NCBI RefSeq assembly: GCF_012939955.1
Contig: NZ_SPMY01000055.1
Coordinates: forward strand, 1 to 54,113
Direction of reading: 5' to 3'
DNA: 54,113 nt
Origin: Candidatus Accumulibacter phosphatis
Lineage (GTDB): Bacteria; Pseudomonadota; Gammaproteobacteria; Burkholderiales; Rhodocyclaceae
The stretch's first letter is position 1; every line of letters begins with the position of its first letter. The notes below the pieces were generated by a model. The model was not told where the DNA came from. It worked only from the letters and a program-made list of their open reading frames with translations, and made no database searches. Position numbers and translations under genes: made by a program. This document shows positions 1 to 54,113 of this stretch, in pieces.

Positions 1-158
1 AGAACCTCGGGAGTCAGCGTCGTCCAGCTCGCGGCCTGAAAAGTGAGCAACACGACCAGCGCATTCTTGTACAGGTTGTCGTTGAAGGCGCCGAGAAACT
101 GCGTACCGAAGAAAGGCGCGAAGCGACGGGCCTTGAGCAGACCAAACTGGGAACTCAT
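1..158 (-). CDS. MFS-type transporter / lysophospholipid acyltransferase fusion, N-terminal fragment
   Basis: Only the first 52 codons are present; the gene runs off the left edge. The motif FFGTQFLGAFNDNLYKN at about residues 16-32 and the hydrophobic stretch after it are typical of the first membrane helix of MFS transporters that, in proteobacteria, are often fused to a lysophospholipid acyltransferase and an acyl-ACP synthetase (LplT-Aas type). Such proteins flip and re-acylate lysophospholipids at the inner membrane. The ATG at 156-158 is preceded by AAGGAAG at a good distance. Whether the acyltransferase and synthetase domains are present cannot be seen. The gene lies downstream of rnr on the same strand, 130 bases away. 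Confidence 0.7.
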   Translation of the reverse strand, partial: MSSQFGLLKARRFAPFFGTQFLGAFNDNLYKNALVVLLTFQAASWTTLTPEV

Positions 159-288
159 GCAATCTTCCTTTCAAAGAAGGCGCGCGTCTCGAAGAGTGTG
201 ATGCAGCAAAGCAGTGCGTAGCCGCCGATCGACGGTGACCGCAGCGACGACGTTTTTGCAGCGGGAAGCCTGCAAAAACGCCAAACAC

Positions 289-2457
289 CTAGCCGTCGGC
301 CAGCACGAAGTCGATGCGCCCGGTTTCGAGATCGGCCTTGACCAGTTTTACCTGCAAGCGGTCACCGAGGCGATAGCGTTTTGCCGTGCGCTCGCCAAGC
401 ATCTGATGCCGGGTGCTGTCGTACTGAAAGTAATCCTCGCCGAGTTCCGAAACATGCACCAGCCCCTCGACATAGACCTCATCGAGGGCAACAAAAACGC
501 CGAAAGGTACCACCGCCGCAATCGTTCCGGCAAAGGTTTCGCCAATTCGGTCACGCATGTAGTAACACTTCAGCCAGTTGCTGACGTCGCGCGTCGCCTC
601 GTCGGCACGGCGCTCGGTCTGCGAGCAGTGCATGCCGATCTCCGCCCATTTGCCCGGCAAGTAGCTCGTGCCGGCGAGTGCCGCCTTGATCGAGCGGTGT
701 ACCAGGAGGTCCGGATAGCGCCGGATGGGTGAAGTGAAGTGCGTGTAATGCTCGTAGGAAAGACCGAAATGGCCGACATTGTCAGGGCTGTACTGGGCTT
801 GACGCAGAGAACGGAGCATCACCGTCTGCAGCAACTGCGCGTCCGGACGCTCCTGGATGCTTGCCAGCAAGTCAGCATAATCGCTGGCGGTCGGATCGTC
901 GCCGCCACCGAGGCCAAGGGCAAATTCCTTGAGGAAATTGCGCAAGGCCGTGAGTTTCTCAGGGGTCGGCCCTTCGTGAATGCGGTACAGGCAAGGATGC
1001 CGGTTGGCCTGCAGAAATCCCGAGGCGCAGACATTCGCGGCCAGCATGCACTCCTCGATCACGCGGTGCGCGTCGTTACGGTGCACCGGAACGATGTTGT
1101 CGATCTTGCCCTGCTCATTGAACAGCATCATCGTCTCGATGGTTTCGAAATCGATGGCGCCGCGTTTGCCACGCGCTTCGCTCAAGACTTTGAACAAGGC
1201 GTAGAGCGCCTGCAGCTGTGGCTGCAGGCGGCGATGAACCTCGCTTTCAGGCTGCGCCGTCCCGGCCAGCCAGTTCCAGACCTGGTCATAGGTCAAACGT
1301 GCCTGCGAACGAAAAATGGCTGCATAGAATTCGTAATCGGTGATCACGCCGCCGGCGTCGATGGCCATGTCGCACACCATCGCCAGGCGATCGACGTCGG
1401 GGTTCAGCGAACACAGGCCATTCGAAAGTTTTTCCGGCAGCATCGGAATCACCCGGCGCGGAAAATAGACCGAATTTCCGCGCTCGCTCGCCTCACGATC
1501 GAGCGCCGTCCCCGGCTGCACATAGTGGCTGACATCGGCGATTGCCACCACCAGGCGCCAGCCAGCGCCCTGGCGCTCGGCGAAAACCGCGTCGTCGAAG
1601 TCTCTCGCCGTCTCGCCATCGATGGTTACCAGAGGTAGCGCGCGCAGATCTTTTCTTCCCTCGCTATCTGAGGGCCTGAGCCGCTCCGGAAGTTGCGCCG
1701 CCTCTGCGAGAGCGCCACTCGAGAACTCGAAGGGCAGCTCGTGCTTGCGCAGGGCGATTTCTATCTCCATGCCCGGATCGGCGTAGTTGCCGAGCACTTC
1801 GACGATGCGTCCGATCGGCTTCGAATGACGACCGGGTTGCTCGATGATTTCGACGGTGACCACCTCACCCGAGCGCACGCCGCTCCTGCTGTCCGGCGTC
1901 ACCAGAATGTCCTGGTTGATGCGCCGATTCTCGGGAACAACCAGCGTGATGCCGTGCTCGACCAGTACCCGGCCGACAACGCGGCTGTTCGCCCGCTCGA
2001 TGACTTCGACGATAACGCCTTCGCGACGCCCTCGACGATCGACGCCGACGACACGCACCAGGGCGCGGTCACCGTGCAAGGCCTTGGCCATCTGCCTGGC
2101 TTCGAGAAACAGGTCTTCGCCGGCATCGTCGGGAACCAGGAAGCCGTAGCCATCCGGGTGTCCCTCGATTCGCCCGGCAATCAGGCTGGCGCGCTCGGGG
2201 AGAATGAACGAACCTTTGCGGTTACGCAGCAGTTGCGCTTCACGCTCCATCGCCCGCAAGCGGCGCTGCAGGAGCTCCAGTTCGTGGTTGCGGATGTCGA
2301 GCAAGACGCACAGCGCGTCGAAGCTCACCGGCTTGCCCTGCTCCTCAAGGATCTGCAGGATGTACTCGCGCGACGGCAAGGGCTGTTCATAGGTCTTCAA
2401 CTCACGCTCAAGATAGGGGTCGGCACGGCGTACTGTTGATAGTTTGCTTATTGACAT
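289..2457 (-). CDS. rnr: Ribonuclease R
   Basis: A 722-residue 3'-5' exoribonuclease of the RNB (RNase II) family that degrades structured RNA. A winged-helix-like N-terminus (about residues 25-90) is followed by cold-shock domains to about residue 240. The RNB catalytic core begins near the signature TIDGETARDFDDAVF (about residue 280), whose clustered aspartates bind the catalytic metal. An S1 domain begins near GETFAGTIAAVVPFGVFV (about residue 637). The protein is shorter than E. coli RNase R (813 residues) because it stops soon after S1 and has no long lysine-rich tail. The ATG is preceded by AGGAAC 12 bases upstream. It is divergent from the tRNA-Leu gene, whose -35 box covers the rnr start codon. 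Confidence 0.95.
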   Translation of the reverse strand: MSISKLSTVRRADPYLERELKTYEQPLPSREYILQILEEQGKPVSFDALCVLLDIRNHELELLQRRLRAMEREAQLLRNRKGSFILPERASLIAGRIEGHPDGYGFLVPDDAGEDLFLEARQMAKALHGDRALVRVVGVDRRGRREGVIVEVIERANSRVVGRVLVEHGITLVVPENRRINQDILVTPDSRSGVRSGEVVTVEIIEQPGRHSKPIGRIVEVLGNYADPGMEIEIALRKHELPFEFSSGALAEAAQLPERLRPSDSEGRKDLRALPLVTIDGETARDFDDAVFAERQGAGWRLVVAIADVSHYVQPGTALDREASERGNSVYFPRRVIPMLPEKLSNGLCSLNPDVDRLAMVCDMAIDAGGVITDYEFYAAIFRSQARLTYDQVWNWLAGTAQPESEVHRRLQPQLQALYALFKVLSEARGKRGAIDFETIETMMLFNEQGKIDNIVPVHRNDAHRVIEECMLAANVCASGFLQANRHPCLYRIHEGPTPEKLTALRNFLKEFALGLGGGDDPTASDYADLLASIQERPDAQLLQTVMLRSLRQAQYSPDNVGHFGLSYEHYTHFTSPIRRYPDLLVHRSIKAALAGTSYLPGKWAEIGMHCSQTERRADEATRDVSNWLKCYYMRDRIGETFAGTIAAVVPFGVFVALDEVYVEGLVHVSELGEDYFQYDSTRHQMLGERTAKRYRLGDRLQVKLVKADLETGRIDFVLADG

Positions 2458-2478
2458 TTTCTTTTGTTCCTATAGAAT
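2451..2478 (+). promoter_or_regulatory. Sigma70-type promoter of tRNA-Leu
   Basis: A perfect TTGACA (2451-2456) is followed after 16 bases by TAGAAT (2473-2478), inside TATAGAAT. Transcription would start around 2485, some 11 bases before the mature tRNA. The -35 box overlaps the rnr start codon on the other strand. Confidence 0.7.
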
Positions 2479-2495
2479 TCGGCCTCTCTGGAAAT

Positions 2496-2582
2496 GCCCA
2501 GGTGGCGAAATTGGTAGACGCGCTAGGTTCAGGTCCTAGTGGTGGCAACACCGTGGAGGTTCGATTCCTCTCTTGGGCACCA
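2496..2582 (+). tRNA. tRNA-Leu (anticodon CAG)
   Basis: An 87-base class II tRNA with encoded CCA. The acceptor stem GCCCAGG pairs with CTTGGGC (one G-T pair). The anticodon stem CTAGG/CCTAG encloses the loop TTCAGGT, giving anticodon CAG. A long variable arm (about TGGTGGCAACACCGT) marks it as leucine-type, and the T arm carries GGTTCGATTCC. It has its own promoter and a terminator 15 bases downstream. Confidence 0.97.
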
Positions 2583-2596
2583 GTCTTAAACAACAG

Positions 2597-2624
2597 AAGC
2601 TCTGATCAATCAGGGCTTTTTTTT
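2597..2624 (+). terminator. Rho-independent terminator after tRNA-Leu
   Basis: An AGCTCTGAT / ATCAGGGCT hairpin (2598-2617, one T-G pair) runs directly into a tract of eight T residues (2617-2624). It ends the tRNA transcript. Confidence 0.85.
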
Positions 2625-3002
2625 GCGTCTGAGCAGCGCAATTCCCTTGCCCGTCCAACCCCGCCCGGCAAGGCCAGGGCCGGCCACGGCGAATTGTACG
2701 CCGACTACGCTTACGATGGCCTCGCTTCCCTGCGCGACGCGCAAACCTCCAGGTCGCGTTTTTTTTCCCTGCCAGCGCTGGCACGATCCCGTCGATCCGC
2801 GCCTTCGGCCGGGCCAGCGACGGCCTGCTCCAGCCAGCGCGAGCGGCTCCCGGGAGGCGATTTTTCCGGTCGAGGGCTCCGTGTAAATGATTTTCACAAC
2901 CACTAGCCAGCACCTACAAAAGTGTGGATACTACGCTGCCGGAAAGTCGCCAGCCCCGCTGCTGCGAGTAAGTTCAAACTTTGCCAACCGTTAGGATTCC
3001 CG
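2625..3002. other. Intergenic region with a possible second terminator
   Basis: 378 bases between the tRNA terminator and mmdA. No convincing gene is seen on either strand: the open frames are short, with no plausible start site and no recognisable protein. One structure stands out. CGCGAC (2733-2738) can pair with GTCGCG (2753-2758) just before eight T residues (2759-2766). This resembles a weak plus-strand rho-independent terminator and could end a small RNA or leader transcript. The last 100 bases presumably hold the mmd promoter; no good consensus was found. Confidence 0.4.
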
Positions 3003-4556
3003 ATGACGATACGACCGGAATTAATAGATAAGCTGCGCAACAAGCGCACACAGCTGACGGAAAACGTCAGCCCAGAAAAGTTGGAAGCGCTGCACGCCAA
3101 GGGTTTGCTGTCGGCTCGCGAACGCCTTGGATCCCTCTTTGTCGAGGGAACGTTTCAGGAACTAGGCCTGCATGCCTCGCACAGTGCCACCAACTTCGGC
3201 ATGGCCGAGAAAATGCTGCCCGCCGACGGCGTAGTCTGCGGCACCGGCTACGTCGGCGACATGCAGGTCGCCGCTTTCAGCCAGGACTTCAGCGTCGTCG
3301 CTGGAACACTTGGCAAGATGCAGGCCAGAAAGATCAACCGCACCATGCGCCACGCCCTCAAGAACGGTGTGCCGGTGGTGGCCTTCAAGGATTCAGGCGG
3401 CGCGCGCATTCAGGAAGGTGTCGATGCACTTTCGGGCTACGGCGACGTCTTCTACTCGAACGTCCTGCTCTCCGGCGTCGTCCCGCAGATCGCGGTGATC
3501 TGTGGTCCCTGCGCGGGTGGCGCGGCATACTCGCCGGCGCTGATGGATTTCGTGATCATGACTCGCGAAAACGCGCACATGTTCCTGACCGGTCCGCAGG
3601 TCATCAAAGCAGTGACCGGACGCGCGACGACGATGGCCGAAGTCGGCGGCGCCGAGATGCACGCCACGATCAGTGGCAACGCCCATTTCATCGCCGAAGA
3701 CGACCAGCACGCCATCGGTGTGGTCAAGCAACTGCTCTCCTACCTGCCGGCCAACAATACCGAGGATCCGCCGCACGACCTGTCGGTGCCGATCGAGGAG
3801 ATGGAAGATCCGGGCATCAACGACTGCATCCCGGATAGCCCGTCGGAACCGCTCGACATGTACGCCGTCATTCGCCGTCTGGTGGACAATGGCGAGCTGC
3901 TCGAAGTGCATGCGGGCTTTGCTCGCAACATCATTGTCGGCTTCGCGCGCATCAGCGGCGTCGTCGTCGGCCTGGTCGCCAACCAGCCAATGGTCATGGC
4001 CGGCGCCCTCGACCTCAATGCGGCCGACAAGGTGGCGCGCTTCGTTCGCACCTGCAACGTCTTCAACGTGCCGGTTGTGACGCTGGTCGATGTCCCCGGT
4101 TTCCTGCCCGGCGTCGAACAGGAGCGTGGCGGCATCATTCGCCATGGCGCGAAAATGCTGTTTGCCTACGGCTCCTGCACCACCCCGAAAATTACGGTCA
4201 TCCTGCGCAAGGCTTATGGTGGCTCGTATCTCGCCATGTGCAGCCAGGAAATGGGCGCGGACATGGTCTTCGCCTGGCCAACGGCCGAGATCGCGGTCAT
4301 GGGTGCCGAAGCGGCGGTCAAGATTCTCTATCGCAAGGAAATCGCGGCGGCAGACGATCAATCGGCGAAAGCCGCCGAAATGGCACAGGAATACCGCGAA
4401 AAGTTCGCCTCACCCTACGTGTCGGCCAGCAACTTCTACATTACCGACGTGATCGAGCCACAAGACACCCGCTGGATGGTTGCCCTGGCCCTGCGCAAAG
4501 TGCTCGACAAGCATGAACTCAGGCCGACCAAGAAACACGGCAACATCCCCATGTAA
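3003..4556 (+). CDS. mmdA: Methylmalonyl-CoA decarboxylase alpha subunit (acyl-CoA carboxyltransferase)
   Basis: A 517-residue carboxyltransferase of the propionyl-CoA carboxylase beta / MmdA family. It moves the carboxyl group from a carboxylated acyl-CoA to biotin. The N-half crotonase-like fold carries DSGGARIQEGVDAL (about residue 129), and the C-half carries GGSYLAMCSQEMGAD (about residue 405). This acyl-CoA type differs from OadA, which uses oxaloacetate, so with the three downstream subunits the likely substrate is (S)-methylmalonyl-CoA, giving propionyl-CoA and an exported Na+. The ATG at 3003 is chosen over an upstream in-frame start because AGGA lies 8 bases before it and the family N-terminus begins there. 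It is first of four genes ordered A-D-C-B, as in Propionigenium. The exact acyl-CoA is inferred. Confidence 0.88.
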   Translation: MTIRPELIDKLRNKRTQLTENVSPEKLEALHAKGLLSARERLGSLFVEGTFQELGLHASHSATNFGMAEKMLPADGVVCGTGYVGDMQVAAFSQDFSVVAGTLGKMQARKINRTMRHALKNGVPVVAFKDSGGARIQEGVDALSGYGDVFYSNVLLSGVVPQIAVICGPCAGGAAYSPALMDFVIMTRENAHMFLTGPQVIKAVTGRATTMAEVGGAEMHATISGNAHFIAEDDQHAIGVVKQLLSYLPANNTEDPPHDLSVPIEEMEDPGINDCIPDSPSEPLDMYAVIRRLVDNGELLEVHAGFARNIIVGFARISGVVVGLVANQPMVMAGALDLNAADKVARFVRTCNVFNVPVVTLVDVPGFLPGVEQERGGIIRHGAKMLFAYGSCTTPKITVILRKAYGGSYLAMCSQEMGADMVFAWPTAEIAVMGAEAAVKILYRKEIAAADDQSAKAAEMAQEYREKFASPYVSASNFYITDVIEPQDTRWMVALALRKVLDKHELRPTKKHGNIPM

Positions 4557-4582
4557 CCGGCGATGGAAGGAAGAAAAACCCC

Positions 4583-4918
4583 ATGATTACAACCGCCATC
4601 ATCACATCGCTACAGGTCTACGGCATCGCCATTGTAGTGTCGTTGGTCGTCGCCGTATTGATCAAAGTGCTGGTTGTAGTGACCGGCAGGATGGAAAAGC
4701 GCCCAGCGGTCGAAGTCCCGACCGGAGACGTTTGCCCAGTGTTCCTCGGCGTTCCGGACGAAGACGTCGCGGCCTTGTCGGCGGCGATCTTCGCGGCCAT
4801 TGGCCCGCACCGCGTCTTGCGCATTTCACAACCCAGCCACGGCTGGGCAGTCGGCGGTCGCGCCGCCCAACATTCATCACATACGCCGGGCCACTCGCCC
4901 GGCCGAAGCCACCGCTAA
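4583..4918 (+). CDS. mmdD: Sodium-pumping decarboxylase gamma/delta subunit (OadG/MmdD family)
   Basis: A 111-residue small membrane subunit. One N-terminal hydrophobic helix (about residues 5-33) is followed by a soluble tail that ends in a His/Ser/Arg/Pro-rich stretch. In this family the helix anchors the complex and the tail joins the carboxyltransferase to the membrane subunit; in OadG the tail also binds zinc. Sequence conservation is low, so the call rests on size, topology and position between mmdA and the biotin carrier gene. A GGAAGGAAG ribosome site precedes the ATG. Confidence 0.75.
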   Translation: MITTAIITSLQVYGIAIVVSLVVAVLIKVLVVVTGRMEKRPAVEVPTGDVCPVFLGVPDEDVAALSAAIFAAIGPHRVLRISQPSHGWAVGGRAAQHSSHTPGHSPGRSHR

Positions 4919-4930
4919 CAGGAGCAACAC

Positions 4931-5329
4931 ATGCCCAGACAATTCAAGGTCACGGTCAACGGACGCGAATACGACGTCAGCGTACTGGAACTCAATGCCG
5001 GTCAATCGGCGCCATCAGCAGCGCCCGCGGCCGTGGCCGCCGCGCCACAGGCCGGGGGAAGCGCGCCAGCTGCGGCCGCCGCGGCGCCGTCCGCCGCAGC
5101 TGGCGCTTCCGCTGGCGACGGCGATATCCTCGCCGGGATGGGTGGCACCGTCGTCGAAGTCAACGTCAAGGTGGGTCAGTCGGTGGCCGCTGGTGACCGA
5201 CTGATGGTCCTCGAAGCCATGAAAATGAAGACGCCAGTGATCGCGACCCGTGCCGGTCAGGTGACGCGAGTACTGGTCGCTGCCGGCGATCCCATCGAGG
5301 GCGGACAGCCCCTGTTGACAATCGCGTGA
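4931..5329 (+). CDS. mmdC: Biotin carboxyl carrier subunit of the membrane decarboxylase
   Basis: A 132-residue biotinyl carrier. A short N-terminal domain (residues 1-22) is followed by an Ala/Pro-rich flexible linker (about 27-62) and a C-terminal biotinyl domain with VLEAMKM, so Lys98 should carry the biotin. It shuttles CO2 from the MmdA active site to the MmdB membrane subunit, where decarboxylation drives Na+ export. AGGAG lies 8 bases before the ATG, and the gene begins 12 bases after mmdD. The linker composition is typical of this family. Confidence 0.9.
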   Translation: MPRQFKVTVNGREYDVSVLELNAGQSAPSAAPAAVAAAPQAGGSAPAAAAAAPSAAAGASAGDGDILAGMGGTVVEVNVKVGQSVAAGDRLMVLEAMKMKTPVIATRAGQVTRVLVAAGDPIEGGQPLLTIA

Positions 5330-5361
5330 GCGGATATCAGCCGAAACCCGACACCCCACAT

Positions 5362-5397
5362 GCTCCGCGAGTCGGTGTACACGCCGACAAGCGGAGC
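5362..5397 (+). other. Long composite hairpin in the mmdC-mmdB gap
   Basis: GCTCCGC (5362-5368) pairs with GCGGAGC (5391-5397), and inside it GTCGGTG (5371-5377) pairs with CGCCGAC (5382-5388, one T-G pair) around the loop TACA. The two stems are separated by a symmetric GA/AA internal loop. No T tract follows, so it is not a standard terminator. In an operon transcript it could act as a processing or stability element that adjusts mmdB relative to the upstream genes. Confidence 0.5.
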
Positions 5398-5433
5398 GGT
5401 GGGCGCCGCGGCTAGGTACGAGGACTGAAGCGC

Positions 5434-6639
5434 ATGGAAAGCATAAATTTTCTCGATCTGTTCCAGGGTGTAGCCACTCTGATCGCCGCCGAGCCGCAGA
5501 TCATGATGGGGCGTATCTTCCTGATGTTGCTGGGCTTCCTGCTCATCTATCTGGGCTCTCGGAACGTCCTGGAACCTCTGCTGATGATTCCGATGGGCAT
5601 GGGCATGTCCTCGGTAAACGCGGCGGTGATGTTCCTCGAAGGCGGCAAGCCGGGAACGCTCTTCGTCGATCCCTTGATTACCGACCCGCTCCAGTTGATC
5701 AACATTTTGCAGATCGACTGGTTGCAGCCGATATACACGCTCACCTTCAGCAACGGCCTGATCGCCTGTCTGGTGTTCATGGGTATCGGCGTGCTTCTGG
5801 ATGTCGGCTACGTCATGGCCCGCCCGTTCCAGAGCATGTTCATCGCCCTGTTCGCCGAACTTGGCACTTTCGTGGTCTTCCCCTTCGCCATTGCTCTCGG
5901 CCTCACGGCACCCGAAGCAGCGTCGGTCGCCACCATCGGCGGCGCCGATGGTCCGATGGTGCTGTTCACTTCACTGGTTCTCGCCAAGCATCTGTTCGTG
6001 TCGATCACCGTCGTTGGCTACCTTTACCTCGGCCTGACCTACGGCGTCTACCCGTACATGATCAAGTGGCTGGTACCGAAGCACATTCGCGGCATCAGCA
6101 TGGCTGCCGATCAGGGGCCGAGGATCAGCCGTTCGCAGAAGCTGATCTTCGCCGTCGTCGCCTGCACGCTACTGTGCCTGCTCTTTCCGGTGGCGGCGCC
6201 CTTGTTCTTCTCGCTGTTTGTTGGCGTCGCAGTGCGTGAAAGCGGCCTCGAGAACTTCGCCAAGCTGCTCGGCGAAACTTTCCTCTACGGGGCCACTTTC
6301 TTCCTCGGCCTGACCCTGGGCGTTCTCTGTGAAGCGAACACGCTGCTCGACCCAACGGTCTTGAAGCTGCTGCTTCTGGGCATGCTGGCTCTGGGAGTTT
6401 CGGCGCTTGGCGGTCTGGCGGGTGGTTACATTCTGTACTTCTGGAGCGGCGGCAAGTTCAACCCGATCGTCGGCATCGCAGGCGTGAGTTGCGTACCGAC
6501 CACCGCCAAGATCGTCCAGAAAGTGGCCATGGCAGCCAATCCGCATGCGATCATCATGCCGCATGCGCTGGGAGCGAACATCAGCGGGGTGATCACTTCG
6601 GCGATCATCGCCGCGACCTTCATCTCGCTCTTGCGCTAA
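5434..6639 (+). CDS. mmdB: Sodium-pumping decarboxylase beta subunit (OadB/MmdB family)
   Basis: A 401-residue polytopic inner-membrane protein with many hydrophobic helices. It decarboxylates carboxybiotin and couples this to Na+ export. The conserved region GGADGPMVLFTSLVLAKHLF (about residue 168 onward) holds the aspartate that takes part in Na+ transport in characterised homologues. The N-terminal MLLGFLLIYLGSRNVLEPLL and the C-terminal GGKFNPIVGIAGVSCVPTTA also match the family. GAGGAC is about 10 bases before the ATG. It is the last gene of the operon, closed by a strong hairpin. Confidence 0.93.
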   Translation: MESINFLDLFQGVATLIAAEPQIMMGRIFLMLLGFLLIYLGSRNVLEPLLMIPMGMGMSSVNAAVMFLEGGKPGTLFVDPLITDPLQLINILQIDWLQPIYTLTFSNGLIACLVFMGIGVLLDVGYVMARPFQSMFIALFAELGTFVVFPFAIALGLTAPEAASVATIGGADGPMVLFTSLVLAKHLFVSITVVGYLYLGLTYGVYPYMIKWLVPKHIRGISMAADQGPRISRSQKLIFAVVACTLLCLLFPVAAPLFFSLFVGVAVRESGLENFAKLLGETFLYGATFFLGLTLGVLCEANTLLDPTVLKLLLLGMLALGVSALGGLAGGYILYFWSGGKFNPIVGIAGVSCVPTTAKIVQKVAMAANPHAIIMPHALGANISGVITSAIIAATFISLLR

Positions 6640-6664
6640 GCGGTAGGCAGAGGCCTGCTCACGT

Positions 6665-6700
6665 AACAGCGCCTGACTACGCGAGTAGTCAGGCGCTGTT
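6665..6700 (+). terminator. Terminator of the mmd operon
   Basis: A perfect 15-bp inverted repeat, AACAGCGCCTGACTA / TAGTCAGGCGCTGTT, with a 6-base loop begins 25 bases after the mmdB stop. Only a short T-rich stretch follows on the plus strand. As it lies between convergent genes (mmdB and phaR), it may work in both directions. Confidence 0.75.
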
Positions 6701-6780
6701 TGCTGTTAAAACACAACAAGCCATTCATGGTCAGCGACAAGGCCTTGCAGCAAGGCCCTGTAGAGATCACAAGGACGCCC

Positions 6781-7359
6781 TTATTTCTGTTCGGAGTCGT
6801 GCGGCTGTTTGGTGGAATCGGCCGGAAACCCCGGCAGGGGTATGCCGTTGAACAGTGTGCGGGTCTGCGTTTTGAGCTGGTCCTGCATCTGGTGAAGCAT
6901 CTTCCGGCTCTGCTCCATATAGGTGGTCATCATCGTCTGCATCGCCGGGCCCTGGAAATTCATGAACTGCGACCACATGTCGTTCTGCATCTGGCTGTTG
7001 CTTTCCCCATAGAGGGACTGCGACTGCTCCTGCAACTTCTTCTGGAAATCGACAAAGGACTTGACGCTCGTCTCCAGGTACTTGCCGAGCATGCCCTGCA
7101 TCGCATGACCGTAGAAGCGGATCATTTGCGCCAGAAGATCGGCCGTAAACAGCGGCGCGCCCGACGCTTCCTCCTCAAGAATGATCTGCAGCAGAATCGC
7201 GCGCGTAATGTCTTCGCCGGTCTTGGCATCCAGAACACTGAAAACCTCACGGGACAGGACAAGGTCCTTTACATCGGTCAGCGTGATGTAGGCGCTGGTC
7301 TTGGTATCGTAAAGGCGACGATTGGGGTATTTCTTGATCAGTCGCAGCTGCTCGGGCAT
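6781..7359 (-). CDS. phaR: Polyhydroxyalkanoate synthesis repressor PhaR
   Basis: A 192-residue regulator. The N-terminal DNA-binding domain carries RLIKKYPNRRLYDTKTSAYI (residues 6-25), the hallmark of the family. It is followed by the PHB-accumulation regulatory domain (about 65-105) and a Gln/Met-rich helical tail. PhaR binds PHB granules and represses phasin genes and its own gene until polymer forms. GGAGGAAG precedes the ATG. It lies downstream of phbB on the same strand but behind a terminator and with its own promoter, which fits separate control. Confidence 0.95.
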   Translation of the reverse strand: MPEQLRLIKKYPNRRLYDTKTSAYITLTDVKDLVLSREVFSVLDAKTGEDITRAILLQIILEEEASGAPLFTADLLAQMIRFYGHAMQGMLGKYLETSVKSFVDFQKKLQEQSQSLYGESNSQMQNDMWSQFMNFQGPAMQTMMTTYMEQSRKMLHQMQDQLKTQTRTLFNGIPLPGFPADSTKQPHDSEQK

Positions 7360-7429
7360 GACGATACTTCCTCCATCTGCAGGTAATTCAACGAGCGCGG
7401 CCTAGCGTCTCATGGTGCGGTGCAGCACA

Positions 7430-7457
7430 ATTATACCTTAGCAAAAACCCTTGGCAA
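7430..7457 (-). promoter_or_regulatory. Promoter of phaR
   Basis: On the minus strand TTGCCA (7457-7452, five of six consensus bases) is followed after 16 bases by a perfect TATAAT (7435-7430). The -35 box lies inside one of the 13-base repeats that trail the phbB terminator. Just downstream, 7411-7430 is TGC/GCA-rich with GTGC and GCAC half-sites six bases apart, a possible place for PhaR autoregulation (inferred). Confidence 0.7.
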
Positions 7458-7476
7458 AAACCCTTGGCAAAAAAAA
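7438..7476. repeat. Three tandem 13-base repeats
   Basis: Units TTAGCAAAAACCC (7438-7450), TTGGCAAAAACCC (7451-7463) and TTGGCAAAAAAAA (7464-7476) follow one another without gaps. The last unit supplies the U tract of the phbB terminator and the middle one supplies the -35 box of phaR. Confidence 0.85.
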
Positions 7477-7497
7477 CAGGCCCCTCGCGGGGCCTGT
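7468..7497 (-). terminator. Rho-independent terminator of phbB
   Basis: On the minus strand ACAGGCCCC / GGGGCCTGT (7497-7489 with 7484-7476, nine pairs, loop GCGA) is followed by eight T residues. It starts 29 bases after the phbB stop codon. Confidence 0.9.
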
Positions 7498-7525
7498 CTT
7501 GACCAAGGTGCAACAAAAAAACGAC

Positions 7526-8269
7526 TTACTGGTAGTAGAGACCACCGCAAATGTTCATCGTCGAACCGGTCATGAAGCCGGCAATATCCGAAGCGAGATA
7601 GGCACACGCGCCACCGATCTCTTCCGGCTTGGCCAGACGCTTCATCGGCACGGTGTCGATGATGCTCTGCAGGATCTCCGGTTTGATGGCCAGAACCATC
7701 TGAGTCGCCACGTAGCCCGGGCAAATGGCATTGACCGTAACGTTCTTGGCGGCGAGTTCGGCCGCGAGCGCCTTGCTGAAACCAATCACGCCGGCCTTGG
7801 CCGCCGAATAGTTGGTCTGACCAGCCTGGCCGCGCAGCCCATTGACCGAGGAGATGTTGATGATCCGTCCCCAGCCACGCTCGGCCATCTTCGCCGAAAC
7901 CTGCTTGGTCATGTTGAAAAGGCTCGACAGATTAGTCGCGATCACGGCATTCCACTGCGCCTCCTCCATCCTTCCGAACATCTTGTCGCGAGTAATTCCG
8001 GCGTTGTTGACCAGAATGTCGACCGGACCTGCCTTGGCTTCAGCCTCGGCGACCATGGCCACGCAGGAATCGTAGCTGGCGACGTCGCCGGCAACACAGA
8101 TGAAATCGTTGAAGCCGGCCTCGGCCATGGCTTTGTTCCACTCGTCCGGCTTGTCGAACTCCGGATGGTAGGCAGCAACCACCTTGTGACCGGCCTTCGC
8201 CAGTTCCTGGCAGATAGCAGTGCCAAGCCCACCCATGGCACCTGTAACCAAAGCAACACGTTGCGTCAT
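7526..8269 (-). CDS. phbB: Acetoacetyl-CoA reductase (NADPH)
   Basis: A 247-residue short-chain dehydrogenase that reduces acetoacetyl-CoA to (R)-3-hydroxybutyryl-CoA, the monomer for PHB synthase. The cofactor site TGAMGGLG is at residues 9-16 and NNAG at 88-91; the catalytic Ser141, Tyr154 and Lys158 lie in the NISSVNGLRGQ and NYSAAKAG segments. The ATG at 8267-8269 is preceded by GGAAGAG. The reading frame stays open far upstream, but that extension is not family-like and has no start signal, so it is left out. The gene is closed by a strong terminator before phaR; phbA and phbC are not next to it. Confidence 0.95.
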   Translation of the reverse strand: MTQRVALVTGAMGGLGTAICQELAKAGHKVVAAYHPEFDKPDEWNKAMAEAGFNDFICVAGDVASYDSCVAMVAEAEAKAGPVDILVNNAGITRDKMFGRMEEAQWNAVIATNLSSLFNMTKQVSAKMAERGWGRIINISSVNGLRGQAGQTNYSAAKAGVIGFSKALAAELAAKNVTVNAICPGYVATQMVLAIKPEILQSIIDTVPMKRLAKPEEIGGACAYLASDIAGFMTGSTMNICGGLYYQ

Positions 8270-8620
8270 AACTCTTCCTTTCCTGTTGACGAATGAAACG
8301 ATTGGCGGCAATCCACCACCACGATTACAACATCTGCTGACCAAGCCAGGCGGGAACACCACCTCGGTTCGGCAAAAATCTTCAGTCCTGCACGAAAAGC
8401 AGACAAGGTGCGGCAATTTCCCCAGAGCCTGCCCAGCCCCCGGCGAAAACGCCACCCGCCATTCTCCCACGACGATCAGCTGTTGACGAGCCCCTGGGCA
8501 GCGAAGTTGAGCAAGCCGCGCACACGGCGGAATCAAACAGTCCAGCGAACGCACCGTGCACGAAGCAAATGCGCAGTGCGAGCGCCCCCCCAGAGCATCC
8601 TGGCACACTATAATGCCGGC
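8270..8620. other. Intergenic region with no gene seen
   Basis: 351 bases upstream of phbB and of the small membrane-protein gene. Several short frames are open but none has a ribosome site, codon pattern or recognisable product. It should hold the phbB promoter, for which no clear consensus was found, and the -10 box at 8609-8614. Confidence 0.4.
8609..8614 (+). promoter_or_regulatory. -10 box (TATAAT) close to the start of the small membrane-protein gene
   Basis: A perfect TATAAT ends six bases before the ATG at 8621. The expected start of transcription is at or next to that A, which would make the mRNA leaderless. No good -35 box is visible. Confidence 0.45.
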
Positions 8621-8860
8621 ATGTATATCATCGTGATCGGCTGGCTGTACGTTACTGTATTGATGGCGCTGACCGAAAGCAGCGTCGTTGCCGGGATACT
8701 GAGCCTGACCTTCTACGGCCTGCTGCCGACGGCACTGCTGCTCTGGCTTTTCGGCGGCCCGACGCGTCGTCGTCGCGCCGCCAGGATGGCCAGCAACGCC
8801 AGTGACACCAGGAGCGAGACCAGGGGTGGCGCAAACGACCACCCGCCGCAGGATCGCTGA
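8621..8860 (+). CDS. Small two-helix membrane protein, unknown function
   Basis: A 79-residue protein. The first 46 residues are hydrophobic and can form two membrane helices (about 1-20 and 24-44) around the motif MYIIVIGWLYVTVLMALTES. A basic segment GPTRRRRAAR follows, and the tail is polar. By the positive-inside rule the tail would be cytoplasmic. From memory, similar small proteins of unknown function are common in betaproteobacteria. No ribosome site is seen before the ATG, but a -10 box is only six bases away. It could be a housekeeping membrane protein; nothing in the neighbourhood indicates a role. Confidence 0.6.
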   Translation: MYIIVIGWLYVTVLMALTESSVVAGILSLTFYGLLPTALLLWLFGGPTRRRRAARMASNASDTRSETRGGANDHPPQDR

Positions 8861-8872
8861 CGATTTCTGGCT

Positions 8873-9073
8873 AACGCTCATGACAGTCGAGATACCCCGG
8901 ATGATGAAAGTCATGACCGTCCCCCCTCTCACTTGCAGTGCGCATTCCGGCTTACACGCCGGAATCGTTCGCCGGGCAGGGAGCATGCTCCCCGAATTCC
9001 CCGTCTCACCCCCGCCCCTTCTCCCGCAGGGGGAGAAGGGAGGTTCGTGAGTCGCTTGCGCGACTTTCACATT
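8873..9073 (-). repeat. Dispersed palindromic repeat, copy A (long form)
   Basis: Read on the minus strand, this copy begins AATGTGAAAGTCGCGCAAGC, continues through a CTTCTCCC/GGGAGAAG palindrome and ends with ACGGTCATGACTTTCATC and a TCATGA-containing tail. The same order of parts occurs at 53948-54069. Copy A carries about 75 extra bases in the middle, including a small AACGATTCCGGC/GCCGGAAT-type palindrome. Its first bases overlap the TAA stop of pgeF (9072-9074). Confidence 0.85.
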
Positions 9074-9872
9074 AAGCGTCCGCCAGCCAGATCAACGCGG
9101 CCATCCGCCCCGTCACGCCATCTCGCCGATAGGAAAAGAAGCGCTCGGCTTCGCGCAGCGTACAGCCACCCCCGCCGTAGATGGCGTCGACACCCGCGCG
9201 CTGCAGGCTTTGCCGGGCCAACAGGTAGATGTCGGCCAGCCATTTGCGCGCAGGCTGCTGCGCCGTTGGCCCATTAGCCGCAGGGATATTTCTTGCCGGC
9301 CAATCCTGTGACACCGGCAGGAATGCCGCAGCAGCCTCCTGGTGTGCACCGACGAATGCGCTACGCACCTCTTCACCAACCTCGAAGGCCTGCGGGCCAA
9401 TGGCGGGACCCAGATAGGCCAGCAACCGCACACCGGGCACAGCCAGCGCTTCCACCGCCCGTTCCAGTATACCGGCCTGCAAACCGCGCCAACCGGCATG
9501 CACCGCAGCAACCACGCTGCCCGATTGGTCGCAGAGCAAGACCGGCAGACAGTCGGCGGTCATCACCGCACAGACGACACCGGGAGCACGCGCAAATGCG
9601 CCATCGGCCACCGGCACCTCGGCGACGCCAAGGCCGGCAGCGTCCACCAGGGTCGTGCCGTGCACCTGCTCCAACCAGCAGGGCAATGCCGGTAGATGAT
9701 CGGCAAGACGGCGACGATTTTCGGCAACGGCGAGCGCATCATCACCGACGTGGGCGCCAAGGTTGAGGCTGGCGTACGGCGCAAGGCTCACGCCACCGTC
9801 GCGACCGGTGATCAGGCTGCGCACCCGCCTCGGTGCCGGCCAGTCGGGAAACAAGCAGCCCTTACTGCTCAC
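9072..9872 (-). CDS. pgeF: Peptidoglycan editing factor PgeF (YfiH/YlmD, laccase-domain family)
   Basis: A 266-residue protein of the copper oxidoreductase-like family that corrects mis-incorporated serine in peptidoglycan precursors and also has purine nucleoside activity in tested members. With the start chosen here, the metal ligands are His71 (EQVHGTTL), Cys108 (MTADCLPVLL) and His125 (AAVHAGWRG), the family pattern. The GTG at 9870-9872 is chosen because GAGGAG lies four bases before it; an ATG 12 bases upstream lacks such a site. Either way the start overlaps the end of rluD, so the two are translationally linked. A dispersed repeat abuts its stop codon. Confidence 0.88.
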   Translation of the reverse strand: MSSKGCLFPDWPAPRRVRSLITGRDGGVSLAPYASLNLGAHVGDDALAVAENRRRLADHLPALPCWLEQVHGTTLVDAAGLGVAEVPVADGAFARAPGVVCAVMTADCLPVLLCDQSGSVVAAVHAGWRGLQAGILERAVEALAVPGVRLLAYLGPAIGPQAFEVGEEVRSAFVGAHQEAAAAFLPVSQDWPARNIPAANGPTAQQPARKWLADIYLLARQSLQRAGVDAIYGGGGCTLREAERFFSYRRDGVTGRMAALIWLADA

Positions 9873-11013
9873 CCAGCTCCTCATCGTCGTCTTCGCAGTC
9901 ACCGTCACCGTCGACGATAATTACTTCCGGGCCGTCATCGTCATCGTCCCAATCGTCATCGTCCCAATCATCTGCCAGTTCCTCGTCGCTGACGCACTCG
10001 CCAGCGCGCGCCGTGACCGCCTCCAGTCGCACGCTGTCGATCAGGGCCGCCATATCGTCTGGCAAGCCCGAGCGCCAGAGCATGGCCTTGCCAGTACCCG
10101 GATGAGTCAGCGACAAACGGCAGGCGTGCAGCGCCTGGCGCGGAAATTCTACCAGGCGGGGCACGCGGCTGGCACCGCTACCGTAGGTCGGGTCGCCGAC
10201 CAGGGGATGCCCGATCGAAGTCATGTGCACGCGAATCTGGTGCGTCCGCCCGGTTTCAAGCGCGCATTCAATCAGCGTGCAGGCGAGAAACGGCTCCAGA
10301 ACACGGTAGTGCGTACGTGCCGGTTTACCGGTGCGCACCACGGCCATGCTGGTGCGCAAGGTCGGATGCCGGCCGATGGGAGCGTCGACGCTACCCGCAC
10401 GCTCGACGATGCCCCGCACCAGGGCCTGATAGCAGCGCTTCACTGAGCGTGCCTGCAACTGCCTGACCAGATCGGTCTGCGCCTCGAGCGTCTTGGCGAC
10501 CACCATCAGCCCACTGGTATCCTTGTCCAGCCGATGCACGATACCCGCCCGCGGCACTTTGTCGAGTTGCGGCGCGTAGTGCAACAGAGCGTTAAGCAAA
10601 GTCCCGCTCCAGTTGCCGTTACCCGGATGAACCACCAAGCCGACGGGTTTGTTGAGGACGATCAGGCAGTCGTCCTCATACACCACCTGCAGGGGGATAT
10701 CTTCGGGCGCCGAGGATTCGGCTCGTTCGTCCGGCACTTCGGCAACTTCGATGCTTTCGCCAGCCCATAGTTTCTGCCGAGGCTCGACGACGCACTCACC
10801 GCTTACCGTCACGCGGCCCTCACGTATCCAGTTCTGTAGACGGCTGCGCGAGTGCTGCGAGAGCAAGCGCGCAAGAACCTGGTCTAGCCGTTGACCGCTG
10901 CAATCGCCAGGTACGCTCAGGGCAATCCGGGGGTTTGCGCTATAATCCGCAAGCTCGCTGTTCCGCGTCGCCTCCTCCGCCAGTGCTTCTTTCTTCTGTG
11001 GGTTTTTCATCAT
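9862..11013 (-). CDS. rluD: 23S rRNA pseudouridine synthase RluD
   Basis: A 383-residue enzyme that makes pseudouridines in helix 69 of 23S rRNA. An S4-like RNA-binding domain (QRLDQVLARLL) is followed by the catalytic domain, where HRLDKDTSGLMVV holds the nucleophilic Asp and TGRTHQIRVHM closes the site. The last 36 residues or so form an aspartate-rich tail (DDWDDDDWDDDDD and onward) not found in the E. coli protein. The start is uncertain: two ATGs at 11013-11008 have no ribosome site, and the first overlaps the bamD ATG on the other strand. The conserved part begins about 50 residues later. Confidence 0.9.
   Translation of the reverse strand: MMKNPQKKEALAEEATRNSELADYSANPRIALSVPGDCSGQRLDQVLARLLSQHSRSRLQNWIREGRVTVSGECVVEPRQKLWAGESIEVAEVPDERAESSAPEDIPLQVVYEDDCLIVLNKPVGLVVHPGNGNWSGTLLNALLHYAPQLDKVPRAGIVHRLDKDTSGLMVVAKTLEAQTDLVRQLQARSVKRCYQALVRGIVERAGSVDAPIGRHPTLRTSMAVVRTGKPARTHYRVLEPFLACTLIECALETGRTHQIRVHMTSIGHPLVGDPTYGSGASRVPRLVEFPRQALHACRLSLTHPGTGKAMLWRSGLPDDMAALIDSVRLEAVTARAGECVSDEELADDWDDDDWDDDDDGPEVIIVDGDGDCEDDDEELGEQ
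10941..10946 (+). promoter_or_regulatory. -10 box, probable bamD promoter
   Basis: A perfect TATAAT, 65 bases upstream of the bamD ATG and inside the 5' part of the rluD frame. No clear -35 box is present at the usual distance. Confidence 0.4.
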
Positions 11014-11807
11014 GCGTAGTTTAGCGGTTATCGCAACCCTTTTCCTCGCCTTGCTGGTCACTGGCTGCGGGCTTCTTCCCGACAGCAAGGATGAGACCGT
11101 CGGCTGGTCGGCCAACAAGCTTTATACCGAAGCCAAGAATGCGCTCAATGACGGCTCCTACACCACGGCCATCAAGTACTTCGAGAAGCTGGAGTCGCGC
11201 TATCCCTACGGGCGCTATGCCCAGCAAGCGCAGATCGAGATTGCCTATGCCTATTGGAAAGATCTGGAGCCGGCCTCGGCGATCGCCGCCTGTGACCGCT
11301 TCATCAAGCTGCATCCGAACCATCCGAATGTCGACTACGTGTATTACCTGCGCGGTCTAATCAACTTCAACGAAGATCTCGGTCTTCTCGGTTCGATCAG
11401 CAATCAGGACATGACTGAACGCGACCCGAAGGGGGCCCGTGAATCCTTCGACTCCTTCAAGGAGCTCGTCACCCGCTTTCCGAACAGCAAGTACACCCCC
11501 CGATGCGCTACTGCGCATGAAATACCTGGTCAACGCATTGGCGCGCCTCGAACTGCACGTGGCACGCTACTACATGAAACGCGGCGCCTATCTGGCAGCC
11601 GCGAATCGCGCCCAGTTCGCGATGATCAACTATCCTGACACGCCGTCCAGCGAAGAAGCGCTGTTCATCATGGTCAAGGCTTACGACGCCATTGGCCTGC
11701 ACGATCTGCGCGACGACGCCGAACGCGTCATGCGCAAAAACTACCCGAACAGCGAATACTATCAGCGCGGCCTCGATCGTCAGGAACCGTGGTGGAAGCT
11801 CTGGTAA
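11012..11807 (+). CDS. bamD: Outer membrane assembly lipoprotein BamD, frameshifted as sequenced
   Basis: A lipoprotein of the beta-barrel assembly machine, essential where tested. A signal peptide with lipobox LVTGC puts the lipidated Cys at residue 19. TPR-like helical repeats follow (YTEAKNALNDGSYTTAIKYF; PASAIAACDRFIKLHP). The frame breaks at a run of six C (11496-11501): before it the protein reads NSKYTP, and one frame over it continues DALLRMKYLVNALARLELHV to the normal end at EPWWKLW. Removing one C restores a 264-residue protein of family length. As BamD is essential, a consensus error is more likely than a mutation. The ATG overlaps the start codon of rluD on the other strand. Confidence 0.88.
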
Positions 11808-11842
11808 GCCAGACGCACTCGCAACCGCCTCGCCCAGACCGC

Positions 11843-13514
11843 TCAGATTGACTGCTTGATGGCCAGCACTGCCTGATTGCGCAGGGTTCTCAGCAAGGAC
11901 AGCTCTTGCTCGGCGATGACGATCTCCCCTGCCCGCTGGCGGTCGGCGTAGATCATCGCCACGGGGTTACCCCTGACGCAGAGCGGAAAGACGACGAATG
12001 TTTCCGCCGTCACCGCCTGGCGATACCAGGCCGGGATACGTGGCGCGATCTTCGCGTCACGGGTATCGCCGATCAGAATATCCACCCCGTTGGCTAGGGC
12101 CGCATGAAAAAATGTCGGCGCTGAACACCAGCGAAAACCGAAAGCGTACGGCAATCTCCGGAGCCTGCGGGCCAAAACCGAAACGACCGAGCATGGCGTT
12201 GCTGCGCCCGTCGCGAACACACAGGATGACGTTCTTGAAGCCCTTCGCCCGATAGATCGTTTCCAGGATGATGCGTAGCACATCATTGAGATTGAAATCA
12301 CTGATCAGGGCGTTGCTGACGTCCTGAATCCCGGCCATCAGAATGGCTTCGCTGCTCGCTGAGGCGCCGGCCGCAGCGGGCCTGACATCATCGACCGCCG
12401 GCAGCGGGGAGACATCGGGGAGAATCGTACCGGCGAGACCATCCTCCGCGGCCCGCCGCTCTGCGGCACATGCTGGTCGCCCCGCTGCGCCGCCCCAGGC
12501 CTGCATCTGCTTGCCCAGAAGGGTCTTCTGCAGATCGAGGTGCATGATGCCGGCAAACTGCGACATCTGCTCGAATGACTTGCGCAGCGTTCTCTGCAGG
12601 CCCTGCTCGTCGAGCTCTATCACGTCGCCAAAACGCAGAACAATCCGGCGCAAATCCTTCTGCGGCTGTTCGCCTCCGGCAGCGGCGAGCAGACTACACA
12701 ACTCGTTGGACAATGCTGCCAGCACGCGCAAGCGATCTTCCGCATTTACCGGGCGGCGAACACTCCCGACTGGCAGCTTGCGCATGCTGCTGACGATCAG
12801 CCGCGGGAAACCCCAGCTCTGCGCGATGCCGACGCCGAGGTCTTCGAACGAGAGACCGAGAACCTGCTGTGCCGCCAGATCGTCGGCGCAGTCTTTCTGC
12901 TGCGCCAGGCGCCGGATCTCGGCGCTTTCTTCCGGGAAATAGTACTGGCTCAGCAGACGGCCGAGGTTATGGAACATCGAGCAGATGAAGGCCTGCTCGA
13001 CATCCCCGCGCGTCGCGCTTTTGCTGGCGAGCTCCTTGGCCAGAAGACCGGCCAGATTGGCGCGCAGGAACTCTTCCTTGAGCTGATCGGCATTGTCCTT
13101 GTTCTGCAAGTGCTCGAAAAGCATCACCGTAATGGCGATGCTGCGCACCGCATCAAGACCGAGAACGACGATCGCCCGCGACACGGTGCTGATGCTGCCG
13201 CCACCGGCCTGCCGATAGTGCACCGAGTTCACCATCCGCAGAATCTTGTTGGTCAGGGAAAAATCCTTGAGGATCGTGTTCGAGAGCTCGGCGAGGTTCT
13301 GATTTTCCGAAGCAGTGATCCGGTTGATCGCCCCGACCGACTCCGACAGCGCCGGGAAATCGCTCTGGTGGCGCATCCGCCGGAGCAGGAATTCGATCGT
13401 GCTCTGCCGTGAATCTGCCACCGGCGCCGGCGTTTCGGGCACCAGATCGACGCCGCTCCGGGTGCCTCGACCCTGCTCACTAATCAGCTCGAAACGTCCA
13501 AGGTCCTTGCTCAC
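11843..13514 (-). CDS. HDOD-GAF signalling protein, frameshifted as sequenced
   Basis: The N-terminal part (about residues 40-240) is an HDOD domain (FPALSESVGAINRI; FICSMFHNLGRLLSQYYFPE), an HD-fold relative without phosphodiesterase residues that is found in bacterial signalling proteins. The C-terminal part (about 390 to the end) is GAF-like. The frame breaks at a T6 run on the coding strand (plus-strand A6 at 12107-12112, about residue 467). Removing one T joins SADIF to HAALANGVDILIGD and gives a 556-residue protein ending AVLAIKQSI. The GTG at 13512-13514 is used; no strong ribosome site is visible. Ligand and target are unknown. Confidence 0.8.
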
Positions 13515-13604
13515 GGATTTCGCTCGCTTGCAAAAAACATTATTCTAGGCGTCCTGCCTTCGCGAGCCGTGTGGAAAAAGTCACAGCCGCCACGCAACTT
13601 CCCC

Positions 13605-14081
13605 TCACAGCCACAGCAAGCGCGGCGCCAAACCCGTTTCTCCATAGACGACCGCGAGCTGGCTGAAAGCACGACCAAGGGCAGCGACCTGCTGCTCATC
13701 GACAGGGAAGACGAGGTAACTCGGTTCCACCGGCCAGCCAGCATGGTGATCCTCGTCGCCATCGGCGATGTTGCTGGCGGCGAAGAAAGTGCAAGCCGAA
13801 GCGGCGATTCGCTCGCGCAAACGGCGCTGGCGAGGCTCGTTCTGGTGATCCGCGAGCCGCTCTCCGGGATTGTAGGCGGTCACGATTCCCCAGCCGATCG
13901 CTTGGCTCACGGACGCTGCAGGGGCGTCCAGCGGCGCAAGCGAAGCTGGCTGACGGCGCAGAAATTCATCGAACTCAGAGCTGACGAGGCCGATGCGCAA
14001 GTCGAACACGCGCTCGGGAGTCTCCACCCGATAGGTCGTCGCCAGGAATGCAGCTTCCAGCGCGGCCTCGGCCCTGCTCAC
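13605..14081 (-). CDS. DUF3293-type protein
   Basis: A 158-residue soluble protein matching the DUF3293 pattern: an N-terminal TTYRVETPERVFDLRIG, a central GWGIVTAYNPGERL and a C-terminal VYGETGLAPRLLWL. Function is not known. It starts with GTG overlapping the rmuC stop (GTGA), so it is co-translated with rmuC. No membrane segment or signal peptide is seen. The family call is by pattern recall. Confidence 0.7.
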   Translation of the reverse strand: MSRAEAALEAAFLATTYRVETPERVFDLRIGLVSSEFDEFLRRQPASLAPLDAPAASVSQAIGWGIVTAYNPGERLADHQNEPRQRRLRERIAASACTFFAASNIADGDEDHHAGWPVEPSYLVFPVDEQQVAALGRAFSQLAVVYGETGLAPRLLWL

Positions 14082-15424
14082 GGCTCCTCGCCCAGCGCGC
14101 CAAGGTCTTCCAGATCACCCAGCCGCGAACGCACCTCGCTTGCCGGCAGGGCTTCCACGCCACGCAGCTTGCGCTCGATCTGCCGCGTCCGCACGCCAGC
14201 TGCTTCGATACTGCGGCTAGCCTGCTCGAGCTTCCTGTGCGTGGCCTCGAGCACCTCGCCGAACTTGCCAAACTCGGTCTTGATGGCGCCGAGAACCGCC
14301 CACACTTCCGACGATCGGCGCTCGATGGCCAGAGTTCGAAAACCCATCTGCAGGCTGTTTAGTAGCGCCGCCAGCGTCGTCGGCCCGGCGATACAGATGC
14401 GCAGATCGCGCTGCAGGCTGTCCACCAGTCCCGGTCGCCGCAAGGCTTCGGCATAGAGGCCCTCGGTCGGCAGATAGAGGATCGCGAAATCGGTGGTGTA
14501 TGGCGGTTCAACGTACTTGTCGTGAATCTTTCGCGCTTCGTCACGCAGGCGAACTTCCAGCGCCTTGATTGCCGTTGCCGAGGCCAGCGGATCAGCCCGT
14601 TCCTGCGCCTCGAGCAAACGCTGATAATCCTCGAGCGGGAATTTTGCGTCGATCGGCAGCCACACCGGCCGTTGCTCGTCGTCGCCGATCGCGCGACCGG
14701 GCAAACGAATGGCGAACTCGACGCGTTCCGACGACTCCGGCCGCGTGGCCACGTTCTTGCCGTATTGCTCGCTAGTCAGCAACTGATCGAGGAGCGTCTC
14801 CAGCTGCACTTCCCCCCAGCTGCCACGGGTCTTGACGTTGGTCAGCACCTTCTTCAGATCGCCGACGCCGGCGGCCAGGGTCTGCATTTCGCCAAGCCCT
14901 TTGTGCACCTGCTCGAGGCGATCGCTGACCAGCTTGAACGACTCGCCGAGGCGCTGCTCCAGCGTGGCATGCAGTTTTTCATCGACCGTGCGGCGCATCT
15001 CTTCAAGCTTGCTGGCGTTGTCGGCCTGCATCGCCCCAAGGCGGGCCTCAAGTGCCCGGCGTAGCTGCTCGAAGCGCTGCTCGTTACTGTTCGTCAGACG
15101 CGCCAGTTGCTGCGCGAAGGATTCGAGCTGCTGCGCCTGCAAACGCCCCAACTGGGCCAACTGCGAGGCAAGGGTCTGTGAGACGCGGTTCAGCGACTGC
15201 GACTGCTCCTCGCGATCACCACGCGCGGTGCTTGCCGCCTCCTGCCGACCCAGCGACAACTCCTGTCGCAAATCCCGCTCCAGCCGCTCCAGGCCCCCTT
15301 GCAGGTCGCGCAAACGGACCGCCAGCACCTCGCGCGTCGTTCCCGCGCGCAACAGCAGTGCGAGCTGCAGAACGATCAGCACCAGCGCCAGCGCACTCAC
15401 CGCATACAACCAGGCCTGGCTCAC
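14078..15424 (-). CDS. rmuC: DNA recombination protein RmuC homologue
   Basis: A 448-residue protein with an N-terminal membrane helix (residues 5-26), a long coiled coil (about 35-165, rich in Leu, Gln, Glu and Arg) and the RmuC domain from about 185 (MQTLAAGVGDLKKVLTNVKT; GSWGEVQLETLLDQLLTSEQ; LPIDAKFPLEDYQRLLEA). RmuC proteins limit inversions at short inverted repeats and have a predicted nuclease-like fold. The GTG start at 15422-15424 follows GAGGCAAG. It lies 54 bases after the DUF748 gene and overlaps the next gene, so the three may form one operon. Confidence 0.92.
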   Translation of the reverse strand: MSQAWLYAVSALALVLIVLQLALLLRAGTTREVLAVRLRDLQGGLERLERDLRQELSLGRQEAASTARGDREEQSQSLNRVSQTLASQLAQLGRLQAQQLESFAQQLARLTNSNEQRFEQLRRALEARLGAMQADNASKLEEMRRTVDEKLHATLEQRLGESFKLVSDRLEQVHKGLGEMQTLAAGVGDLKKVLTNVKTRGSWGEVQLETLLDQLLTSEQYGKNVATRPESSERVEFAIRLPGRAIGDDEQRPVWLPIDAKFPLEDYQRLLEAQERADPLASATAIKALEVRLRDEARKIHDKYVEPPYTTDFAILYLPTEGLYAEALRRPGLVDSLQRDLRICIAGPTTLAALLNSLQMGFRTLAIERRSSEVWAVLGAIKTEFGKFGEVLEATHRKLEQASRSIEAAGVRTRQIERKLRGVEALPASEVRSRLGDLEDLGALGEEP

Positions 15425-15478
15425 TGACTTGCCTCGGAAAGACCGGCCGCAAGCTCGGGAAGTGAAGCGTGCAAGCCT

Positions 15479-18400
15479 CTACAGCAGGGAGAATACAACC
15501 CGGTTTCCCTTGCCCTGCGCGGACGATTCCGACTTGTCGTCCGTCTTGACGATCTCGGCCGGGTGCAGGAACAGGCGCTCTGCCGGAACTTTCTCGACGA
15601 GCAGCCAGTCGCGGACTGCTTTGGCCCGCCGATCGGCCAGATCGCGCAGATCCTGCTCATCAAGCACCGTATTGGCGAGAATCAGTGTCTCCATTTCGGC
15701 AACCGGCAGGCTCTTCGCTATCCCGAGCATGTTGCGCGGCTTCTCGAAGTCCTCGTCACGGTAGACACGCTCCAGCAGCTCCGGATACTCCTCGCTGTCC
15801 ATGTCTATCGTCCCCACCGCGACATCGGCATCGCCCTTCTTGCCGGCCTCGCTCTTCAACGCCCGCAGTTTGCTGTCGAGTCGAGCGCGCTTCAAGCCCT
15901 CGGGGTCGTTCTCCGAATCGGCCTGTCCGGTAATCTCGAGCTTGAGAGCGGGCCGCTCAAGCAAGGCCTTGGCCAGTGCTTCAAGGCGTGGCTTCGCCGA
16001 GCCGGCAAGCGACGCCCGACCGGGGTCGAACTCGACGTTCGACAGCTCTTCGCCACCGCCGAATACCGAACCCAGCAAAGCGAAAGGTGAGGTAACGACC
16101 TTGACCAGAAGATTGCCGATCAACTCGCCAAGCACCCCGCCAATGCTGAATTCCGGGTCATCGAGCGAACCCGCAACCGGCAGATTGATGTCGATTTCCC
16201 CCTTGCTGTTCTTGAGCAGGGCAACGGCGAGGCTCACCGGCAGCCTGGTGGCCTCCGGGCTATCGACCGCTTCACCAAAAGTCAGTTGATCGAGAAAAAT
16301 CCGATTCTCGGCAGTCAGTTGCTTCTTCTCGATTTTGTACTTGACGAACAACGACAACTTGCCTTTGTCGATTGCATAGCCCGCGTACTTGCTGGAGTAC
16401 GGCGAAAGCGCGGTCAATTCGATACCCTTGACGTCTGCCTTGAGGTCAAGAAAGGGATCAGCAATCAGCGGGTTGAGCTGACCGGCTATGGTCAGCGGTG
16501 CAATGTTGTCGTAGCTCCCACGTAGATCCAGCGTTGCAAGGCTGCCATCTGCCGAAGAGAGGCCACTGATCGTGCCACCGATCTTCTTCAAATCGGCCGA
16601 GTAGTTCGGCTTGATGAAATGGTCACTGAACTTGATGTCGCCGCCGCGCAAGTTGATCTTGCCGACCTTTATCGGCAGCTGCGGCGGTTCTGCGGTAGCA
16701 ACCGGCGCGACTGCCTTGCCTTCCGCAGCGATCACGGCAGTCGCCTGCTTGGCTTTATCGGCCGCCCCGGCAGCGGCCGCCCCGGATTCGCGCACGATCT
16801 GCGAGAGATTGAGCTTGCCCTGCGGGTCGATGACCACGCGCGCAAAAAACTGCGCCAGCCCCACCTCGGCGATCGACAGCGAGTTCGGATTCAGGCGCGC
16901 GTCGATGTTGGCAAACGACAAGGATTTCCACTTCAGGAAGTCGGAGGAATCGAGCTTGTCGACCGCCGCGAAGTTGGCTACCACCACTTCCCCGGTGAAA
17001 CTTCCCGCCAGCTTGCCGGCCTCGGCAGCACCTGCCGCGGGCGCCTGCCGCATGCGCACATCGCCACTCAAACTCACCTGGCCACTCGAAAGGACGACGT
17101 TCAACTGCTCCGTAAAATATGGTTGCAGCGGTATCAGTTCCAGCGTCTTGACGGCAAGCTTGAGCTCGGTAAGGAGTGGAAAAAACTTGACGGTGCCGCC
17201 GACCTCGACGTCGCCCTTCGTGTTGACTCTGAAACGCGTCGCGATCCTGGCGGTCGTGCCGGGCTCGGTAGACAGGTTCTCGGCATCCACCTTCATCGCT
17301 TCGATGCTGTGCACCACTACCGGCGACATGACGGAATCTTCAAAGCGCAAGCCGAGGTTTTCCCCACGGTACTTGGCGAGCGTCAACTCCCACGGCTTCG
17401 ACGAATCTTCCTGTGCGGCTTCGACGGCGCGCAAGGACGGCGGCTCGACAAACAGGATGCTGCCGTCTGCGGTACGCCGGATCAGCAGCATCGCGTCGCG
17501 CACCGCAACTTCACCAATGAGCACTTCGCGCTTGGCGAGATCGAAACGGCCGCCCTGCACCGAGAACGCCTTGAGCTTGACCCATGGCTCGGCATCCAGG
17601 CTGAACGCCAGATCGAACTCGCTCGCTGCGCTGCTCTTGCTGTCGACATTCCTCAGCCTGGCGGCAAGCCCGTCAACGCGTGCATCGAACGGCTCTCCAC
17701 GCGACTCGTCGCGCCAGCGCAAGGCCCCGCCAGTGATTTCGGCTTCGCCCAGCGACCACTCGAGCGGCGAACTCTTCGCCCTCGCTTCGTCTTCAGATAC
17801 CGGCCGCCGCGGGGAGGCCTGTTTCGCGCTGAAAAAGTCGACCCAGTCAATGCTTCCCTGCGTGCTGACCCGTGCGTGTATCTCTGGCTCCTCGAGCGAC
17901 ACCCGGTCGATCACAAACTTGCCATTCAGCGGATCCAGGCTGCCGACCACCACATCCAGACGACGCAAGGAAAGCAGCGGGGCACCGGCAGCATTCTTGA
18001 CGACCAAATCCTTGAGCGCGACGCCACCCGAAATCACCAGCGTCGAACGTCCTTCCTCCTGATGCTGGAAAGCCAGCTTGAGATCGCTGTCAAGTGCGCC
18101 GGAAACGACCTCGATCGGCAAGCCATGCGGCAGGTAATCGATATACTTGCCCAGTTGCACGTCGCGCAGTTCGAATGCCACGTCGCTTTCCATCGATGCG
18201 TCAAAAGGCTTGCTCTTGCCCTGCACAAGCAGCGGCGAGCCATTGATCGATGCCGAAAAAGTCGGCTCGACGAATATTGCGGTCGCCTGCGGCAAGCTGG
18301 AGATAAACGGCAAGCCGATATTCAGCTCGCCGAGCTGGTGCTTTTCAGCAAGCATCTGATCGTCGAAATCGATCTTCCCGCGCGAGATCTGGATGTTGTT

Positions 18401-18805
18401 GAGCGAAAACAGGGGTGTCGGGGCGTCCGACGCCGGCTGGGCGGCGAACTCATCAATCAAGTCGGAGAAGTTGAAGCGCCCGTCGGCCAGACGCACCACT
18501 CGGACGGTCGGTGCGACCAGGCTCAGCTCACTGATCACCGGCCCGCCACGCCATAGCGAACTCCACTCAGCGTCCACCTGCAGACTGTCGAAAGCCGCCA
18601 CAGTCTCGCCACCACCCTTCTCCTGAATCGCAAATCCCGCGACTTGGACCAACAATGTGTAGGGGTTTATGCGCACGCTTTCCACTGCCACCGGCCGCTG
18701 CAAGGTCTTGCTGAGCTGGTCGACCAGTACCCACTTGGCAAGCAGCGGCAGACCGAGGAAGCCGAGCACGCTGAAAACGAGCATGGCAAGCGCGAGGCGC
18801 AGCAC
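15479..18805 (-). CDS. Large DUF748 (AsmA-like) envelope protein with an OmpA-like C-terminus
   Basis: A protein of about 1,108 residues. An N-terminal signal anchor (LVFSVLGFLGLPLLAKWVLV) is followed by long beta-rich repeats (SVRINPYTLLVQVAGFAIQE; PVISELSLVAPTVRVVRLAD) typical of DUF748 and AsmA-like proteins, thought to help move lipids or proteins between membranes. The last 170 residues contain LKLEITGQADSENDP and a segment around LADRRAKAVRDWLL, similar to OmpA peptidoglycan-binding domains. The start is uncertain: the GTG used here lies inside the family N-terminus, while an ATG at 18859-18861 would add about 18 residues (MTETTDTAKLR and on) but is one base out of frame. The true protein may be 1,127 residues. 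Confidence 0.82.
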   Translation of the reverse strand: MLRLALAMLVFSVLGFLGLPLLAKWVLVDQLSKTLQRPVAVESVRINPYTLLVQVAGFAIQEKGGGETVAAFDSLQVDAEWSSLWRGGPVISELSLVAPTVRVVRLADGRFNFSDLIDEFAAQPASDAPTPLFSLNNIQISRGKIDFDDQMLAEKHQLGELNIGLPFISSLPQATAIFVEPTFSASINGSPLLVQGKSKPFDASMESDVAFELRDVQLGKYIDYLPHGLPIEVVSGALDSDLKLAFQHQEEGRSTLVISGGVALKDLVVKNAAGAPLLSLRRLDVVVGSLDPLNGKFVIDRVSLEEPEIHARVSTQGSIDWVDFFSAKQASPRRPVSEDEARAKSSPLEWSLGEAEITGGALRWRDESRGEPFDARVDGLAARLRNVDSKSSAASEFDLAFSLDAEPWVKLKAFSVQGGRFDLAKREVLIGEVAVRDAMLLIRRTADGSILFVEPPSLRAVEAAQEDSSKPWELTLAKYRGENLGLRFEDSVMSPVVVHSIEAMKVDAENLSTEPGTTARIATRFRVNTKGDVEVGGTVKFFPLLTELKLAVKTLELIPLQPYFTEQLNVVLSSGQVSLSGDVRMRQAPAAGAAEAGKLAGSFTGEVVVANFAAVDKLDSSDFLKWKSLSFANIDARLNPNSLSIAEVGLAQFFARVVIDPQGKLNLSQIVRESGAAAAGAADKAKQATAVIAAEGKAVAPVATAEPPQLPIKVGKINLRGGDIKFSDHFIKPNYSADLKKIGGTISGLSSADGSLATLDLRGSYDNIAPLTIAGQLNPLIADPFLDLKADVKGIELTALSPYSSKYAGYAIDKGKLSLFVKYKIEKKQLTAENRIFLDQLTFGEAVDSPEATRLPVSLAVALLKNSKGEIDINLPVAGSLDDPEFSIGGVLGELIGNLLVKVVTSPFALLGSVFGGGEELSNVEFDPGRASLAGSAKPRLEALAKALLERPALKLEITGQADSENDPEGLKRARLDSKLRALKSEAGKKGDADVAVGTIDMDSEEYPELLERVYRDEDFEKPRNMLGIAKSLPVAEMETLILANTVLDEQDLRDLADRRAKAVRDWLLVEKVPAERLFLHPAEIVKTDDKSESSAQGKGNRVVFSLL

Positions 18806-18975
18806 GTATTTCTTCAGTTCGATGGAGGCCGTAGCTTGGCAGTATCTGTTGTTTCGGTCATGGCAGCAGGCCGCAAGCTGGCTGGAGGAGGCGCGAATTT
18901 AGCACGAAGGCGAGCTTCCCGCATTCGCCGTGGCCATGAAAGCACCGCAACAGCCGAACCCAGTTGAAGGGCGAT

Positions 18976-19737
18976 TCAGAAGCTGTTCTTCCATTCGCGC
19001 AGCGCGGCAAACACGGCGACCTCATCGGCCGCCTCGGGTACCCGGCGCCGCGCCGACGCGACCACTTCCGGCGCGGCGCAGCGCAGGAAGGGATTGGTGG
19101 CCTTCTCGATCGCGATCGTCGATGGTACCGTCGACCAGCCCTTGGCGCGTGCCACCGCGACTTCATTGACCCGCCTTTGCAGACAGCGATTAGCGGGCTC
19201 CACCGCCAGTGCAAAGCGTAGATTGGCCTCGGTATATTCGTGAGCACAATAGACCGCTGTCTCGTCGGGCAAGCTGGCCAAGCGCGATAGCGAGTCGAAC
19301 AGTTGCGCTGCGCTGCCTTCGAACAGACGTCCGCAACCGCCAGCGAACAGGGTATCGCCACAGAACAGGCAGCCTGCGCCATAATAGGCAATGTGCCCAA
19401 GCGTGTGTCCGGGAACGGCGAGGACCTGGAACCCTATGTCGCAGAAAGCCGCGCGAATGCTTTCTCCACCGTGTAAGGGTTTGCTCACGCCAGCAATCGA
19501 TTCCGCCGCGGGTGCGAACACCTCGGCCGGGTGATGGGCAAGAAGACTCATCACCCCACCCTGATGATCGGCGTGGTGATGGGTGACGAAAATGGTGCTC
19601 AGCGACAGGCCTTCACGCTCAAGAACCTCGAGCACCGGGCGTGCATCACCTGGATCAACCACGGCCGCTGACGCGCCTTTGCGCAACAACCAGATGTAGT
19701 TATCCTTGAAGGCTGGAATGCGGATGACGTCGAACAT
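18976..19737 (-). CDS. gloB: Hydroxyacylglutathione hydrolase (glyoxalase II)
   Basis: A 253-residue metallo-beta-lactamase-fold enzyme that hydrolyses S-lactoylglutathione, the last step of methylglyoxal detoxification. The metal motif THHHADH (residues 52-58) is intact, with further ligands in VPGHTLGH and in the YCAHEYT segment. The C-terminal helical domain ends FAALREWKNSF, the usual family end that contacts glutathione. It is divergent from the methyltransferase gene with 27 bases between the starts. This pairing with the methyltransferase, rnhA and dnaQ is common in betaproteobacteria. Confidence 0.95.
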   Translation of the reverse strand: MFDVIRIPAFKDNYIWLLRKGASAAVVDPGDARPVLEVLEREGLSLSTIFVTHHHADHQGGVMSLLAHHPAEVFAPAAESIAGVSKPLHGGESIRAAFCDIGFQVLAVPGHTLGHIAYYGAGCLFCGDTLFAGGCGRLFEGSAAQLFDSLSRLASLPDETAVYCAHEYTEANLRFALAVEPANRCLQRRVNEVAVARAKGWSTVPSTIAIEKATNPFLRCAAPEVVASARRRVPEAADEVAVFAALREWKNSF

Positions 19738-19764
19738 CGCTCAATTTTGGAAGAACTGCGGAAA

Positions 19765-20475
19765 ATGTCAATTGCTGGCCTCGACGCCTGGCTTCAAACG
19801 CCGCAGGGACGGTACGTCATGGCCTGGGAACAGGCCACTGTCGACAAAATGGTCGCCGACGTGTTCGGCTACAATGCGATTCAGTTGGGCCTGCCACAAT
19901 TCGACCTGCTCGCGCAGAACCGCATCCCCCTCCGCCAACTGGTGCACGACTCGGGCCAGGTCGATGTCCTCTGCGACCTGCGGCAACTTCCCTTCGCCGC
20001 TCACAGCATCGATCTGGTGGTCATGGCGCATAGCCTTGAGTTCGACGACGACCCGCACCAGATTCTACGCGAGGTGGAACGTGTTCTGATTCCCGAAGGC
20101 GAAGTAATTATTGCCGGTTTCAATCCAATCTCGATCTGGGGCCTGCGTCGCCGGCTACCCAACTGCCCGCAACACTTTCCCTGGAATGGTCGCTACCTTT
20201 CGCTGCAGCGCCTCAAGGACTGGCTGCAATTACTCGGCTTTGAGGCCGAGCACTGTAGCTTTGGCTGCTACGCCCCGCCCTTCCGAAACGACCGCTGGCT
20301 CAAGCGTTGGCATTTCCTGGAAGCCAGCGGCCAGCGCTGGTGGAATTTTGCCGGCGGCGTCTACGTACTGCGCGCGGTCAAGCGCGTGCATAGCATGCGC
20401 CTGATCCTGCCGAGCTGGAAACAGAAGGCCGCGCCGCGCAAGGCGCTGTCGGTGCTCAGAAAAAAAAGGAAATAG
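19765..20475 (+). CDS. SAM-dependent methyltransferase (type 11 family)
   Basis: A 236-residue soluble protein. The methyltransferase-11 core is seen in DVLCDLRQLPFAAHSIDLVV and HSLEFDDDPHQILREVERVL, followed by GEVIIAGFNPISIWGLRR; the C-terminus is basic (KQKAAPRKALSVLRKKRK). The usual first glycine motif is poor, as in other members of this gloB-linked family. The ATG at 19765 is preceded by GGAA. The substrate is unknown. Its stop is six bases before rnhA, so the two are co-transcribed. Confidence 0.82.
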   Translation: MSIAGLDAWLQTPQGRYVMAWEQATVDKMVADVFGYNAIQLGLPQFDLLAQNRIPLRQLVHDSGQVDVLCDLRQLPFAAHSIDLVVMAHSLEFDDDPHQILREVERVLIPEGEVIIAGFNPISIWGLRRRLPNCPQHFPWNGRYLSLQRLKDWLQLLGFEAEHCSFGCYAPPFRNDRWLKRWHFLEASGQRWWNFAGGVYVLRAVKRVHSMRLILPSWKQKAAPRKALSVLRKKRK

Positions 20476-20481
20476 CAAGAC

Positions 20482-20937
20482 ATGAATGATCAGCAAGTCG
20501 TTATCATCCACGCCGACGGCGGCTGTCGCGGCAATCCCGGGCCGGGCGGCTGGGGCGCGCTCCTGCAGGCCGGCGAGAAAACAAAGGAACTGTGGGGCGG
20601 GGAGCGAGACACGACCAACAACCGCATGGAACTGACGGCCGCCATTTGCGCCCTCGAGGCGCTTAACGGACCCGCAACGGTGCACCTGCACACCGACTCA
20701 CAGTACGTGCAAAAAGGCATCAGTGCCTGGATTCACAACTGGAAGCGCAATGGCTGGCGCACCTCGGACAAGAAACCGGTGAAAAACGCCGACCTCTGGC
20801 AACGTCTCGACGAAGCGGCCAGCCGGCACCAGATCACGTGGTTCTGGGTCAAGGGACATGCCGGGCATGCCGGCAACGAACGAGCCGACGTACTCGCCAA
20901 TCGCGGCATGGACGAGCTGCGTGCCAAGACCTCCTGA
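20482..20937 (+). CDS. rnhA: Ribonuclease HI
   Basis: A 151-residue enzyme that cleaves RNA in RNA-DNA hybrids. The catalytic Asp12 ([17 protein letters not shown]), Glu50 ([10 protein letters not shown]), Asp72 (HTDSQYV) and Asp136 (NERADVLAN) are all present, as is the conserved His126 (VKGHAGH). Length and the basic handle [12 protein letters not shown] match E. coli RnhA. It lies six bases after the methyltransferase and 109 bases before dnaQ, a conserved arrangement. Confidence 0.97.
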
Positions 20938-21046
20938 GCACTGACCTGCGCCCTCGGCCGCCGCCTGCCCAAGGACCGACACCAGCCACCCGCCCGCGCC
21001 GACCACAGAATCCGCGCCATCGCGAGTTCTTAACCAGCAATGGACA

Positions 21047-21772
21047 ATGCCCATGCGCCAGATCTTTCTCGATACCGAAACCACCGGCCTGGAGCACAGG
21101 CTTGGCCACCGCATCATCGAAATCGCTGGCGTCGAGATGTGCAACCGACGCCAGACCAATCACCATTTCCACCGCTACCTGAATCCCGAGCGGGATATTG
21201 ACGCCGGTGCCCTGGCGGTGCACGGCATCAGCCGTGAATTCCTGCTCGACAAGCCGCATTTTGCCGACGTTGCCGCCGAGTTTCTCGATTTCGTGCGCGG
21301 TGCAGAACTGGTCATCCACAACGCCGCTTTCGACCTTGGCTTTCTGAACGCTGAACTGGCCATGCTCGACATGGCTCCGCTGGATACCATCTGTCACGCC
21401 GTCTGCGACACTCTGCGCATGGCCAAGGATCTGCATCCCGGCAAGAAGAACAACCTCAACGCGCTGTGCGACCGCTACGGGGTCGACAACTCGCAGCGGA
21501 CCCTGCACGGCGCCCTGCTCGACGCTGAAATTCTCGCCGAAGTCTATCTGGCAATGACCCGCGGCCAGGAAAGTCTGATCATCGATCTCGGCGATGACAG
21601 CGCCAGCCGCATCGCAGCGGCCCGCCCGCTGCCCTCCTCGGGTCGGCGCAAAGCCCAGGTGGTCAGGCGCGCCAGCGACGAAGAAATCGCTGAACACCAG
21701 CAAGCGCTGGCAGACCTTGACGAAACAAGCAAAGGCAAATGCCTGTGGCTGCATTTGGAGGGCGGCAGCTGA
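21047..21772 (+). CDS. dnaQ: DNA polymerase III epsilon subunit (3'-5' proofreading exonuclease)
   Basis: A 241-residue DEDD-family exonuclease. The Exo I motif FLDTETTGLE supplies Asp9 and Glu11, Exo II is seen in VIHNAAFDLGFLN and Exo III in HGALLDAEIL with its catalytic His-Asp. The C-terminal part (about residue 185 on) is the flexible segment that binds the alpha subunit. Two ATGs lie close together (21047 and 21053); the second gives MRQIFLDTET, common in relatives. The end overlaps the proposed start of the nosD-like gene by 34 bases. Confidence 0.96.
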   Translation: MPMRQIFLDTETTGLEHRLGHRIIEIAGVEMCNRRQTNHHFHRYLNPERDIDAGALAVHGISREFLLDKPHFADVAAEFLDFVRGAELVIHNAAFDLGFLNAELAMLDMAPLDTICHAVCDTLRMAKDLHPGKKNNLNALCDRYGVDNSQRTLHGALLDAEILAEVYLAMTRGQESLIIDLGDDSASRIAAARPLPSSGRRKAQVVRRASDEEIAEHQQALADLDETSKGKCLWLHLEGGS

Positions 21773-23091
21773 TTCAAGCCATTCACCGCGTTCACCGCAT
21801 TCAGCACCTGCTCTTGCTCGCTGCGCGCGTGCGCGGCTTCCTGCTCGCAGCACTGCTGACCCCTCTCCTCGCCTCACTTGTCGTCCCGGATTTATCCGCG
21901 CTGAGTGCCGCCCACGCGGCGTCGACCGTGACATTGCCGCCGCTGCAAACCTGGATCGACCTCACCCCGACAGGAGGCCGCTTGCGCGCACCACCGGGCA
22001 CCTATGCTGGCCCGGCCGTGATCAGCCGAGCGATAATCATCGACGGCGACGACAAGATCACCGTCGACGGTGGTGGCAAAGGCACAGTGCTGACCGTGCG
22101 CGCCACTGGCGTGACCATACGAGGACTGCATCTGAAGCACTCGGGTGATTCGCACGACAGCCTCGACTCGGGCCTGTTGATCGAAAACGGCAGCGACAAT
22201 CTGGTTGAAAACAACGTCATCGACGACGTATTGTTCGGAGTCACGCTGCAAGCCGCCAACGACAATCGCATCATCGGCAATCGCATCCGCTCCCGGCACA
22301 GCGATCCTGCCGACCGGGGCGACGGCATCCGCCTCTGGTACAGCATGCGCAACCGCATCGAGAACAACGACATCGCACGGATTCGCGACATGACGGTCAG
22401 CAACTCGCTCCACAATCGCTTCATCGGCAACCGCGTCACGGATAGTCGCCGGGCGCTGAATCTGCTTTTTTCGCACCGCACGCTGATCGAGAGGAACCGC
22501 TTTGCCAACAACTCGACCGGCATTACCAGCGTCAACTCAAGCGGCGTCATCATCCGCAACAATCAGATCATGCATTCCGTGGACGCCAGCGGCGCCGGTA
22601 TCGCCCTCAAGGAAAGCGGCACGACGCTGGTTCACGGCAATGAAATCATTCACTGTGCGGTTGGCCTGATGTCCGATTCGCCGACCCATCCGATCAACCG
22701 CATCACGGTGATCGACAATCGCATCGCCCACAACTTCACGGGAATCAGCTTCTACGGCGAGAGGGGTGGCCATCTCGTCTTGCGCAATCGCTTCGAGCAC
22801 AATCTCTGGCAGGCGCTGGTCGGCGAGAGCGGCCAGGGCGATCACAACGAATGGCGAGGCAACTACTGGGACGACTATCAGGGCTTCGATCAGAACGCCG
22901 ACGGGGTCGGCGACAGCGCACACGAAATCTGGGCCTACGCGGACCTTATCTGGATCGAAACACCGATGGCCAAGTTCTTTCGTAGCTCACCGGTGCTCGA
23001 ATTACTCGACTTCCTCGAACGCCTGGCGCCGTTTGCCTCGCCGAAGCTGGTCCTGCGCGATTCGCAACCGCAAGCCCACCGCCAGCAATAG
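21739..23091 (+). CDS. nosD: NosD-like periplasmic parallel beta-helix protein
   Basis: A protein of about 450 residues. After a signal-peptide-like segment (FLLAALLTPLLASLVVPDL, ending AAHAA) come many right-handed beta-helix turns with N-x-I and N-R-I steps (GSDNLVENNVIDDVLFGVTL; NRIIGNRIRSRHSD; GVIIRNNQIMHSVD). The C-terminus has GNYWDDYQGFDQNADGVGD and LLDFLERLAPFASPKLVLRD, which match the end of NosD, a copper-site maturation factor of nitrous oxide reductase. No other nos gene is in the window. The start is uncertain: the first ATG overlaps dnaQ, and a GTG at 21829 would sit just before the signal peptide. Confidence 0.75.
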   Translation: MPVAAFGGRQLIQAIHRVHRIQHLLLLAARVRGFLLAALLTPLLASLVVPDLSALSAAHAASTVTLPPLQTWIDLTPTGGRLRAPPGTYAGPAVISRAIIIDGDDKITVDGGGKGTVLTVRATGVTIRGLHLKHSGDSHDSLDSGLLIENGSDNLVENNVIDDVLFGVTLQAANDNRIIGNRIRSRHSDPADRGDGIRLWYSMRNRIENNDIARIRDMTVSNSLHNRFIGNRVTDSRRALNLLFSHRTLIERNRFANNSTGITSVNSSGVIIRNNQIMHSVDASGAGIALKESGTTLVHGNEIIHCAVGLMSDSPTHPINRITVIDNRIAHNFTGISFYGERGGHLVLRNRFEHNLWQALVGESGQGDHNEWRGNYWDDYQGFDQNADGVGDSAHEIWAYADLIWIETPMAKFFRSSPVLELLDFLERLAPFASPKLVLRDSQPQAHRQQ

Positions 23092-23180
23092 CTGCGGCAG
23101 GGAAAACCGGCGACAAACGCGCGGCAGACATCAGTGTCGACCGCGCAAGTGGCCGCAACGGGTATCGGCTGTATGGCTTA

Positions 23181-23588
23181 TCAGCTGTCGCTGGGGGTTT
23201 CGGGTGGACGCCTGGGCCGCCGGCCATGCCGTTTGGGTGTCGCCCGGGAATCTGGCGAACGCCCATCAAGCGACGTACCATCCGCGGCACCTTCTGCTCT
23301 CGCGGCAGGCTGCCGCTGTTCCTGCTGGCGGGGAGGCCCAGCCGGGCGCGGGCCCGTCGGGGCGGCCTTGCGTTGCTCCGGTCGACGACCTGGCCCGGAG
23401 GCGTTCTGGCGCTTCTCCGGTTGTCCTGGCATGCGGTCCGAATTTCGATCGGACTCACGGTTTCCTGGAGCCAGGGTAATTTCGAGCTCGATAATTTCAT
23501 CCCATTGCGGATCGCTGCGATCGCGCTCGGGGATGGAGAGAAGTTCACGGAGCCGGCGACGCGGATCCTGGGGAGGTGATTCGTTCAT
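23181..23588 (-). CDS. Conserved hypothetical protein with Arg/Pro-rich tail
   Basis: A 135-residue protein. The N-terminal 45 residues form a compact acidic/basic segment (RRRLRELLSIPERDRSDPQW, then DEIIELEITLAPGN), while the rest is disordered and rich in Arg, Pro, Gln and Gly. The ATG at 23588 starts MNESPPQDPRRR; a CATAAT -10-like box is just upstream. I recall similar N-terminal segments in other betaproteobacteria, without known function. The basic tail suggests nucleic-acid binding, but this is only inferred from composition. It is not linked to the eCIS operon. Confidence 0.6.
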   Translation of the reverse strand: MNESPPQDPRRRLRELLSIPERDRSDPQWDEIIELEITLAPGNRESDRNSDRMPGQPEKRQNASGPGRRPEQRKAAPTGPRPAGPPRQQEQRQPAARAEGAADGTSLDGRSPDSRATPKRHGRRPRRPPETPSDS

Positions 23589-23938
23589 TTCAGCATTATG
23601 ACTCACAGCGCCGCTATCGTCCAACAACAAGCGCAGCCTTCAGCCCTGACGCATGACCCAGCCGGTAACGCCGGCTTTTGCCGCCGAGGCGGTCAGATTG
23701 CGCATGGTTGGCGGCAAAGGACGGGGGGATGGAGTCAGCCAGGAGGATGTCGAAAGTTTTTTTGGACTGCGGTACGACCGCCAGGCCTTGAAAACACCGG
23801 GCTGCAGCATTCATGCTTCAGGGCTGAAACAGCGAAGAAAAAGCAGGGCTAGCTCCCCTCCCGAAAGCCTTCCCTCGCCTGGGGCGGAACGCGATAAGCG
23901 TCGAAGCGCCTTCAGCAGCCCGCGAACGAGGACTTGCC
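23589..23938. other. Intergenic region between the Arg/Pro-rich protein and the cupin gene
   Basis: 350 bases without a convincing gene. It contains a small AGCCGG/CCGGCT hairpin followed by four T residues (23660-23679), a weak terminator-like element on the plus strand. The region would also include the terminator of the minus-strand eCIS train, but no strong one was found. Confidence 0.4.
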
Positions 23939-24598
23939 CTATTCTGCGCCCGCTTGCAAATGCCCGGTCTTCACCCAGATTACCGTTTCAACTTCCGTGT
24001 ACGGGCAGTGCGCGCTCAAGTGCGGGCTGCGCAACCAACTACCGGCAGGATAACGGCCATGTTCATCGATGAATTCGCCGCTGAGCACGAAGATCTCCTC
24101 GCCTCCCCAGTGCCGATGCGGCACGAAGCGTTCGCCGGCCGGCCATTTGACGAGCGCCACGTGCTCGACCTCGTACGAATGCAGCGGCATCACCTGCAGT
24201 CCGCCCTGGCCCGGTAGCCAGGCCGCGCTGACGGTGTCGATACGCACGCTGGCGGTATCTCCAGCGGCAAATTGGTGCAACTTCACGAACAGCACGCAAC
24301 CCTCCCCGCTAAAGGGTGCATGGCCACTGCCGGGTGGATTGCGAAGATAGCTTCCGGGTCCGTAATCACCGTCTTCGTCCGAGAAAACGCCTTCGAGCAC
24401 GAGGATTTCTTCGCCGCCGGGATGCAGATGGTGAGCGAAGCGAGCGCCGGCGTCGTAGCGAACGATGCTCGTCGCGTGCCCACGCTCGGCATCCTCGCGG
24501 GCCAGGGGTTTGCGCCACACGCCGGGCATCGGGGTGACTTGCCAGGGCGCGGTCGCGGTATCAATGTGCGCGGCTTCAGCGAAGTTCATGTTGAGCAT
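23939..24598 (-). CDS. ChrR-like double-cupin protein
   Basis: A 219-residue protein with two cupin repeats. The first has HLHPGGEEILVLEGVFSDED followed by GPGSYLRNPPGSGHAPF, the second HRHWGGEEIFVLSGEFIDEH followed by PAGSWLRSPHLSAHCPY. The His-x-His...Glu pattern indicates a metal site in each. This resembles the cupin domain of ChrR anti-sigma factors, but the N-terminal zinc domain that binds sigma is missing, so a stress-related or enzymatic role is possible and anti-sigma function is unlikely. The ATG at 24598 is used because the upstream extension is not family-like. It lies 36 bases after the 115-residue gene and is probably co-transcribed at the end of the eCIS train. Confidence 0.78.
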   Translation of the reverse strand: MLNMNFAEAAHIDTATAPWQVTPMPGVWRKPLAREDAERGHATSIVRYDAGARFAHHLHPGGEEILVLEGVFSDEDGDYGPGSYLRNPPGSGHAPFSGEGCVLFVKLHQFAAGDTASVRIDTVSAAWLPGQGGLQVMPLHSYEVEHVALVKWPAGERFVPHRHWGGEEIFVLSGEFIDEHGRYPAGSWLRSPHLSAHCPYTEVETVIWVKTGHLQAGAE

Positions 24599-24633
24599 GC
24601 GGGCGGTGTCCTGTGGAAACACTCGAGGATAGA

Positions 24634-24981
24634 TCAATCCGACGCCCGGGCAACGGCCTGATCGAGCCAGGCCAGCCACCTGTCCACCGCCGCCTGCCGC
24701 TTCTCCGCAGCGTCCCGCCAGTGATAATCGCCGTTGTCGTGCCACAGAAGCGCCCAGTCGCCGCCCCAGGTATCGGCAAGCACATGGCGGCTGACCCCTT
24801 CGAGCACCCGTTGGGCACGCAAACGCGCCAGTTCGTCCGGGGACATCAACAGCGGCAGCACTGCCCGGGCGGCGGGCAGGCCAAGGCGTACCAGCGCGCG
24901 CACTTCAGCGGTGAAATCCGCGTGCAAGGGCTCGGGGGAACGATGGATATGTTCCACGAGGGATGCGATTTCATCGCTCAC
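24634..24981 (-). CDS. Small helical protein coupled to a DUF4157 protein (115 residues)
   Basis: Not recognised at family level. It is helical and HEAT-repeat-like (VRALVRLGLPAARAVLPLLM; LARLRAQRVLEGVSRHVLAD) with a Trp/Asp-rich centre (DTWGGDWALLWHDNGDYHW) and a helical end. It starts with GTG overlapping the TGA of the DUF4157-OmpA gene, so it is translated together with it. That pairing allows a chaperone, adaptor or immunity role for the neighbour; none is proven. There is no signal peptide. Confidence 0.6.
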   Translation of the reverse strand: MSDEIASLVEHIHRSPEPLHADFTAEVRALVRLGLPAARAVLPLLMSPDELARLRAQRVLEGVSRHVLADTWGGDWALLWHDNGDYHWRDAAEKRQAAVDRWLAWLDQAVARASD

Positions 24982-26531
24982 GGCATCACGATGGGATGGT
25001 TGGAAACGGTGTGCGAGAAGCTGATCACCACGCGCCGATTGGCGCGCAAGCGTCCCGCGTCACGCGGCTGCGTGGCACCCGGCGCCGTGCCGTGCTCGGA
25101 GAAGATCTCGGTTTCGCCGAAGCCAAAGGAGAAGGTAATGCGCGTCGCATCGACGCCGGCCAGCAACAGCAGGTTTTCTGCGACATCGGCGCGGCGCTGC
25201 GAAAGATCGGCGTTGGCGGCTTCGCCACCACGCACGTCGGCATTGCCTTCAATGGCCACCGTGACATCGGGGTAACGATCCAGGTAATCCGGGATATCCG
25301 CCAGCTTGCTCTCCTCGCCGGCCATCGGCACATCCTGATTGGTATCGAAATAGAGCACGACAGGCTCGTGCACATAGTAACCGCGGAAACGCTCGAGGGC
25401 CTCGTCGAAGACTGCCGAGGCGCTGTCCTGCACGCTGGCGTATTCGTTCTGCACCGCGCCACTGCGAATCTGGAAGCCCCACGAGATGGCGCCATATATC
25501 GTCTGGTTGTCGGTGCCCTTGGCGACGGTCTCGAAATCCAGATCGCTGTCGAATGACAGGCTGGGGAAATCGAACAGGGAGGCCGCGCCGAAATCCGTTG
25601 GCGAGCGCAGCCAGCCGTACTGGTTGTCACCGCCGACGCCAAAATGTTCGATGTAGTTGGGCGAGCCGGCGTCGCCGCGCGGGGTCGCCGAGGGCAGGTT
25701 GTCGATCATCCAGCCGGCCGGGGCGCCGCCTGGCGTGCCGGGCGTCATCTGCTCCATGCGCCCGGCCTCGGTGCCCTGTACGCCGGTATTGCCGTCGACC
25801 ATGTTGCGCCAGTCCACCGGCGCACCTGAAGACGGCGTCGTCGTTCCCGAAACGTCGGTGGCGTTGACCGCCTGGACGAGGCCGATCTCCGCCGAGTAAG
25901 GCCCGTTCGGATCCGGCTGAAAGGCAATCGTTCCCGACAGACCGGGTGGTGCCGCCTGCGTCGCCATGCCGATCTCGAAAACACCGAGCGCCACCGGCAT
26001 GCTTTGCATCAGGTCACACTGCAGCGCGCGTGGCTCGCCCCCCTGCTGGGCGACGTGCGCCAGTTCGTGCGCCAGCAGACGATCGCCACCCGGCGTTCCT
26101 GGCGCATAGCGGCCGGGCGCGAAGAAAATATCCTTGCCGACGGTGACCGCGTTGGCACCCATCGAGGTCGCAATCCGCCCGGCGCTGGAGCCGGAATGGA
26201 TGCGCACATCCTGTGGTCCCGACCATTCGGAAGGCAGCCGCTCGCCCGCGCTGGCCTGCCGTGCCAGCCACCCACCGAGCCGATCCGCACCCGGACGCCT
26301 GCTGATCGGCGTTACGTCGGGAGCACTTCGGGCACCTCCCGCCAGCATGCGCGCACCAGCGCGCTCGGCATCGACTTCGGCGTGCTGGTCGCGCGCCGGC
26401 CGCATCGTCATCTTGCCGCGTGCGGTCAGGAATTTGGGTACGCCAGGCGTAGCGGTCGACGCTCCGCGAGAAGGAAACACGGCCTCGGCAGCCTCGCTTC
26501 GCGTCGAGGTTTTCTTGCTCTGATAAGTCAT
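24978..26531 (-). CDS. DUF4157 (eCIS core) protein with OmpA-like C-terminus
   Basis: A 517-residue protein. A variable N-terminus leads into the DUF4157 domain, where DVRIHSGSSAGRIATSMGAN and RLLAHELAHVAQQ carry an intact HExxH (His155, Glu156, His159), the zinc-protease-like signature of eCIS-associated proteins. The middle (about 165-390) is unrecognised. The C-terminus is OmpA-like: VVLYFDTNQDVP, AIEGNADVRGGEAANADLSQ, RRADVAENLLLLAGV, RLRANRRVVISF. A strong AAGGAGG precedes the ATG. It is the third DUF4157 gene of the train and the last one transcribed. A loaded cargo or a structural helper protein are both possible. Confidence 0.85.
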   Translation of the reverse strand: MTYQSKKTSTRSEAAEAVFPSRGASTATPGVPKFLTARGKMTMRPARDQHAEVDAERAGARMLAGGARSAPDVTPISRRPGADRLGGWLARQASAGERLPSEWSGPQDVRIHSGSSAGRIATSMGANAVTVGKDIFFAPGRYAPGTPGGDRLLAHELAHVAQQGGEPRALQCDLMQSMPVALGVFEIGMATQAAPPGLSGTIAFQPDPNGPYSAEIGLVQAVNATDVSGTTTPSSGAPVDWRNMVDGNTGVQGTEAGRMEQMTPGTPGGAPAGWMIDNLPSATPRGDAGSPNYIEHFGVGGDNQYGWLRSPTDFGAASLFDFPSLSFDSDLDFETVAKGTDNQTIYGAISWGFQIRSGAVQNEYASVQDSASAVFDEALERFRGYYVHEPVVLYFDTNQDVPMAGEESKLADIPDYLDRYPDVTVAIEGNADVRGGEAANADLSQRRADVAENLLLLAGVDATRITFSFGFGETEIFSEHGTAPGATQPRDAGRLRANRRVVISFSHTVSNHPIVMP

Positions 26532-26552
26532 CTTCGCCCTCCTTCCTTGCGC

Positions 26553-26793
26553 TCAGCGCGGGAACAGCCGTTCACCATTAGCGAAACTCAAAAAGCGTTG
26601 TGCACCGCCGGCGTCGTTCCAGGTAATGTGGATGGTCAGGTGCGGAAAACGGGTAGTCAGGTCCTGCAAGGGCCCCGCCATCGCCGGAGATCGCAAAAGG
26701 CCCGCCAGCCGCACCACGCCCGTGCAAGTGGAATCTCAGCGCGCCCGGCTTGGGCGAACGCACCGTTTCAACATGGGCTCGGCTCTCAGCCAC
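26553..26793 (-). CDS. Small protein of unknown function, frameshifted as sequenced (79 residues if repaired)
   Basis: The frame starts at a GTG (26791-26793) that lies just inside the end of the previous gene and reads MAESRAHVETVRSPKPGALR. It then loses coding character, while a second frame opens with a coding-like stretch RLAGLLRSPAMAGPLQDLTT and ends at FLSFANGERLFPR (stop 26553-26555). Removing one G from the GGG at 26719-26721 joins the two as FHLHGVVRLAG, giving 79 residues. No family is recognised. Its position between two DUF4157 genes suggests an eCIS accessory role. Confidence 0.5.
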
Positions 26794-27220
26794 TGAACAC
26801 GGGGCCAGCCAGGGCCATCAGCGTCGCGCGCACGCGTGCGAAGGCCGGCGGCGCAGCGCTGCGTTCGATGCTCACGGAATGATGCCGCTCGCCGAGTGTA
26901 GCGTCGATTTGATCACGGAAACCGTCGCGCCCCGGGGTCAAGATCTCGCCCGGTAACGCGAAGAAATCGCCCTCAAGCAGCGCGTCGACCAGCTGCCGCT
27001 GCTGCCGGAGGTCCAGGCGCCGCAGCGCTTTTTCGGGCCAGGGTGCGCTCCAGTGCTGGCCACGCGTGCAGTCACGCGTCTCGACGTAGGCGAACAGCTC
27101 ACCGGCGGGCGTCACCCGGATGCGCAGGTTGCCGCGACAACTGATCGCCTGAATGCGGCGGAACTCGATTTCCGGCTGCGCAGCTGTTGAAGGCTGCCCG
27201 GTGCTCAGCTGATGCTCCAC
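26786..27220 (-). CDS. Hypothetical protein between DUF4157 genes (144 residues)
   Basis: Unrecognised. The protein reads EIEFRRIQAISCRGNLRIRV, then TPAGELFAYVETRDCTRGQH, then LDLRQQRQLVDALLEGDFFA and GFRDQIDATLGERHHSVSIE. The pattern of two short beta hairpins, a helix ending in DFF, and a last helix resembles small lipoprotein-type domains such as DUF6438, but no signal peptide is present and this likeness is only a guess. The GTG start at 27218-27220 lies inside the end of the DUF4157-metzincin gene, so it is likely translated by coupling. It overlaps the next small gene at its stop (GTGGCTGA). Confidence 0.55.
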   Translation of the reverse strand: MEHQLSTGQPSTAAQPEIEFRRIQAISCRGNLRIRVTPAGELFAYVETRDCTRGQHWSAPWPEKALRRLDLRQQRQLVDALLEGDFFALPGEILTPGRDGFRDQIDATLGERHHSVSIERSAAPPAFARVRATLMALAGPVFSG

Positions 27221-29136
27221 TCGGATTGAGCGATGTCGGGGGCGGTCATGCGGCCGAGCGCCTCCCACAGGGTCACGTAATGACGCGGCAGCACGTCGAT
27301 GCCGTTCGACATCTGGCTCGCGGTATCGACGCCCCACACCGCCGGCCCAGGCACCCCGGCTGCAGTGACCAGCCCGGAATAGAGCGTCTGCTGGGCGCCA
27401 AGAACGCCGGTAGTGTTGTTCTGATACTCGTCAGGCAGGCCCAGCATGTGACCGAACTCGTGCTCGCCGACCGAATAGCGGTTGGCGGCATACGTCGTTT
27501 CGAAGGCATGATCCACCGCTAGGTCGGCCCGGCGGTTGGCGGCGTCGCCGGCAACCCCCACCGACCCGTGGCCAAGGACGCCAATCGGTTGCGTCACACC
27601 AAGGCCGGCAAGGAAGCTGCGCACCGCCACCGCACGCCTCTCGGAGAGGTCGACGTTATGCGTGGCGTCACCGTCGAGACTGGCGAAGCCGTCGACCTTG
27701 AGCGGGATCAACGGATCGGACGGATTCTTCTGCCTGGCCGCATCGGCGAAGGCGACAAGGGCCGGCCGCATCACCGGGCTGATGACATCCGAATCGTTGC
27801 CGAACAACACCGGTGAAGCCGCCGCCGCAGCGAGTGCGCTCTCCAGGCGCTGGCGCTCGGTGGTAGCCACGCTGCCGCTGTTGAAGTCGGGCTCCTCGCG
27901 TACGTCGGACTGGTAGAGGTCGGCGCTTGCCGGGCGCTCGGGATGCGCCACGTCGGGGTCGTTGGTGGCCGACTTGTAGTCGATCCCCGGCCCGGGGCTC
28001 TTGTGCACCGTCGTCACGTAGTGCGCTGCAGCGTCGTCGCTGACCTCGACCGGCGTCACCAGCGGGATCGCCCTGAAGTCCCAGCAGGGCTTGCTCGAGG
28101 TCAGCGTATGCTGGGCGCTCCAGCGCGCCGCGACGCGACCGATATAGGCGCTCTTGAAGTCCGTCTTTTCCGTATCGCTCCAGAAGAAGCGGCTGAGGTC
28201 TTCGCCGGCCATGGTGCGGCTGATCCGTTCAAGCATTCCCGGCGCGTTGTCGGCCGAAACGAAATTGAACTTCATCTTTACCGTCACCGGCATAAGGCCG
28301 ACCAGAGGAAAGTAGTCGGCGTCGAACATGCCGAAGGTGGTCGAGGGAATATAGCGTTCGAGGTGCATATGGCGCAGCGCGAAGGCGTCACGGCGGACGC
28401 CCTCTTCCGGCGTCAGGCAGCTGCCGAAAAGGCTGTCGAAGAGTGGCGTCGGCACCGTCGGAACACCTGCCGGCAGGGGCACACCGGCATCGGTCGGTGC
28501 GGCTGCCGCGGCAGCCGCAGCCGCCGCCGCGTCCGGCGTTGTACCGGCATCGGCGGTGACCCCGGCGTCAGGCACGCGGGAAACGGTGTTGCCCGTGCCG
28601 CCGCTGACCACATGGGCGAGTTCGTGCGCGATCAGCCGGCGCCCCGAATCGGACTCGGGTTCGTAGCGGCCGGGCGCAAACACGATGTCGTTGCCGAGGG
28701 TGAAGGCGCGCGCAGCCAGTGAGCGCGCCATGCTCCCTTCGCGCGATCCGCTGTGCACCCGCACCGCGCCGAGATCACGCCCGAACCGCGGCTCGAAGAA
28801 GTCGCGCGCGGACCTGTCGAGCGGGCGACCCGCGCCCAGCCCGGGCAGCGACGCCGACAGCGGCCCGGCCCCCTCGGCCGAACGCTGGATAGCGGAAGCG
28901 CAACGGGCGCAGGGTGCCTCCGGCGTACAGCCGTGGCATCCGTCGGGCCCCATCACCGCGGCGGCGATGCGCTCTGCCTGCCGCTCGCCGGCATCTTCCG
29001 GGCGGGAGACGCTCATTCCGCGCGCCGCAAGGAATCGCGGAGTGCCGGCAGCGCGTGTTGCAGTCGTGGGCCCGGATTTGGTATGCTCAGCTGAAGAAGC
29101 TGCCATGCTGCCTCGTGCCTGAGTCGTGAATGTCAT
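27205..29136 (-). CDS. DUF4157 protein with OmpA-like and metzincin-like modules
   Basis: A 643-residue protein. The N-terminus has a Cys cluster (CHGCTPEAPCARC, residues 67-79). The DUF4157 domain follows with DLGAVRVHSGSREGSMARSL and LIAHELAHVVSGG (His171, Glu172, His175), then an alanine-rich linker (about 195-215) and an unrecognised region. The C-terminal part is OmpA-like (VDGFASLDGDATHNVDLSER; RRADLAVDHAF) and runs into a second zinc motif, HEFGHMLGLPDEY, with His559, Glu560, His563, Gly566 and Asp569, the HExxHxxGxxD pattern of metzincins. SQMSNG (about residue 609) could be its Met-turn. GGAGGAC precedes the ATG at 29136. The two HExxH sites make it a strong candidate effector. Confidence 0.85.
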   Translation of the reverse strand: MTFTTQARGSMAASSAEHTKSGPTTATRAAGTPRFLAARGMSVSRPEDAGERQAERIAAAVMGPDGCHGCTPEAPCARCASAIQRSAEGAGPLSASLPGLGAGRPLDRSARDFFEPRFGRDLGAVRVHSGSREGSMARSLAARAFTLGNDIVFAPGRYEPESDSGRRLIAHELAHVVSGGTGNTVSRVPDAGVTADAGTTPDAAAAAAAAAAAPTDAGVPLPAGVPTVPTPLFDSLFGSCLTPEEGVRRDAFALRHMHLERYIPSTTFGMFDADYFPLVGLMPVTVKMKFNFVSADNAPGMLERISRTMAGEDLSRFFWSDTEKTDFKSAYIGRVAARWSAQHTLTSSKPCWDFRAIPLVTPVEVSDDAAAHYVTTVHKSPGPGIDYKSATNDPDVAHPERPASADLYQSDVREEPDFNSGSVATTERQRLESALAAAAASPVLFGNDSDVISPVMRPALVAFADAARQKNPSDPLIPLKVDGFASLDGDATHNVDLSERRAVAVRSFLAGLGVTQPIGVLGHGSVGVAGDAANRRADLAVDHAFETTYAANRYSVGEHEFGHMLGLPDEYQNNTTGVLGAQQTLYSGLVTAAGVPGPAVWGVDTASQMSNGIDVLPRHYVTLWEALGRMTAPDIAQSEWSIS

Positions 29137-29397
29137 CGTCTGTCCTCCGGGTTTCGCCTGCAGTAAGCTCCTGCAAGCCGACGAGCGCATCGATCTGCCC
29201 GCCGTACTCCAGCATAGCGCATGGTCGAAGGGTCGCGGTGCACCGACTCGCGGTCCAAGCCCAGCCATGTACCCGCCGTTCCGGCGGTCTCGACCGGCAG
29301 TGCCTGGCGTCGGACCGTTGTCTGCGAACGCTGGCCGCCAGCGACCAACAGGGGCCACGGCAGGCGATTTCGGCCGCATGCATCGATCCAGGTCAAT
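29137..29397. other. Longest gap inside the eCIS train
   Basis: 261 bases between two DUF4157 genes. Frames are open on the minus strand in all phases but none has a good start, coding pattern or recognisable motif. The gap could hold an internal promoter; no convincing -35/-10 pair was found. Confidence 0.35.
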
Positions 29398-32300
29398 TCA
29401 ATCGGCGGCGCCATCCACACAGCCGAACTCCCCCATCCCTTCACGCACGGCATGTTCGATATCGTCACCCCAGATGGAATCGACAAGGAGATAGCCGCCG
29501 AAACCAACGATAAAGCCAACCGCGTTACCGAGGAGTGGCACCTCCGAGCCAAGCACTGCGCCCGTAATCCCGGCTGCCAAGGCTCCGCCGCCCCCGGCGA
29601 CCGCTGTGCGGGCACCAGTGGCGTAGTAATCAATGTCGCTATAGTCGGCATCCAGGAAGGTTTCCTGGAAGGCCATCGACCCCAGCGAGATCACCGGCGC
29701 GGCAACGGCACCGACACCGGTCGACACAAAAAGGCGTCCCCCCAGGACACCGCTGCTGGCGAGCAACCCCGGCGTTTCACCGGCAACCAGGCCACGGCTG
29801 GCCCACTGCGACAAACCCAGCGCGGCACGACTTTCCACAAGTGCACCGCCGTAGCCGACCGGAATCGACGCCCCCACATTGAACATGCTGGTCGCCACCA
29901 TGCCACCATTCAAGTCGCCTTCGCCAGCATGCCACAACAGGCGACCCGACTCGGTAAGCGCCGCCAGCGCGCCACTCACCCGAGCGGCACGCGCAGCGCT
30001 TCCACCCGACACCGTCGACAGGGCATCTTCAGTCGCCATCCCGTTGGCAACCAGGCGGTGATACTCGACGACCTCAGGTGGAAAGAGGACATTGCGCTGC
30101 AGGCGAGAAACGGCCAGCGTGTTCAGACGCTGCAGGGCCATCACCGAAGCCAGGGTCGCGCGCATCGGCGCCACACGCGCACCGGCACGCTGCGCGACCT
30201 CGCCGAACACCGCCTGGATTCGCACCGTGGCATCGACATCGCCGGAAAGGATCAGCGCTTCGATCTGCGCCCAGTTCGAGATCGCCGCAGCACCCTCGCC
30301 CACAGGCGCGCCATGTACCAAGGCATCGACCACCGGCGCCAGACGGCCCGCCGACGCCCGCTCGCGCCACGCGGAGGCGAGCCCGGCGTCGACGCTGCCG
30401 GCCACCGCGCCGCGCAGGTCCCCTGACAGGGCACGGGCACGCAAGCGCGCGGTGAGCTGGGCGCGAATGGTTCGATAGGCCCGGCTGGAAGGTGACAGCG
30501 CGCGTACCTGATCCCATGACGAGTAGGTGCCGTCGCCGTGGCTTATCGGATCGGCACTCAACGAGGCCTCGATGATCGCGCGGCTGGCATCGGTCATCCG
30601 CGACGGCGACGCGCTGACCGCGCGCTCGATTCCAGCCGCAAAATCGGCGCGCGAGAGGTTTCCGCCGGCGACCATCGTCTCGACTGCGGCACGCACCGCC
30701 CCGGCATGCTCATCCGGTACCAGCAGCCGGGCGCTCGCCGCCGCATCCAGATCGGTGCCAAACTCGGGATAGACCGGGCCCAGCATGTCTGCCGCAGAAG
30801 TCAGCGTCGAGCCCTCGGCAGTCGGGCTCATCATGCGCATGAACTTGGTCAGATAGTGATCCGGATTGAGCGGGCCGCCCGTATCGACGCCGCTCATCGA
30901 GTGGGTGAGCGACTCGAGGTCGCCCGTGCGCAGATCGAGGGTATCGAAGGTCGGCGCATTGGCCTGCAGGCTGTTCAGGTCAACCACGGATGGATCAAGG
31001 ATGGTGGAAAGATCCGCACCCAGATGCAGCTCTTCGAACATCGTGCCGCGCCAATTGACGCCGGCACCCCGCATAGAGGCCGGATTCGCCGGATCTGTGC
31101 CCGGCGTCACTAACGGGCGAAGGAAGGCGTCGCGAATATAGAGATCGGTCGGGTTTGCGTAGAGGTCGGTCGGCAGAATCACTGCGGTCGACGCCCCCGA
31201 CAGCCGCCCGGGGACGCCGGGAAAACCCCTTGCACCCGGATCGGCAAAGCTGAAGTCTGGCCCCATGCCTGATTCCGGCCCTGCAGAGAACCCTGGCCAC
31301 AACGGTGCCGGCTCCGGAGTCGGTGGAGGGAGGCGAACGGTGAGCGCCTGCGAGAAGGGGTCGTGGCTGGCGTAGAACTCGTTCACGTCCACCTGCGGCA
31401 CGTTGTAGCGAGCCAAAAACCGGTCGAACTGGGCGGGCGTCAACACCTGCCCCTCGTGCTGGAAAGCCGGGCCCTCCTCACGCGCAACATCGGCCAGCAC
31501 CACCGCGAGCATTTCGGGCCCGATCGGCCGGATCTCGTAGAGCGTTGTCGGCACCGCCGTGATGCGCTCCTCGGCGAGCCAGGAGTGACCCATTCCGCCA
31601 CGCCGGCGACGTTCGCCGGCAAGGCGGCGCCGCAGGTGGTCGTGGTCGTAGGCAGGCTGTGAGTCCGGACGGCGATCACCAAGGTAGGCGACAACACGCT
31701 GCCAATGAGCAAGGAGTTCGGCGTTGCTCAGCGCACGCGCCGACACCGCGCAGGGATCGTAGGCGGCACCCGCTCCAGGCGGCATCAGCGAGGGACGGGC
31801 AGCGCTTGAACTGGTGGCCAGCGGCACCGCGACGCTTGCCGCATCGGCACTGGTCATTCCGGCAAACTCGTCCTCCGGGAGGCGCCTGAGCACGCCCCCA
31901 CTCCGCCCTCGCTGCTGTACCACGTGCGCCACCTCGTGGGCCATCAAGGCGAGGTCGTCAGTGCGCTCGCGGGCACCGAGCCAGATATCCCGACCACGGG
32001 TGAACGCGCGCGCACCGATGGCGCGAGCAGCGCGCGCCGGCGCTTTGCCCTGATGGACCCGGATTGCACCGAGATCGGTGCCGAGGGCTGCTTCGAGCTG
32101 ACCGCGCACCGCGCCGTGCAGGCCGGTGGCAGCACTGCCATTGCGTGCCGGCCGGGCATCGCCGTCGGTGCCGCGGCGGCCACCATCGCCATCGTCGGGC
32201 GGCTCTGCGCTCAGGTACTCGCGGCGTAGCGGCTGTTCATCGTTGCCGGGCTCCGCGCTCTCCTCGACGAGATCCTCTGCGCATTGCGGGCACGTCCGCC

Positions 32301-32556
32301 GCAGCGGCGCCCCAGGATCGTGGCCGAGAAAGCGCGGAACCGTGGACCCCGCCACCAGCGCGCGCGAAAAGGCCTCGGCCTCGTGCTCGAGCGGGTCGTC
32401 CGGCTCTCCGACCTCGAGGCGCGCCTGCACCCCATCACCGCCGAGGCAACGCGGCACACCCGGCGTCGGACGCGTCGGCCCGGCACAGTCGCAGGCCCGG
32501 CGACTGCCGGGCGGAGCCGCATCGGGCTGAGGCCGCCGGTCGAGGACGAGGCTCAT
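29398..32556 (-). CDS. Large DUF4157 protein with glycine-rich hydrophobic C-terminus
   Basis: A 1,052-residue protein. Near the N-terminus are Cys motifs (ACDCAG; TCPQCAEDL, Cys89 and Cys92) and the DUF4157 domain with DLGAIRVHQG and LMAHEVAHVVQQ (His207, Glu208, His211). A long middle region is unrecognised. The last 190 residues are rich in Gly and Ala and hydrophobic (TAVAGGGGALAAGITGAVLG; LLGNAVGFIVGFGGYLLVDS), resembling the glycine-zipper helices of pore-forming toxins. The end is acidic with one Cys (EHAVREGMGEFGCVDGAAD). The ATG at 32554-32556 overlaps the ATPase stop (ATGA). A toxin-type cargo is a reasonable inference from this layout. Confidence 0.82.
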   Translation of the reverse strand: MSLVLDRRPQPDAAPPGSRRACDCAGPTRPTPGVPRCLGGDGVQARLEVGEPDDPLEHEAEAFSRALVAGSTVPRFLGHDPGAPLRRTCPQCAEDLVEESAEPGNDEQPLRREYLSAEPPDDGDGGRRGTDGDARPARNGSAATGLHGAVRGQLEAALGTDLGAIRVHQGKAPARAARAIGARAFTRGRDIWLGARERTDDLALMAHEVAHVVQQRGRSGGVLRRLPEDEFAGMTSADAASVAVPLATSSSAARPSLMPPGAGAAYDPCAVSARALSNAELLAHWQRVVAYLGDRRPDSQPAYDHDHLRRRLAGERRRRGGMGHSWLAEERITAVPTTLYEIRPIGPEMLAVVLADVAREEGPAFQHEGQVLTPAQFDRFLARYNVPQVDVNEFYASHDPFSQALTVRLPPPTPEPAPLWPGFSAGPESGMGPDFSFADPGARGFPGVPGRLSGASTAVILPTDLYANPTDLYIRDAFLRPLVTPGTDPANPASMRGAGVNWRGTMFEELHLGADLSTILDPSVVDLNSLQANAPTFDTLDLRTGDLESLTHSMSGVDTGGPLNPDHYLTKFMRMMSPTAEGSTLTSAADMLGPVYPEFGTDLDAAASARLLVPDEHAGAVRAAVETMVAGGNLSRADFAAGIERAVSASPSRMTDASRAIIEASLSADPISHGDGTYSSWDQVRALSPSSRAYRTIRAQLTARLRARALSGDLRGAVAGSVDAGLASAWRERASAGRLAPVVDALVHGAPVGEGAAAISNWAQIEALILSGDVDATVRIQAVFGEVAQRAGARVAPMRATLASVMALQRLNTLAVSRLQRNVLFPPEVVEYHRLVANGMATEDALSTVSGGSAARAARVSGALAALTESGRLLWHAGEGDLNGGMVATSMFNVGASIPVGYGGALVESRAALGLSQWASRGLVAGETPGLLASSGVLGGRLFVSTGVGAVAAPVISLGSMAFQETFLDADYSDIDYYATGARTAVAGGGGALAAGITGAVLGSEVPLLGNAVGFIVGFGGYLLVDSIWGDDIEHAVREGMGEFGCVDGAAD

Positions 32557-34541
32557 CCACTGCCTCCAACGCCGGCCGGCATCTGCTTGCCGAGCTTGCG
32601 ATATTCGCTGGCCAGAGCGGCGCTCAACTCCGCCTCGCCGAGAGCAGCGCCCTGCGCACCGGCCAGTGCGGCGGCAGCGAGCACCACATTGCGGATGTGC
32701 CCGCCGGGGAGATCGCAATTGGCGGCCAGCCGATTGAGCGCCACGGCATCGAGGATATTCGACTCTCCAAGGTGGGCCAACCACAGTGCCCGCCGCTCGA
32801 CCGGCCCGGGAGCGAGGAATTCGATGATCGCGTCGAGCCGTCGGGTAAAGGCCGAGTCGAAGCGTGCCCGGCTATTACTGGTCAGCAAGGTTATGCCCTC
32901 GAAGCTCTCGATGCGCTGTAAGAGGTAGTTGGTCTGCTGGTTGGCGAAGCGGTCGTTGGAGTCCTTGACGTCGGTGCGCTTGCCAAACAAGGAATCGGCC
33001 TCGTCGAAGAGCAACACCACTTCGGCGTGCTCGGCGCGGGCAAACAGCTCGGCGAGATTCTTCTCGGTCTCGCCGATGTACTTGCTGGTCACCGAGGCGA
33101 GATCGACCCGGTACAGTGGCAGCCCGAGACGGGTCGCCACCCAGCTCGCGGCAAGCGTCTTGCCGGTGCCAGACGGCCCGACCAGCAACGCCCGCACACC
33201 GGGCCGGTAGCGGGTACGCGCGGCAGCGCCGAGCCCGTTGGCAAGCGTATCGCGCAGGCGGCAGCGGGCGACCAGCGATTCAAGCACCTGCCGCAGGCCC
33301 GGCGCCAGCACCAACGCCTCATCGGCAATGTCGTCATCCAAGAGCTCGGCGAGCGCGCCGAGGTCGGCACCGACCCCGCGGCGAGCCACCTGGACGACAT
33401 GTTTCACAGCGGGCGTTTCACCAGCACGGGCCGCCGCCGAGCGAGCTGCCTGGCCCAGTTCGGCGATGCGCCCGGCTCCGTGGCGATGATGCGCAGCGAG
33501 CTGATCAACCGCGACCGCATCGCCCAGCGCCGCGCGCCACAGCCGGGCGCGCTCGTCGGCCGGCGGCACCGGCAGACGCCACTGGCTCACGGCGCCGGCA
33601 GCCTCGATGCTGCCCTCGAGTCCGGTGGCGACCAGCAGCGGTCCATCGTAGCCCGGAATTTCGGGTAAACGCCGTCGCTCGCCCGGCGTCAGCGCCACCT
33701 GCAACACTGGCAGACGGTCCTGCAGCCATAGCCACGGCCCCAGTCCGTGCGGCGCGTCGCCCTCGTAGAAAGCCGGGCGACGACCGCTGGCCGCGGCCAC
33801 AGCAAGCGCCGCCGCACGCGCCTCGCCGGGCACGGCACTGCGCAAAACCAGCACCCGGACACCGTCGTCGCGCAGGCCGGCAGCCTGGCTGTGCGCCGCC
33901 GCGATGGTCGAATCCGGCAGCATCGGCAGCCCGTCATCTTTGCTGCTGACGCCGTCAAAGCAGCCCTCGTAGCCGGCCAACGCCATGACCAGCGGCAACG
34001 GCGTGCGTACACAGCGTTCGCACAACGGGCGATCCTGCGACTCGAGCTGCAGCAAGCCTATCCGCCGTCCGCCACCTTCGGCCAGCAGGGCCAGCGCATG
34101 GTCTTCGCCGAGCCGCTCGCACAAGCTCGCCAGCAAGCCTAGCGTGGGCCGCGCGCTGCCGACGGGGTGCTGCAGCCAGATCAGCGTCCGCGCAGCCATC
34201 GGCGTCAGCTCGATGGCACAGCTCAGCGCGGTAGCAAGGGTTTCGGGGAGGCTCAGGGCTTCGCGGGCGGCGAGAGCGTAAAGCGCATTATCGCCCGCCG
34301 GTGGACCGGACAGCCAGGCCGACATCAGCGCCTGCACTACCGCCTCACGGCCTCGTGCAGCGGGTGCCAGAACACCACCACAGCTATCGATGGAACGGCC
34401 AAGCGCTTCCAGCCAAGCCGCTTCAGCACCCTGAGCAGCGTTGCAGTCAGTCGCCAGCAACGCCAAGGCCAGATCGGCCAAGCGCGGCAATTGCGTCGCC
34501 GCAGCCCCCGTCTCAAGTCCGGGATGTTCCGGTCGGTTCAT
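32553..34541 (-). CDS. AAA+ ATPase of the injection system (Afp15/Cis15-like)
   Basis: A 662-residue protein. The N-terminal half (to about residue 420) is variable and rich in Ala/Leu. The C-terminal AAA module has Walker A VGPSGTGKT (about residue 453), Walker B VVLLFDEADSLFGKR (about 510) and SNSRARFDSAFTRRLDAIIEF-like sensor/arginine-finger residues (split by position at about 557), with the lid ALAGAQGAALGEAELSAAL. An ATPase of this type is a standard part of eCIS loci and is thought to help assembly. The ATG at 34541 overlaps the stop of the previous gene (ATGA). Confidence 0.88.
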   Translation of the reverse strand: MNRPEHPGLETGAAATQLPRLADLALALLATDCNAAQGAEAAWLEALGRSIDSCGGVLAPAARGREAVVQALMSAWLSGPPAGDNALYALAAREALSLPETLATALSCAIELTPMAARTLIWLQHPVGSARPTLGLLASLCERLGEDHALALLAEGGGRRIGLLQLESQDRPLCERCVRTPLPLVMALAGYEGCFDGVSSKDDGLPMLPDSTIAAAHSQAAGLRDDGVRVLVLRSAVPGEARAAALAVAAASGRRPAFYEGDAPHGLGPWLWLQDRLPVLQVALTPGERRRLPEIPGYDGPLLVATGLEGSIEAAGAVSQWRLPVPPADERARLWRAALGDAVAVDQLAAHHRHGAGRIAELGQAARSAAARAGETPAVKHVVQVARRGVGADLGALAELLDDDIADEALVLAPGLRQVLESLVARCRLRDTLANGLGAAARTRYRPGVRALLVGPSGTGKTLAASWVATRLGLPLYRVDLASVTSKYIGETEKNLAELFARAEHAEVVLLFDEADSLFGKRTDVKDSNDRFANQQTNYLLQRIESFEGITLLTSNSRARFDSAFTRRLDAIIEFLAPGPVERRALWLAHLGESNILDAVALNRLAANCDLPGGHIRNVVLAAAALAGAQGAALGEAELSAALASEYRKLGKQMPAGVGGSG

Positions 34542-36175
34542 CCCTGATCCCGCCCGTAGTGAAAGCGTAGTACCCGCCCCAGCCACGGCACCCAGCCCGG
34601 GTCGACGTCCAGGCCGGCGCGACGAATGCGCAGATCGACGGCATTGAGATCCTGGCGCACATCGACATGGGTGGCGGTGATGGCGATGCGTGCCGGACGG
34701 CAGACCAGCGAGTAGAGGCCGATGCCGACATGGCGGCGCAGATGGCGGCGGCAGTGCCCGAGCCAGCGCACGGCCTCACCATCGGCCTCGCGATCGACGG
34801 CCAGCGGCAGAACGCACAACAGCCACAGCGGATCGGCGTCGGCGATCGCCAGTCGCCGCAGCAGAGTGGCGAAAATGAGCTGCGGCAGAGCGCTCGGCGC
34901 GCTGTCGTCGCCGAGGAAGTCGGCCAGGCCGAGGCGGTTCAGCAAGGGGACCAGGAGCAGCAGGCCGCCAGCGGCCGTCGCAGCATCGCTGCTCAGCAGT
35001 GCTTCCCTCTTATCGACCGTGCTCGGCGAGTCCTTGGCGAGCGCTACGGGTGGCGCTGTCAACTCACGGCCAGCTTCCGGTGCCGTCGCTGGCGACTGCG
35101 CTGCTGACGGCTCGCTGCTGGCGACGGCTTTGCCGGCACCAGGCACATTCTCGGCAACCGGCGCAGGTGGGCCATCGCTGGCCGCAGCGGCCGCTTGCGG
35201 AGGCGCAGCCAAATGCCTGGGAGGGGCGCCCATATCTGCCGCGTGCGGGGATTTTGGCACGCTGCTTGCGGCTGGCGTGGCGGCCGGCAGCGCCGCGGGC
35301 AAGGCGCCAAGCGCCGCCTGCTGAGCGGCAAGGGCTGCGTCGAAAGCGTCTGCTGCGCATCGTTTTTTATCACCGCCATCACCGCCAGTGTGGCGGGCGA
35401 CGCGCCTTGTCGCCAAGGCTTTGTCCTCCCCATGATCGGCGCCGCCACGCTCCCGGCGGATGTGGTGATCGACAGCCACGCCACACAAAACCGCCATATC
35501 GAGCAGCCAGCGATGGCGGCCATCGTCGCCACCAAGCTGCCCGGCCGACCAGTCGAGCAGCGACTGCCAGTGCGCCGGCGCGCTTGGCGGCGCTTGTCGT
35601 CGGGCGCCCTTGCAGGCCAACTGCAAACGGGCCACGTCGTCGCTCCGCAGGGCGAGCACCAGTGCAGCGCAAGCCGCGTCGCCGTTGGCAAGGAGCAGCG
35701 CCATCCAGCGCGGCAATGCCGCCGGCGCTTCGGGCAACTCGGCAAGCGACAAGGCCAGCGCGCGCAGCGCCGCAGCGCGACCAAGGGTGGGTCGATAGTT
35801 CGTCACGACCAGCGGCCAGCACCACGCCTGGCGCGCAGTGTCGGCGAGCAGTAAACGCGTCAGGGCCAGGTGGGCCGTCAGCGCATCGGCAAAACGCACA
35901 GCCGGTGCGGCGCCTAGCGCCGCATCGTCGACCAGCGAGCCATCGACGGCGATCGCCGCACGGCACACCGCTTCCAGGTGCAGCGCCACCTGCTGCGGCG
36001 ACACCCCGGGCGCGAACGGAGGCAGCCGCACGCGGCGCAGCAGCAGTAGCTCGGCGCCGTCGCCCGGCAGGCTGGCGGTGCGCAGCGCGTCCTCGATCAG
36101 GAAGCCGGCACGGCGAGCGAGGGCATCGGCCGGCGCGCGGATCGACAGGCGGCGGACCGTGCGCTCGGCGAGCAT
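34538..36175 (-). CDS. eCIS-associated protein of unknown function (545 residues)
   Basis: Not recognised at family level. The N-terminal 230 residues are helical and Leu/Ala-rich (MLAERTVRRLSIRAPADALA; VAVDHHIRRERGG). A low-complexity Ala/Pro linker spans about 270-380. The C-terminal domain has LLLLVPLLNRLGLADFLGDD, LPQLIFATLLRRLAIADADP and a final VCRPARIAITATHVDVRQDL, with hydrophobic helices. I recall similar C-terminal domains directly before the ATPase gene in other eCIS loci, without a function. The ATG lies 5 bases after the previous stop, and the gene is coupled to the ATPase. Confidence 0.7.
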   Translation of the reverse strand: MLAERTVRRLSIRAPADALARRAGFLIEDALRTASLPGDGAELLLLRRVRLPPFAPGVSPQQVALHLEAVCRAAIAVDGSLVDDAALGAAPAVRFADALTAHLALTRLLLADTARQAWCWPLVVTNYRPTLGRAAALRALALSLAELPEAPAALPRWMALLLANGDAACAALVLALRSDDVARLQLACKGARRQAPPSAPAHWQSLLDWSAGQLGGDDGRHRWLLDMAVLCGVAVDHHIRRERGGADHGEDKALATRRVARHTGGDGGDKKRCAADAFDAALAAQQAALGALPAALPAATPAASSVPKSPHAADMGAPPRHLAAPPQAAAAASDGPPAPVAENVPGAGKAVASSEPSAAQSPATAPEAGRELTAPPVALAKDSPSTVDKREALLSSDAATAAGGLLLLVPLLNRLGLADFLGDDSAPSALPQLIFATLLRRLAIADADPLWLLCVLPLAVDREADGEAVRWLGHCRRHLRRHVGIGLYSLVCRPARIAITATHVDVRQDLNAVDLRIRRAGLDVDPGWVPWLGRVLRFHYGRDQG

Positions 36176-36180
36176 GAGCC

Positions 36181-39100
36181 TTACCTGATCTTGACGCTGG
36201 CCAGCCGCGCGCTGCTCATCGCCAGCGGGCTGTCGGCAGCGACAAACTGCACCCGGCTCTCGGCAGCCAGGTCCAGGCGGTTGCCCTCGACGTGCAGCAC
36301 CGTGGTTGACACCTCGCTGCTCGCCAGATCATCGACCCGTGCTCGCGCCACCACCCGGTCGCCCTGATACACCAGCGCCTGCATGCCGACCCTGAGCTTG
36401 AGGCCGTCGATAACACGAATCGGCAGGCGAATACCGGGCAGCGCAGTCACCGGCCCCGGCAGGCGACCGGAAATGATGCGATTCACCGGCGCGTGGCTGG
36501 CGAGCAGCAAGCACATGTGCACCAGGTCGTTGACCAAGCCCTCGGCCTCGCGGTCGCCGCTCTTCATCTGCCCGAACAGCCAGTCGGCGTAGGCCTGCAA
36601 CTGGCGCCGCGTCGCATAATCGAGCTCGCCCCAGCGCGGCAGACCGGCCAGGTTTCTGAGCTGTGGCGTGGCGTCGAACTGCGACAGGCGTTCGGCCCAG
36701 TCGAGACGGATCGATGGCAGCACTTCCGAGAAGGCCTCGTGCAGACAGGCGGCAATGCGCGAGAGCTCTGCGAACACTTTGGCGGCGTTGCTGGCGACGG
36801 CGCCACTGCCGTGCTCGCCATCGATCAGGTCGCCCAGCGAGACGACTTTCTCGGCCTCGGCGCGCGCCCCCTGCCAACCCAGCGCAGAAATTACCAGCGG
36901 CTCGATACGCGTGGCTGCGACGCGCAGTTGCTGCACGGCGGCGAAGCGCTTGTCTTGCAACGCAAGGATTGCGCCAGCGACGCCACGAACGGCACTGGCT
37001 GGCGGCCGCGCCGCCGCCCGCAGGTTCATGATCTGACTGCGCAACTGCGCCGACTGCATGACCCTGACCAGGAGATCGACGCGGTCGAGTTTATCGAGCA
37101 GCGCCGGCAAGCGCGCAAACCAGCGCGACGGCGCCTCGCGCACGACGCCCAGCAGATCGGCGAGTTCGTCGGGGGCGTCCTGGTGCGCCATGAGACAAGC
37201 CGGTACCGGCGCTTCGAGCAAGCCGGGATCGAGCTGGCGCATCGGCGCCGGGCTGATCAGTTCGGCCTCGCGCGGACGCTGATAGGCGACGAACTTGACG
37301 TGATCACGCAGGATCTGCGTCCGGCGATCGTTGATCGCCGCCAGTCGCGCCTCCTCCTCGGCAATCAGCGCGCGCGTCACGGCGACGTCGTGGCGCGCCT
37401 CGGCGAGGTCCTCGCCGACCGCCAGCAGCCGCTGTTCCAGCACGGCGGTCTGCTTCCTGAGGCTGTCGAGCAGCGCCTCGCTGAGCGCAATGGCGTTGCG
37501 GTAAAGCTTGATGCGACCTTCGAGCTGACGCATCAGCGCCACCGTGTTGTCGGAAAGGTCAGCGCCGTCCGAGAAATAGGCCGACTCGTCAATCTTGCTG
37601 CGCCGCGGCGCCTGCAGCATCAGCGGCAAGCGCCAGCGCTGCTTGAGCACGGTGCGCAGCGGCAGGCTACGGGGCAGGCGGTTGAGCGTGTTCTGCTCCG
37701 CGGGATCGCCACTGTCGACGATCGGCAGCGGGCGGTCGGGATTGCCCACCTCCGCCTCGGTCTCGTAGAACAGCGCCGGATCACCACGCACGCCGTGGAA
37801 GGCAATGCTCTCGAAGAGGCCGGCGCTGTCACCCCCGTCCTCGACCTCGAGTTCGTCGGCCAGCGCGATCAGACCGCGCACCGCCTCGTAGCGCGTGGAC
37901 GTGGTGTAATCCTTGGCCTCGTTGGCCTTGGGCGCCGCGAGCCGCTCGGCGATGCTCACCGTGCGCACTTCCGCCTTGCCGATCAGTGGCGCGGCGTTGG
38001 TGATGTCGAAGGGAACGAAGCTCGCGCTGCCAAGCAGCAGCCGGGTATTGGTGCTGTCGCGAACCAGCGCGTTCTGGTTCACCGTCGAGCTGCCCGCCTT
38101 GAAGGTGAGTCCTTCGCCCTTCACTAGCTCCTGCGTTGCCGATGAATCTACAGTCAGCGCCTGGGCGCCGCCGCTGGCAAAGGCGCTGCCCACTGCCCGT
38201 GCCGAGGCGGTCGAAATGCTGCCGGCCGAGCCAGCCGCGCCGCCGCTGGCGAAGGCTGCGGCAGTCTGCGCACCCGCCGGCGAGCCACCGCGGGCTGCCG
38301 CCGTGCCAAACTGGGTGGCCGCTGGCGTGTTCTTCAGTTCGTCGAAGAAACCGGCGATGCGCTCGGTCGACGCAACCGCGGTCTCGGCCTGGGCAATGCT
38401 GGCCAGCGCCGGTGAGATCGCCAGGCGAGTGGCGGCGGTGGTGCCGAGCACCAGTTGCCGGACGCGATAGATGTCGGTCTGCACCTTGACGAAGTTGTAA
38501 TCGACCAGATCGTCGGCGCGGTCGGCGCGACTCTTGAGGTAGGCGATGAAACCGTCGAGGCCAAGCTGGAAGATCTGGTAGCGCTCCTGGGCCGAGAGAT
38601 GGCCCAGCGCCGGGTTGTCGTAGAGACGCAGTGCGGCCTCTACCTGGCCGTTCACCGCCGCGCTGGTCGGCGCGCGCAGGTCACGCGCTTGCAGAAACTG
38701 CCACACCCCGCGTGGCTGGGCGCCGGCAGGCAGAGCGCCGGAGAACCACGGCCGCTCGACATTGGCCGCCGACAGCGCACCGGCGTGGGCAAAGGCGGCA
38801 GCGCCGTCGAAAAAGGTGAACGCCATGCCGTTCAGCGCCGCGCCGACGACATCGACGCCACTGCCGGCATCCACCGGCACCTCGAGGCGCTGCCAGCGGC
38901 CCGGCCGCGGCATCGCGCCGATACGCCGACGCGATGCCGTGCCTTCCGTGCCCCAACTGATTCGGCTCAGTCCCCAGTAGGCGCGGTGGTTCCAGCCGCC
39001 GGCACTGCGCCATTGCAGCATCAGCTGCGTCGGCGGATTGTCAGGGTCTACGAAGACCCACACGTAGAGCTGCTCAGCAGCCGCCGCGGTGAAGGTGGCG

Positions 39101-41157
39101 CTGGCATTTTCGAAGAAATGCTGATGCAGACCGGCCGCTGGCGGCTCGCTATGGCCGCCACTTGCCGGAGCGCCGCTGCCATCGACCGGCACGACCGCCG
39201 CCGAGGCATCGAACGGTGCCCACAGATCGTTGTGGGTCATGAAATCCCAGCGCTCGTCGCCATTTTGCTGGGCAGCCGTGGGAAGAACGCTGCAGAACCA
39301 CTTCCTCGGCGCACCGCCGGTGGCAATCGCACCGGTCATCGCGAACGCCGCCTGGCCGTCGTAAAGGGTGAATGCCATGCCGTCGGCAGCCAGTCCTTCG
39401 AGGCCGACCAGCGCCGCCGGCAAGCGCAACTGCACCCACTCGCCGGGCGTCGGCAAGTCGCCGGCGCGGGCGCGTGCAAGCGTGCCTTCCGCGCCCCAGT
39501 CGATCAGGTTTTCACCCCAGTAGGCGCGGTGATCCCAGCTATCGGCATGCCATTGCAGCATCAAGGTGCGCGGCGGGCGCTCGGGGTTCAGGTACACCCA
39601 GGCATAGAGCTGCTCGCCCACAGCAAGGGTGAGCGTTTCGGTGGCTGCTTCAAAGAAATGCTGGTGCACGCCGGCGCGCAAGCCCGAGCGATGCCCGCCA
39701 CCGGCCGGTGGCGGGCCCCAGGGGGCGAGCGTTTCGGCTTCGAGCGCTTCTGGATCTTCGCCTAGCGCCGGCACCGCCAGCGCCTTGCCGCTGATCGCCC
39801 GGGCCAGCACCGAGGCCCGTGTGCGCAGCCCCTGACGCGCGCCGAGCGCACGCGAGCGCTGCAACTGGAAGGCGGCCAGGGTGGTGGCGAATTCCGGGTC
39901 GATCACTTCACGGATCAGCAGACGCGGCTCGAACACCGATTGCGGCACCGGTACCAACAGGCGTACGCGTTCGCCCAGCGCCAGATCGAGCGGCGCCAGC
40001 GACGCGGCCTCGGCGAGCGCGGCATCGAGTTGTTCGCTCGGCAGCGGCGCGGCGTCGAGGGTAAAACTGGCCGGAAAGAAAGCGCTCGACAAGGTGTCGA
40101 GATCGACGACATGCGCCGGCAAGAGGCCGAAAGGCGGCAAACGCACGTAGTCAGCCGCCAATGTCGCGGCGTCTGGCGCCGGGTCACCGGCCGCGGCAAT
40201 CTGCTCGGCGAGTTGTTCGAAGCGTGCTTGCCACAGCGCCGGCAACCGCCAGTGGATGCCGAGGTTGTCGGCGGCGCCGCCCATGCGCCCGTAGCGGGCG
40301 CGTCCGCCGCTGCGGACGACACTGGCACGGTCGAGGAATAGCGGCGTCCAGTCGCTGGCGCAGGCGACCAGGCCGATCGGCACGCCGAAGGCCTCCCAGG
40401 GCAACGCCGCGTCGGGAGCGAGCAGGCGTTCGGCGTCGAAAATGCGCCACGCCAGCTCATTGCGCCAACGCCCGGGCGCGCCGGCCGGCAGGGTCGGCAG
40501 GCTGAGGAACTCTTCCGGCCAGGCGTACCACAGCAGCCGCGCGGCATCGCCAATGCGCCAGTCCTCGAAAGCGATCACATTGCCCTTGCCGCAAGCGTCC
40601 AGCGAACACGGATCGGTGGGATCGAACTCGCCGATGCGGTCGGCGCTTACCGGCTGCAGGAGCAGGATGCCGACTCTTGGCAACGCATCCGGCAAAGCCG
40701 CCACCACCGCGCCGAGTGTCGGGCCAAGCACCTTGGCGGCAGTGCTACTATCCTCGCCGCCGGCCCCACCCATGCCGGCAAAGGCCGACGGGTCGGCTAC
40801 CGCCGGCAGATCGGCCAGCGCCACTTCCAGCGCCTGCAGCACGCGCACATCCTCGCCATCGATACTCAGGCCCTGCCCCTGCAGCAGCGCCAGGCGGGCG
40901 CCAACAAGGCCAGCCGCGCTGCTCAACAGTGCCGTCTCCAGGCCGCGCACGACGCCCGGCGTGAACGCCTGACCACGCAAGGCGATATGCCGAGCGGCCC
41001 AGTTCTGGCGACCCGACAGCGTCGGCCCGGTGAGCGTACGGCCGGCAAACAGATTCGGCCGACGCAACCACCAGCGGCCGGCGTCGGCGGCAGTTTCCGG
41101 CGCCAGGCCGACGACTTGCTCGCCAGCCAGGGGCCTGTCGATTGGTGTGATGCTCAC
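36181..41157 (-). CDS. Giant eCIS protein with two tandem beta-sandwich modules
   Basis: A 1,658-residue protein. The N-terminal part (about 1-490) is a soluble domain of unknown family (FEDWRIGDAARLLWYAWPEE). Two tandem modules of about 140 residues follow (about 498-640 and 678-815). Each has HQHFFE, a QLYxWVxxxPxxPPxxLMLQW step, HRAYWG, W[GI]xEGTxxR and a GMAFTxxDG end, a jelly-roll-like pattern known from secreted and surface-binding proteins. After a low-complexity Gly/Ala/Ser stretch (about 935-1000) comes a coiled coil (about 1210-1290), then a helical region and a beta-rich end. The GTG start follows a perfect AAGGAGGTG. Possible roles are receptor-binding fibre, tape measure or baseplate shell; the repeated modules favour target binding. 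Confidence 0.8.
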   Translation of the reverse strand: MSITPIDRPLAGEQVVGLAPETAADAGRWWLRRPNLFAGRTLTGPTLSGRQNWAARHIALRGQAFTPGVVRGLETALLSSAAGLVGARLALLQGQGLSIDGEDVRVLQALEVALADLPAVADPSAFAGMGGAGGEDSSTAAKVLGPTLGAVVAALPDALPRVGILLLQPVSADRIGEFDPTDPCSLDACGKGNVIAFEDWRIGDAARLLWYAWPEEFLSLPTLPAGAPGRWRNELAWRIFDAERLLAPDAALPWEAFGVPIGLVACASDWTPLFLDRASVVRSGGRARYGRMGGAADNLGIHWRLPALWQARFEQLAEQIAAAGDPAPDAATLAADYVRLPPFGLLPAHVVDLDTLSSAFFPASFTLDAAPLPSEQLDAALAEAASLAPLDLALGERVRLLVPVPQSVFEPRLLIREVIDPEFATTLAAFQLQRSRALGARQGLRTRASVLARAISGKALAVPALGEDPEALEAETLAPWGPPPAGGGHRSGLRAGVHQHFFEAATETLTLAVGEQLYAWVYLNPERPPRTLMLQWHADSWDHRAYWGENLIDWGAEGTLARARAGDLPTPGEWVQLRLPAALVGLEGLAADGMAFTLYDGQAAFAMTGAIATGGAPRKWFCSVLPTAAQQNGDERWDFMTHNDLWAPFDASAAVVPVDGSGAPASGGHSEPPAAGLHQHFFENASATFTAAAAEQLYVWVFVDPDNPPTQLMLQWRSAGGWNHRAYWGLSRISWGTEGTASRRRIGAMPRPGRWQRLEVPVDAGSGVDVVGAALNGMAFTFFDGAAAFAHAGALSAANVERPWFSGALPAGAQPRGVWQFLQARDLRAPTSAAVNGQVEAALRLYDNPALGHLSAQERYQIFQLGLDGFIAYLKSRADRADDLVDYNFVKVQTDIYRVRQLVLGTTAATRLAISPALASIAQAETAVASTERIAGFFDELKNTPAATQFGTAAARGGSPAGAQTAAAFASGGAAGSAGSISTASARAVGSAFASGGAQALTVDSSATQELVKGEGLTFKAGSSTVNQNALVRDSTNTRLLLGSASFVPFDITNAAPLIGKAEVRTVSIAERLAAPKANEAKDYTTSTRYEAVRGLIALADELEVEDGGDSAGLFESIAFHGVRGDPALFYETEAEVGNPDRPLPIVDSGDPAEQNTLNRLPRSLPLRTVLKQRWRLPLMLQAPRRSKIDESAYFSDGADLSDNTVALMRQLEGRIKLYRNAIALSEALLDSLRKQTAVLEQRLLAVGEDLAEARHDVAVTRALIAEEEARLAAINDRRTQILRDHVKFVAYQRPREAELISPAPMRQLDPGLLEAPVPACLMAHQDAPDELADLLGVVREAPSRWFARLPALLDKLDRVDLLVRVMQSAQLRSQIMNLRAAARPPASAVRGVAGAILALQDKRFAAVQQLRVAATRIEPLVISALGWQGARAEAEKVVSLGDLIDGEHGSGAVASNAAKVFAELSRIAACLHEAFSEVLPSIRLDWAERLSQFDATPQLRNLAGLPRWGELDYATRRQLQAYADWLFGQMKSGDREAEGLVNDLVHMCLLLASHAPVNRIISGRLPGPVTALPGIRLPIRVIDGLKLRVGMQALVYQGDRVVARARVDDLASSEVSTTVLHVEGNRLDLAAESRVQFVAADSPLAMSSARLASVKIR

Positions 41158-41173
41158 GATCCACCTCCTTCAG

Positions 41174-43201
41174 TCATTTGCGGTTGCCCCCGGCCTTGCC
41201 GGTGGCCTCGCTCGTACTTGCGGCGGGCGACGCCTTGCGGCGTTTGCCCGATGGCGTGGTGGCGGCTTTTTCGCCGGCTGTGGGAGTGTCGACGGCCGGC
41301 GCGGCTTGCGCTGCTGCCCGAGTCGTCGCCGCCCCCGCCCTCGTCGGCGGGCGCGGAATCAGTGTCGGCGTCGGCGCCGCTGTCGGCGTCGTCAGTGTCG
41401 GTTTGACGGCGGGCTCGGAGGGATTGAGTGGCTGCGGTCGCAGGACCGTGCCCGCCATGCGCGACAGCTCGGCGGAGCGCAGCTTGGCGGCTGCGCTATC
41501 GGCGCTGCGCCAGTCGCCGCCGTCGGCAATCGCCGCCAGCGCCGCGGTGCTCGCCACACTGTCCGGCCGGGCGCGTTCGAGGCGGATCAGACCGTCGCCG
41601 ACACCGGGAGCCGAAAGATCCGCGGCCACCCGCAGCACGGCCGCTTGATCAAGCGTTTCGGCCCGGCCGAGTTCGCCGAGAGCTGCCGCGGTGAGACTTG
41701 GCGACTCGGCGAAGCGCGGACTCGCGAGCAGGCTCTGGACTTCCAGCGCGGCGCGCGGCGTGGCGCGCGCAAAGACACGGTTGCTGGCGATGTCGAGACC
41801 CAGCGCGCTGAGCCGCGACGAATCGGTGCTCGGTTCGAGGGTGTCACGGCCAGCAAGGCGGATCGCCTCACCGGCCAGATCGTCGCGATAGGCAAGATTG
41901 CGCCGACGCACGAACCATAAATCCGGCAAGGCCGCGAGCCGTGCCCACTCGGCGTTGGAAGGATCGCCGCTATCGATCGGCAAGGGCAAGCGCGGAATGC
42001 GCAGCTGCTGAAGGATTTCAAGCGGCTTGCGGGTCGCCACCAGATTTATCGCCGCCGGGCGCAGGGTGCGCGTGCGGGTCGTCAAGCGGCTGCTCACCGC
42101 CCGCCATTCGTTGCGCGGGATCGGCGCCAGCAGCAATATCGAGGTCGATTCGAGCGTCGCCGACGGCGCTTCGAGGTCGATCGGCGGCAGCGACAGCGCC
42201 TCCTCGACCAGCGCCGGCAGTTCGTCCTCGGGGATGATCGAGAAATCGACGACCATTTCGGGCGGGAAATATCGCTGCGTGAAATCACGGCTGTCGATCA
42301 TGCCGGCCGGTATCGGCCCGGCCGACGGCAACAGCGGAAAGTTCTCGCGCGCCGCGAAGCCGCGCCCGCCGCTGGCCAGCAGGAGGTCGGCGAGATGCAC
42401 CTGGTGCTGGACCAGGTGCGCCAGACGCAGCGCACGCGGAGCGTAACCAAGGCCCGGCAAGTCGGCGCGATCGGCACCGAGTTCGCGACGCACCATGGCC
42501 TCGTCCACCCACACCACAACATTATTGGACAGCGCCAGCATGGCCAGCGGCAGGACGTTGGCCGACAGGCCGCGCGCACCGTCGCCGGCAAAGATCGCCG
42601 CTGCCGCGCGGCCACGCCGGGCGTCGAGGGCATCGGCGGCGCCATCATCCTGCCACGGCACGAGGACGATGGCCGTGGCTTCGACCACGTCGCCGTCTTC
42701 GACGCTACGCTGGCCAGTGATCGACGTCGGGTAGGAACCAATCGGATTATCGGTGTATTCAACCGGGCGCAGCGCCAGCACGAACAGGCCGCTGCGATTG
42801 CGCAGCGGTGGCTGCGCTACTCTGCCGAGCCCAAAACGTGCCGACAGCTGCTCGGCGCGCGGGATGTCGGCGAGCCGCAGTTCGATGGCCCGCGTCAGCA
42901 GCACCAGTTCGCCAGCGGCGGTAACGCCGTGGCCGGCCGCCACATTCACCCGATCGCCAGCGCTGCCGCGCTCGACATCGAGGCCGCTGGCCACGCCGCT
43001 GCCGGCGGCCTGGCCGAGGTCGGCTTCGCGGGTGAGGATGTATTGCTGGTCGCGAATCAGGTCGCGTGCGGCCAGGAAGCGGCCGTCGAAATAGCGAGGC
43101 CGTTCGCGGCGCGGGTCTTCGATCAGCGCCCCGGCTTCCTTGAGCCGCGCCACCTCCGCTGAGCCAAGAGTTGCGCGCGTTTCGCCAGTGATCAGGTTCA
43201 T
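41174..43201 (-). CDS. Baseplate-associated protein with YFDGRFL N-terminal domain and disordered tail
   Basis: A 675-residue protein. The N-terminal domain has RPRYFDGRFLAARDLIRDQQ (about residue 35) followed by GSGVASGLDVERG and VNVAAGHGVTAAGELVLLT, a pattern I associate with baseplate-linked proteins of contractile systems. The middle contains several beta-rich stretches (SATLESTSILLLAPIPRNEW). The last 100 residues are disordered, rich in Thr, Ala, Pro and Lys (TPTAAPTPTLIPRPPTRAGA) and end in GNRK. GGAGG precedes the ATG by 7 bases. The neighbouring upstream gene encodes a shorter protein with the same N-terminal plan. Confidence 0.75.
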   Translation of the reverse strand: MNLITGETRATLGSAEVARLKEAGALIEDPRRERPRYFDGRFLAARDLIRDQQYILTREADLGQAAGSGVASGLDVERGSAGDRVNVAAGHGVTAAGELVLLTRAIELRLADIPRAEQLSARFGLGRVAQPPLRNRSGLFVLALRPVEYTDNPIGSYPTSITGQRSVEDGDVVEATAIVLVPWQDDGAADALDARRGRAAAAIFAGDGARGLSANVLPLAMLALSNNVVVWVDEAMVRRELGADRADLPGLGYAPRALRLAHLVQHQVHLADLLLASGGRGFAARENFPLLPSAGPIPAGMIDSRDFTQRYFPPEMVVDFSIIPEDELPALVEEALSLPPIDLEAPSATLESTSILLLAPIPRNEWRAVSSRLTTRTRTLRPAAINLVATRKPLEILQQLRIPRLPLPIDSGDPSNAEWARLAALPDLWFVRRRNLAYRDDLAGEAIRLAGRDTLEPSTDSSRLSALGLDIASNRVFARATPRAALEVQSLLASPRFAESPSLTAAALGELGRAETLDQAAVLRVAADLSAPGVGDGLIRLERARPDSVASTAALAAIADGGDWRSADSAAAKLRSAELSRMAGTVLRPQPLNPSEPAVKPTLTTPTAAPTPTLIPRPPTRAGAATTRAAAQAAPAVDTPTAGEKAATTPSGKRRKASPAASTSEATGKAGGNRK

Positions 43202-43247
43202 GACTCATCCTCCAGAGCGCCGCTTGGCGCGCCATTGATCTTGCGGT

Positions 43248-44234
43248 TCATCCGCCCAGCCCGAGTGCGCCGGCGAGCATCCCCAGGTGCGGCAACACGC
43301 GGCGGCCGCCGTTATCGACGATGGCATCGCCGCTGCGTGCCGGCGGGTCGCCAGCCGCCACCGGAACGAAGATCCGCGCCAGGAACACCGCGGTCGGATC
43401 AAGGCCGGGCGGATGCCCCGGCGGTGCCGGCAATTCGCCGGCAGCGTCGCTGCCGCCGGCGCTGCCAGAGATATCCGGCCAGCCAGCGAGGACCGCATCC
43501 TGCAAGGCGTCGCGGCGCGCTGCCGGGGCGAGAGCGGAGAGGTCGCGATCCGGCAGCGGCAGGCCGTTGAAATCATCGTCGAGGCCGTCGCCGCGCAGCA
43601 CCAGATGCACCTCGAAAGCGTCCCGCAGACGCGAGGTCTGCACCGCGTCGAGGGCGTCGAAGGGCCCGCTGGCGAAAGCCGGCGTGAGTGCCTGACGACA
43701 GGTCACGAAGCGCACGAAGACATCGGCGATCACGGCCCGCGCGGGCAGCACCGGCCCGTCGGCGATGAGGCGTGCGCTGGCGAAGCGCTGCGGGTTGTCG
43801 AGCGCGGCGAGGCGCAAGCCGTCACCGCCGTCGCCTGCCAGTTCACCGTCGAACCAGCGCGTCAGGCGCAGGCACACCGGTCGCGGCAGTTCCACCAGGC
43901 GCCCGAGCCGGTCTACCGCCAGGCCGGGGGCGATACGCACTTCCTCGACCGCCTCGCCTGCCGCCGGCACCTGACGCACGCGCAAGCCGGCCAACGTCCC
44001 GCCAGCAAAAAGGCCCGTCGCGCCGGCGGCATCGGCATCCAGCCCCGCGGGCAGGCGCCGCGCTCCGGCGCCACTGACAAAAGCTAGCGCGCGAGCAAGT
44101 CGGCTGCGGTGGTAGGTCTGCTCGTCGGCAAAGTCACCGGCATCGAGCAGCATTCCCGTGGCGTAGTGCGGGCGCGCCGCGTCGGGCAGCGCGTAGAGCG
44201 GGTCGTCGGAAGGCGGGCGAAGGGGCCTGTTCAT
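43248..44234 (-). CDS. Baseplate-associated protein, shorter relative of the YFDGRFL protein
   Basis: A 328-residue protein. The N-terminus reads RPHYATGMLLDAGDFADEQT, then YHRSRLARALAFVSG, then IAPGLAVDRLGRLVELPRPV, repeating the plan of the next gene's product (motif, helix with Glu-Gln-x-Tyr, then a Gly-x-(A/G)-(V/L)-D turn). No enzyme motif is seen. Its ATG overlaps the previous stop (ATGA). It probably forms part of the baseplate or its connection to outer fibres; this is inferred from position. Confidence 0.7.
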   Translation of the reverse strand: MNRPLRPPSDDPLYALPDAARPHYATGMLLDAGDFADEQTYHRSRLARALAFVSGAGARRLPAGLDADAAGATGLFAGGTLAGLRVRQVPAAGEAVEEVRIAPGLAVDRLGRLVELPRPVCLRLTRWFDGELAGDGGDGLRLAALDNPQRFASARLIADGPVLPARAVIADVFVRFVTCRQALTPAFASGPFDALDAVQTSRLRDAFEVHLVLRGDGLDDDFNGLPLPDRDLSALAPAARRDALQDAVLAGWPDISGSAGGSDAAGELPAPPGHPPGLDPTAVFLARIFVPVAAGDPPARSGDAIVDNGGRRVLPHLGMLAGALGLGG

Positions 44235-44566
44235 GTTTCGCTCCTGGGTTTGGCTGGCTTGGCGGGCTTGGCGGGTTTGCGCGCCCGCGCCTTGCGCGCT
44301 TCAGCGGGGGCACGGGTCGGCCGAACAACGGGGGTGAGGATTGCTGTCCACCCCGGCAACGGCGGCCGAAATAGCGTTGGCCGCGGTGGCGTTTCGACTA
44401 CAAGCCGCCGGCTGACGACCACATCGACCGCCTCGGGCGCACTGCGCCGTCCATTGTTGCTCACCACCACCAACTGGAAGCGGTGCGTGCCGACGGACAG
44501 GCCGGCATCGACCACCACCACGGGTTCGGCGGTTTCGACGGTGCGCCCCTTGACAAAAGTGGTCAT
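44231..44566 (-). CDS. Small Ig-like protein with a basic Ala/Lys/Pro tail
   Basis: A 111-residue protein. Residues 1-55 form one short beta-sandwich (PVVVVDAGLSVGTHRFQLVV; SNNGRRSAPEAVDVVV), matching the first half of the neighbouring 103-residue protein. A tail with a PAKPAKPAKP repeat and many Arg/Lys residues follows. GGAG precedes the ATG. It overlaps the next gene by ATGA. No family is recognised; a structural or bridging role is inferred. Confidence 0.65.
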   Translation of the reverse strand: MTTFVKGRTVETAEPVVVVDAGLSVGTHRFQLVVVSNNGRRSAPEAVDVVVSRRLVVETPPRPTLFRPPLPGWTAILTPVVRPTRAPAEARKARARKPAKPAKPAKPRSET

Positions 44567-44588
44567 CGCATCGGCTCCGCTTGGCGAC

Positions 44589-44900
44589 TCAGGGCTGACC
44601 CATGTAAGTCCACAAATAGGTCACCACACGGCCACCGCCAGCATCGAAGGACCGGCTGCCATCGAGGTTGAAGCTGGTCGCGAAGTCCACGCTGCGCGGT
44701 GCATTCAGCACGGCGGTGGGGTTTTCGGTATCGGCGACGATGACGATCACGTCGTCAGCAATCGAGCTGTTGCCGGAGTCGTCCACCACCACCAGACGGA
44801 AGGTGTGGCGCCCCAGCGGCAGCGCAGAATCGGCGGACAGGGTGACTTCGACGGTAGGGGTCTCGGTCTTGACCTCCTGGTTGATGATGAACTCGGCCAT
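44589..44900 (-). CDS. Small Ig/PKD-like protein
   Basis: A 103-residue protein. The first half (PTVEVTLSADSALPLGRHTF; RLVVVDDSGNSSIADDVIVI) is an Ig-like strand pattern, and the second half (PTAVLNAPRSVDFATSFNLD; GSRSFDAGGGRVVTYLWTYM) is PKD-like. AAGGAGCC precedes the ATG. Its C-terminus resembles the last 40 residues of the gpI-like protein encoded by the previous gene. There is no signal peptide, so it is likely part of the particle. Confidence 0.7.
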   Translation of the reverse strand: MAEFIINQEVKTETPTVEVTLSADSALPLGRHTFRLVVVDDSGNSSIADDVIVIVADTENPTAVLNAPRSVDFATSFNLDGSRSFDAGGGRVVTYLWTYMGQP

Positions 44901-44967
44901 TTTTGGCTCCTTGTGTCGGGTTGAGTTGCGGGTGGTTTTACCAGCGCTGTTGCCGCGCTGCTGGCAC

Positions 44968-47466
44968 CTAGTCTGTCAGGCGCCATCGATACTCGATGAT
45001 GCGTCCGCCAGGCGCGGCGCTCGAGCCGCTGCCATCGAGGACGAAGCTGCGACCGTGCGCGACGGCCATGTCGGGGCCGGCATCAGCCACCGGCGGCACC
45101 AGCGGCAGCGGTGACAGCGCACCTGACAAACGCGGGTCCAGGCTGCCGACGCCGAGCACGTAATCGCCGTTGCCGAGGCTGCTGACGCCGAGCCGAGCCG
45201 CAATGCGCTCGCGCGGCGGGCCAAGGTAGGTATCGACACCGACCAGGCTGGCAATGCCGACCAGCAGCGGCCAGGTCGCAGTCGCCACCTGCACTTCGAC
45301 ATGGGCCGGCGCTTCGAGCTCGACGATGCGGCGGAGCAGGCCAAGGTCCTGTGGCTCGACGCGCTGGTGCACCAGCACCAGCGCGCGGAAGGCCAGCTGG
45401 TCGTAGAAAGCAAGCACCGCCGAGCGCTCGGCGCTCGAAATCAGCTCGTCGCGGAACAGTGCCAGCAGTTCGACGCGTTCGGCCTCGCCGAGAACCAGGG
45501 TATCGCCGACCACCGAATTGCCGCTGATGACCAGGCCTGGCAAAAGCGGGTCGTCCGCGACGTTGAGGTTCACGCCGAGCAGCGTGCTCATCAGCCGGCG
45601 CATGCGAAAGCCTTCCAGGACCACGATCTCGCCGCCACGCACGCCGCCGTCGCTGGCGATGTCGAGCGCCAGCCGCAGACCGCGCTGGCTGCCGTGGTAG
45701 CGCGCCAGCTCGCTCGAACGGACGAGCCATTCGCGCCGCCGCCCCTCCGGCAGCACGGCGTCGAAGGCCACGCCGAGCCAGCCAGCGAGCCATTCGAGCG
45801 ACTCTTCCGGCACCACCACCGGGTCGCTCGCCAGATGAGCAGCGGCGACGCGGTCTTCAAGCGGAGTGAGCACGCCTTCGACGTTGCCCAGCAGACGCTC
45901 GAGGAAATCGGCGGGCGTCGCCACGCCAGGACTTTCCGCGGCGGCGCCGAATTCGCTTTCGCGATAGAGGCGCGGCAGATATTGATCACGGTAGGAGAAG
46001 CGCGAGCCGTAGGCGCGCAAGGCGGCCAGTTCAGGCGAATCACGCCCCGCGCCGAAAAACGCCACACGCACCCACAGATAGCGGCCGCTGAGAGCGCGCA
46101 CGCGATGCGCGGCACGCTGGACCAGCGCCGTCCACAGTCCGGCGCGGCCGGGCTCGGGCGCGCCCCAGGCACCCAGGCCGGGATGGCCAGGCAGCTCGGA
46201 AGGCTGCCGTTCCCAAACCGCGTGCGGCACGGGCCCGGCGGGCAGTGACTCGTCGGGCAGTTCACCGAAGACATGCGCGTGCCATTCATCGACCACCGCA
46301 GGGCTCGGCTCGGCGCTCGTCGCCAACCACACCAGCAGGCCGCAGCCGACCGGCAGGCGGGCTTCGGCGTAGAGCCGGTGCCAGACCGTCCGCTGGTCGC
46401 CGCTGTCGATGAGGTGCATCGCCGCGCTGCTGAAATTCGCCGCCTCGCCGCGGCGGGCGAGGTTGGCCAGCGACAGCCGGTAAAGCGGTTCGAGCGCGCC
46501 GCCCGCCAGCGGGTAACGTGGAGGATCGTCGAGGCGATGGGCGAAAGGCGCTTCCTCGGCAGCGCTCGCCAGCGGGTAGATGTCGCCGGCCGGCTGCAGC
46601 GTCAGCGCCACCGCGGGCGAACCCCTGGGCACCCACACTGGCGCGTCACGGCGGCCCGGCACGCGCGCCACGATGGCATAGCTTCCGCCGTCGCTGAGCC
46701 AGTCGATCGCATAGGCGAAGATCGCACCGGCCAGCGTCTGCGCCGGTCCGAGCCTGGCCAGCAGCCGATCGAACAGGCGCAGGCGACATTCGCCATCGCC
46801 GAACCATGACAACAGCGCCAGCGTGCCGTCGGCGGCAAGCGTCAGCGCCTGCGGCCGCTCGCCGGCCGGCCAGACAACGTCGTCGAAAATCTTCAGCGTT
46901 GGCGGACTGGGGTTTTCGGGATCGGGGCGGAAAGTGCCCGGCGCGTAGCCAACCGCCGGCCGCTCCGGCTGGAGGCAGCCGCTGAGGTGACCGAGGCGAC
47001 CGCTGGCACGTTCCAGCAGCCACACGCCGCCGCGTGGATCGGCGGCAAGACGCCAGGCCTGGAAGTCCGGTGTCGGCAAAACGGTGTCCGGCCAGCGACC
47101 GCGCAGGTCGTGCAGCAGGAGGCGTTCGCCCAGCGCCACGTAGAGCACGTCGTCGAAGCCGGCAGTAAAGTCCAGCGGTCGCTCGGTGAGTGGCAGCAAA
47201 GTCGCCACCGCCGGCAGATGACTGACGACGACGATGGCCATCGCCGCTTGCTCCCAGCGCGCGCTGGCGCCGTGCCGGTCGACCGACTGCGGCAGACGTT
47301 CGAGCGCCGCCGCGGCGATCCCGGCGGCGTCCGCCGGAGCTGCCGAGAGACGGCGCTCGCTGGCCAGGCGCAAGGCGCGGCAAGCGGCACGGTAATCGAC
47401 GTGACTGCGCCCCGGCCAGTGCCGGTCGTCGGCCAGTAACCAGAAGCGCTGTCCGTTGGCATCCAT
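44968..47466 (-). CDS. gpI-like baseplate/tail protein with propeller-like N-terminus
   Basis: An 832-residue protein. The N-terminal 450 residues have repeated W/G-rich blade-like segments (DVLYVALGERLLLHDLRGRW; AADPRGGVWLLERASGRLGH). From about residue 490 comes a phage tail protein I-like domain (YLPRLYRESEFGAAAESPGV; DFLERLLGNVEGVLTPLEDR; EESLEWLAGWLGVAFDAVLP; RGLRLALDIASDGGVRGGEI). The last 40 residues are PKD-like. In contractile systems this protein joins the gpJ-like wedge to form the baseplate arms. The ATG overlaps the stop of the gpJ-like gene (TGATG). It is much longer than P2 gpI (about 180 residues) because of the added N-terminal domain. Confidence 0.8.
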   Translation of the reverse strand: MDANGQRFWLLADDRHWPGRSHVDYRAACRALRLASERRLSAAPADAAGIAAAALERLPQSVDRHGASARWEQAAMAIVVVSHLPAVATLLPLTERPLDFTAGFDDVLYVALGERLLLHDLRGRWPDTVLPTPDFQAWRLAADPRGGVWLLERASGRLGHLSGCLQPERPAVGYAPGTFRPDPENPSPPTLKIFDDVVWPAGERPQALTLAADGTLALLSWFGDGECRLRLFDRLLARLGPAQTLAGAIFAYAIDWLSDGGSYAIVARVPGRRDAPVWVPRGSPAVALTLQPAGDIYPLASAAEEAPFAHRLDDPPRYPLAGGALEPLYRLSLANLARRGEAANFSSAAMHLIDSGDQRTVWHRLYAEARLPVGCGLLVWLATSAEPSPAVVDEWHAHVFGELPDESLPAGPVPHAVWERQPSELPGHPGLGAWGAPEPGRAGLWTALVQRAAHRVRALSGRYLWVRVAFFGAGRDSPELAALRAYGSRFSYRDQYLPRLYRESEFGAAAESPGVATPADFLERLLGNVEGVLTPLEDRVAAAHLASDPVVVPEESLEWLAGWLGVAFDAVLPEGRRREWLVRSSELARYHGSQRGLRLALDIASDGGVRGGEIVVLEGFRMRRLMSTLLGVNLNVADDPLLPGLVISGNSVVGDTLVLGEAERVELLALFRDELISSAERSAVLAFYDQLAFRALVLVHQRVEPQDLGLLRRIVELEAPAHVEVQVATATWPLLVGIASLVGVDTYLGPPRERIAARLGVSSLGNGDYVLGVGSLDPRLSGALSPLPLVPPVADAGPDMAVAHGRSFVLDGSGSSAAPGGRIIEYRWRLTD

Positions 47467-49778
47467 CAGCACAGCTCGGGCACGACCGGCACAGCGACAG
47501 CGCTGTCGTCGGCGAAGGGGTTGGGCAGCGCCGAGAGGTCACCCGGCGCACCACCACTGCCACTGCCAGCCGGATTGTCCACAGCCACCACCGACAGCAG
47601 TTCGGGCAGCTGCCAGGCGGCGAGTTGCAGCGACTGGCTGCCGTCGGGCGTATTGCGCGTCAGCAGCCGCCATTCGCCCTTCCCGGCGATCTCGGCACGT
47701 TCGAAGAGGTTGATGCCGCCGACCTCGGCGATACCGGCGACCCGCGAGATTTCCACTTCCAGTTCACGCTCGCGCAGCGTGCGACCGAGCGGCCAGCCGG
47801 CGCCACCCGGCCCATGCGGCGGTAGCGGCCAGAGCAGCCGGCGCAAGGCCTCGCGCAGCTCGAAGAGCACGGCCTCGCGGCCGAAACCGTCGCGGATCGT
47901 CACGCCCACCGACACGCCGAGTGACACGTATTCACAGCCGATCACATACAGCTCGGTGGCCAGTGGTGTGCGCACCGACAGATGCGCATGCACGCGCTCG
48001 ATGAACGGCCGGTCGGGACGCGGATTGGGCGCCTTGCCGAAGGGCTGCGCCGGCAAGACCATCACGCTGACCACGCCGGGCACATCGAAGCGTCGCTCGC
48101 GTGGCTTGAAGCGCGGCAGCAGCTCGACGCGCGCCACGTCGGTGCCCGGCACCTCCTGCGCCAGGCGACGGTAATCGTCGGCCGTCACGGCGCGCTCGCG
48201 ATGGCGCAGCAGCGCGGGAATGCGCTGTTCGGCGCGGGCCAGGCTTTCGGCATCTTCACCGCCTGCGGTGGCGAGCGGCTGCAGCACCTTGATCGCCGGC
48301 ATCGTCCGCGCCGCACCGACCAGCCGGGCCGAGGAGATTTCGCTCAGGCTGGCCGCCGGCAGATTGCCGGCGCGGCCACCCCCGAAGCGTCCATAGGCCA
48401 GGCGGATGCGCATCTGCCGCTCCGGCACCCGGCCGCGTACGCCATCGCCGAAGCGCAGGCTGCCGGCCTCGGCATCGAGCTCGAAAACCGCCGCCTCACG
48501 CGCCACCAGCGCGTCGGCCGAGAGGGCGGCAAGATCTTCGACCCGCTGCCATGGCTGATAAGCACGGCCTGGCTCCTCGACCTGGATGCGCAGGGTGTCG
48601 GCGTCGACCGACGCGACCGGCAACTGGAAGACCTGGTCGGCAGCGCCGGTCGATACGCCGAGTACGCGGCCTTCGAGAGTGCTGCGCTGATCGACGGCGA
48701 CGGCGTTGATGCCGACCCAGGCCAGCTTGAGACTGCTGACGCCGCTTCCTGGCTTGGGCCGCAGACGCAGCCAGCCGATCAGCCGGGCGGCTTTTTCGGG
48801 ATCGTCGAGGCGCGGTGGATTGTCGCCAACGCCGGCGCGCGGATTCTCGCCGACATCGTTGGCGGCTGCCCAGATCAGCGATTCGTCGGGCATCGGCAGG
48901 CGCAGCACGCCCGGCCGCGTCAGCCCGGCGGTGCTGTCGTTGGCGTCGCCGGGGAAAGGCTCGATGGTCAGGTAGTCGGCATTTATGCCGTCGGCGCCGC
49001 GCGTCACCACTTCCCACAACACCGACACGCGCGCGCGCTGGCCGACTTCCTCGAACAGCGCCGGGGCGGCGATCGCCGGCACCACGCCGACCGACAACAT
49101 CGCCGTCGCGCCGCTGTCGCCGCCGCCGAGCGCCGTGCGTGCGGCGACATTCGTCGCTGCCTGCTGTTCGGGACGCTGCGCGGCGGGCGCCATCAGTGCC
49201 AGCCACAGCGCGCGATCTACGCTCAGCGCGAAGACGTCTACGCCCTCACCACTCGCCGCCTGACCGCCTTCGAAGAGCGGTGAAGCGAGATAGGCTTTGG
49301 CAGCACCGTCGATACGATGCACCTTCTGCAGACCGGCGATCACCGCCTCCATGCGCGCCGCATCGGCGTCGGCGAGCGGCTGCTTGTACCACGCCTCGGC
49401 AGCCACCGGCAGCAAGGTCGTTTCGGCCAGCGTTTCGAAGGGCAGCGGCGCCTTGATGCGCGCCCCCGCGGCGAGCGTCACGGCCGCCAGTTCGGTGGGC
49501 TGGGCAAACGCCAGACTGACGATGGCGGCAGCCGGCCGCGCCGGGCGCAGGCCCTGCCCGAGCAGCTTGAGGAAAACCAGCCGCTGGCGCTCGGGAATCA
49601 GGTTGACGCGATAGAGCAGTGCGTCGCCGAGCCAGGCGAACAGCTCCAGCAGAGTGCGACCGGGGTCGCCCAGGCGTGGGTTGGTCCATTCCGGCGTGTG
49701 CGCCGGGACGCGGGCCAGCAGATCTTCGAGCAGATCGTCGAAGCTGCGGTCATCGAGACGAGGCGGCAGGATCGGCAT
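47466..49778 (-). CDS. gpJ-like baseplate protein
   Basis: A 770-residue protein of the baseplate J / gp6 family (Afp11-like). The N-terminus has EWTNPRLGDPGRTLLELFAW followed by LGDALLYRVNLIPERQRLVF, the family signature. Later segments include RFGDGVRGRVP, YRRLAQEVPGTDVARVELLP, a VSVMVLP strand and the C-terminal LRREL-type helices LRRLLWPLPP. It forms the inner ring of the baseplate with gp25. The ATG overlaps the stop of gp25 (TAATG). Confidence 0.9.
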   Translation of the reverse strand: MPILPPRLDDRSFDDLLEDLLARVPAHTPEWTNPRLGDPGRTLLELFAWLGDALLYRVNLIPERQRLVFLKLLGQGLRPARPAAAIVSLAFAQPTELAAVTLAAGARIKAPLPFETLAETTLLPVAAEAWYKQPLADADAARMEAVIAGLQKVHRIDGAAKAYLASPLFEGGQAASGEGVDVFALSVDRALWLALMAPAAQRPEQQAATNVAARTALGGGDSGATAMLSVGVVPAIAAPALFEEVGQRARVSVLWEVVTRGADGINADYLTIEPFPGDANDSTAGLTRPGVLRLPMPDESLIWAAANDVGENPRAGVGDNPPRLDDPEKAARLIGWLRLRPKPGSGVSSLKLAWVGINAVAVDQRSTLEGRVLGVSTGAADQVFQLPVASVDADTLRIQVEEPGRAYQPWQRVEDLAALSADALVAREAAVFELDAEAGSLRFGDGVRGRVPERQMRIRLAYGRFGGGRAGNLPAASLSEISSARLVGAARTMPAIKVLQPLATAGGEDAESLARAEQRIPALLRHRERAVTADDYRRLAQEVPGTDVARVELLPRFKPRERRFDVPGVVSVMVLPAQPFGKAPNPRPDRPFIERVHAHLSVRTPLATELYVIGCEYVSLGVSVGVTIRDGFGREAVLFELREALRRLLWPLPPHGPGGAGWPLGRTLRERELEVEISRVAGIAEVGGINLFERAEIAGKGEWRLLTRNTPDGSQSLQLAAWQLPELLSVVAVDNPAGSGSGGAPGDLSALPNPFADDSAVAVPVVPELC

Positions 49779-50178
49779 TAGCCTTCCTCCAGTCGAACGG
49801 TCACGGCCAGCGCGCCGGGCGTGCCGGAGCGGGCCAAGCGATAGGCGATCTCCACCCGCAGGTCGGAGGGCTTGTCGGGGACTTCGAACACTTCTACCCG
49901 GTCGAGCAGGATGCGCCGTTCCCAGCGGCCGAGCGAATCCATCACCCAGTCACGAATCTGGCGCCGGGTAGCGAGGCTGTTGGGAGCGTGCAGCAGGCGG
50001 TCGAGTCCGGCGCGAACTCCGGGCGCATCAGTTGCTCACCGGGTCGGGTGCTGAGAATCACGCGGATGCCCTGGCGCACGCTGGCTTCGAGATCCGGCCA
50101 GTCGAGTCGGCCGTGCTCGTCCGGCAAGGCGAACAGCGGCCAGCCAATCAGGGGACGCGGCAGCTGGCTGGTGCTCAT
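49778..50178 (-). CDS. gp25-like baseplate wedge protein, frameshifted as sequenced
   Basis: The start MSTSQLPRPLIGWPLFALPD and EQLMRPEF match the gp25 / GPW family, which begins near DLEASVRQGIRVILSTRPGE. After MRPEF the frame is lost; one frame over it continues AGLDRLLHAPNSLATRRQIR and ends with LEEG at 49778-49780. Adding one base near 50009-50013 (GTTCG-CGCC to GTTCGGCGCC) restores a 133-residue protein of the expected size and the conserved MRPEFG-AGL step. The ATG overlaps the previous stop (ATGA), and the stop overlaps the start of the gpJ-like gene. A missing base in the consensus is the likely cause. Confidence 0.85.
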
Positions 50179-51974
50179 GACTCACCTCCGCTCTTCTTGG
50201 GGAAGGGGATGCAGATCTTGATGAACATCATCCAGCGGAAAAACAGATCGAACAGCGACAGGAAGATGTTCAGCACGATGAAGGCGCAGATGGTGATGAT
50301 CGGAATATTGAAGCTGCAGATCCAGCCGAGCTTGAGGCCATTGTCGGCCGGCTCCTTGCCGTCCATCAGGTCGAGCGGATCGCCGCCGAGCAGGTTCTGC
50401 ATCGACGCCGGAACGGTGAACGCGACGTTGGGCTTGAGCTTCTTGAGCATCTCCTTGTCGCTCGGGTCGGGCAAGGCAATCTGTAGCGGCGGCGCACCGC
50501 TGCCTTCGTACCAGGGGGCAATTACAAAAGCCGGGCTGTAGTCGCCCCACACCGTGCGGGCCGGGCAGACACCTTCGGGCTTGAGACGCACGAAGGCGCG
50601 CAGCACGTAGCGCGCACCCGGGTCGTCGAAGCGTCCGGCGACGCCGCTGACGGCCTCGAAACGCAGACGCAGGCAGGCCGACAGGGCGCGCAACAGGGCA
50701 TCGCCGGTAGTGGCGTCGAGCGCCGGCCAGCCCGCCGGGATGGTCGGCGCCGGCGAGATCGTCTCATCATTGAGCAGGATGCGGCTGGCCGCGGCGAGGA
50801 AATCGCCCGCCGGGCGGCTGCCGGCGATTGGCTTGCCGACGGCGTCGGCGAGCGGCAGGGCAATGCCGTTGAGCACCTCCATCAGCGAATCGGCTTCGGC
50901 GCTGTCGCCGAAAGCGTCGAACTCGACAGCCAGTTGGCGCAGCAGGAGCAGGAGGCGCTTCATCATGCTGCGCTCGGAGTCGCCCGGATTGCCGGCGATG
51001 CTCGCCAGGTCGGGCGTCAGAGCACGGCCCGGCCGCGGGAAGCTGTCGGCGAGGCCGCGCAGCGGGCCGACCAGATGCTCCTTGAAGTCGGCCGTCGTCG
51101 GACCGAACGCGGCCTCGTCGAACTCCGGCGCGCCGCCCTCGGCTTTCTCGCTGCTGGTGGTCGGGATCAGGCCGTAGAACAGCGTCGCAGCTGCCGCCTT
51201 GCAGACGTCGGGCGGAGCGACGAACATCGGCACCACCGATTCGTTGAGCAGCGCATCTTCCTGCGCCGCCAGCAGCGTGCTCACTTCGCGGTCGAGGACC
51301 GGCTGACCGGTCGTCGGCCGGCTCAGTCGGCGCAGTGCTTCGGGGTCGTGGCGATTGCCGCGTGCGGCGCCGTCGGCGGCCGCGGCGATGTTTGCCCAGC
51401 CTTTCAGGCTGTCGCCGGCGCGCATCCAGCCCTGCTTCACTTCATTCCCCTTGGCATCGCGCACCAGCCGACGGATGACCATGCCGGCTCCCTCCACCCG
51501 CTGCGGGTCGATACGTGGCTCGCCCGGTGTATCGCAACGCGCTTCCATCACCGCCAGGTTGAACTGGCGCTGAATCGGCTGGAAGAGCTTGAGCACTGGC
51601 GACCCTTCGGCGGCGCGACGAATGCCTTCGACCAGCTCCTGTTCACTCTTCTGCCCACTTTCCTGCTCGCTCTTGACCACCGGCGCAGCGGCCACCCGCC
51701 CGCCGGCGAGACCCAACTGGCGGCTGGCATCGCGCAGCTTGTTGAAAAGCTCGCGGCCCCTATTGCGTTTGCTGCGCGACCGGGTGTCGCTAGCGGTGGC
51801 CATGCGGGTCGGACGCGCCAGACTGTCGCGCAGAGCGATGCGCCCATTGGCATCGCGCAGACTGGCCAGCACGGCTTCGATGAAGTCGTCGTCGCTGCGC
51901 TGCAGGATCGCCGGCGCGCCGCCAACGGCAAGGTCGCGCGGGGCCGAGAGGATCACCTCGTGATGGCTCACCAT
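50175..51974 (-). CDS. eCIS protein with C-terminal membrane segment
   Basis: A 599-residue protein. The large soluble part includes KLFQPIQRQFNLAVMEARCD, VIRRLVRDAKGNEVKQGWMR, SGVAGRFDDPGARYVLRAFV and ARTVWGDYSPAFVIAPWYEG. The last 44 residues hold a long hydrophobic segment (NIPIITICAFIVLNIFLSLF and DLFFRWMMFIKICIP), enough for one or two helices, ending in a basic tail KKSGGES. I recall this C-terminal pattern in eCIS loci, where it may fix the baseplate to a membrane or line the spike exit. The ATG at 51974 or the adjacent GTG at 51971 (overlapping TGA) may be the start. It overlaps gp25 at its 3' end. Confidence 0.72.
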   Translation of the reverse strand: MVSHHEVILSAPRDLAVGGAPAILQRSDDDFIEAVLASLRDANGRIALRDSLARPTRMATASDTRSRSKRNRGRELFNKLRDASRQLGLAGGRVAAAPVVKSEQESGQKSEQELVEGIRRAAEGSPVLKLFQPIQRQFNLAVMEARCDTPGEPRIDPQRVEGAGMVIRRLVRDAKGNEVKQGWMRAGDSLKGWANIAAAADGAARGNRHDPEALRRLSRPTTGQPVLDREVSTLLAAQEDALLNESVVPMFVAPPDVCKAAAATLFYGLIPTTSSEKAEGGAPEFDEAAFGPTTADFKEHLVGPLRGLADSFPRPGRALTPDLASIAGNPGDSERSMMKRLLLLLRQLAVEFDAFGDSAEADSLMEVLNGIALPLADAVGKPIAGSRPAGDFLAAASRILLNDETISPAPTIPAGWPALDATTGDALLRALSACLRLRFEAVSGVAGRFDDPGARYVLRAFVRLKPEGVCPARTVWGDYSPAFVIAPWYEGSGAPPLQIALPDPSDKEMLKKLKPNVAFTVPASMQNLLGGDPLDLMDGKEPADNGLKLGWICSFNIPIITICAFIVLNIFLSLFDLFFRWMMFIKICIPFPKKSGGES

Positions 51975-52654
51975 ATGTTTCCCGCTCCCGGTGTGTAGCT
52001 GGTGGAGATAACCGACGTCGCCTGCAGGACCTCGCATTTGACGATGCCGGAAAACTTGGCCATGGCTGTATCGACGGTGACCATGCCGGCGCTGACCTTG
52101 ACCTGCGGTGCTTCGACCTTGACCTCGGCACTGGCGGTGATGCTGATCCGTGCCGCCTCCATGACGACCCGATTGCCGTTTGAGTCCTCGACGGTGACCT
52201 TGCCCGGTCCGTCGGAGAGTGTAAGCTTCTGCCCACCCGGCGTTTCGAGGACCAACTGTTCCTGACCCTGCTGATCATCCAGGGTGACGGTAACGCCGTT
52301 CTTCGAGCGAATTCGCTTGAAGCGATTGCCCTCGTCGCCGAGTTCGGCCGGTGCCGCGTTGGCACCGCTCCACAGCCCACCGACGACCAGTGGATAGCGT
52401 GGATCGCCTTGCAGGAAGACGACCAGCACCTCGTCATCGACATCGGGCATCAGGAAAGCGCCGCGATCGGCACCCGCAAAGGGGCACACCACGCGCGCCC
52501 ACAGCGGTGCGTCCTGACCCTCGAAGGCATCGAAGGCGAGCAGGCGAATCTGCACCCGATTGCGGCGTTCCGGGTCGGCGATGTCCACGACCCGTGCCAG
52601 CTGGGCGCCGTTGAGCCATCCGGCGGCGGGCTGAAAATGCGGCGCACGATCCAT
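51968..52654 (-). CDS. gp5/VgrG-like baseplate spike protein
   Basis: A 228-residue protein. The N-terminal OB-fold-like domain (RVVDIADPERRNRVQIRLLA; ARVVCPFAGADRGAFLMPDV; DDEVLVVFLQGDPRYPLVVG) matches phage baseplate assembly / gp5 proteins. The C-terminal part is a beta-repeat spike (FKRIRSKNGVTVTLDDQQGQ; LETPGGQKLTLSDG; VEDSNGNRVVMEAARISITA; KVEAPQVKVSAGMVTVDTAM). It should form the trimeric needle that pierces the target membrane. The start codon overlaps the stop of the gpD-like gene (TGATG). Confidence 0.88.
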   Translation of the reverse strand: MDRAPHFQPAAGWLNGAQLARVVDIADPERRNRVQIRLLAFDAFEGQDAPLWARVVCPFAGADRGAFLMPDVDDEVLVVFLQGDPRYPLVVGGLWSGANAAPAELGDEGNRFKRIRSKNGVTVTLDDQQGQEQLVLETPGGQKLTLSDGPGKVTVEDSNGNRVVMEAARISITASAEVKVEAPQVKVSAGMVTVDTAMAKFSGIVKCEVLQATSVISTSYTPGAGNIW

Positions 52655-53748
52655 CAGGAGGCCTCCCCGAGATACGCGCACTCGCCGACGAACTCGGTGC
52701 GATAGCCGGCGCGCAGGTCGTAGCGGTGACGCGCCTCGACGACGTAGTAGCTGTTGTCCCAGCGCGCGGAAAGGCCAGTGACCGCTACCGTGCTGCCAAC
52801 GCGGAGTTGGGCATTGCCCTCGGCAACGGCGTCGAGACGCACGAAGCGGCGCGCGCGTTGATCGAAGGCCGCCTCGGCCACTGCCTGCGCTTCGGCGTCG
52901 GTCGCCAGCGCCAGGTGACCAAGGTGTTCACTGCGCCGTTCGAACGCGCGGCCAAGCCAGTCGGCGCCACTCGTACCGCTGCCGGGCCCGCCGTGGCTGA
53001 GACTGCCGACCTCGGCGCTGACGGCGCTGCCGCCGACCGGATCCCAGCCCGCGGCGGTGATGCTGCTCACCTGTTGCGCGAGATCGGCCACCACCCGGGC
53101 GCGTGCCAGCTGGCCATGCAACTCGAGGCTGAGTTCACCCCGACGAACCTCGCCCCGCGGTGCCACCTGCAGTTCCTCGCCGACGATCTGCAGGTCGGCG
53201 TCGAAACGCCCAAGCAGCCGCCGCAGGAAAGCGAGATCGCTCTCGTTGAGTTGCGCCCAGGTAGCGATCGGCTCGGCCAAACCCTGCACCGAAGGACGCA
53301 GGCCGAGCTCGTTGGCGACGGCATTGACCACGTCGGCCGGCGACATGTCACTGTAGACCTTGCTGCGGCGCGCCATGCGGGCGCGACCCAGCGGATCTTC
53401 GGCAAGCACCACCAGTTCGGGCGGCGAGCCCTGCGCAAATTCGGCCTCGAAGCCGCTGACCACGCCACGGAAAAGCTCTCGGGCCTGCGTTTCGTCACCG
53501 GCATAGACTTCGATGGCCGTGCCAAGCGCAAGCCGAGAACCGTCTTCGAAGGCATATTCCGCACCGGCGTCGGTGGTACTCGCCCAGTTCGAGAAGCGCA
53601 GTTCGGCGGTACTCATACCCCCCTCGGATTCCTCGATGCGCATGCCGATGAGCAGTTCAGAAACGCGCAGGTCCTCCTGTCCGGCGAGGCGCAGCGTCGG
53701 CCGCGCACGATAGACCGCGGATTGACTGACGGAGGTTTCGGCAGGCAT
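52654..53748 (-). CDS. gpD/gp27-like baseplate hub protein
   Basis: A 364-residue protein of the phage late control D family. Segments ELRFSNWAST, GTAIEVYAGDE, LFRGVVSGFEAEF, ARMARRSKVYSDMSPADVVN and WAQLNESDLAFLRRLLGRFD, followed by ADLQIVGEELQVAP, are typical. It forms the hub that links the tail tube to the spike, and here hub and spike are separate genes, as in many eCIS loci. The ATG at 53748 is used because AGGAG is 9 bases before it. The gene is 12 bases after the DUF5908-like gene. Confidence 0.88.
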   Translation of the reverse strand: MPAETSVSQSAVYRARPTLRLAGQEDLRVSELLIGMRIEESEGGMSTAELRFSNWASTTDAGAEYAFEDGSRLALGTAIEVYAGDETQARELFRGVVSGFEAEFAQGSPPELVVLAEDPLGRARMARRSKVYSDMSPADVVNAVANELGLRPSVQGLAEPIATWAQLNESDLAFLRRLLGRFDADLQIVGEELQVAPRGEVRRGELSLELHGQLARARVVADLAQQVSSITAAGWDPVGGSAVSAEVGSLSHGGPGSGTSGADWLGRAFERRSEHLGHLALATDAEAQAVAEAAFDQRARRFVRLDAVAEGNAQLRVGSTVAVTGLSARWDNSYYVVEARHRYDLRAGYRTEFVGECAYLGEAS

Positions 53749-53760
53749 GGTCGCCAACTC

Positions 53761-53934
53761 CTAATCGGCGTGCCAGCGCTGGCGACGCTCGTTGCGCAGC
53801 GCGAGTTCGCGCAGCGTCGCTTCGACTGCCGCAGCCTCGCGTGCCGCATCGGGCGCCGGCGCGGCACTGGTCGACTGCGCGGCTTCATGATCCGGCCGGA
53901 CCTCGGCCTGCATCTCTTCGATCATGATCGGCAT
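53761..53934 (-). CDS. Small DUF5908-like eCIS protein
   Basis: A 57-residue protein beginning MPIMIEEMQAEVRPD, the short start pattern of the DUF5908 family that is encoded before the hub gene in eCIS loci. An Ala-rich linker is followed by a charged helix (VEATLRELALRNERRQRWHA). AAAGGAG precedes the ATG by 7 bases. No function is known for DUF5908; the call rests on size, start pattern and place. Confidence 0.7.
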   Translation of the reverse strand: MPIMIEEMQAEVRPDHEAAQSTSAAPAPDAAREAAAVEATLRELALRNERRQRWHAD

Positions 53935-53947
53935 GAATCGCTCCTTT

Positions 53948-54069
53948 AATGTGAAAGTCGCGCAAGCGACTCACGAAACTCCCTTCTCCCTCGCGGGAGA
54001 AGGGGCAGGGGAAGAGGGAAACGGTCATGACTTTCATGATTTGGGGTGTCTCCACGTGTCATGACCGTT
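53948..54069 (+). repeat. Dispersed palindromic repeat, copy B (complete short form)
   Basis: A 122-base unit. It holds hairpin AGTCGC-GCAA-GCGACT (53956-53971, a GNRA-type loop), hairpin CCCTTCTCCC-TCGC-GGGAGAAGGG (53981-54004) and a perfect 12-bp inverted repeat AACGGTCATGAC / GTCATGACCGTT (54020-54031 and 54058-54069). It matches copy A at 8873-9073 in reverse orientation, without its middle insertion, and is followed at once by copy C. Confidence 0.9.
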
Positions 54070-54113
54070 AATGTGAAAGTCGCGCAAGCGACTCACGAAA
54101 CTCCCTTCTCCCT
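54070..54113 (+). repeat. Dispersed palindromic repeat, copy C (cut by the window edge)
   Basis: 44 bases identical to the start of copy B, directly after it, so the element occurs in tandem. The rest lies outside the window. Confidence 0.9.

What the first reader, a model, noticed from the sequence alone, without database searches (positions are those of the whole stretch)
23939..53934. Baseplate and accessory half of an extracellular contractile injection system in a PHB-making betaproteobacterium
A 30-kb minus-strand gene train contains hub, spike, gp25, gpJ-like and gpI-like baseplate genes, an AAA+ ATPase and three DUF4157 proteins, with most neighbours overlapping. There are no terminase, capsid or lysis genes (not a prophage) and no TssJKLM genes (not a type VI system). 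Sheath and tube genes are not in view and should lie to the right. If complete, this would be an injection system next to housekeeping genes with an unusual set of accessory proteins.
Basis: partly seen in the sequence, partly recalled or inferred. Interest (0 to 1): 0.85.

Follow-up and report, generated by a model that had tools for sequence, protein, structure and literature searches.

The report
Injection machine with split PKD domains
This is half of a bacterial phage-tail-like injection machine (an eCIS) in an Accumulibacter-type bacterium, and three neighbouring baseplate genes each carry complementary halves of immunoglobulin-like domains, which suggests the machine's parts are held together by sharing domains.

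Summary
Window 24.6-53.9 kb (minus strand) encodes the baseplate, AAA+ ATPase and three DUF4157/eCIS_core proteins of an extracellular contractile injection system. Cap, sheath, tube and adaptor genes are on contig C29 of the same assembly, and contiguous with the hub genes in Ca. Accumulibacter meliphilus and a one-contig relative. The window stops inside a dispersed repeat. As an eCIS it is a new member of a known kind; its gp25 frame is broken in this assembly.

The next gene (s1, 103 aa) is a C-half plus another N-half, and the next (s2, 111 aa) a C-half plus a Pro/basic tail. Of 58 assessable loci, 37 have all three, 20 none, 1 lacks only s2. Record titles span five phyla, none of the 58 is fused, and reading frames between the genes look random. 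A read-through chain is predicted to fold as two complete PKD-like domains across gene boundaries; in s1 alone most strands stay unpaired. I infer that I-s1-s2 is a non-covalent chain built by half-domain complementation. This is a prediction, untested at the bench.

The parts
53936..54113 (.). dispersed repeat (about 130-170 nt, inverted repeats inside) in which the contig ends; the same element sits at the end of the cap-sheath-tube half on C29 and between the two halves in L015
   Evidence: 52 matches in own genome, 40 of 382 candidates scored; junctions read
53761..53934 (-). 57-aa protein, conserved just upstream of the hub
   Evidence: no Pfam hit; present in L015 and, at 63% identity, in G410
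52654..53748 (-). baseplate hub (Phage_GPD)
   Evidence: Pfam 1e-13
51968..52654 (-). spike (Phage_base_V, gpV OB domain)
   Evidence: Pfam 2.7e-23
50175..51974 (-). 599-aa conserved protein of unknown role between spike and gp25
   Evidence: no Pfam, PHROG or NCBIfam hit; 79% in G410
49778..50178 (-). gp25 baseplate wedge gene with its frame broken (401 nt; pieces of 78 and 54 aa)
   Evidence: intact 133-aa copies in L015 and G410
47466..49778 (-). Baseplate_J wedge protein, 770 aa
   Evidence: Pfam 1e-11; solved relative 9gtp chain 1K, E 4.1e-34
44968..47466 (-). protein I: Tail_P2_I / CIS12-like wedge protein, 832 aa, whose C-terminus is the N-half of a PKD domain
   Evidence: Pfam Tail_P2_I at 545-604; PKD_4 positions 2-43 of 85 at residues 792-834 of the 834-aa ORF, under the Pfam cut-off; NCBIfam CIS12_fam 1.1e-29, below its cut-off
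44589..44900 (-). s1: 103-aa protein made of a PKD C-half followed by a PKD N-half
   Evidence: K319L-like PKD positions 55-84 at 25-55, PKD_4 positions 2-41 at 59-99 (both under the Pfam cut-offs); exactly one full-length copy in each of 37 loci; dN/dS median 0.18
44231..44566 (-). s2: 111-aa protein made of a PKD C-half and a Pro/basic tail
   Evidence: no Pfam hit alone; HMM match in 36 of 37 s1 loci and in L050; dN/dS of its first 54 aligned codons, median 0.32
43248..44234 (-). K: 328-aa CIS13-like baseplate/fibre-anchor candidate
   Evidence: NCBIfam CIS13_fam 1.7e-6, below cut-off; hhalign K-M 94%, K-N 93%
41174..43201 (-). M: 675-aa paralogue of K
   Evidence: CIS13_fam 1e-4, below cut-off; hhalign M-N probability 100, E 1.3e-53
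36181..41157 (-). N: 1658-aa paralogue of K and M at its N-terminus; fibre or large baseplate candidate
   Evidence: hhalign of the first 400 residues; no Pfam, PDB, PHROG or NCBIfam match
34538..36175 (-). 545-aa protein, no family match
   Evidence: relative in G410
32553..34541 (-). AAA+ ATPase (Afp15/Pvc15 position; that name is by family and place)
   Evidence: Pfam AAA 1.2e-25
29398..32556 (-). eCIS_core (DUF4157) protein 1, 1052 aa, HExxH
   Evidence: Pfam 1.4e-21
27205..29379 (-). eCIS_core (DUF4157) + OmpA protein 2, 724 aa; a second HExxH near its end with a weak Peptidase_M6 match under the cut-off
26786..27220 (-). 144-aa protein, weak Emfourin match under the cut-off
24978..26531 (-). 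eCIS_core (DUF4157) + OmpA protein 3, 517 aa
   Evidence: Pfam 1.2e-23 and 7.2e-11
24634..24981 (-). 115-aa reading frame after the third DUF4157 gene, role unknown
   Evidence: gene finder only, not scanned; 32% relative in G410

Best explanation
The window carries the baseplate and accessory half of a complete eCIS of the Tail_P2_I/CIS12-CIS13 type. The cap, sheath, tube and adaptor half is on another contig of the same assembly because a dispersed repeat lies between them. SHOWN: every structural class expected of an eCIS is encoded, the halves are contiguous in relatives, and wedge protein I, s1 and s2 carry complementary halves of two PKD (immunoglobulin-like) domains, kept as separate genes in five phyla by record title. 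INFERRED: the C-terminal half-PKD of I is completed by the N-terminal half of s1, and the C-terminal half of s1 by s2. The wedge then carries a non-covalent two-PKD arm ending in the Pro/basic tail of s2. In four relatives without the module (L029, L031, L072, L083) a similar Pro/basic tail sits directly on I. Splitting the arm would allow ordered assembly of the wedge first and the arm afterwards, and lets it come apart or be replaced without proteolysis. The rest works as in other eCIS: contraction drives the tube and spike into a target; DUF4157 proteins are probably loaded with the help of the AAA ATPase. Target and effect are not known.
For: eCIS. Split module: Pfam halves. 36 of 57 loci have I-half + s1 + s2, 20 none, 1 (L055) lacks s2; one of the 16 sequences dropped from that count, L050 (a Nitrospira MAG), also has all three: 37 / 20 / 1 of 58. 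On a tree of J (54 of the 57 loci) the label changes at least 7 times, 5 forced by starred branches. Frames look random: I-s1 in frame in 13 of 37, s1-s2 in 10 of 36; s1 has an AGGA/GGAG/GAGG site within 20 nt upstream in 34 of 37, s2 in 22 of 36. Purifying selection on s1 and s2. When stops are read as Gly, the best stretch of one PKD profile spans a gene junction in 3 of 6 chains scanned: L054 (12-84 of 84, above the cut-off), L075 (5-75) and L036 (8-66), the last two under the cut-off. AlphaFold of the L041 chain: pTM 0.73, 14 strands, 165 of 263 residues at pLDDT 90 or more, first junction (61-83) mostly under 50. s1 alone: 2 strands, pTM 0.63. Foldseek PDB matches at E <= 0.001: 362 for the chain, 0 for s1 alone. 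Intact tandem-PKD proteins match the s1 profile from about position 24-29 to 98-101, i.e. across the border of two domains (two read).
Against: No direct evidence of binding. The fold model is one chain made by reading stop codons as Gly, which puts the halves next to each other and may favour pairing; no multimer prediction was possible. Pfam scores of single halves are under the curated cut-offs, and in 3 of the 6 chains the best stretch did not span the junction. TM-scores of the chain to tandem Ig/FN3/PKD structures are low (0.22-0.31 by query in the top 50), which I put down to the angle between domains without testing it. L055 keeps I-half and s1 without s2, though its I frame also looks broken. 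Co-occurrence counts come from related sequences. A Pro/basic tail on I is seen in only 4 of 20 loci without the module (a Pro-rich one in a fifth).
Confidence: 0.7

Rival explanations
1. Polymer reading: s1, which has a C-half at one end and an N-half at the other, also joins to further s1 copies, so I starts, s1 elongates and s2 caps a fibre of variable length.
For: Geometry allows it: C-half + N-half in one short protein with no linker; exactly one s1 gene per locus (37 of 37), which a polymer needs no more than a fixed chain does.
Against: The two junctions carry different conserved residues across 36 loci: Arg after the conserved Trp in I (31 of 36) but Thr in s1 (35 of 36); in the partner half Arg in s1 (30 of 36) but Gln in s2 (26 of 36; Arg in 9). 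This favours two distinct pairings over one repeated pairing, weakly.
Confidence: 0.15
2. Circular permutation: s1 folds by itself as a permuted PKD domain and the halves on I and s2 are just short decorations.
For: s1 alone is predicted with good confidence (pLDDT 86.5).
Against: In that model only two strands of 3 or more residues are paired (30-36, 49-55), no Foldseek PDB match reaches E 0.001, and all three elements come and go together apart from L055.
Confidence: 0.1
3. The three genes are one PKD-bearing gene broken by frameshifts or joined by recoding.
For: In tandem-PKD surface proteins the same halves are in one chain.
Against: Break points are at the same place in five phyla by record title, s1 has a ribosome-binding-site-like stretch in 34 of 37 loci, the spacing runs from -4 to 369 nt with random-looking frame, and no fused locus was found in 58.
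Confidence: 0.03
4. The C29/C60 break is a real genome rearrangement at the repeat, so the eCIS of this strain is cut in two and perhaps dead, in line with the broken gp25 frame.
For: C29 runs on through the repeat into other genes; gp25 frame broken.
Against: The repeat has 52 listed matches and many contigs start or end in it. In 8 of 8 other genomes of the genus with full-length s1 the adaptor and s1 share a contig, 9.0-9.4 kb apart, and where both are on one contig the sequence that follows the repeat on C29 is about 650 kb (G418) or 2 Mb (G410) away from the eCIS. A misjoin by the assembler is simpler.
Confidence: 0.25

Closest known systems
Streptomyces-type CIS (NCBIfam CIS12/CIS13 families; PDB 9gtp, 8bky; that these entries and families are from Streptomyces is recalled, not from a call)
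   Same: J protein (E 4.1e-34 to 9gtp), sheath (1.5e-97 to 8bky/9gtp; 1.5e-99 to 9ezm) and Tail_P2_I/CIS12-like, CIS13-like proteins
   Different: CIS12/CIS13 matches are far below the curated cut-offs; three CIS13-like paralogues (K, M, N) here; s1 matched no eCIS chain in the PDB (best KIAA0319-like PKD, E 0.00035); s2 was not searched there
eCIS with Tail_P2_I adaptor and eBAP3/eBAP5 fibres (PMC12923769; listing, passages, and sections 7 and 8 read)
   Same: Tail_P2_I gene followed by fibre-like genes; the paper reports PKD modules in eCIS fibres and loop-mediated attachment of up to four fibres per baseplate
   Different: the words split and complementation do not occur in its main text; in the passages seen, PKD appears as attachment modules of fibres. 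Whether K, M or N carry an eBAP domain was not tested
HCF-1 Fn3 self-association module SAS1 (PMC6582346, one passage read; the original PNAS paper seen only as a reference)
   Same: a half Fn3 repeat on one chain and one and a half on the other interdigitate and hold two chains together without a covalent bond; it is also the top but not significant Foldseek hit of s1 alone (4go6, E 1.2)
   Different: made by proteolysis of one animal protein; here three separate genes and two junctions in a bacterial injection machine
Chaperone-usher pili (donor-strand exchange; recalled, not from a call)
   Same: subunits joined by completing each other's Ig-like fold, with starter, linker and end subunits
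   Different: there one strand is donated; here about half of each domain; no chaperone or usher family was hit in the cluster

Membership tests
eCIS | contractile sheath and gp19-type tube genes | tested here: met
   C29 in the same genome, contiguous with the hub genes in L015 and G410
eCIS | hub, spike, gp25, J baseplate genes | tested here: met
   gp25 frame broken in this assembly, intact in L015 and G410
eCIS | cap DUF4255/Pvc16_N, CIS_tube adaptor, AAA ATPase, DUF4157 | tested here: met
   Pvc16_N 2.9e-36, CIS_tube 9.5e-19; AAA, eCIS_core x3
eCIS | no capsid, terminase, integrase (not a prophage) | tested here: met
   no such Pfam family among the cluster proteins scanned; not tested beyond these
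eCIS | released particles that contract | not testable with these tools
   needs electron microscopy
type VI secretion system | TssJKLM membrane complex genes in the cluster | tested here: not met
   no match among cluster proteins scanned; genome-wide search not done
Streptomyces-type CIS (NCBIfam CIS12_fam, CIS13_fam equivalogs) | score above the curated cut-off | tested here: not met
   I 103.7 bits against 860; K 27.6 and M 21.6 against 370
PKD domain | one chain with the whole domain | tested here: not met
   I and s1 match halves only, s2 none alone; near-whole matches appear in 3 of 6 chains when the stops are read through
interdigitated half-domain association (HCF-1 SAS1 kind) | physical association of the half-domains | not testable with these tools
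   single-chain model only

The most novel reading that the evidence does not exclude
A bacterial injection machine builds its baseplate arm as a self-assembling chain of half immunoglobulin domains: I starts, s1 links and can repeat, s2 ends. This would be another way, beside donor-strand pili and sortase pili (both recalled), to make an Ig-like fibre from separate subunits, and one that needs no dedicated chaperone or enzyme.
Probability: 0.15. Interest if true: 0.85.

Novelty: new variant of a known kind. Interest (0 to 1): 0.58.

Why it matters
As an eCIS this is one more member of a widespread group. The split PKD module makes a precise, cheap prediction (three small pieces of protein should bind in order) about how contractile injection systems attach or extend their arms. 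If true, it is a new assembly principle for tail-like machines, seen in five phyla by record title, and a ready-made set of split-domain connectors. Searches of the held paper library for PKD domain + contractile injection (2 papers, both on phages), split + PKD + baseplate + contractile (5 papers, none on eCIS by title), and donor strand + contractile injection system (0) showed no description of it (listings only). Subscription papers are mostly not held.

Tried and rejected
Prophage and type VI readings were rejected for lack of capsid, terminase or TssJKLM matches among the cluster proteins scanned. The idea that s1/s2 are sequencing errors, and programmed frameshifting, were rejected because the same breaks occur in five phyla by record title, frames look random and selection is purifying. 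A fused relative was looked for and not found: the long-frame hits in the genome samples score as partial matches like those of tandem-PKD proteins; two of them (G733, G757) were read and are tandem-PKD proteins that look like surface proteins, the others were not read. PHROGs gave nothing useful for nine of the ten unknown or structural proteins sent, and tail sheath for the 524-aa one. PDB sequence searches with K and N gave no match. Paper searches for Accumulibacter with contractile injection system, eCIS or tailocin gave 0 papers. Coverage of the loci: 57 of 73 sequences (72 loci plus the window) were scored first; 16 were dropped because I was cut off, not called, or had no K gene after it. 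One of these (L050) was then found to have all three elements; the other 15 have no s1 or s2 match at E 0.001 on the strand searched, and most of them end before the place. The J tree used 54 rows; L035, L059 and L083 were left out for short or missing J. In the genus, G400 and G409 have the adaptor sequence but no s1 match; G400's contig ends about 4 kb after the adaptor and G409's match lies at a contig end, so neither tells. The genome samples scored at most 12 candidates per genome, so their counts are lower bounds.
Full report
1. Where the window lies. The window is bases 1-54113 of contig C60 (54,166 bp) of a 5.04-Mb, 149-contig assembly. The nearest named relative is Candidatus Accumulibacter meliphilus UW-LDO-IC (J protein 96% identical; 97% over the tree columns), so I call it Accumulibacter-type; the species was not determined. 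The left 24 kb hold housekeeping and storage genes (RNB ribonuclease, carboxyl transferase, PHB accumulation regulator, RmuC, DUF748; ten proteins scanned) and a tRNA-Leu.

2. The observation. The minus-strand train from about 24.6 to 53.9 kb encodes hub, spike, gp25, J, I, an AAA+ ATPase and three eCIS_core (DUF4157) proteins with HExxH motifs. gp25 spans 401 nt and is in two frames here; in L015 it is one 133-aa frame of 402 nt. This may be an assembly error or a real mutation; intact copies exist in relatives.

3. The missing half. Sheath and tube families ring on C29 and C65 of the same genome. C29 14983-22039 encodes Pvc16_N cap, a 268-aa protein, sheath, tube, second sheath-like protein (Pfam sheath C-domain just under its cut-off), second tube and CIS_tube adaptor, and is followed by the same repeat in which the window ends. 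In L015 the adaptor, one repeat copy and the 57-aa/hub genes are contiguous. In the one-contig genome G410 the cluster runs without a break for about 39 kb, with 14 nt between adaptor and 57-aa gene. In 8 of 8 other genus genomes with full-length s1, the adaptor is on the same contig 9.0-9.4 kb away. The sequence that follows the repeat on C29 is elsewhere in relatives where this could be placed: another contig, or 650 kb to 2 Mb away on the same one. A misjoin or break at the repeat is the simplest account.

4. The split PKD module. Protein I ends with PKD profile positions 2-43; s1 starts with positions 55-84 of a PKD and ends with positions 2-41 of the next; these half matches are under the Pfam cut-offs. 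The three-frame translation of L015 shows the same arrangement. Across the 72 loci plus the window, 57 could be scored: 36 have half-PKD on I, s1 and s2; 20 have none; L055 has the first two and lacks s2. Among the 16 dropped, L050 has all three. Thus 37 all, 20 none, 1 partial of 58. Record titles place carriers in Pseudomonadota, Acidobacteriota, Chloroflexota, Verrucomicrobiota and Nitrospirota; most are MAGs, so single phylum labels may be wrong. On the J tree (54 rows) the module needs at least 7 changes, 5 forced by well-supported branches, so it comes or goes as a unit several times. Each of the 37 scored loci with s1 has exactly one full-length copy. Full-length s1 is in 9 of 28 genus genomes, 1 of 398 sampled in the phylum (the window's own) and 3 of 399 in the order including the window's own (the G735 match covers positions 1-91). 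These are lower bounds, as at most 12 candidates per genome were scored. The module is real but uncommon.

5. Why it is not an artefact. The frame relation looks random (13 of 37 and 10 of 36 in frame), and s1 has an AGGA/GGAG/GAGG stretch within 20 nt upstream in 34 of 37 loci, s2 in 22 of 36. dN/dS among nine Accumulibacter-group loci is 0.18 (s1), 0.32 (s2, first 54 aligned codons) and 0.18 (I), medians of 36 pairs each. Intact tandem-PKD proteins match the s1 profile across the border between two domains (two of them read), which fixes the register of the halves.

6. Structure. s1 alone (25 sequences): pLDDT 86.5, pTM 0.63, two strands of three or more residues, no PDB match at E <= 0.001; the best are HCF-1 SAS1 (E 1.2) and complement C3/C4 chains, not significant. 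A chain made from L041 by reading the stops between I, s1 and s2 as Gly (19 rows): pLDDT 83.7, pTM 0.73, 14 strands in the order expected for two domains, each built from two gene products, with the first gene junction at pLDDT mostly under 50; 362 PDB matches at E <= 0.001, tandem FN3/Ig proteins and the grappling hook protein GhpA on top, with TM-scores of only 0.2-0.3 by query length. The model shows that the halves can make whole domains; adjacency in one chain could favour this.

7. Fixed chain or polymer. Residues next to the conserved Trp and in the partner half differ consistently between the two junctions in 36 loci. This speaks for I:s1 and s1:s2 as distinct pairs, weakly. The last 35 residues of s2 have at least 14% Pro in 31 of 36 and at least 20% Lys+Arg in 26 of 36 loci. 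A similar Pro/basic tail sits on I itself in L029, L031, L072 and L083, which lack the module (a Pro-rich, non-basic one in L044), but 15 of the 20 without the module have no such tail.

8. Other parts. K, M and N are paralogues (M-N probability 100; K-M 94; K-N 93), and K and M have weak CIS13_fam matches. In the literature Tail_P2_I loci seem to bind several fibres (PMC12923769, sections 7-8 read), so K, M and N are fibre or fibre-anchor candidates by position; this was not tested. The DUF4157 proteins, two with OmpA domains, are probable cargo or loading factors, following the hypothesis in PMC8213781 (passages).

9. Verdict. eCIS: about 0.97. Non-covalent I-s1-s2 chain: about 0.7. Polymer: about 0.15. 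The finding is a new variant of a known kind; the surprise is the split domains, not the eCIS.

Noticed in passing
window 53936-54113; also G000 C29 22031-22162 and many contig ends: A dispersed element of about 130-170 nt with inner inverted repeats has 52 listed matches in the genome (40 of 382 candidates scored); many contigs begin or end in it. No Rfam match at gathering threshold.
   Followed up: partly
L088 7664-20000 and L089 1 to about 11200 (G000 C65): A second, different eCIS in the same genome: WHD-AAA ATPase, Pvc16_N, sheath, two tubes, hub, spike, PAAR, gp25, then by eye a CIS13-like motif protein and a DUF4157-like protein.
   Followed up: partly
L087 5084-6079 (G000 C29 13083-14078): A sigma-54 activator gene lies just upstream of the cap-sheath-tube half; in G410 no relative of it was found by blastp next to the cap gene, so its link to eCIS control is open.
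   Followed up: no
window 27205-29379: The second DUF4157-OmpA protein has a second HExxH (HEFGH at residue 640) with a weak Peptidase_M6 match under the cut-off, so it may hold two metalloprotease-like sites.
   Followed up: no
window 49778-50178: gp25 is 1 nt shorter than in L015 and its frame is broken; error or mutation not settled.
   Followed up: partly
L055 15059-15499: In this Methylococcaceae MAG s1 runs on into a Pro-rich tail like that of s2 and no s2 gene was found after it; protein I also looks broken.
   Followed up: partly
L118 and L119 (G733, G757): Surface-type proteins with intact tandem PKD domains close to s1 in sequence (up to 92 bits); a possible source of the split halves.
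   Followed up: partly
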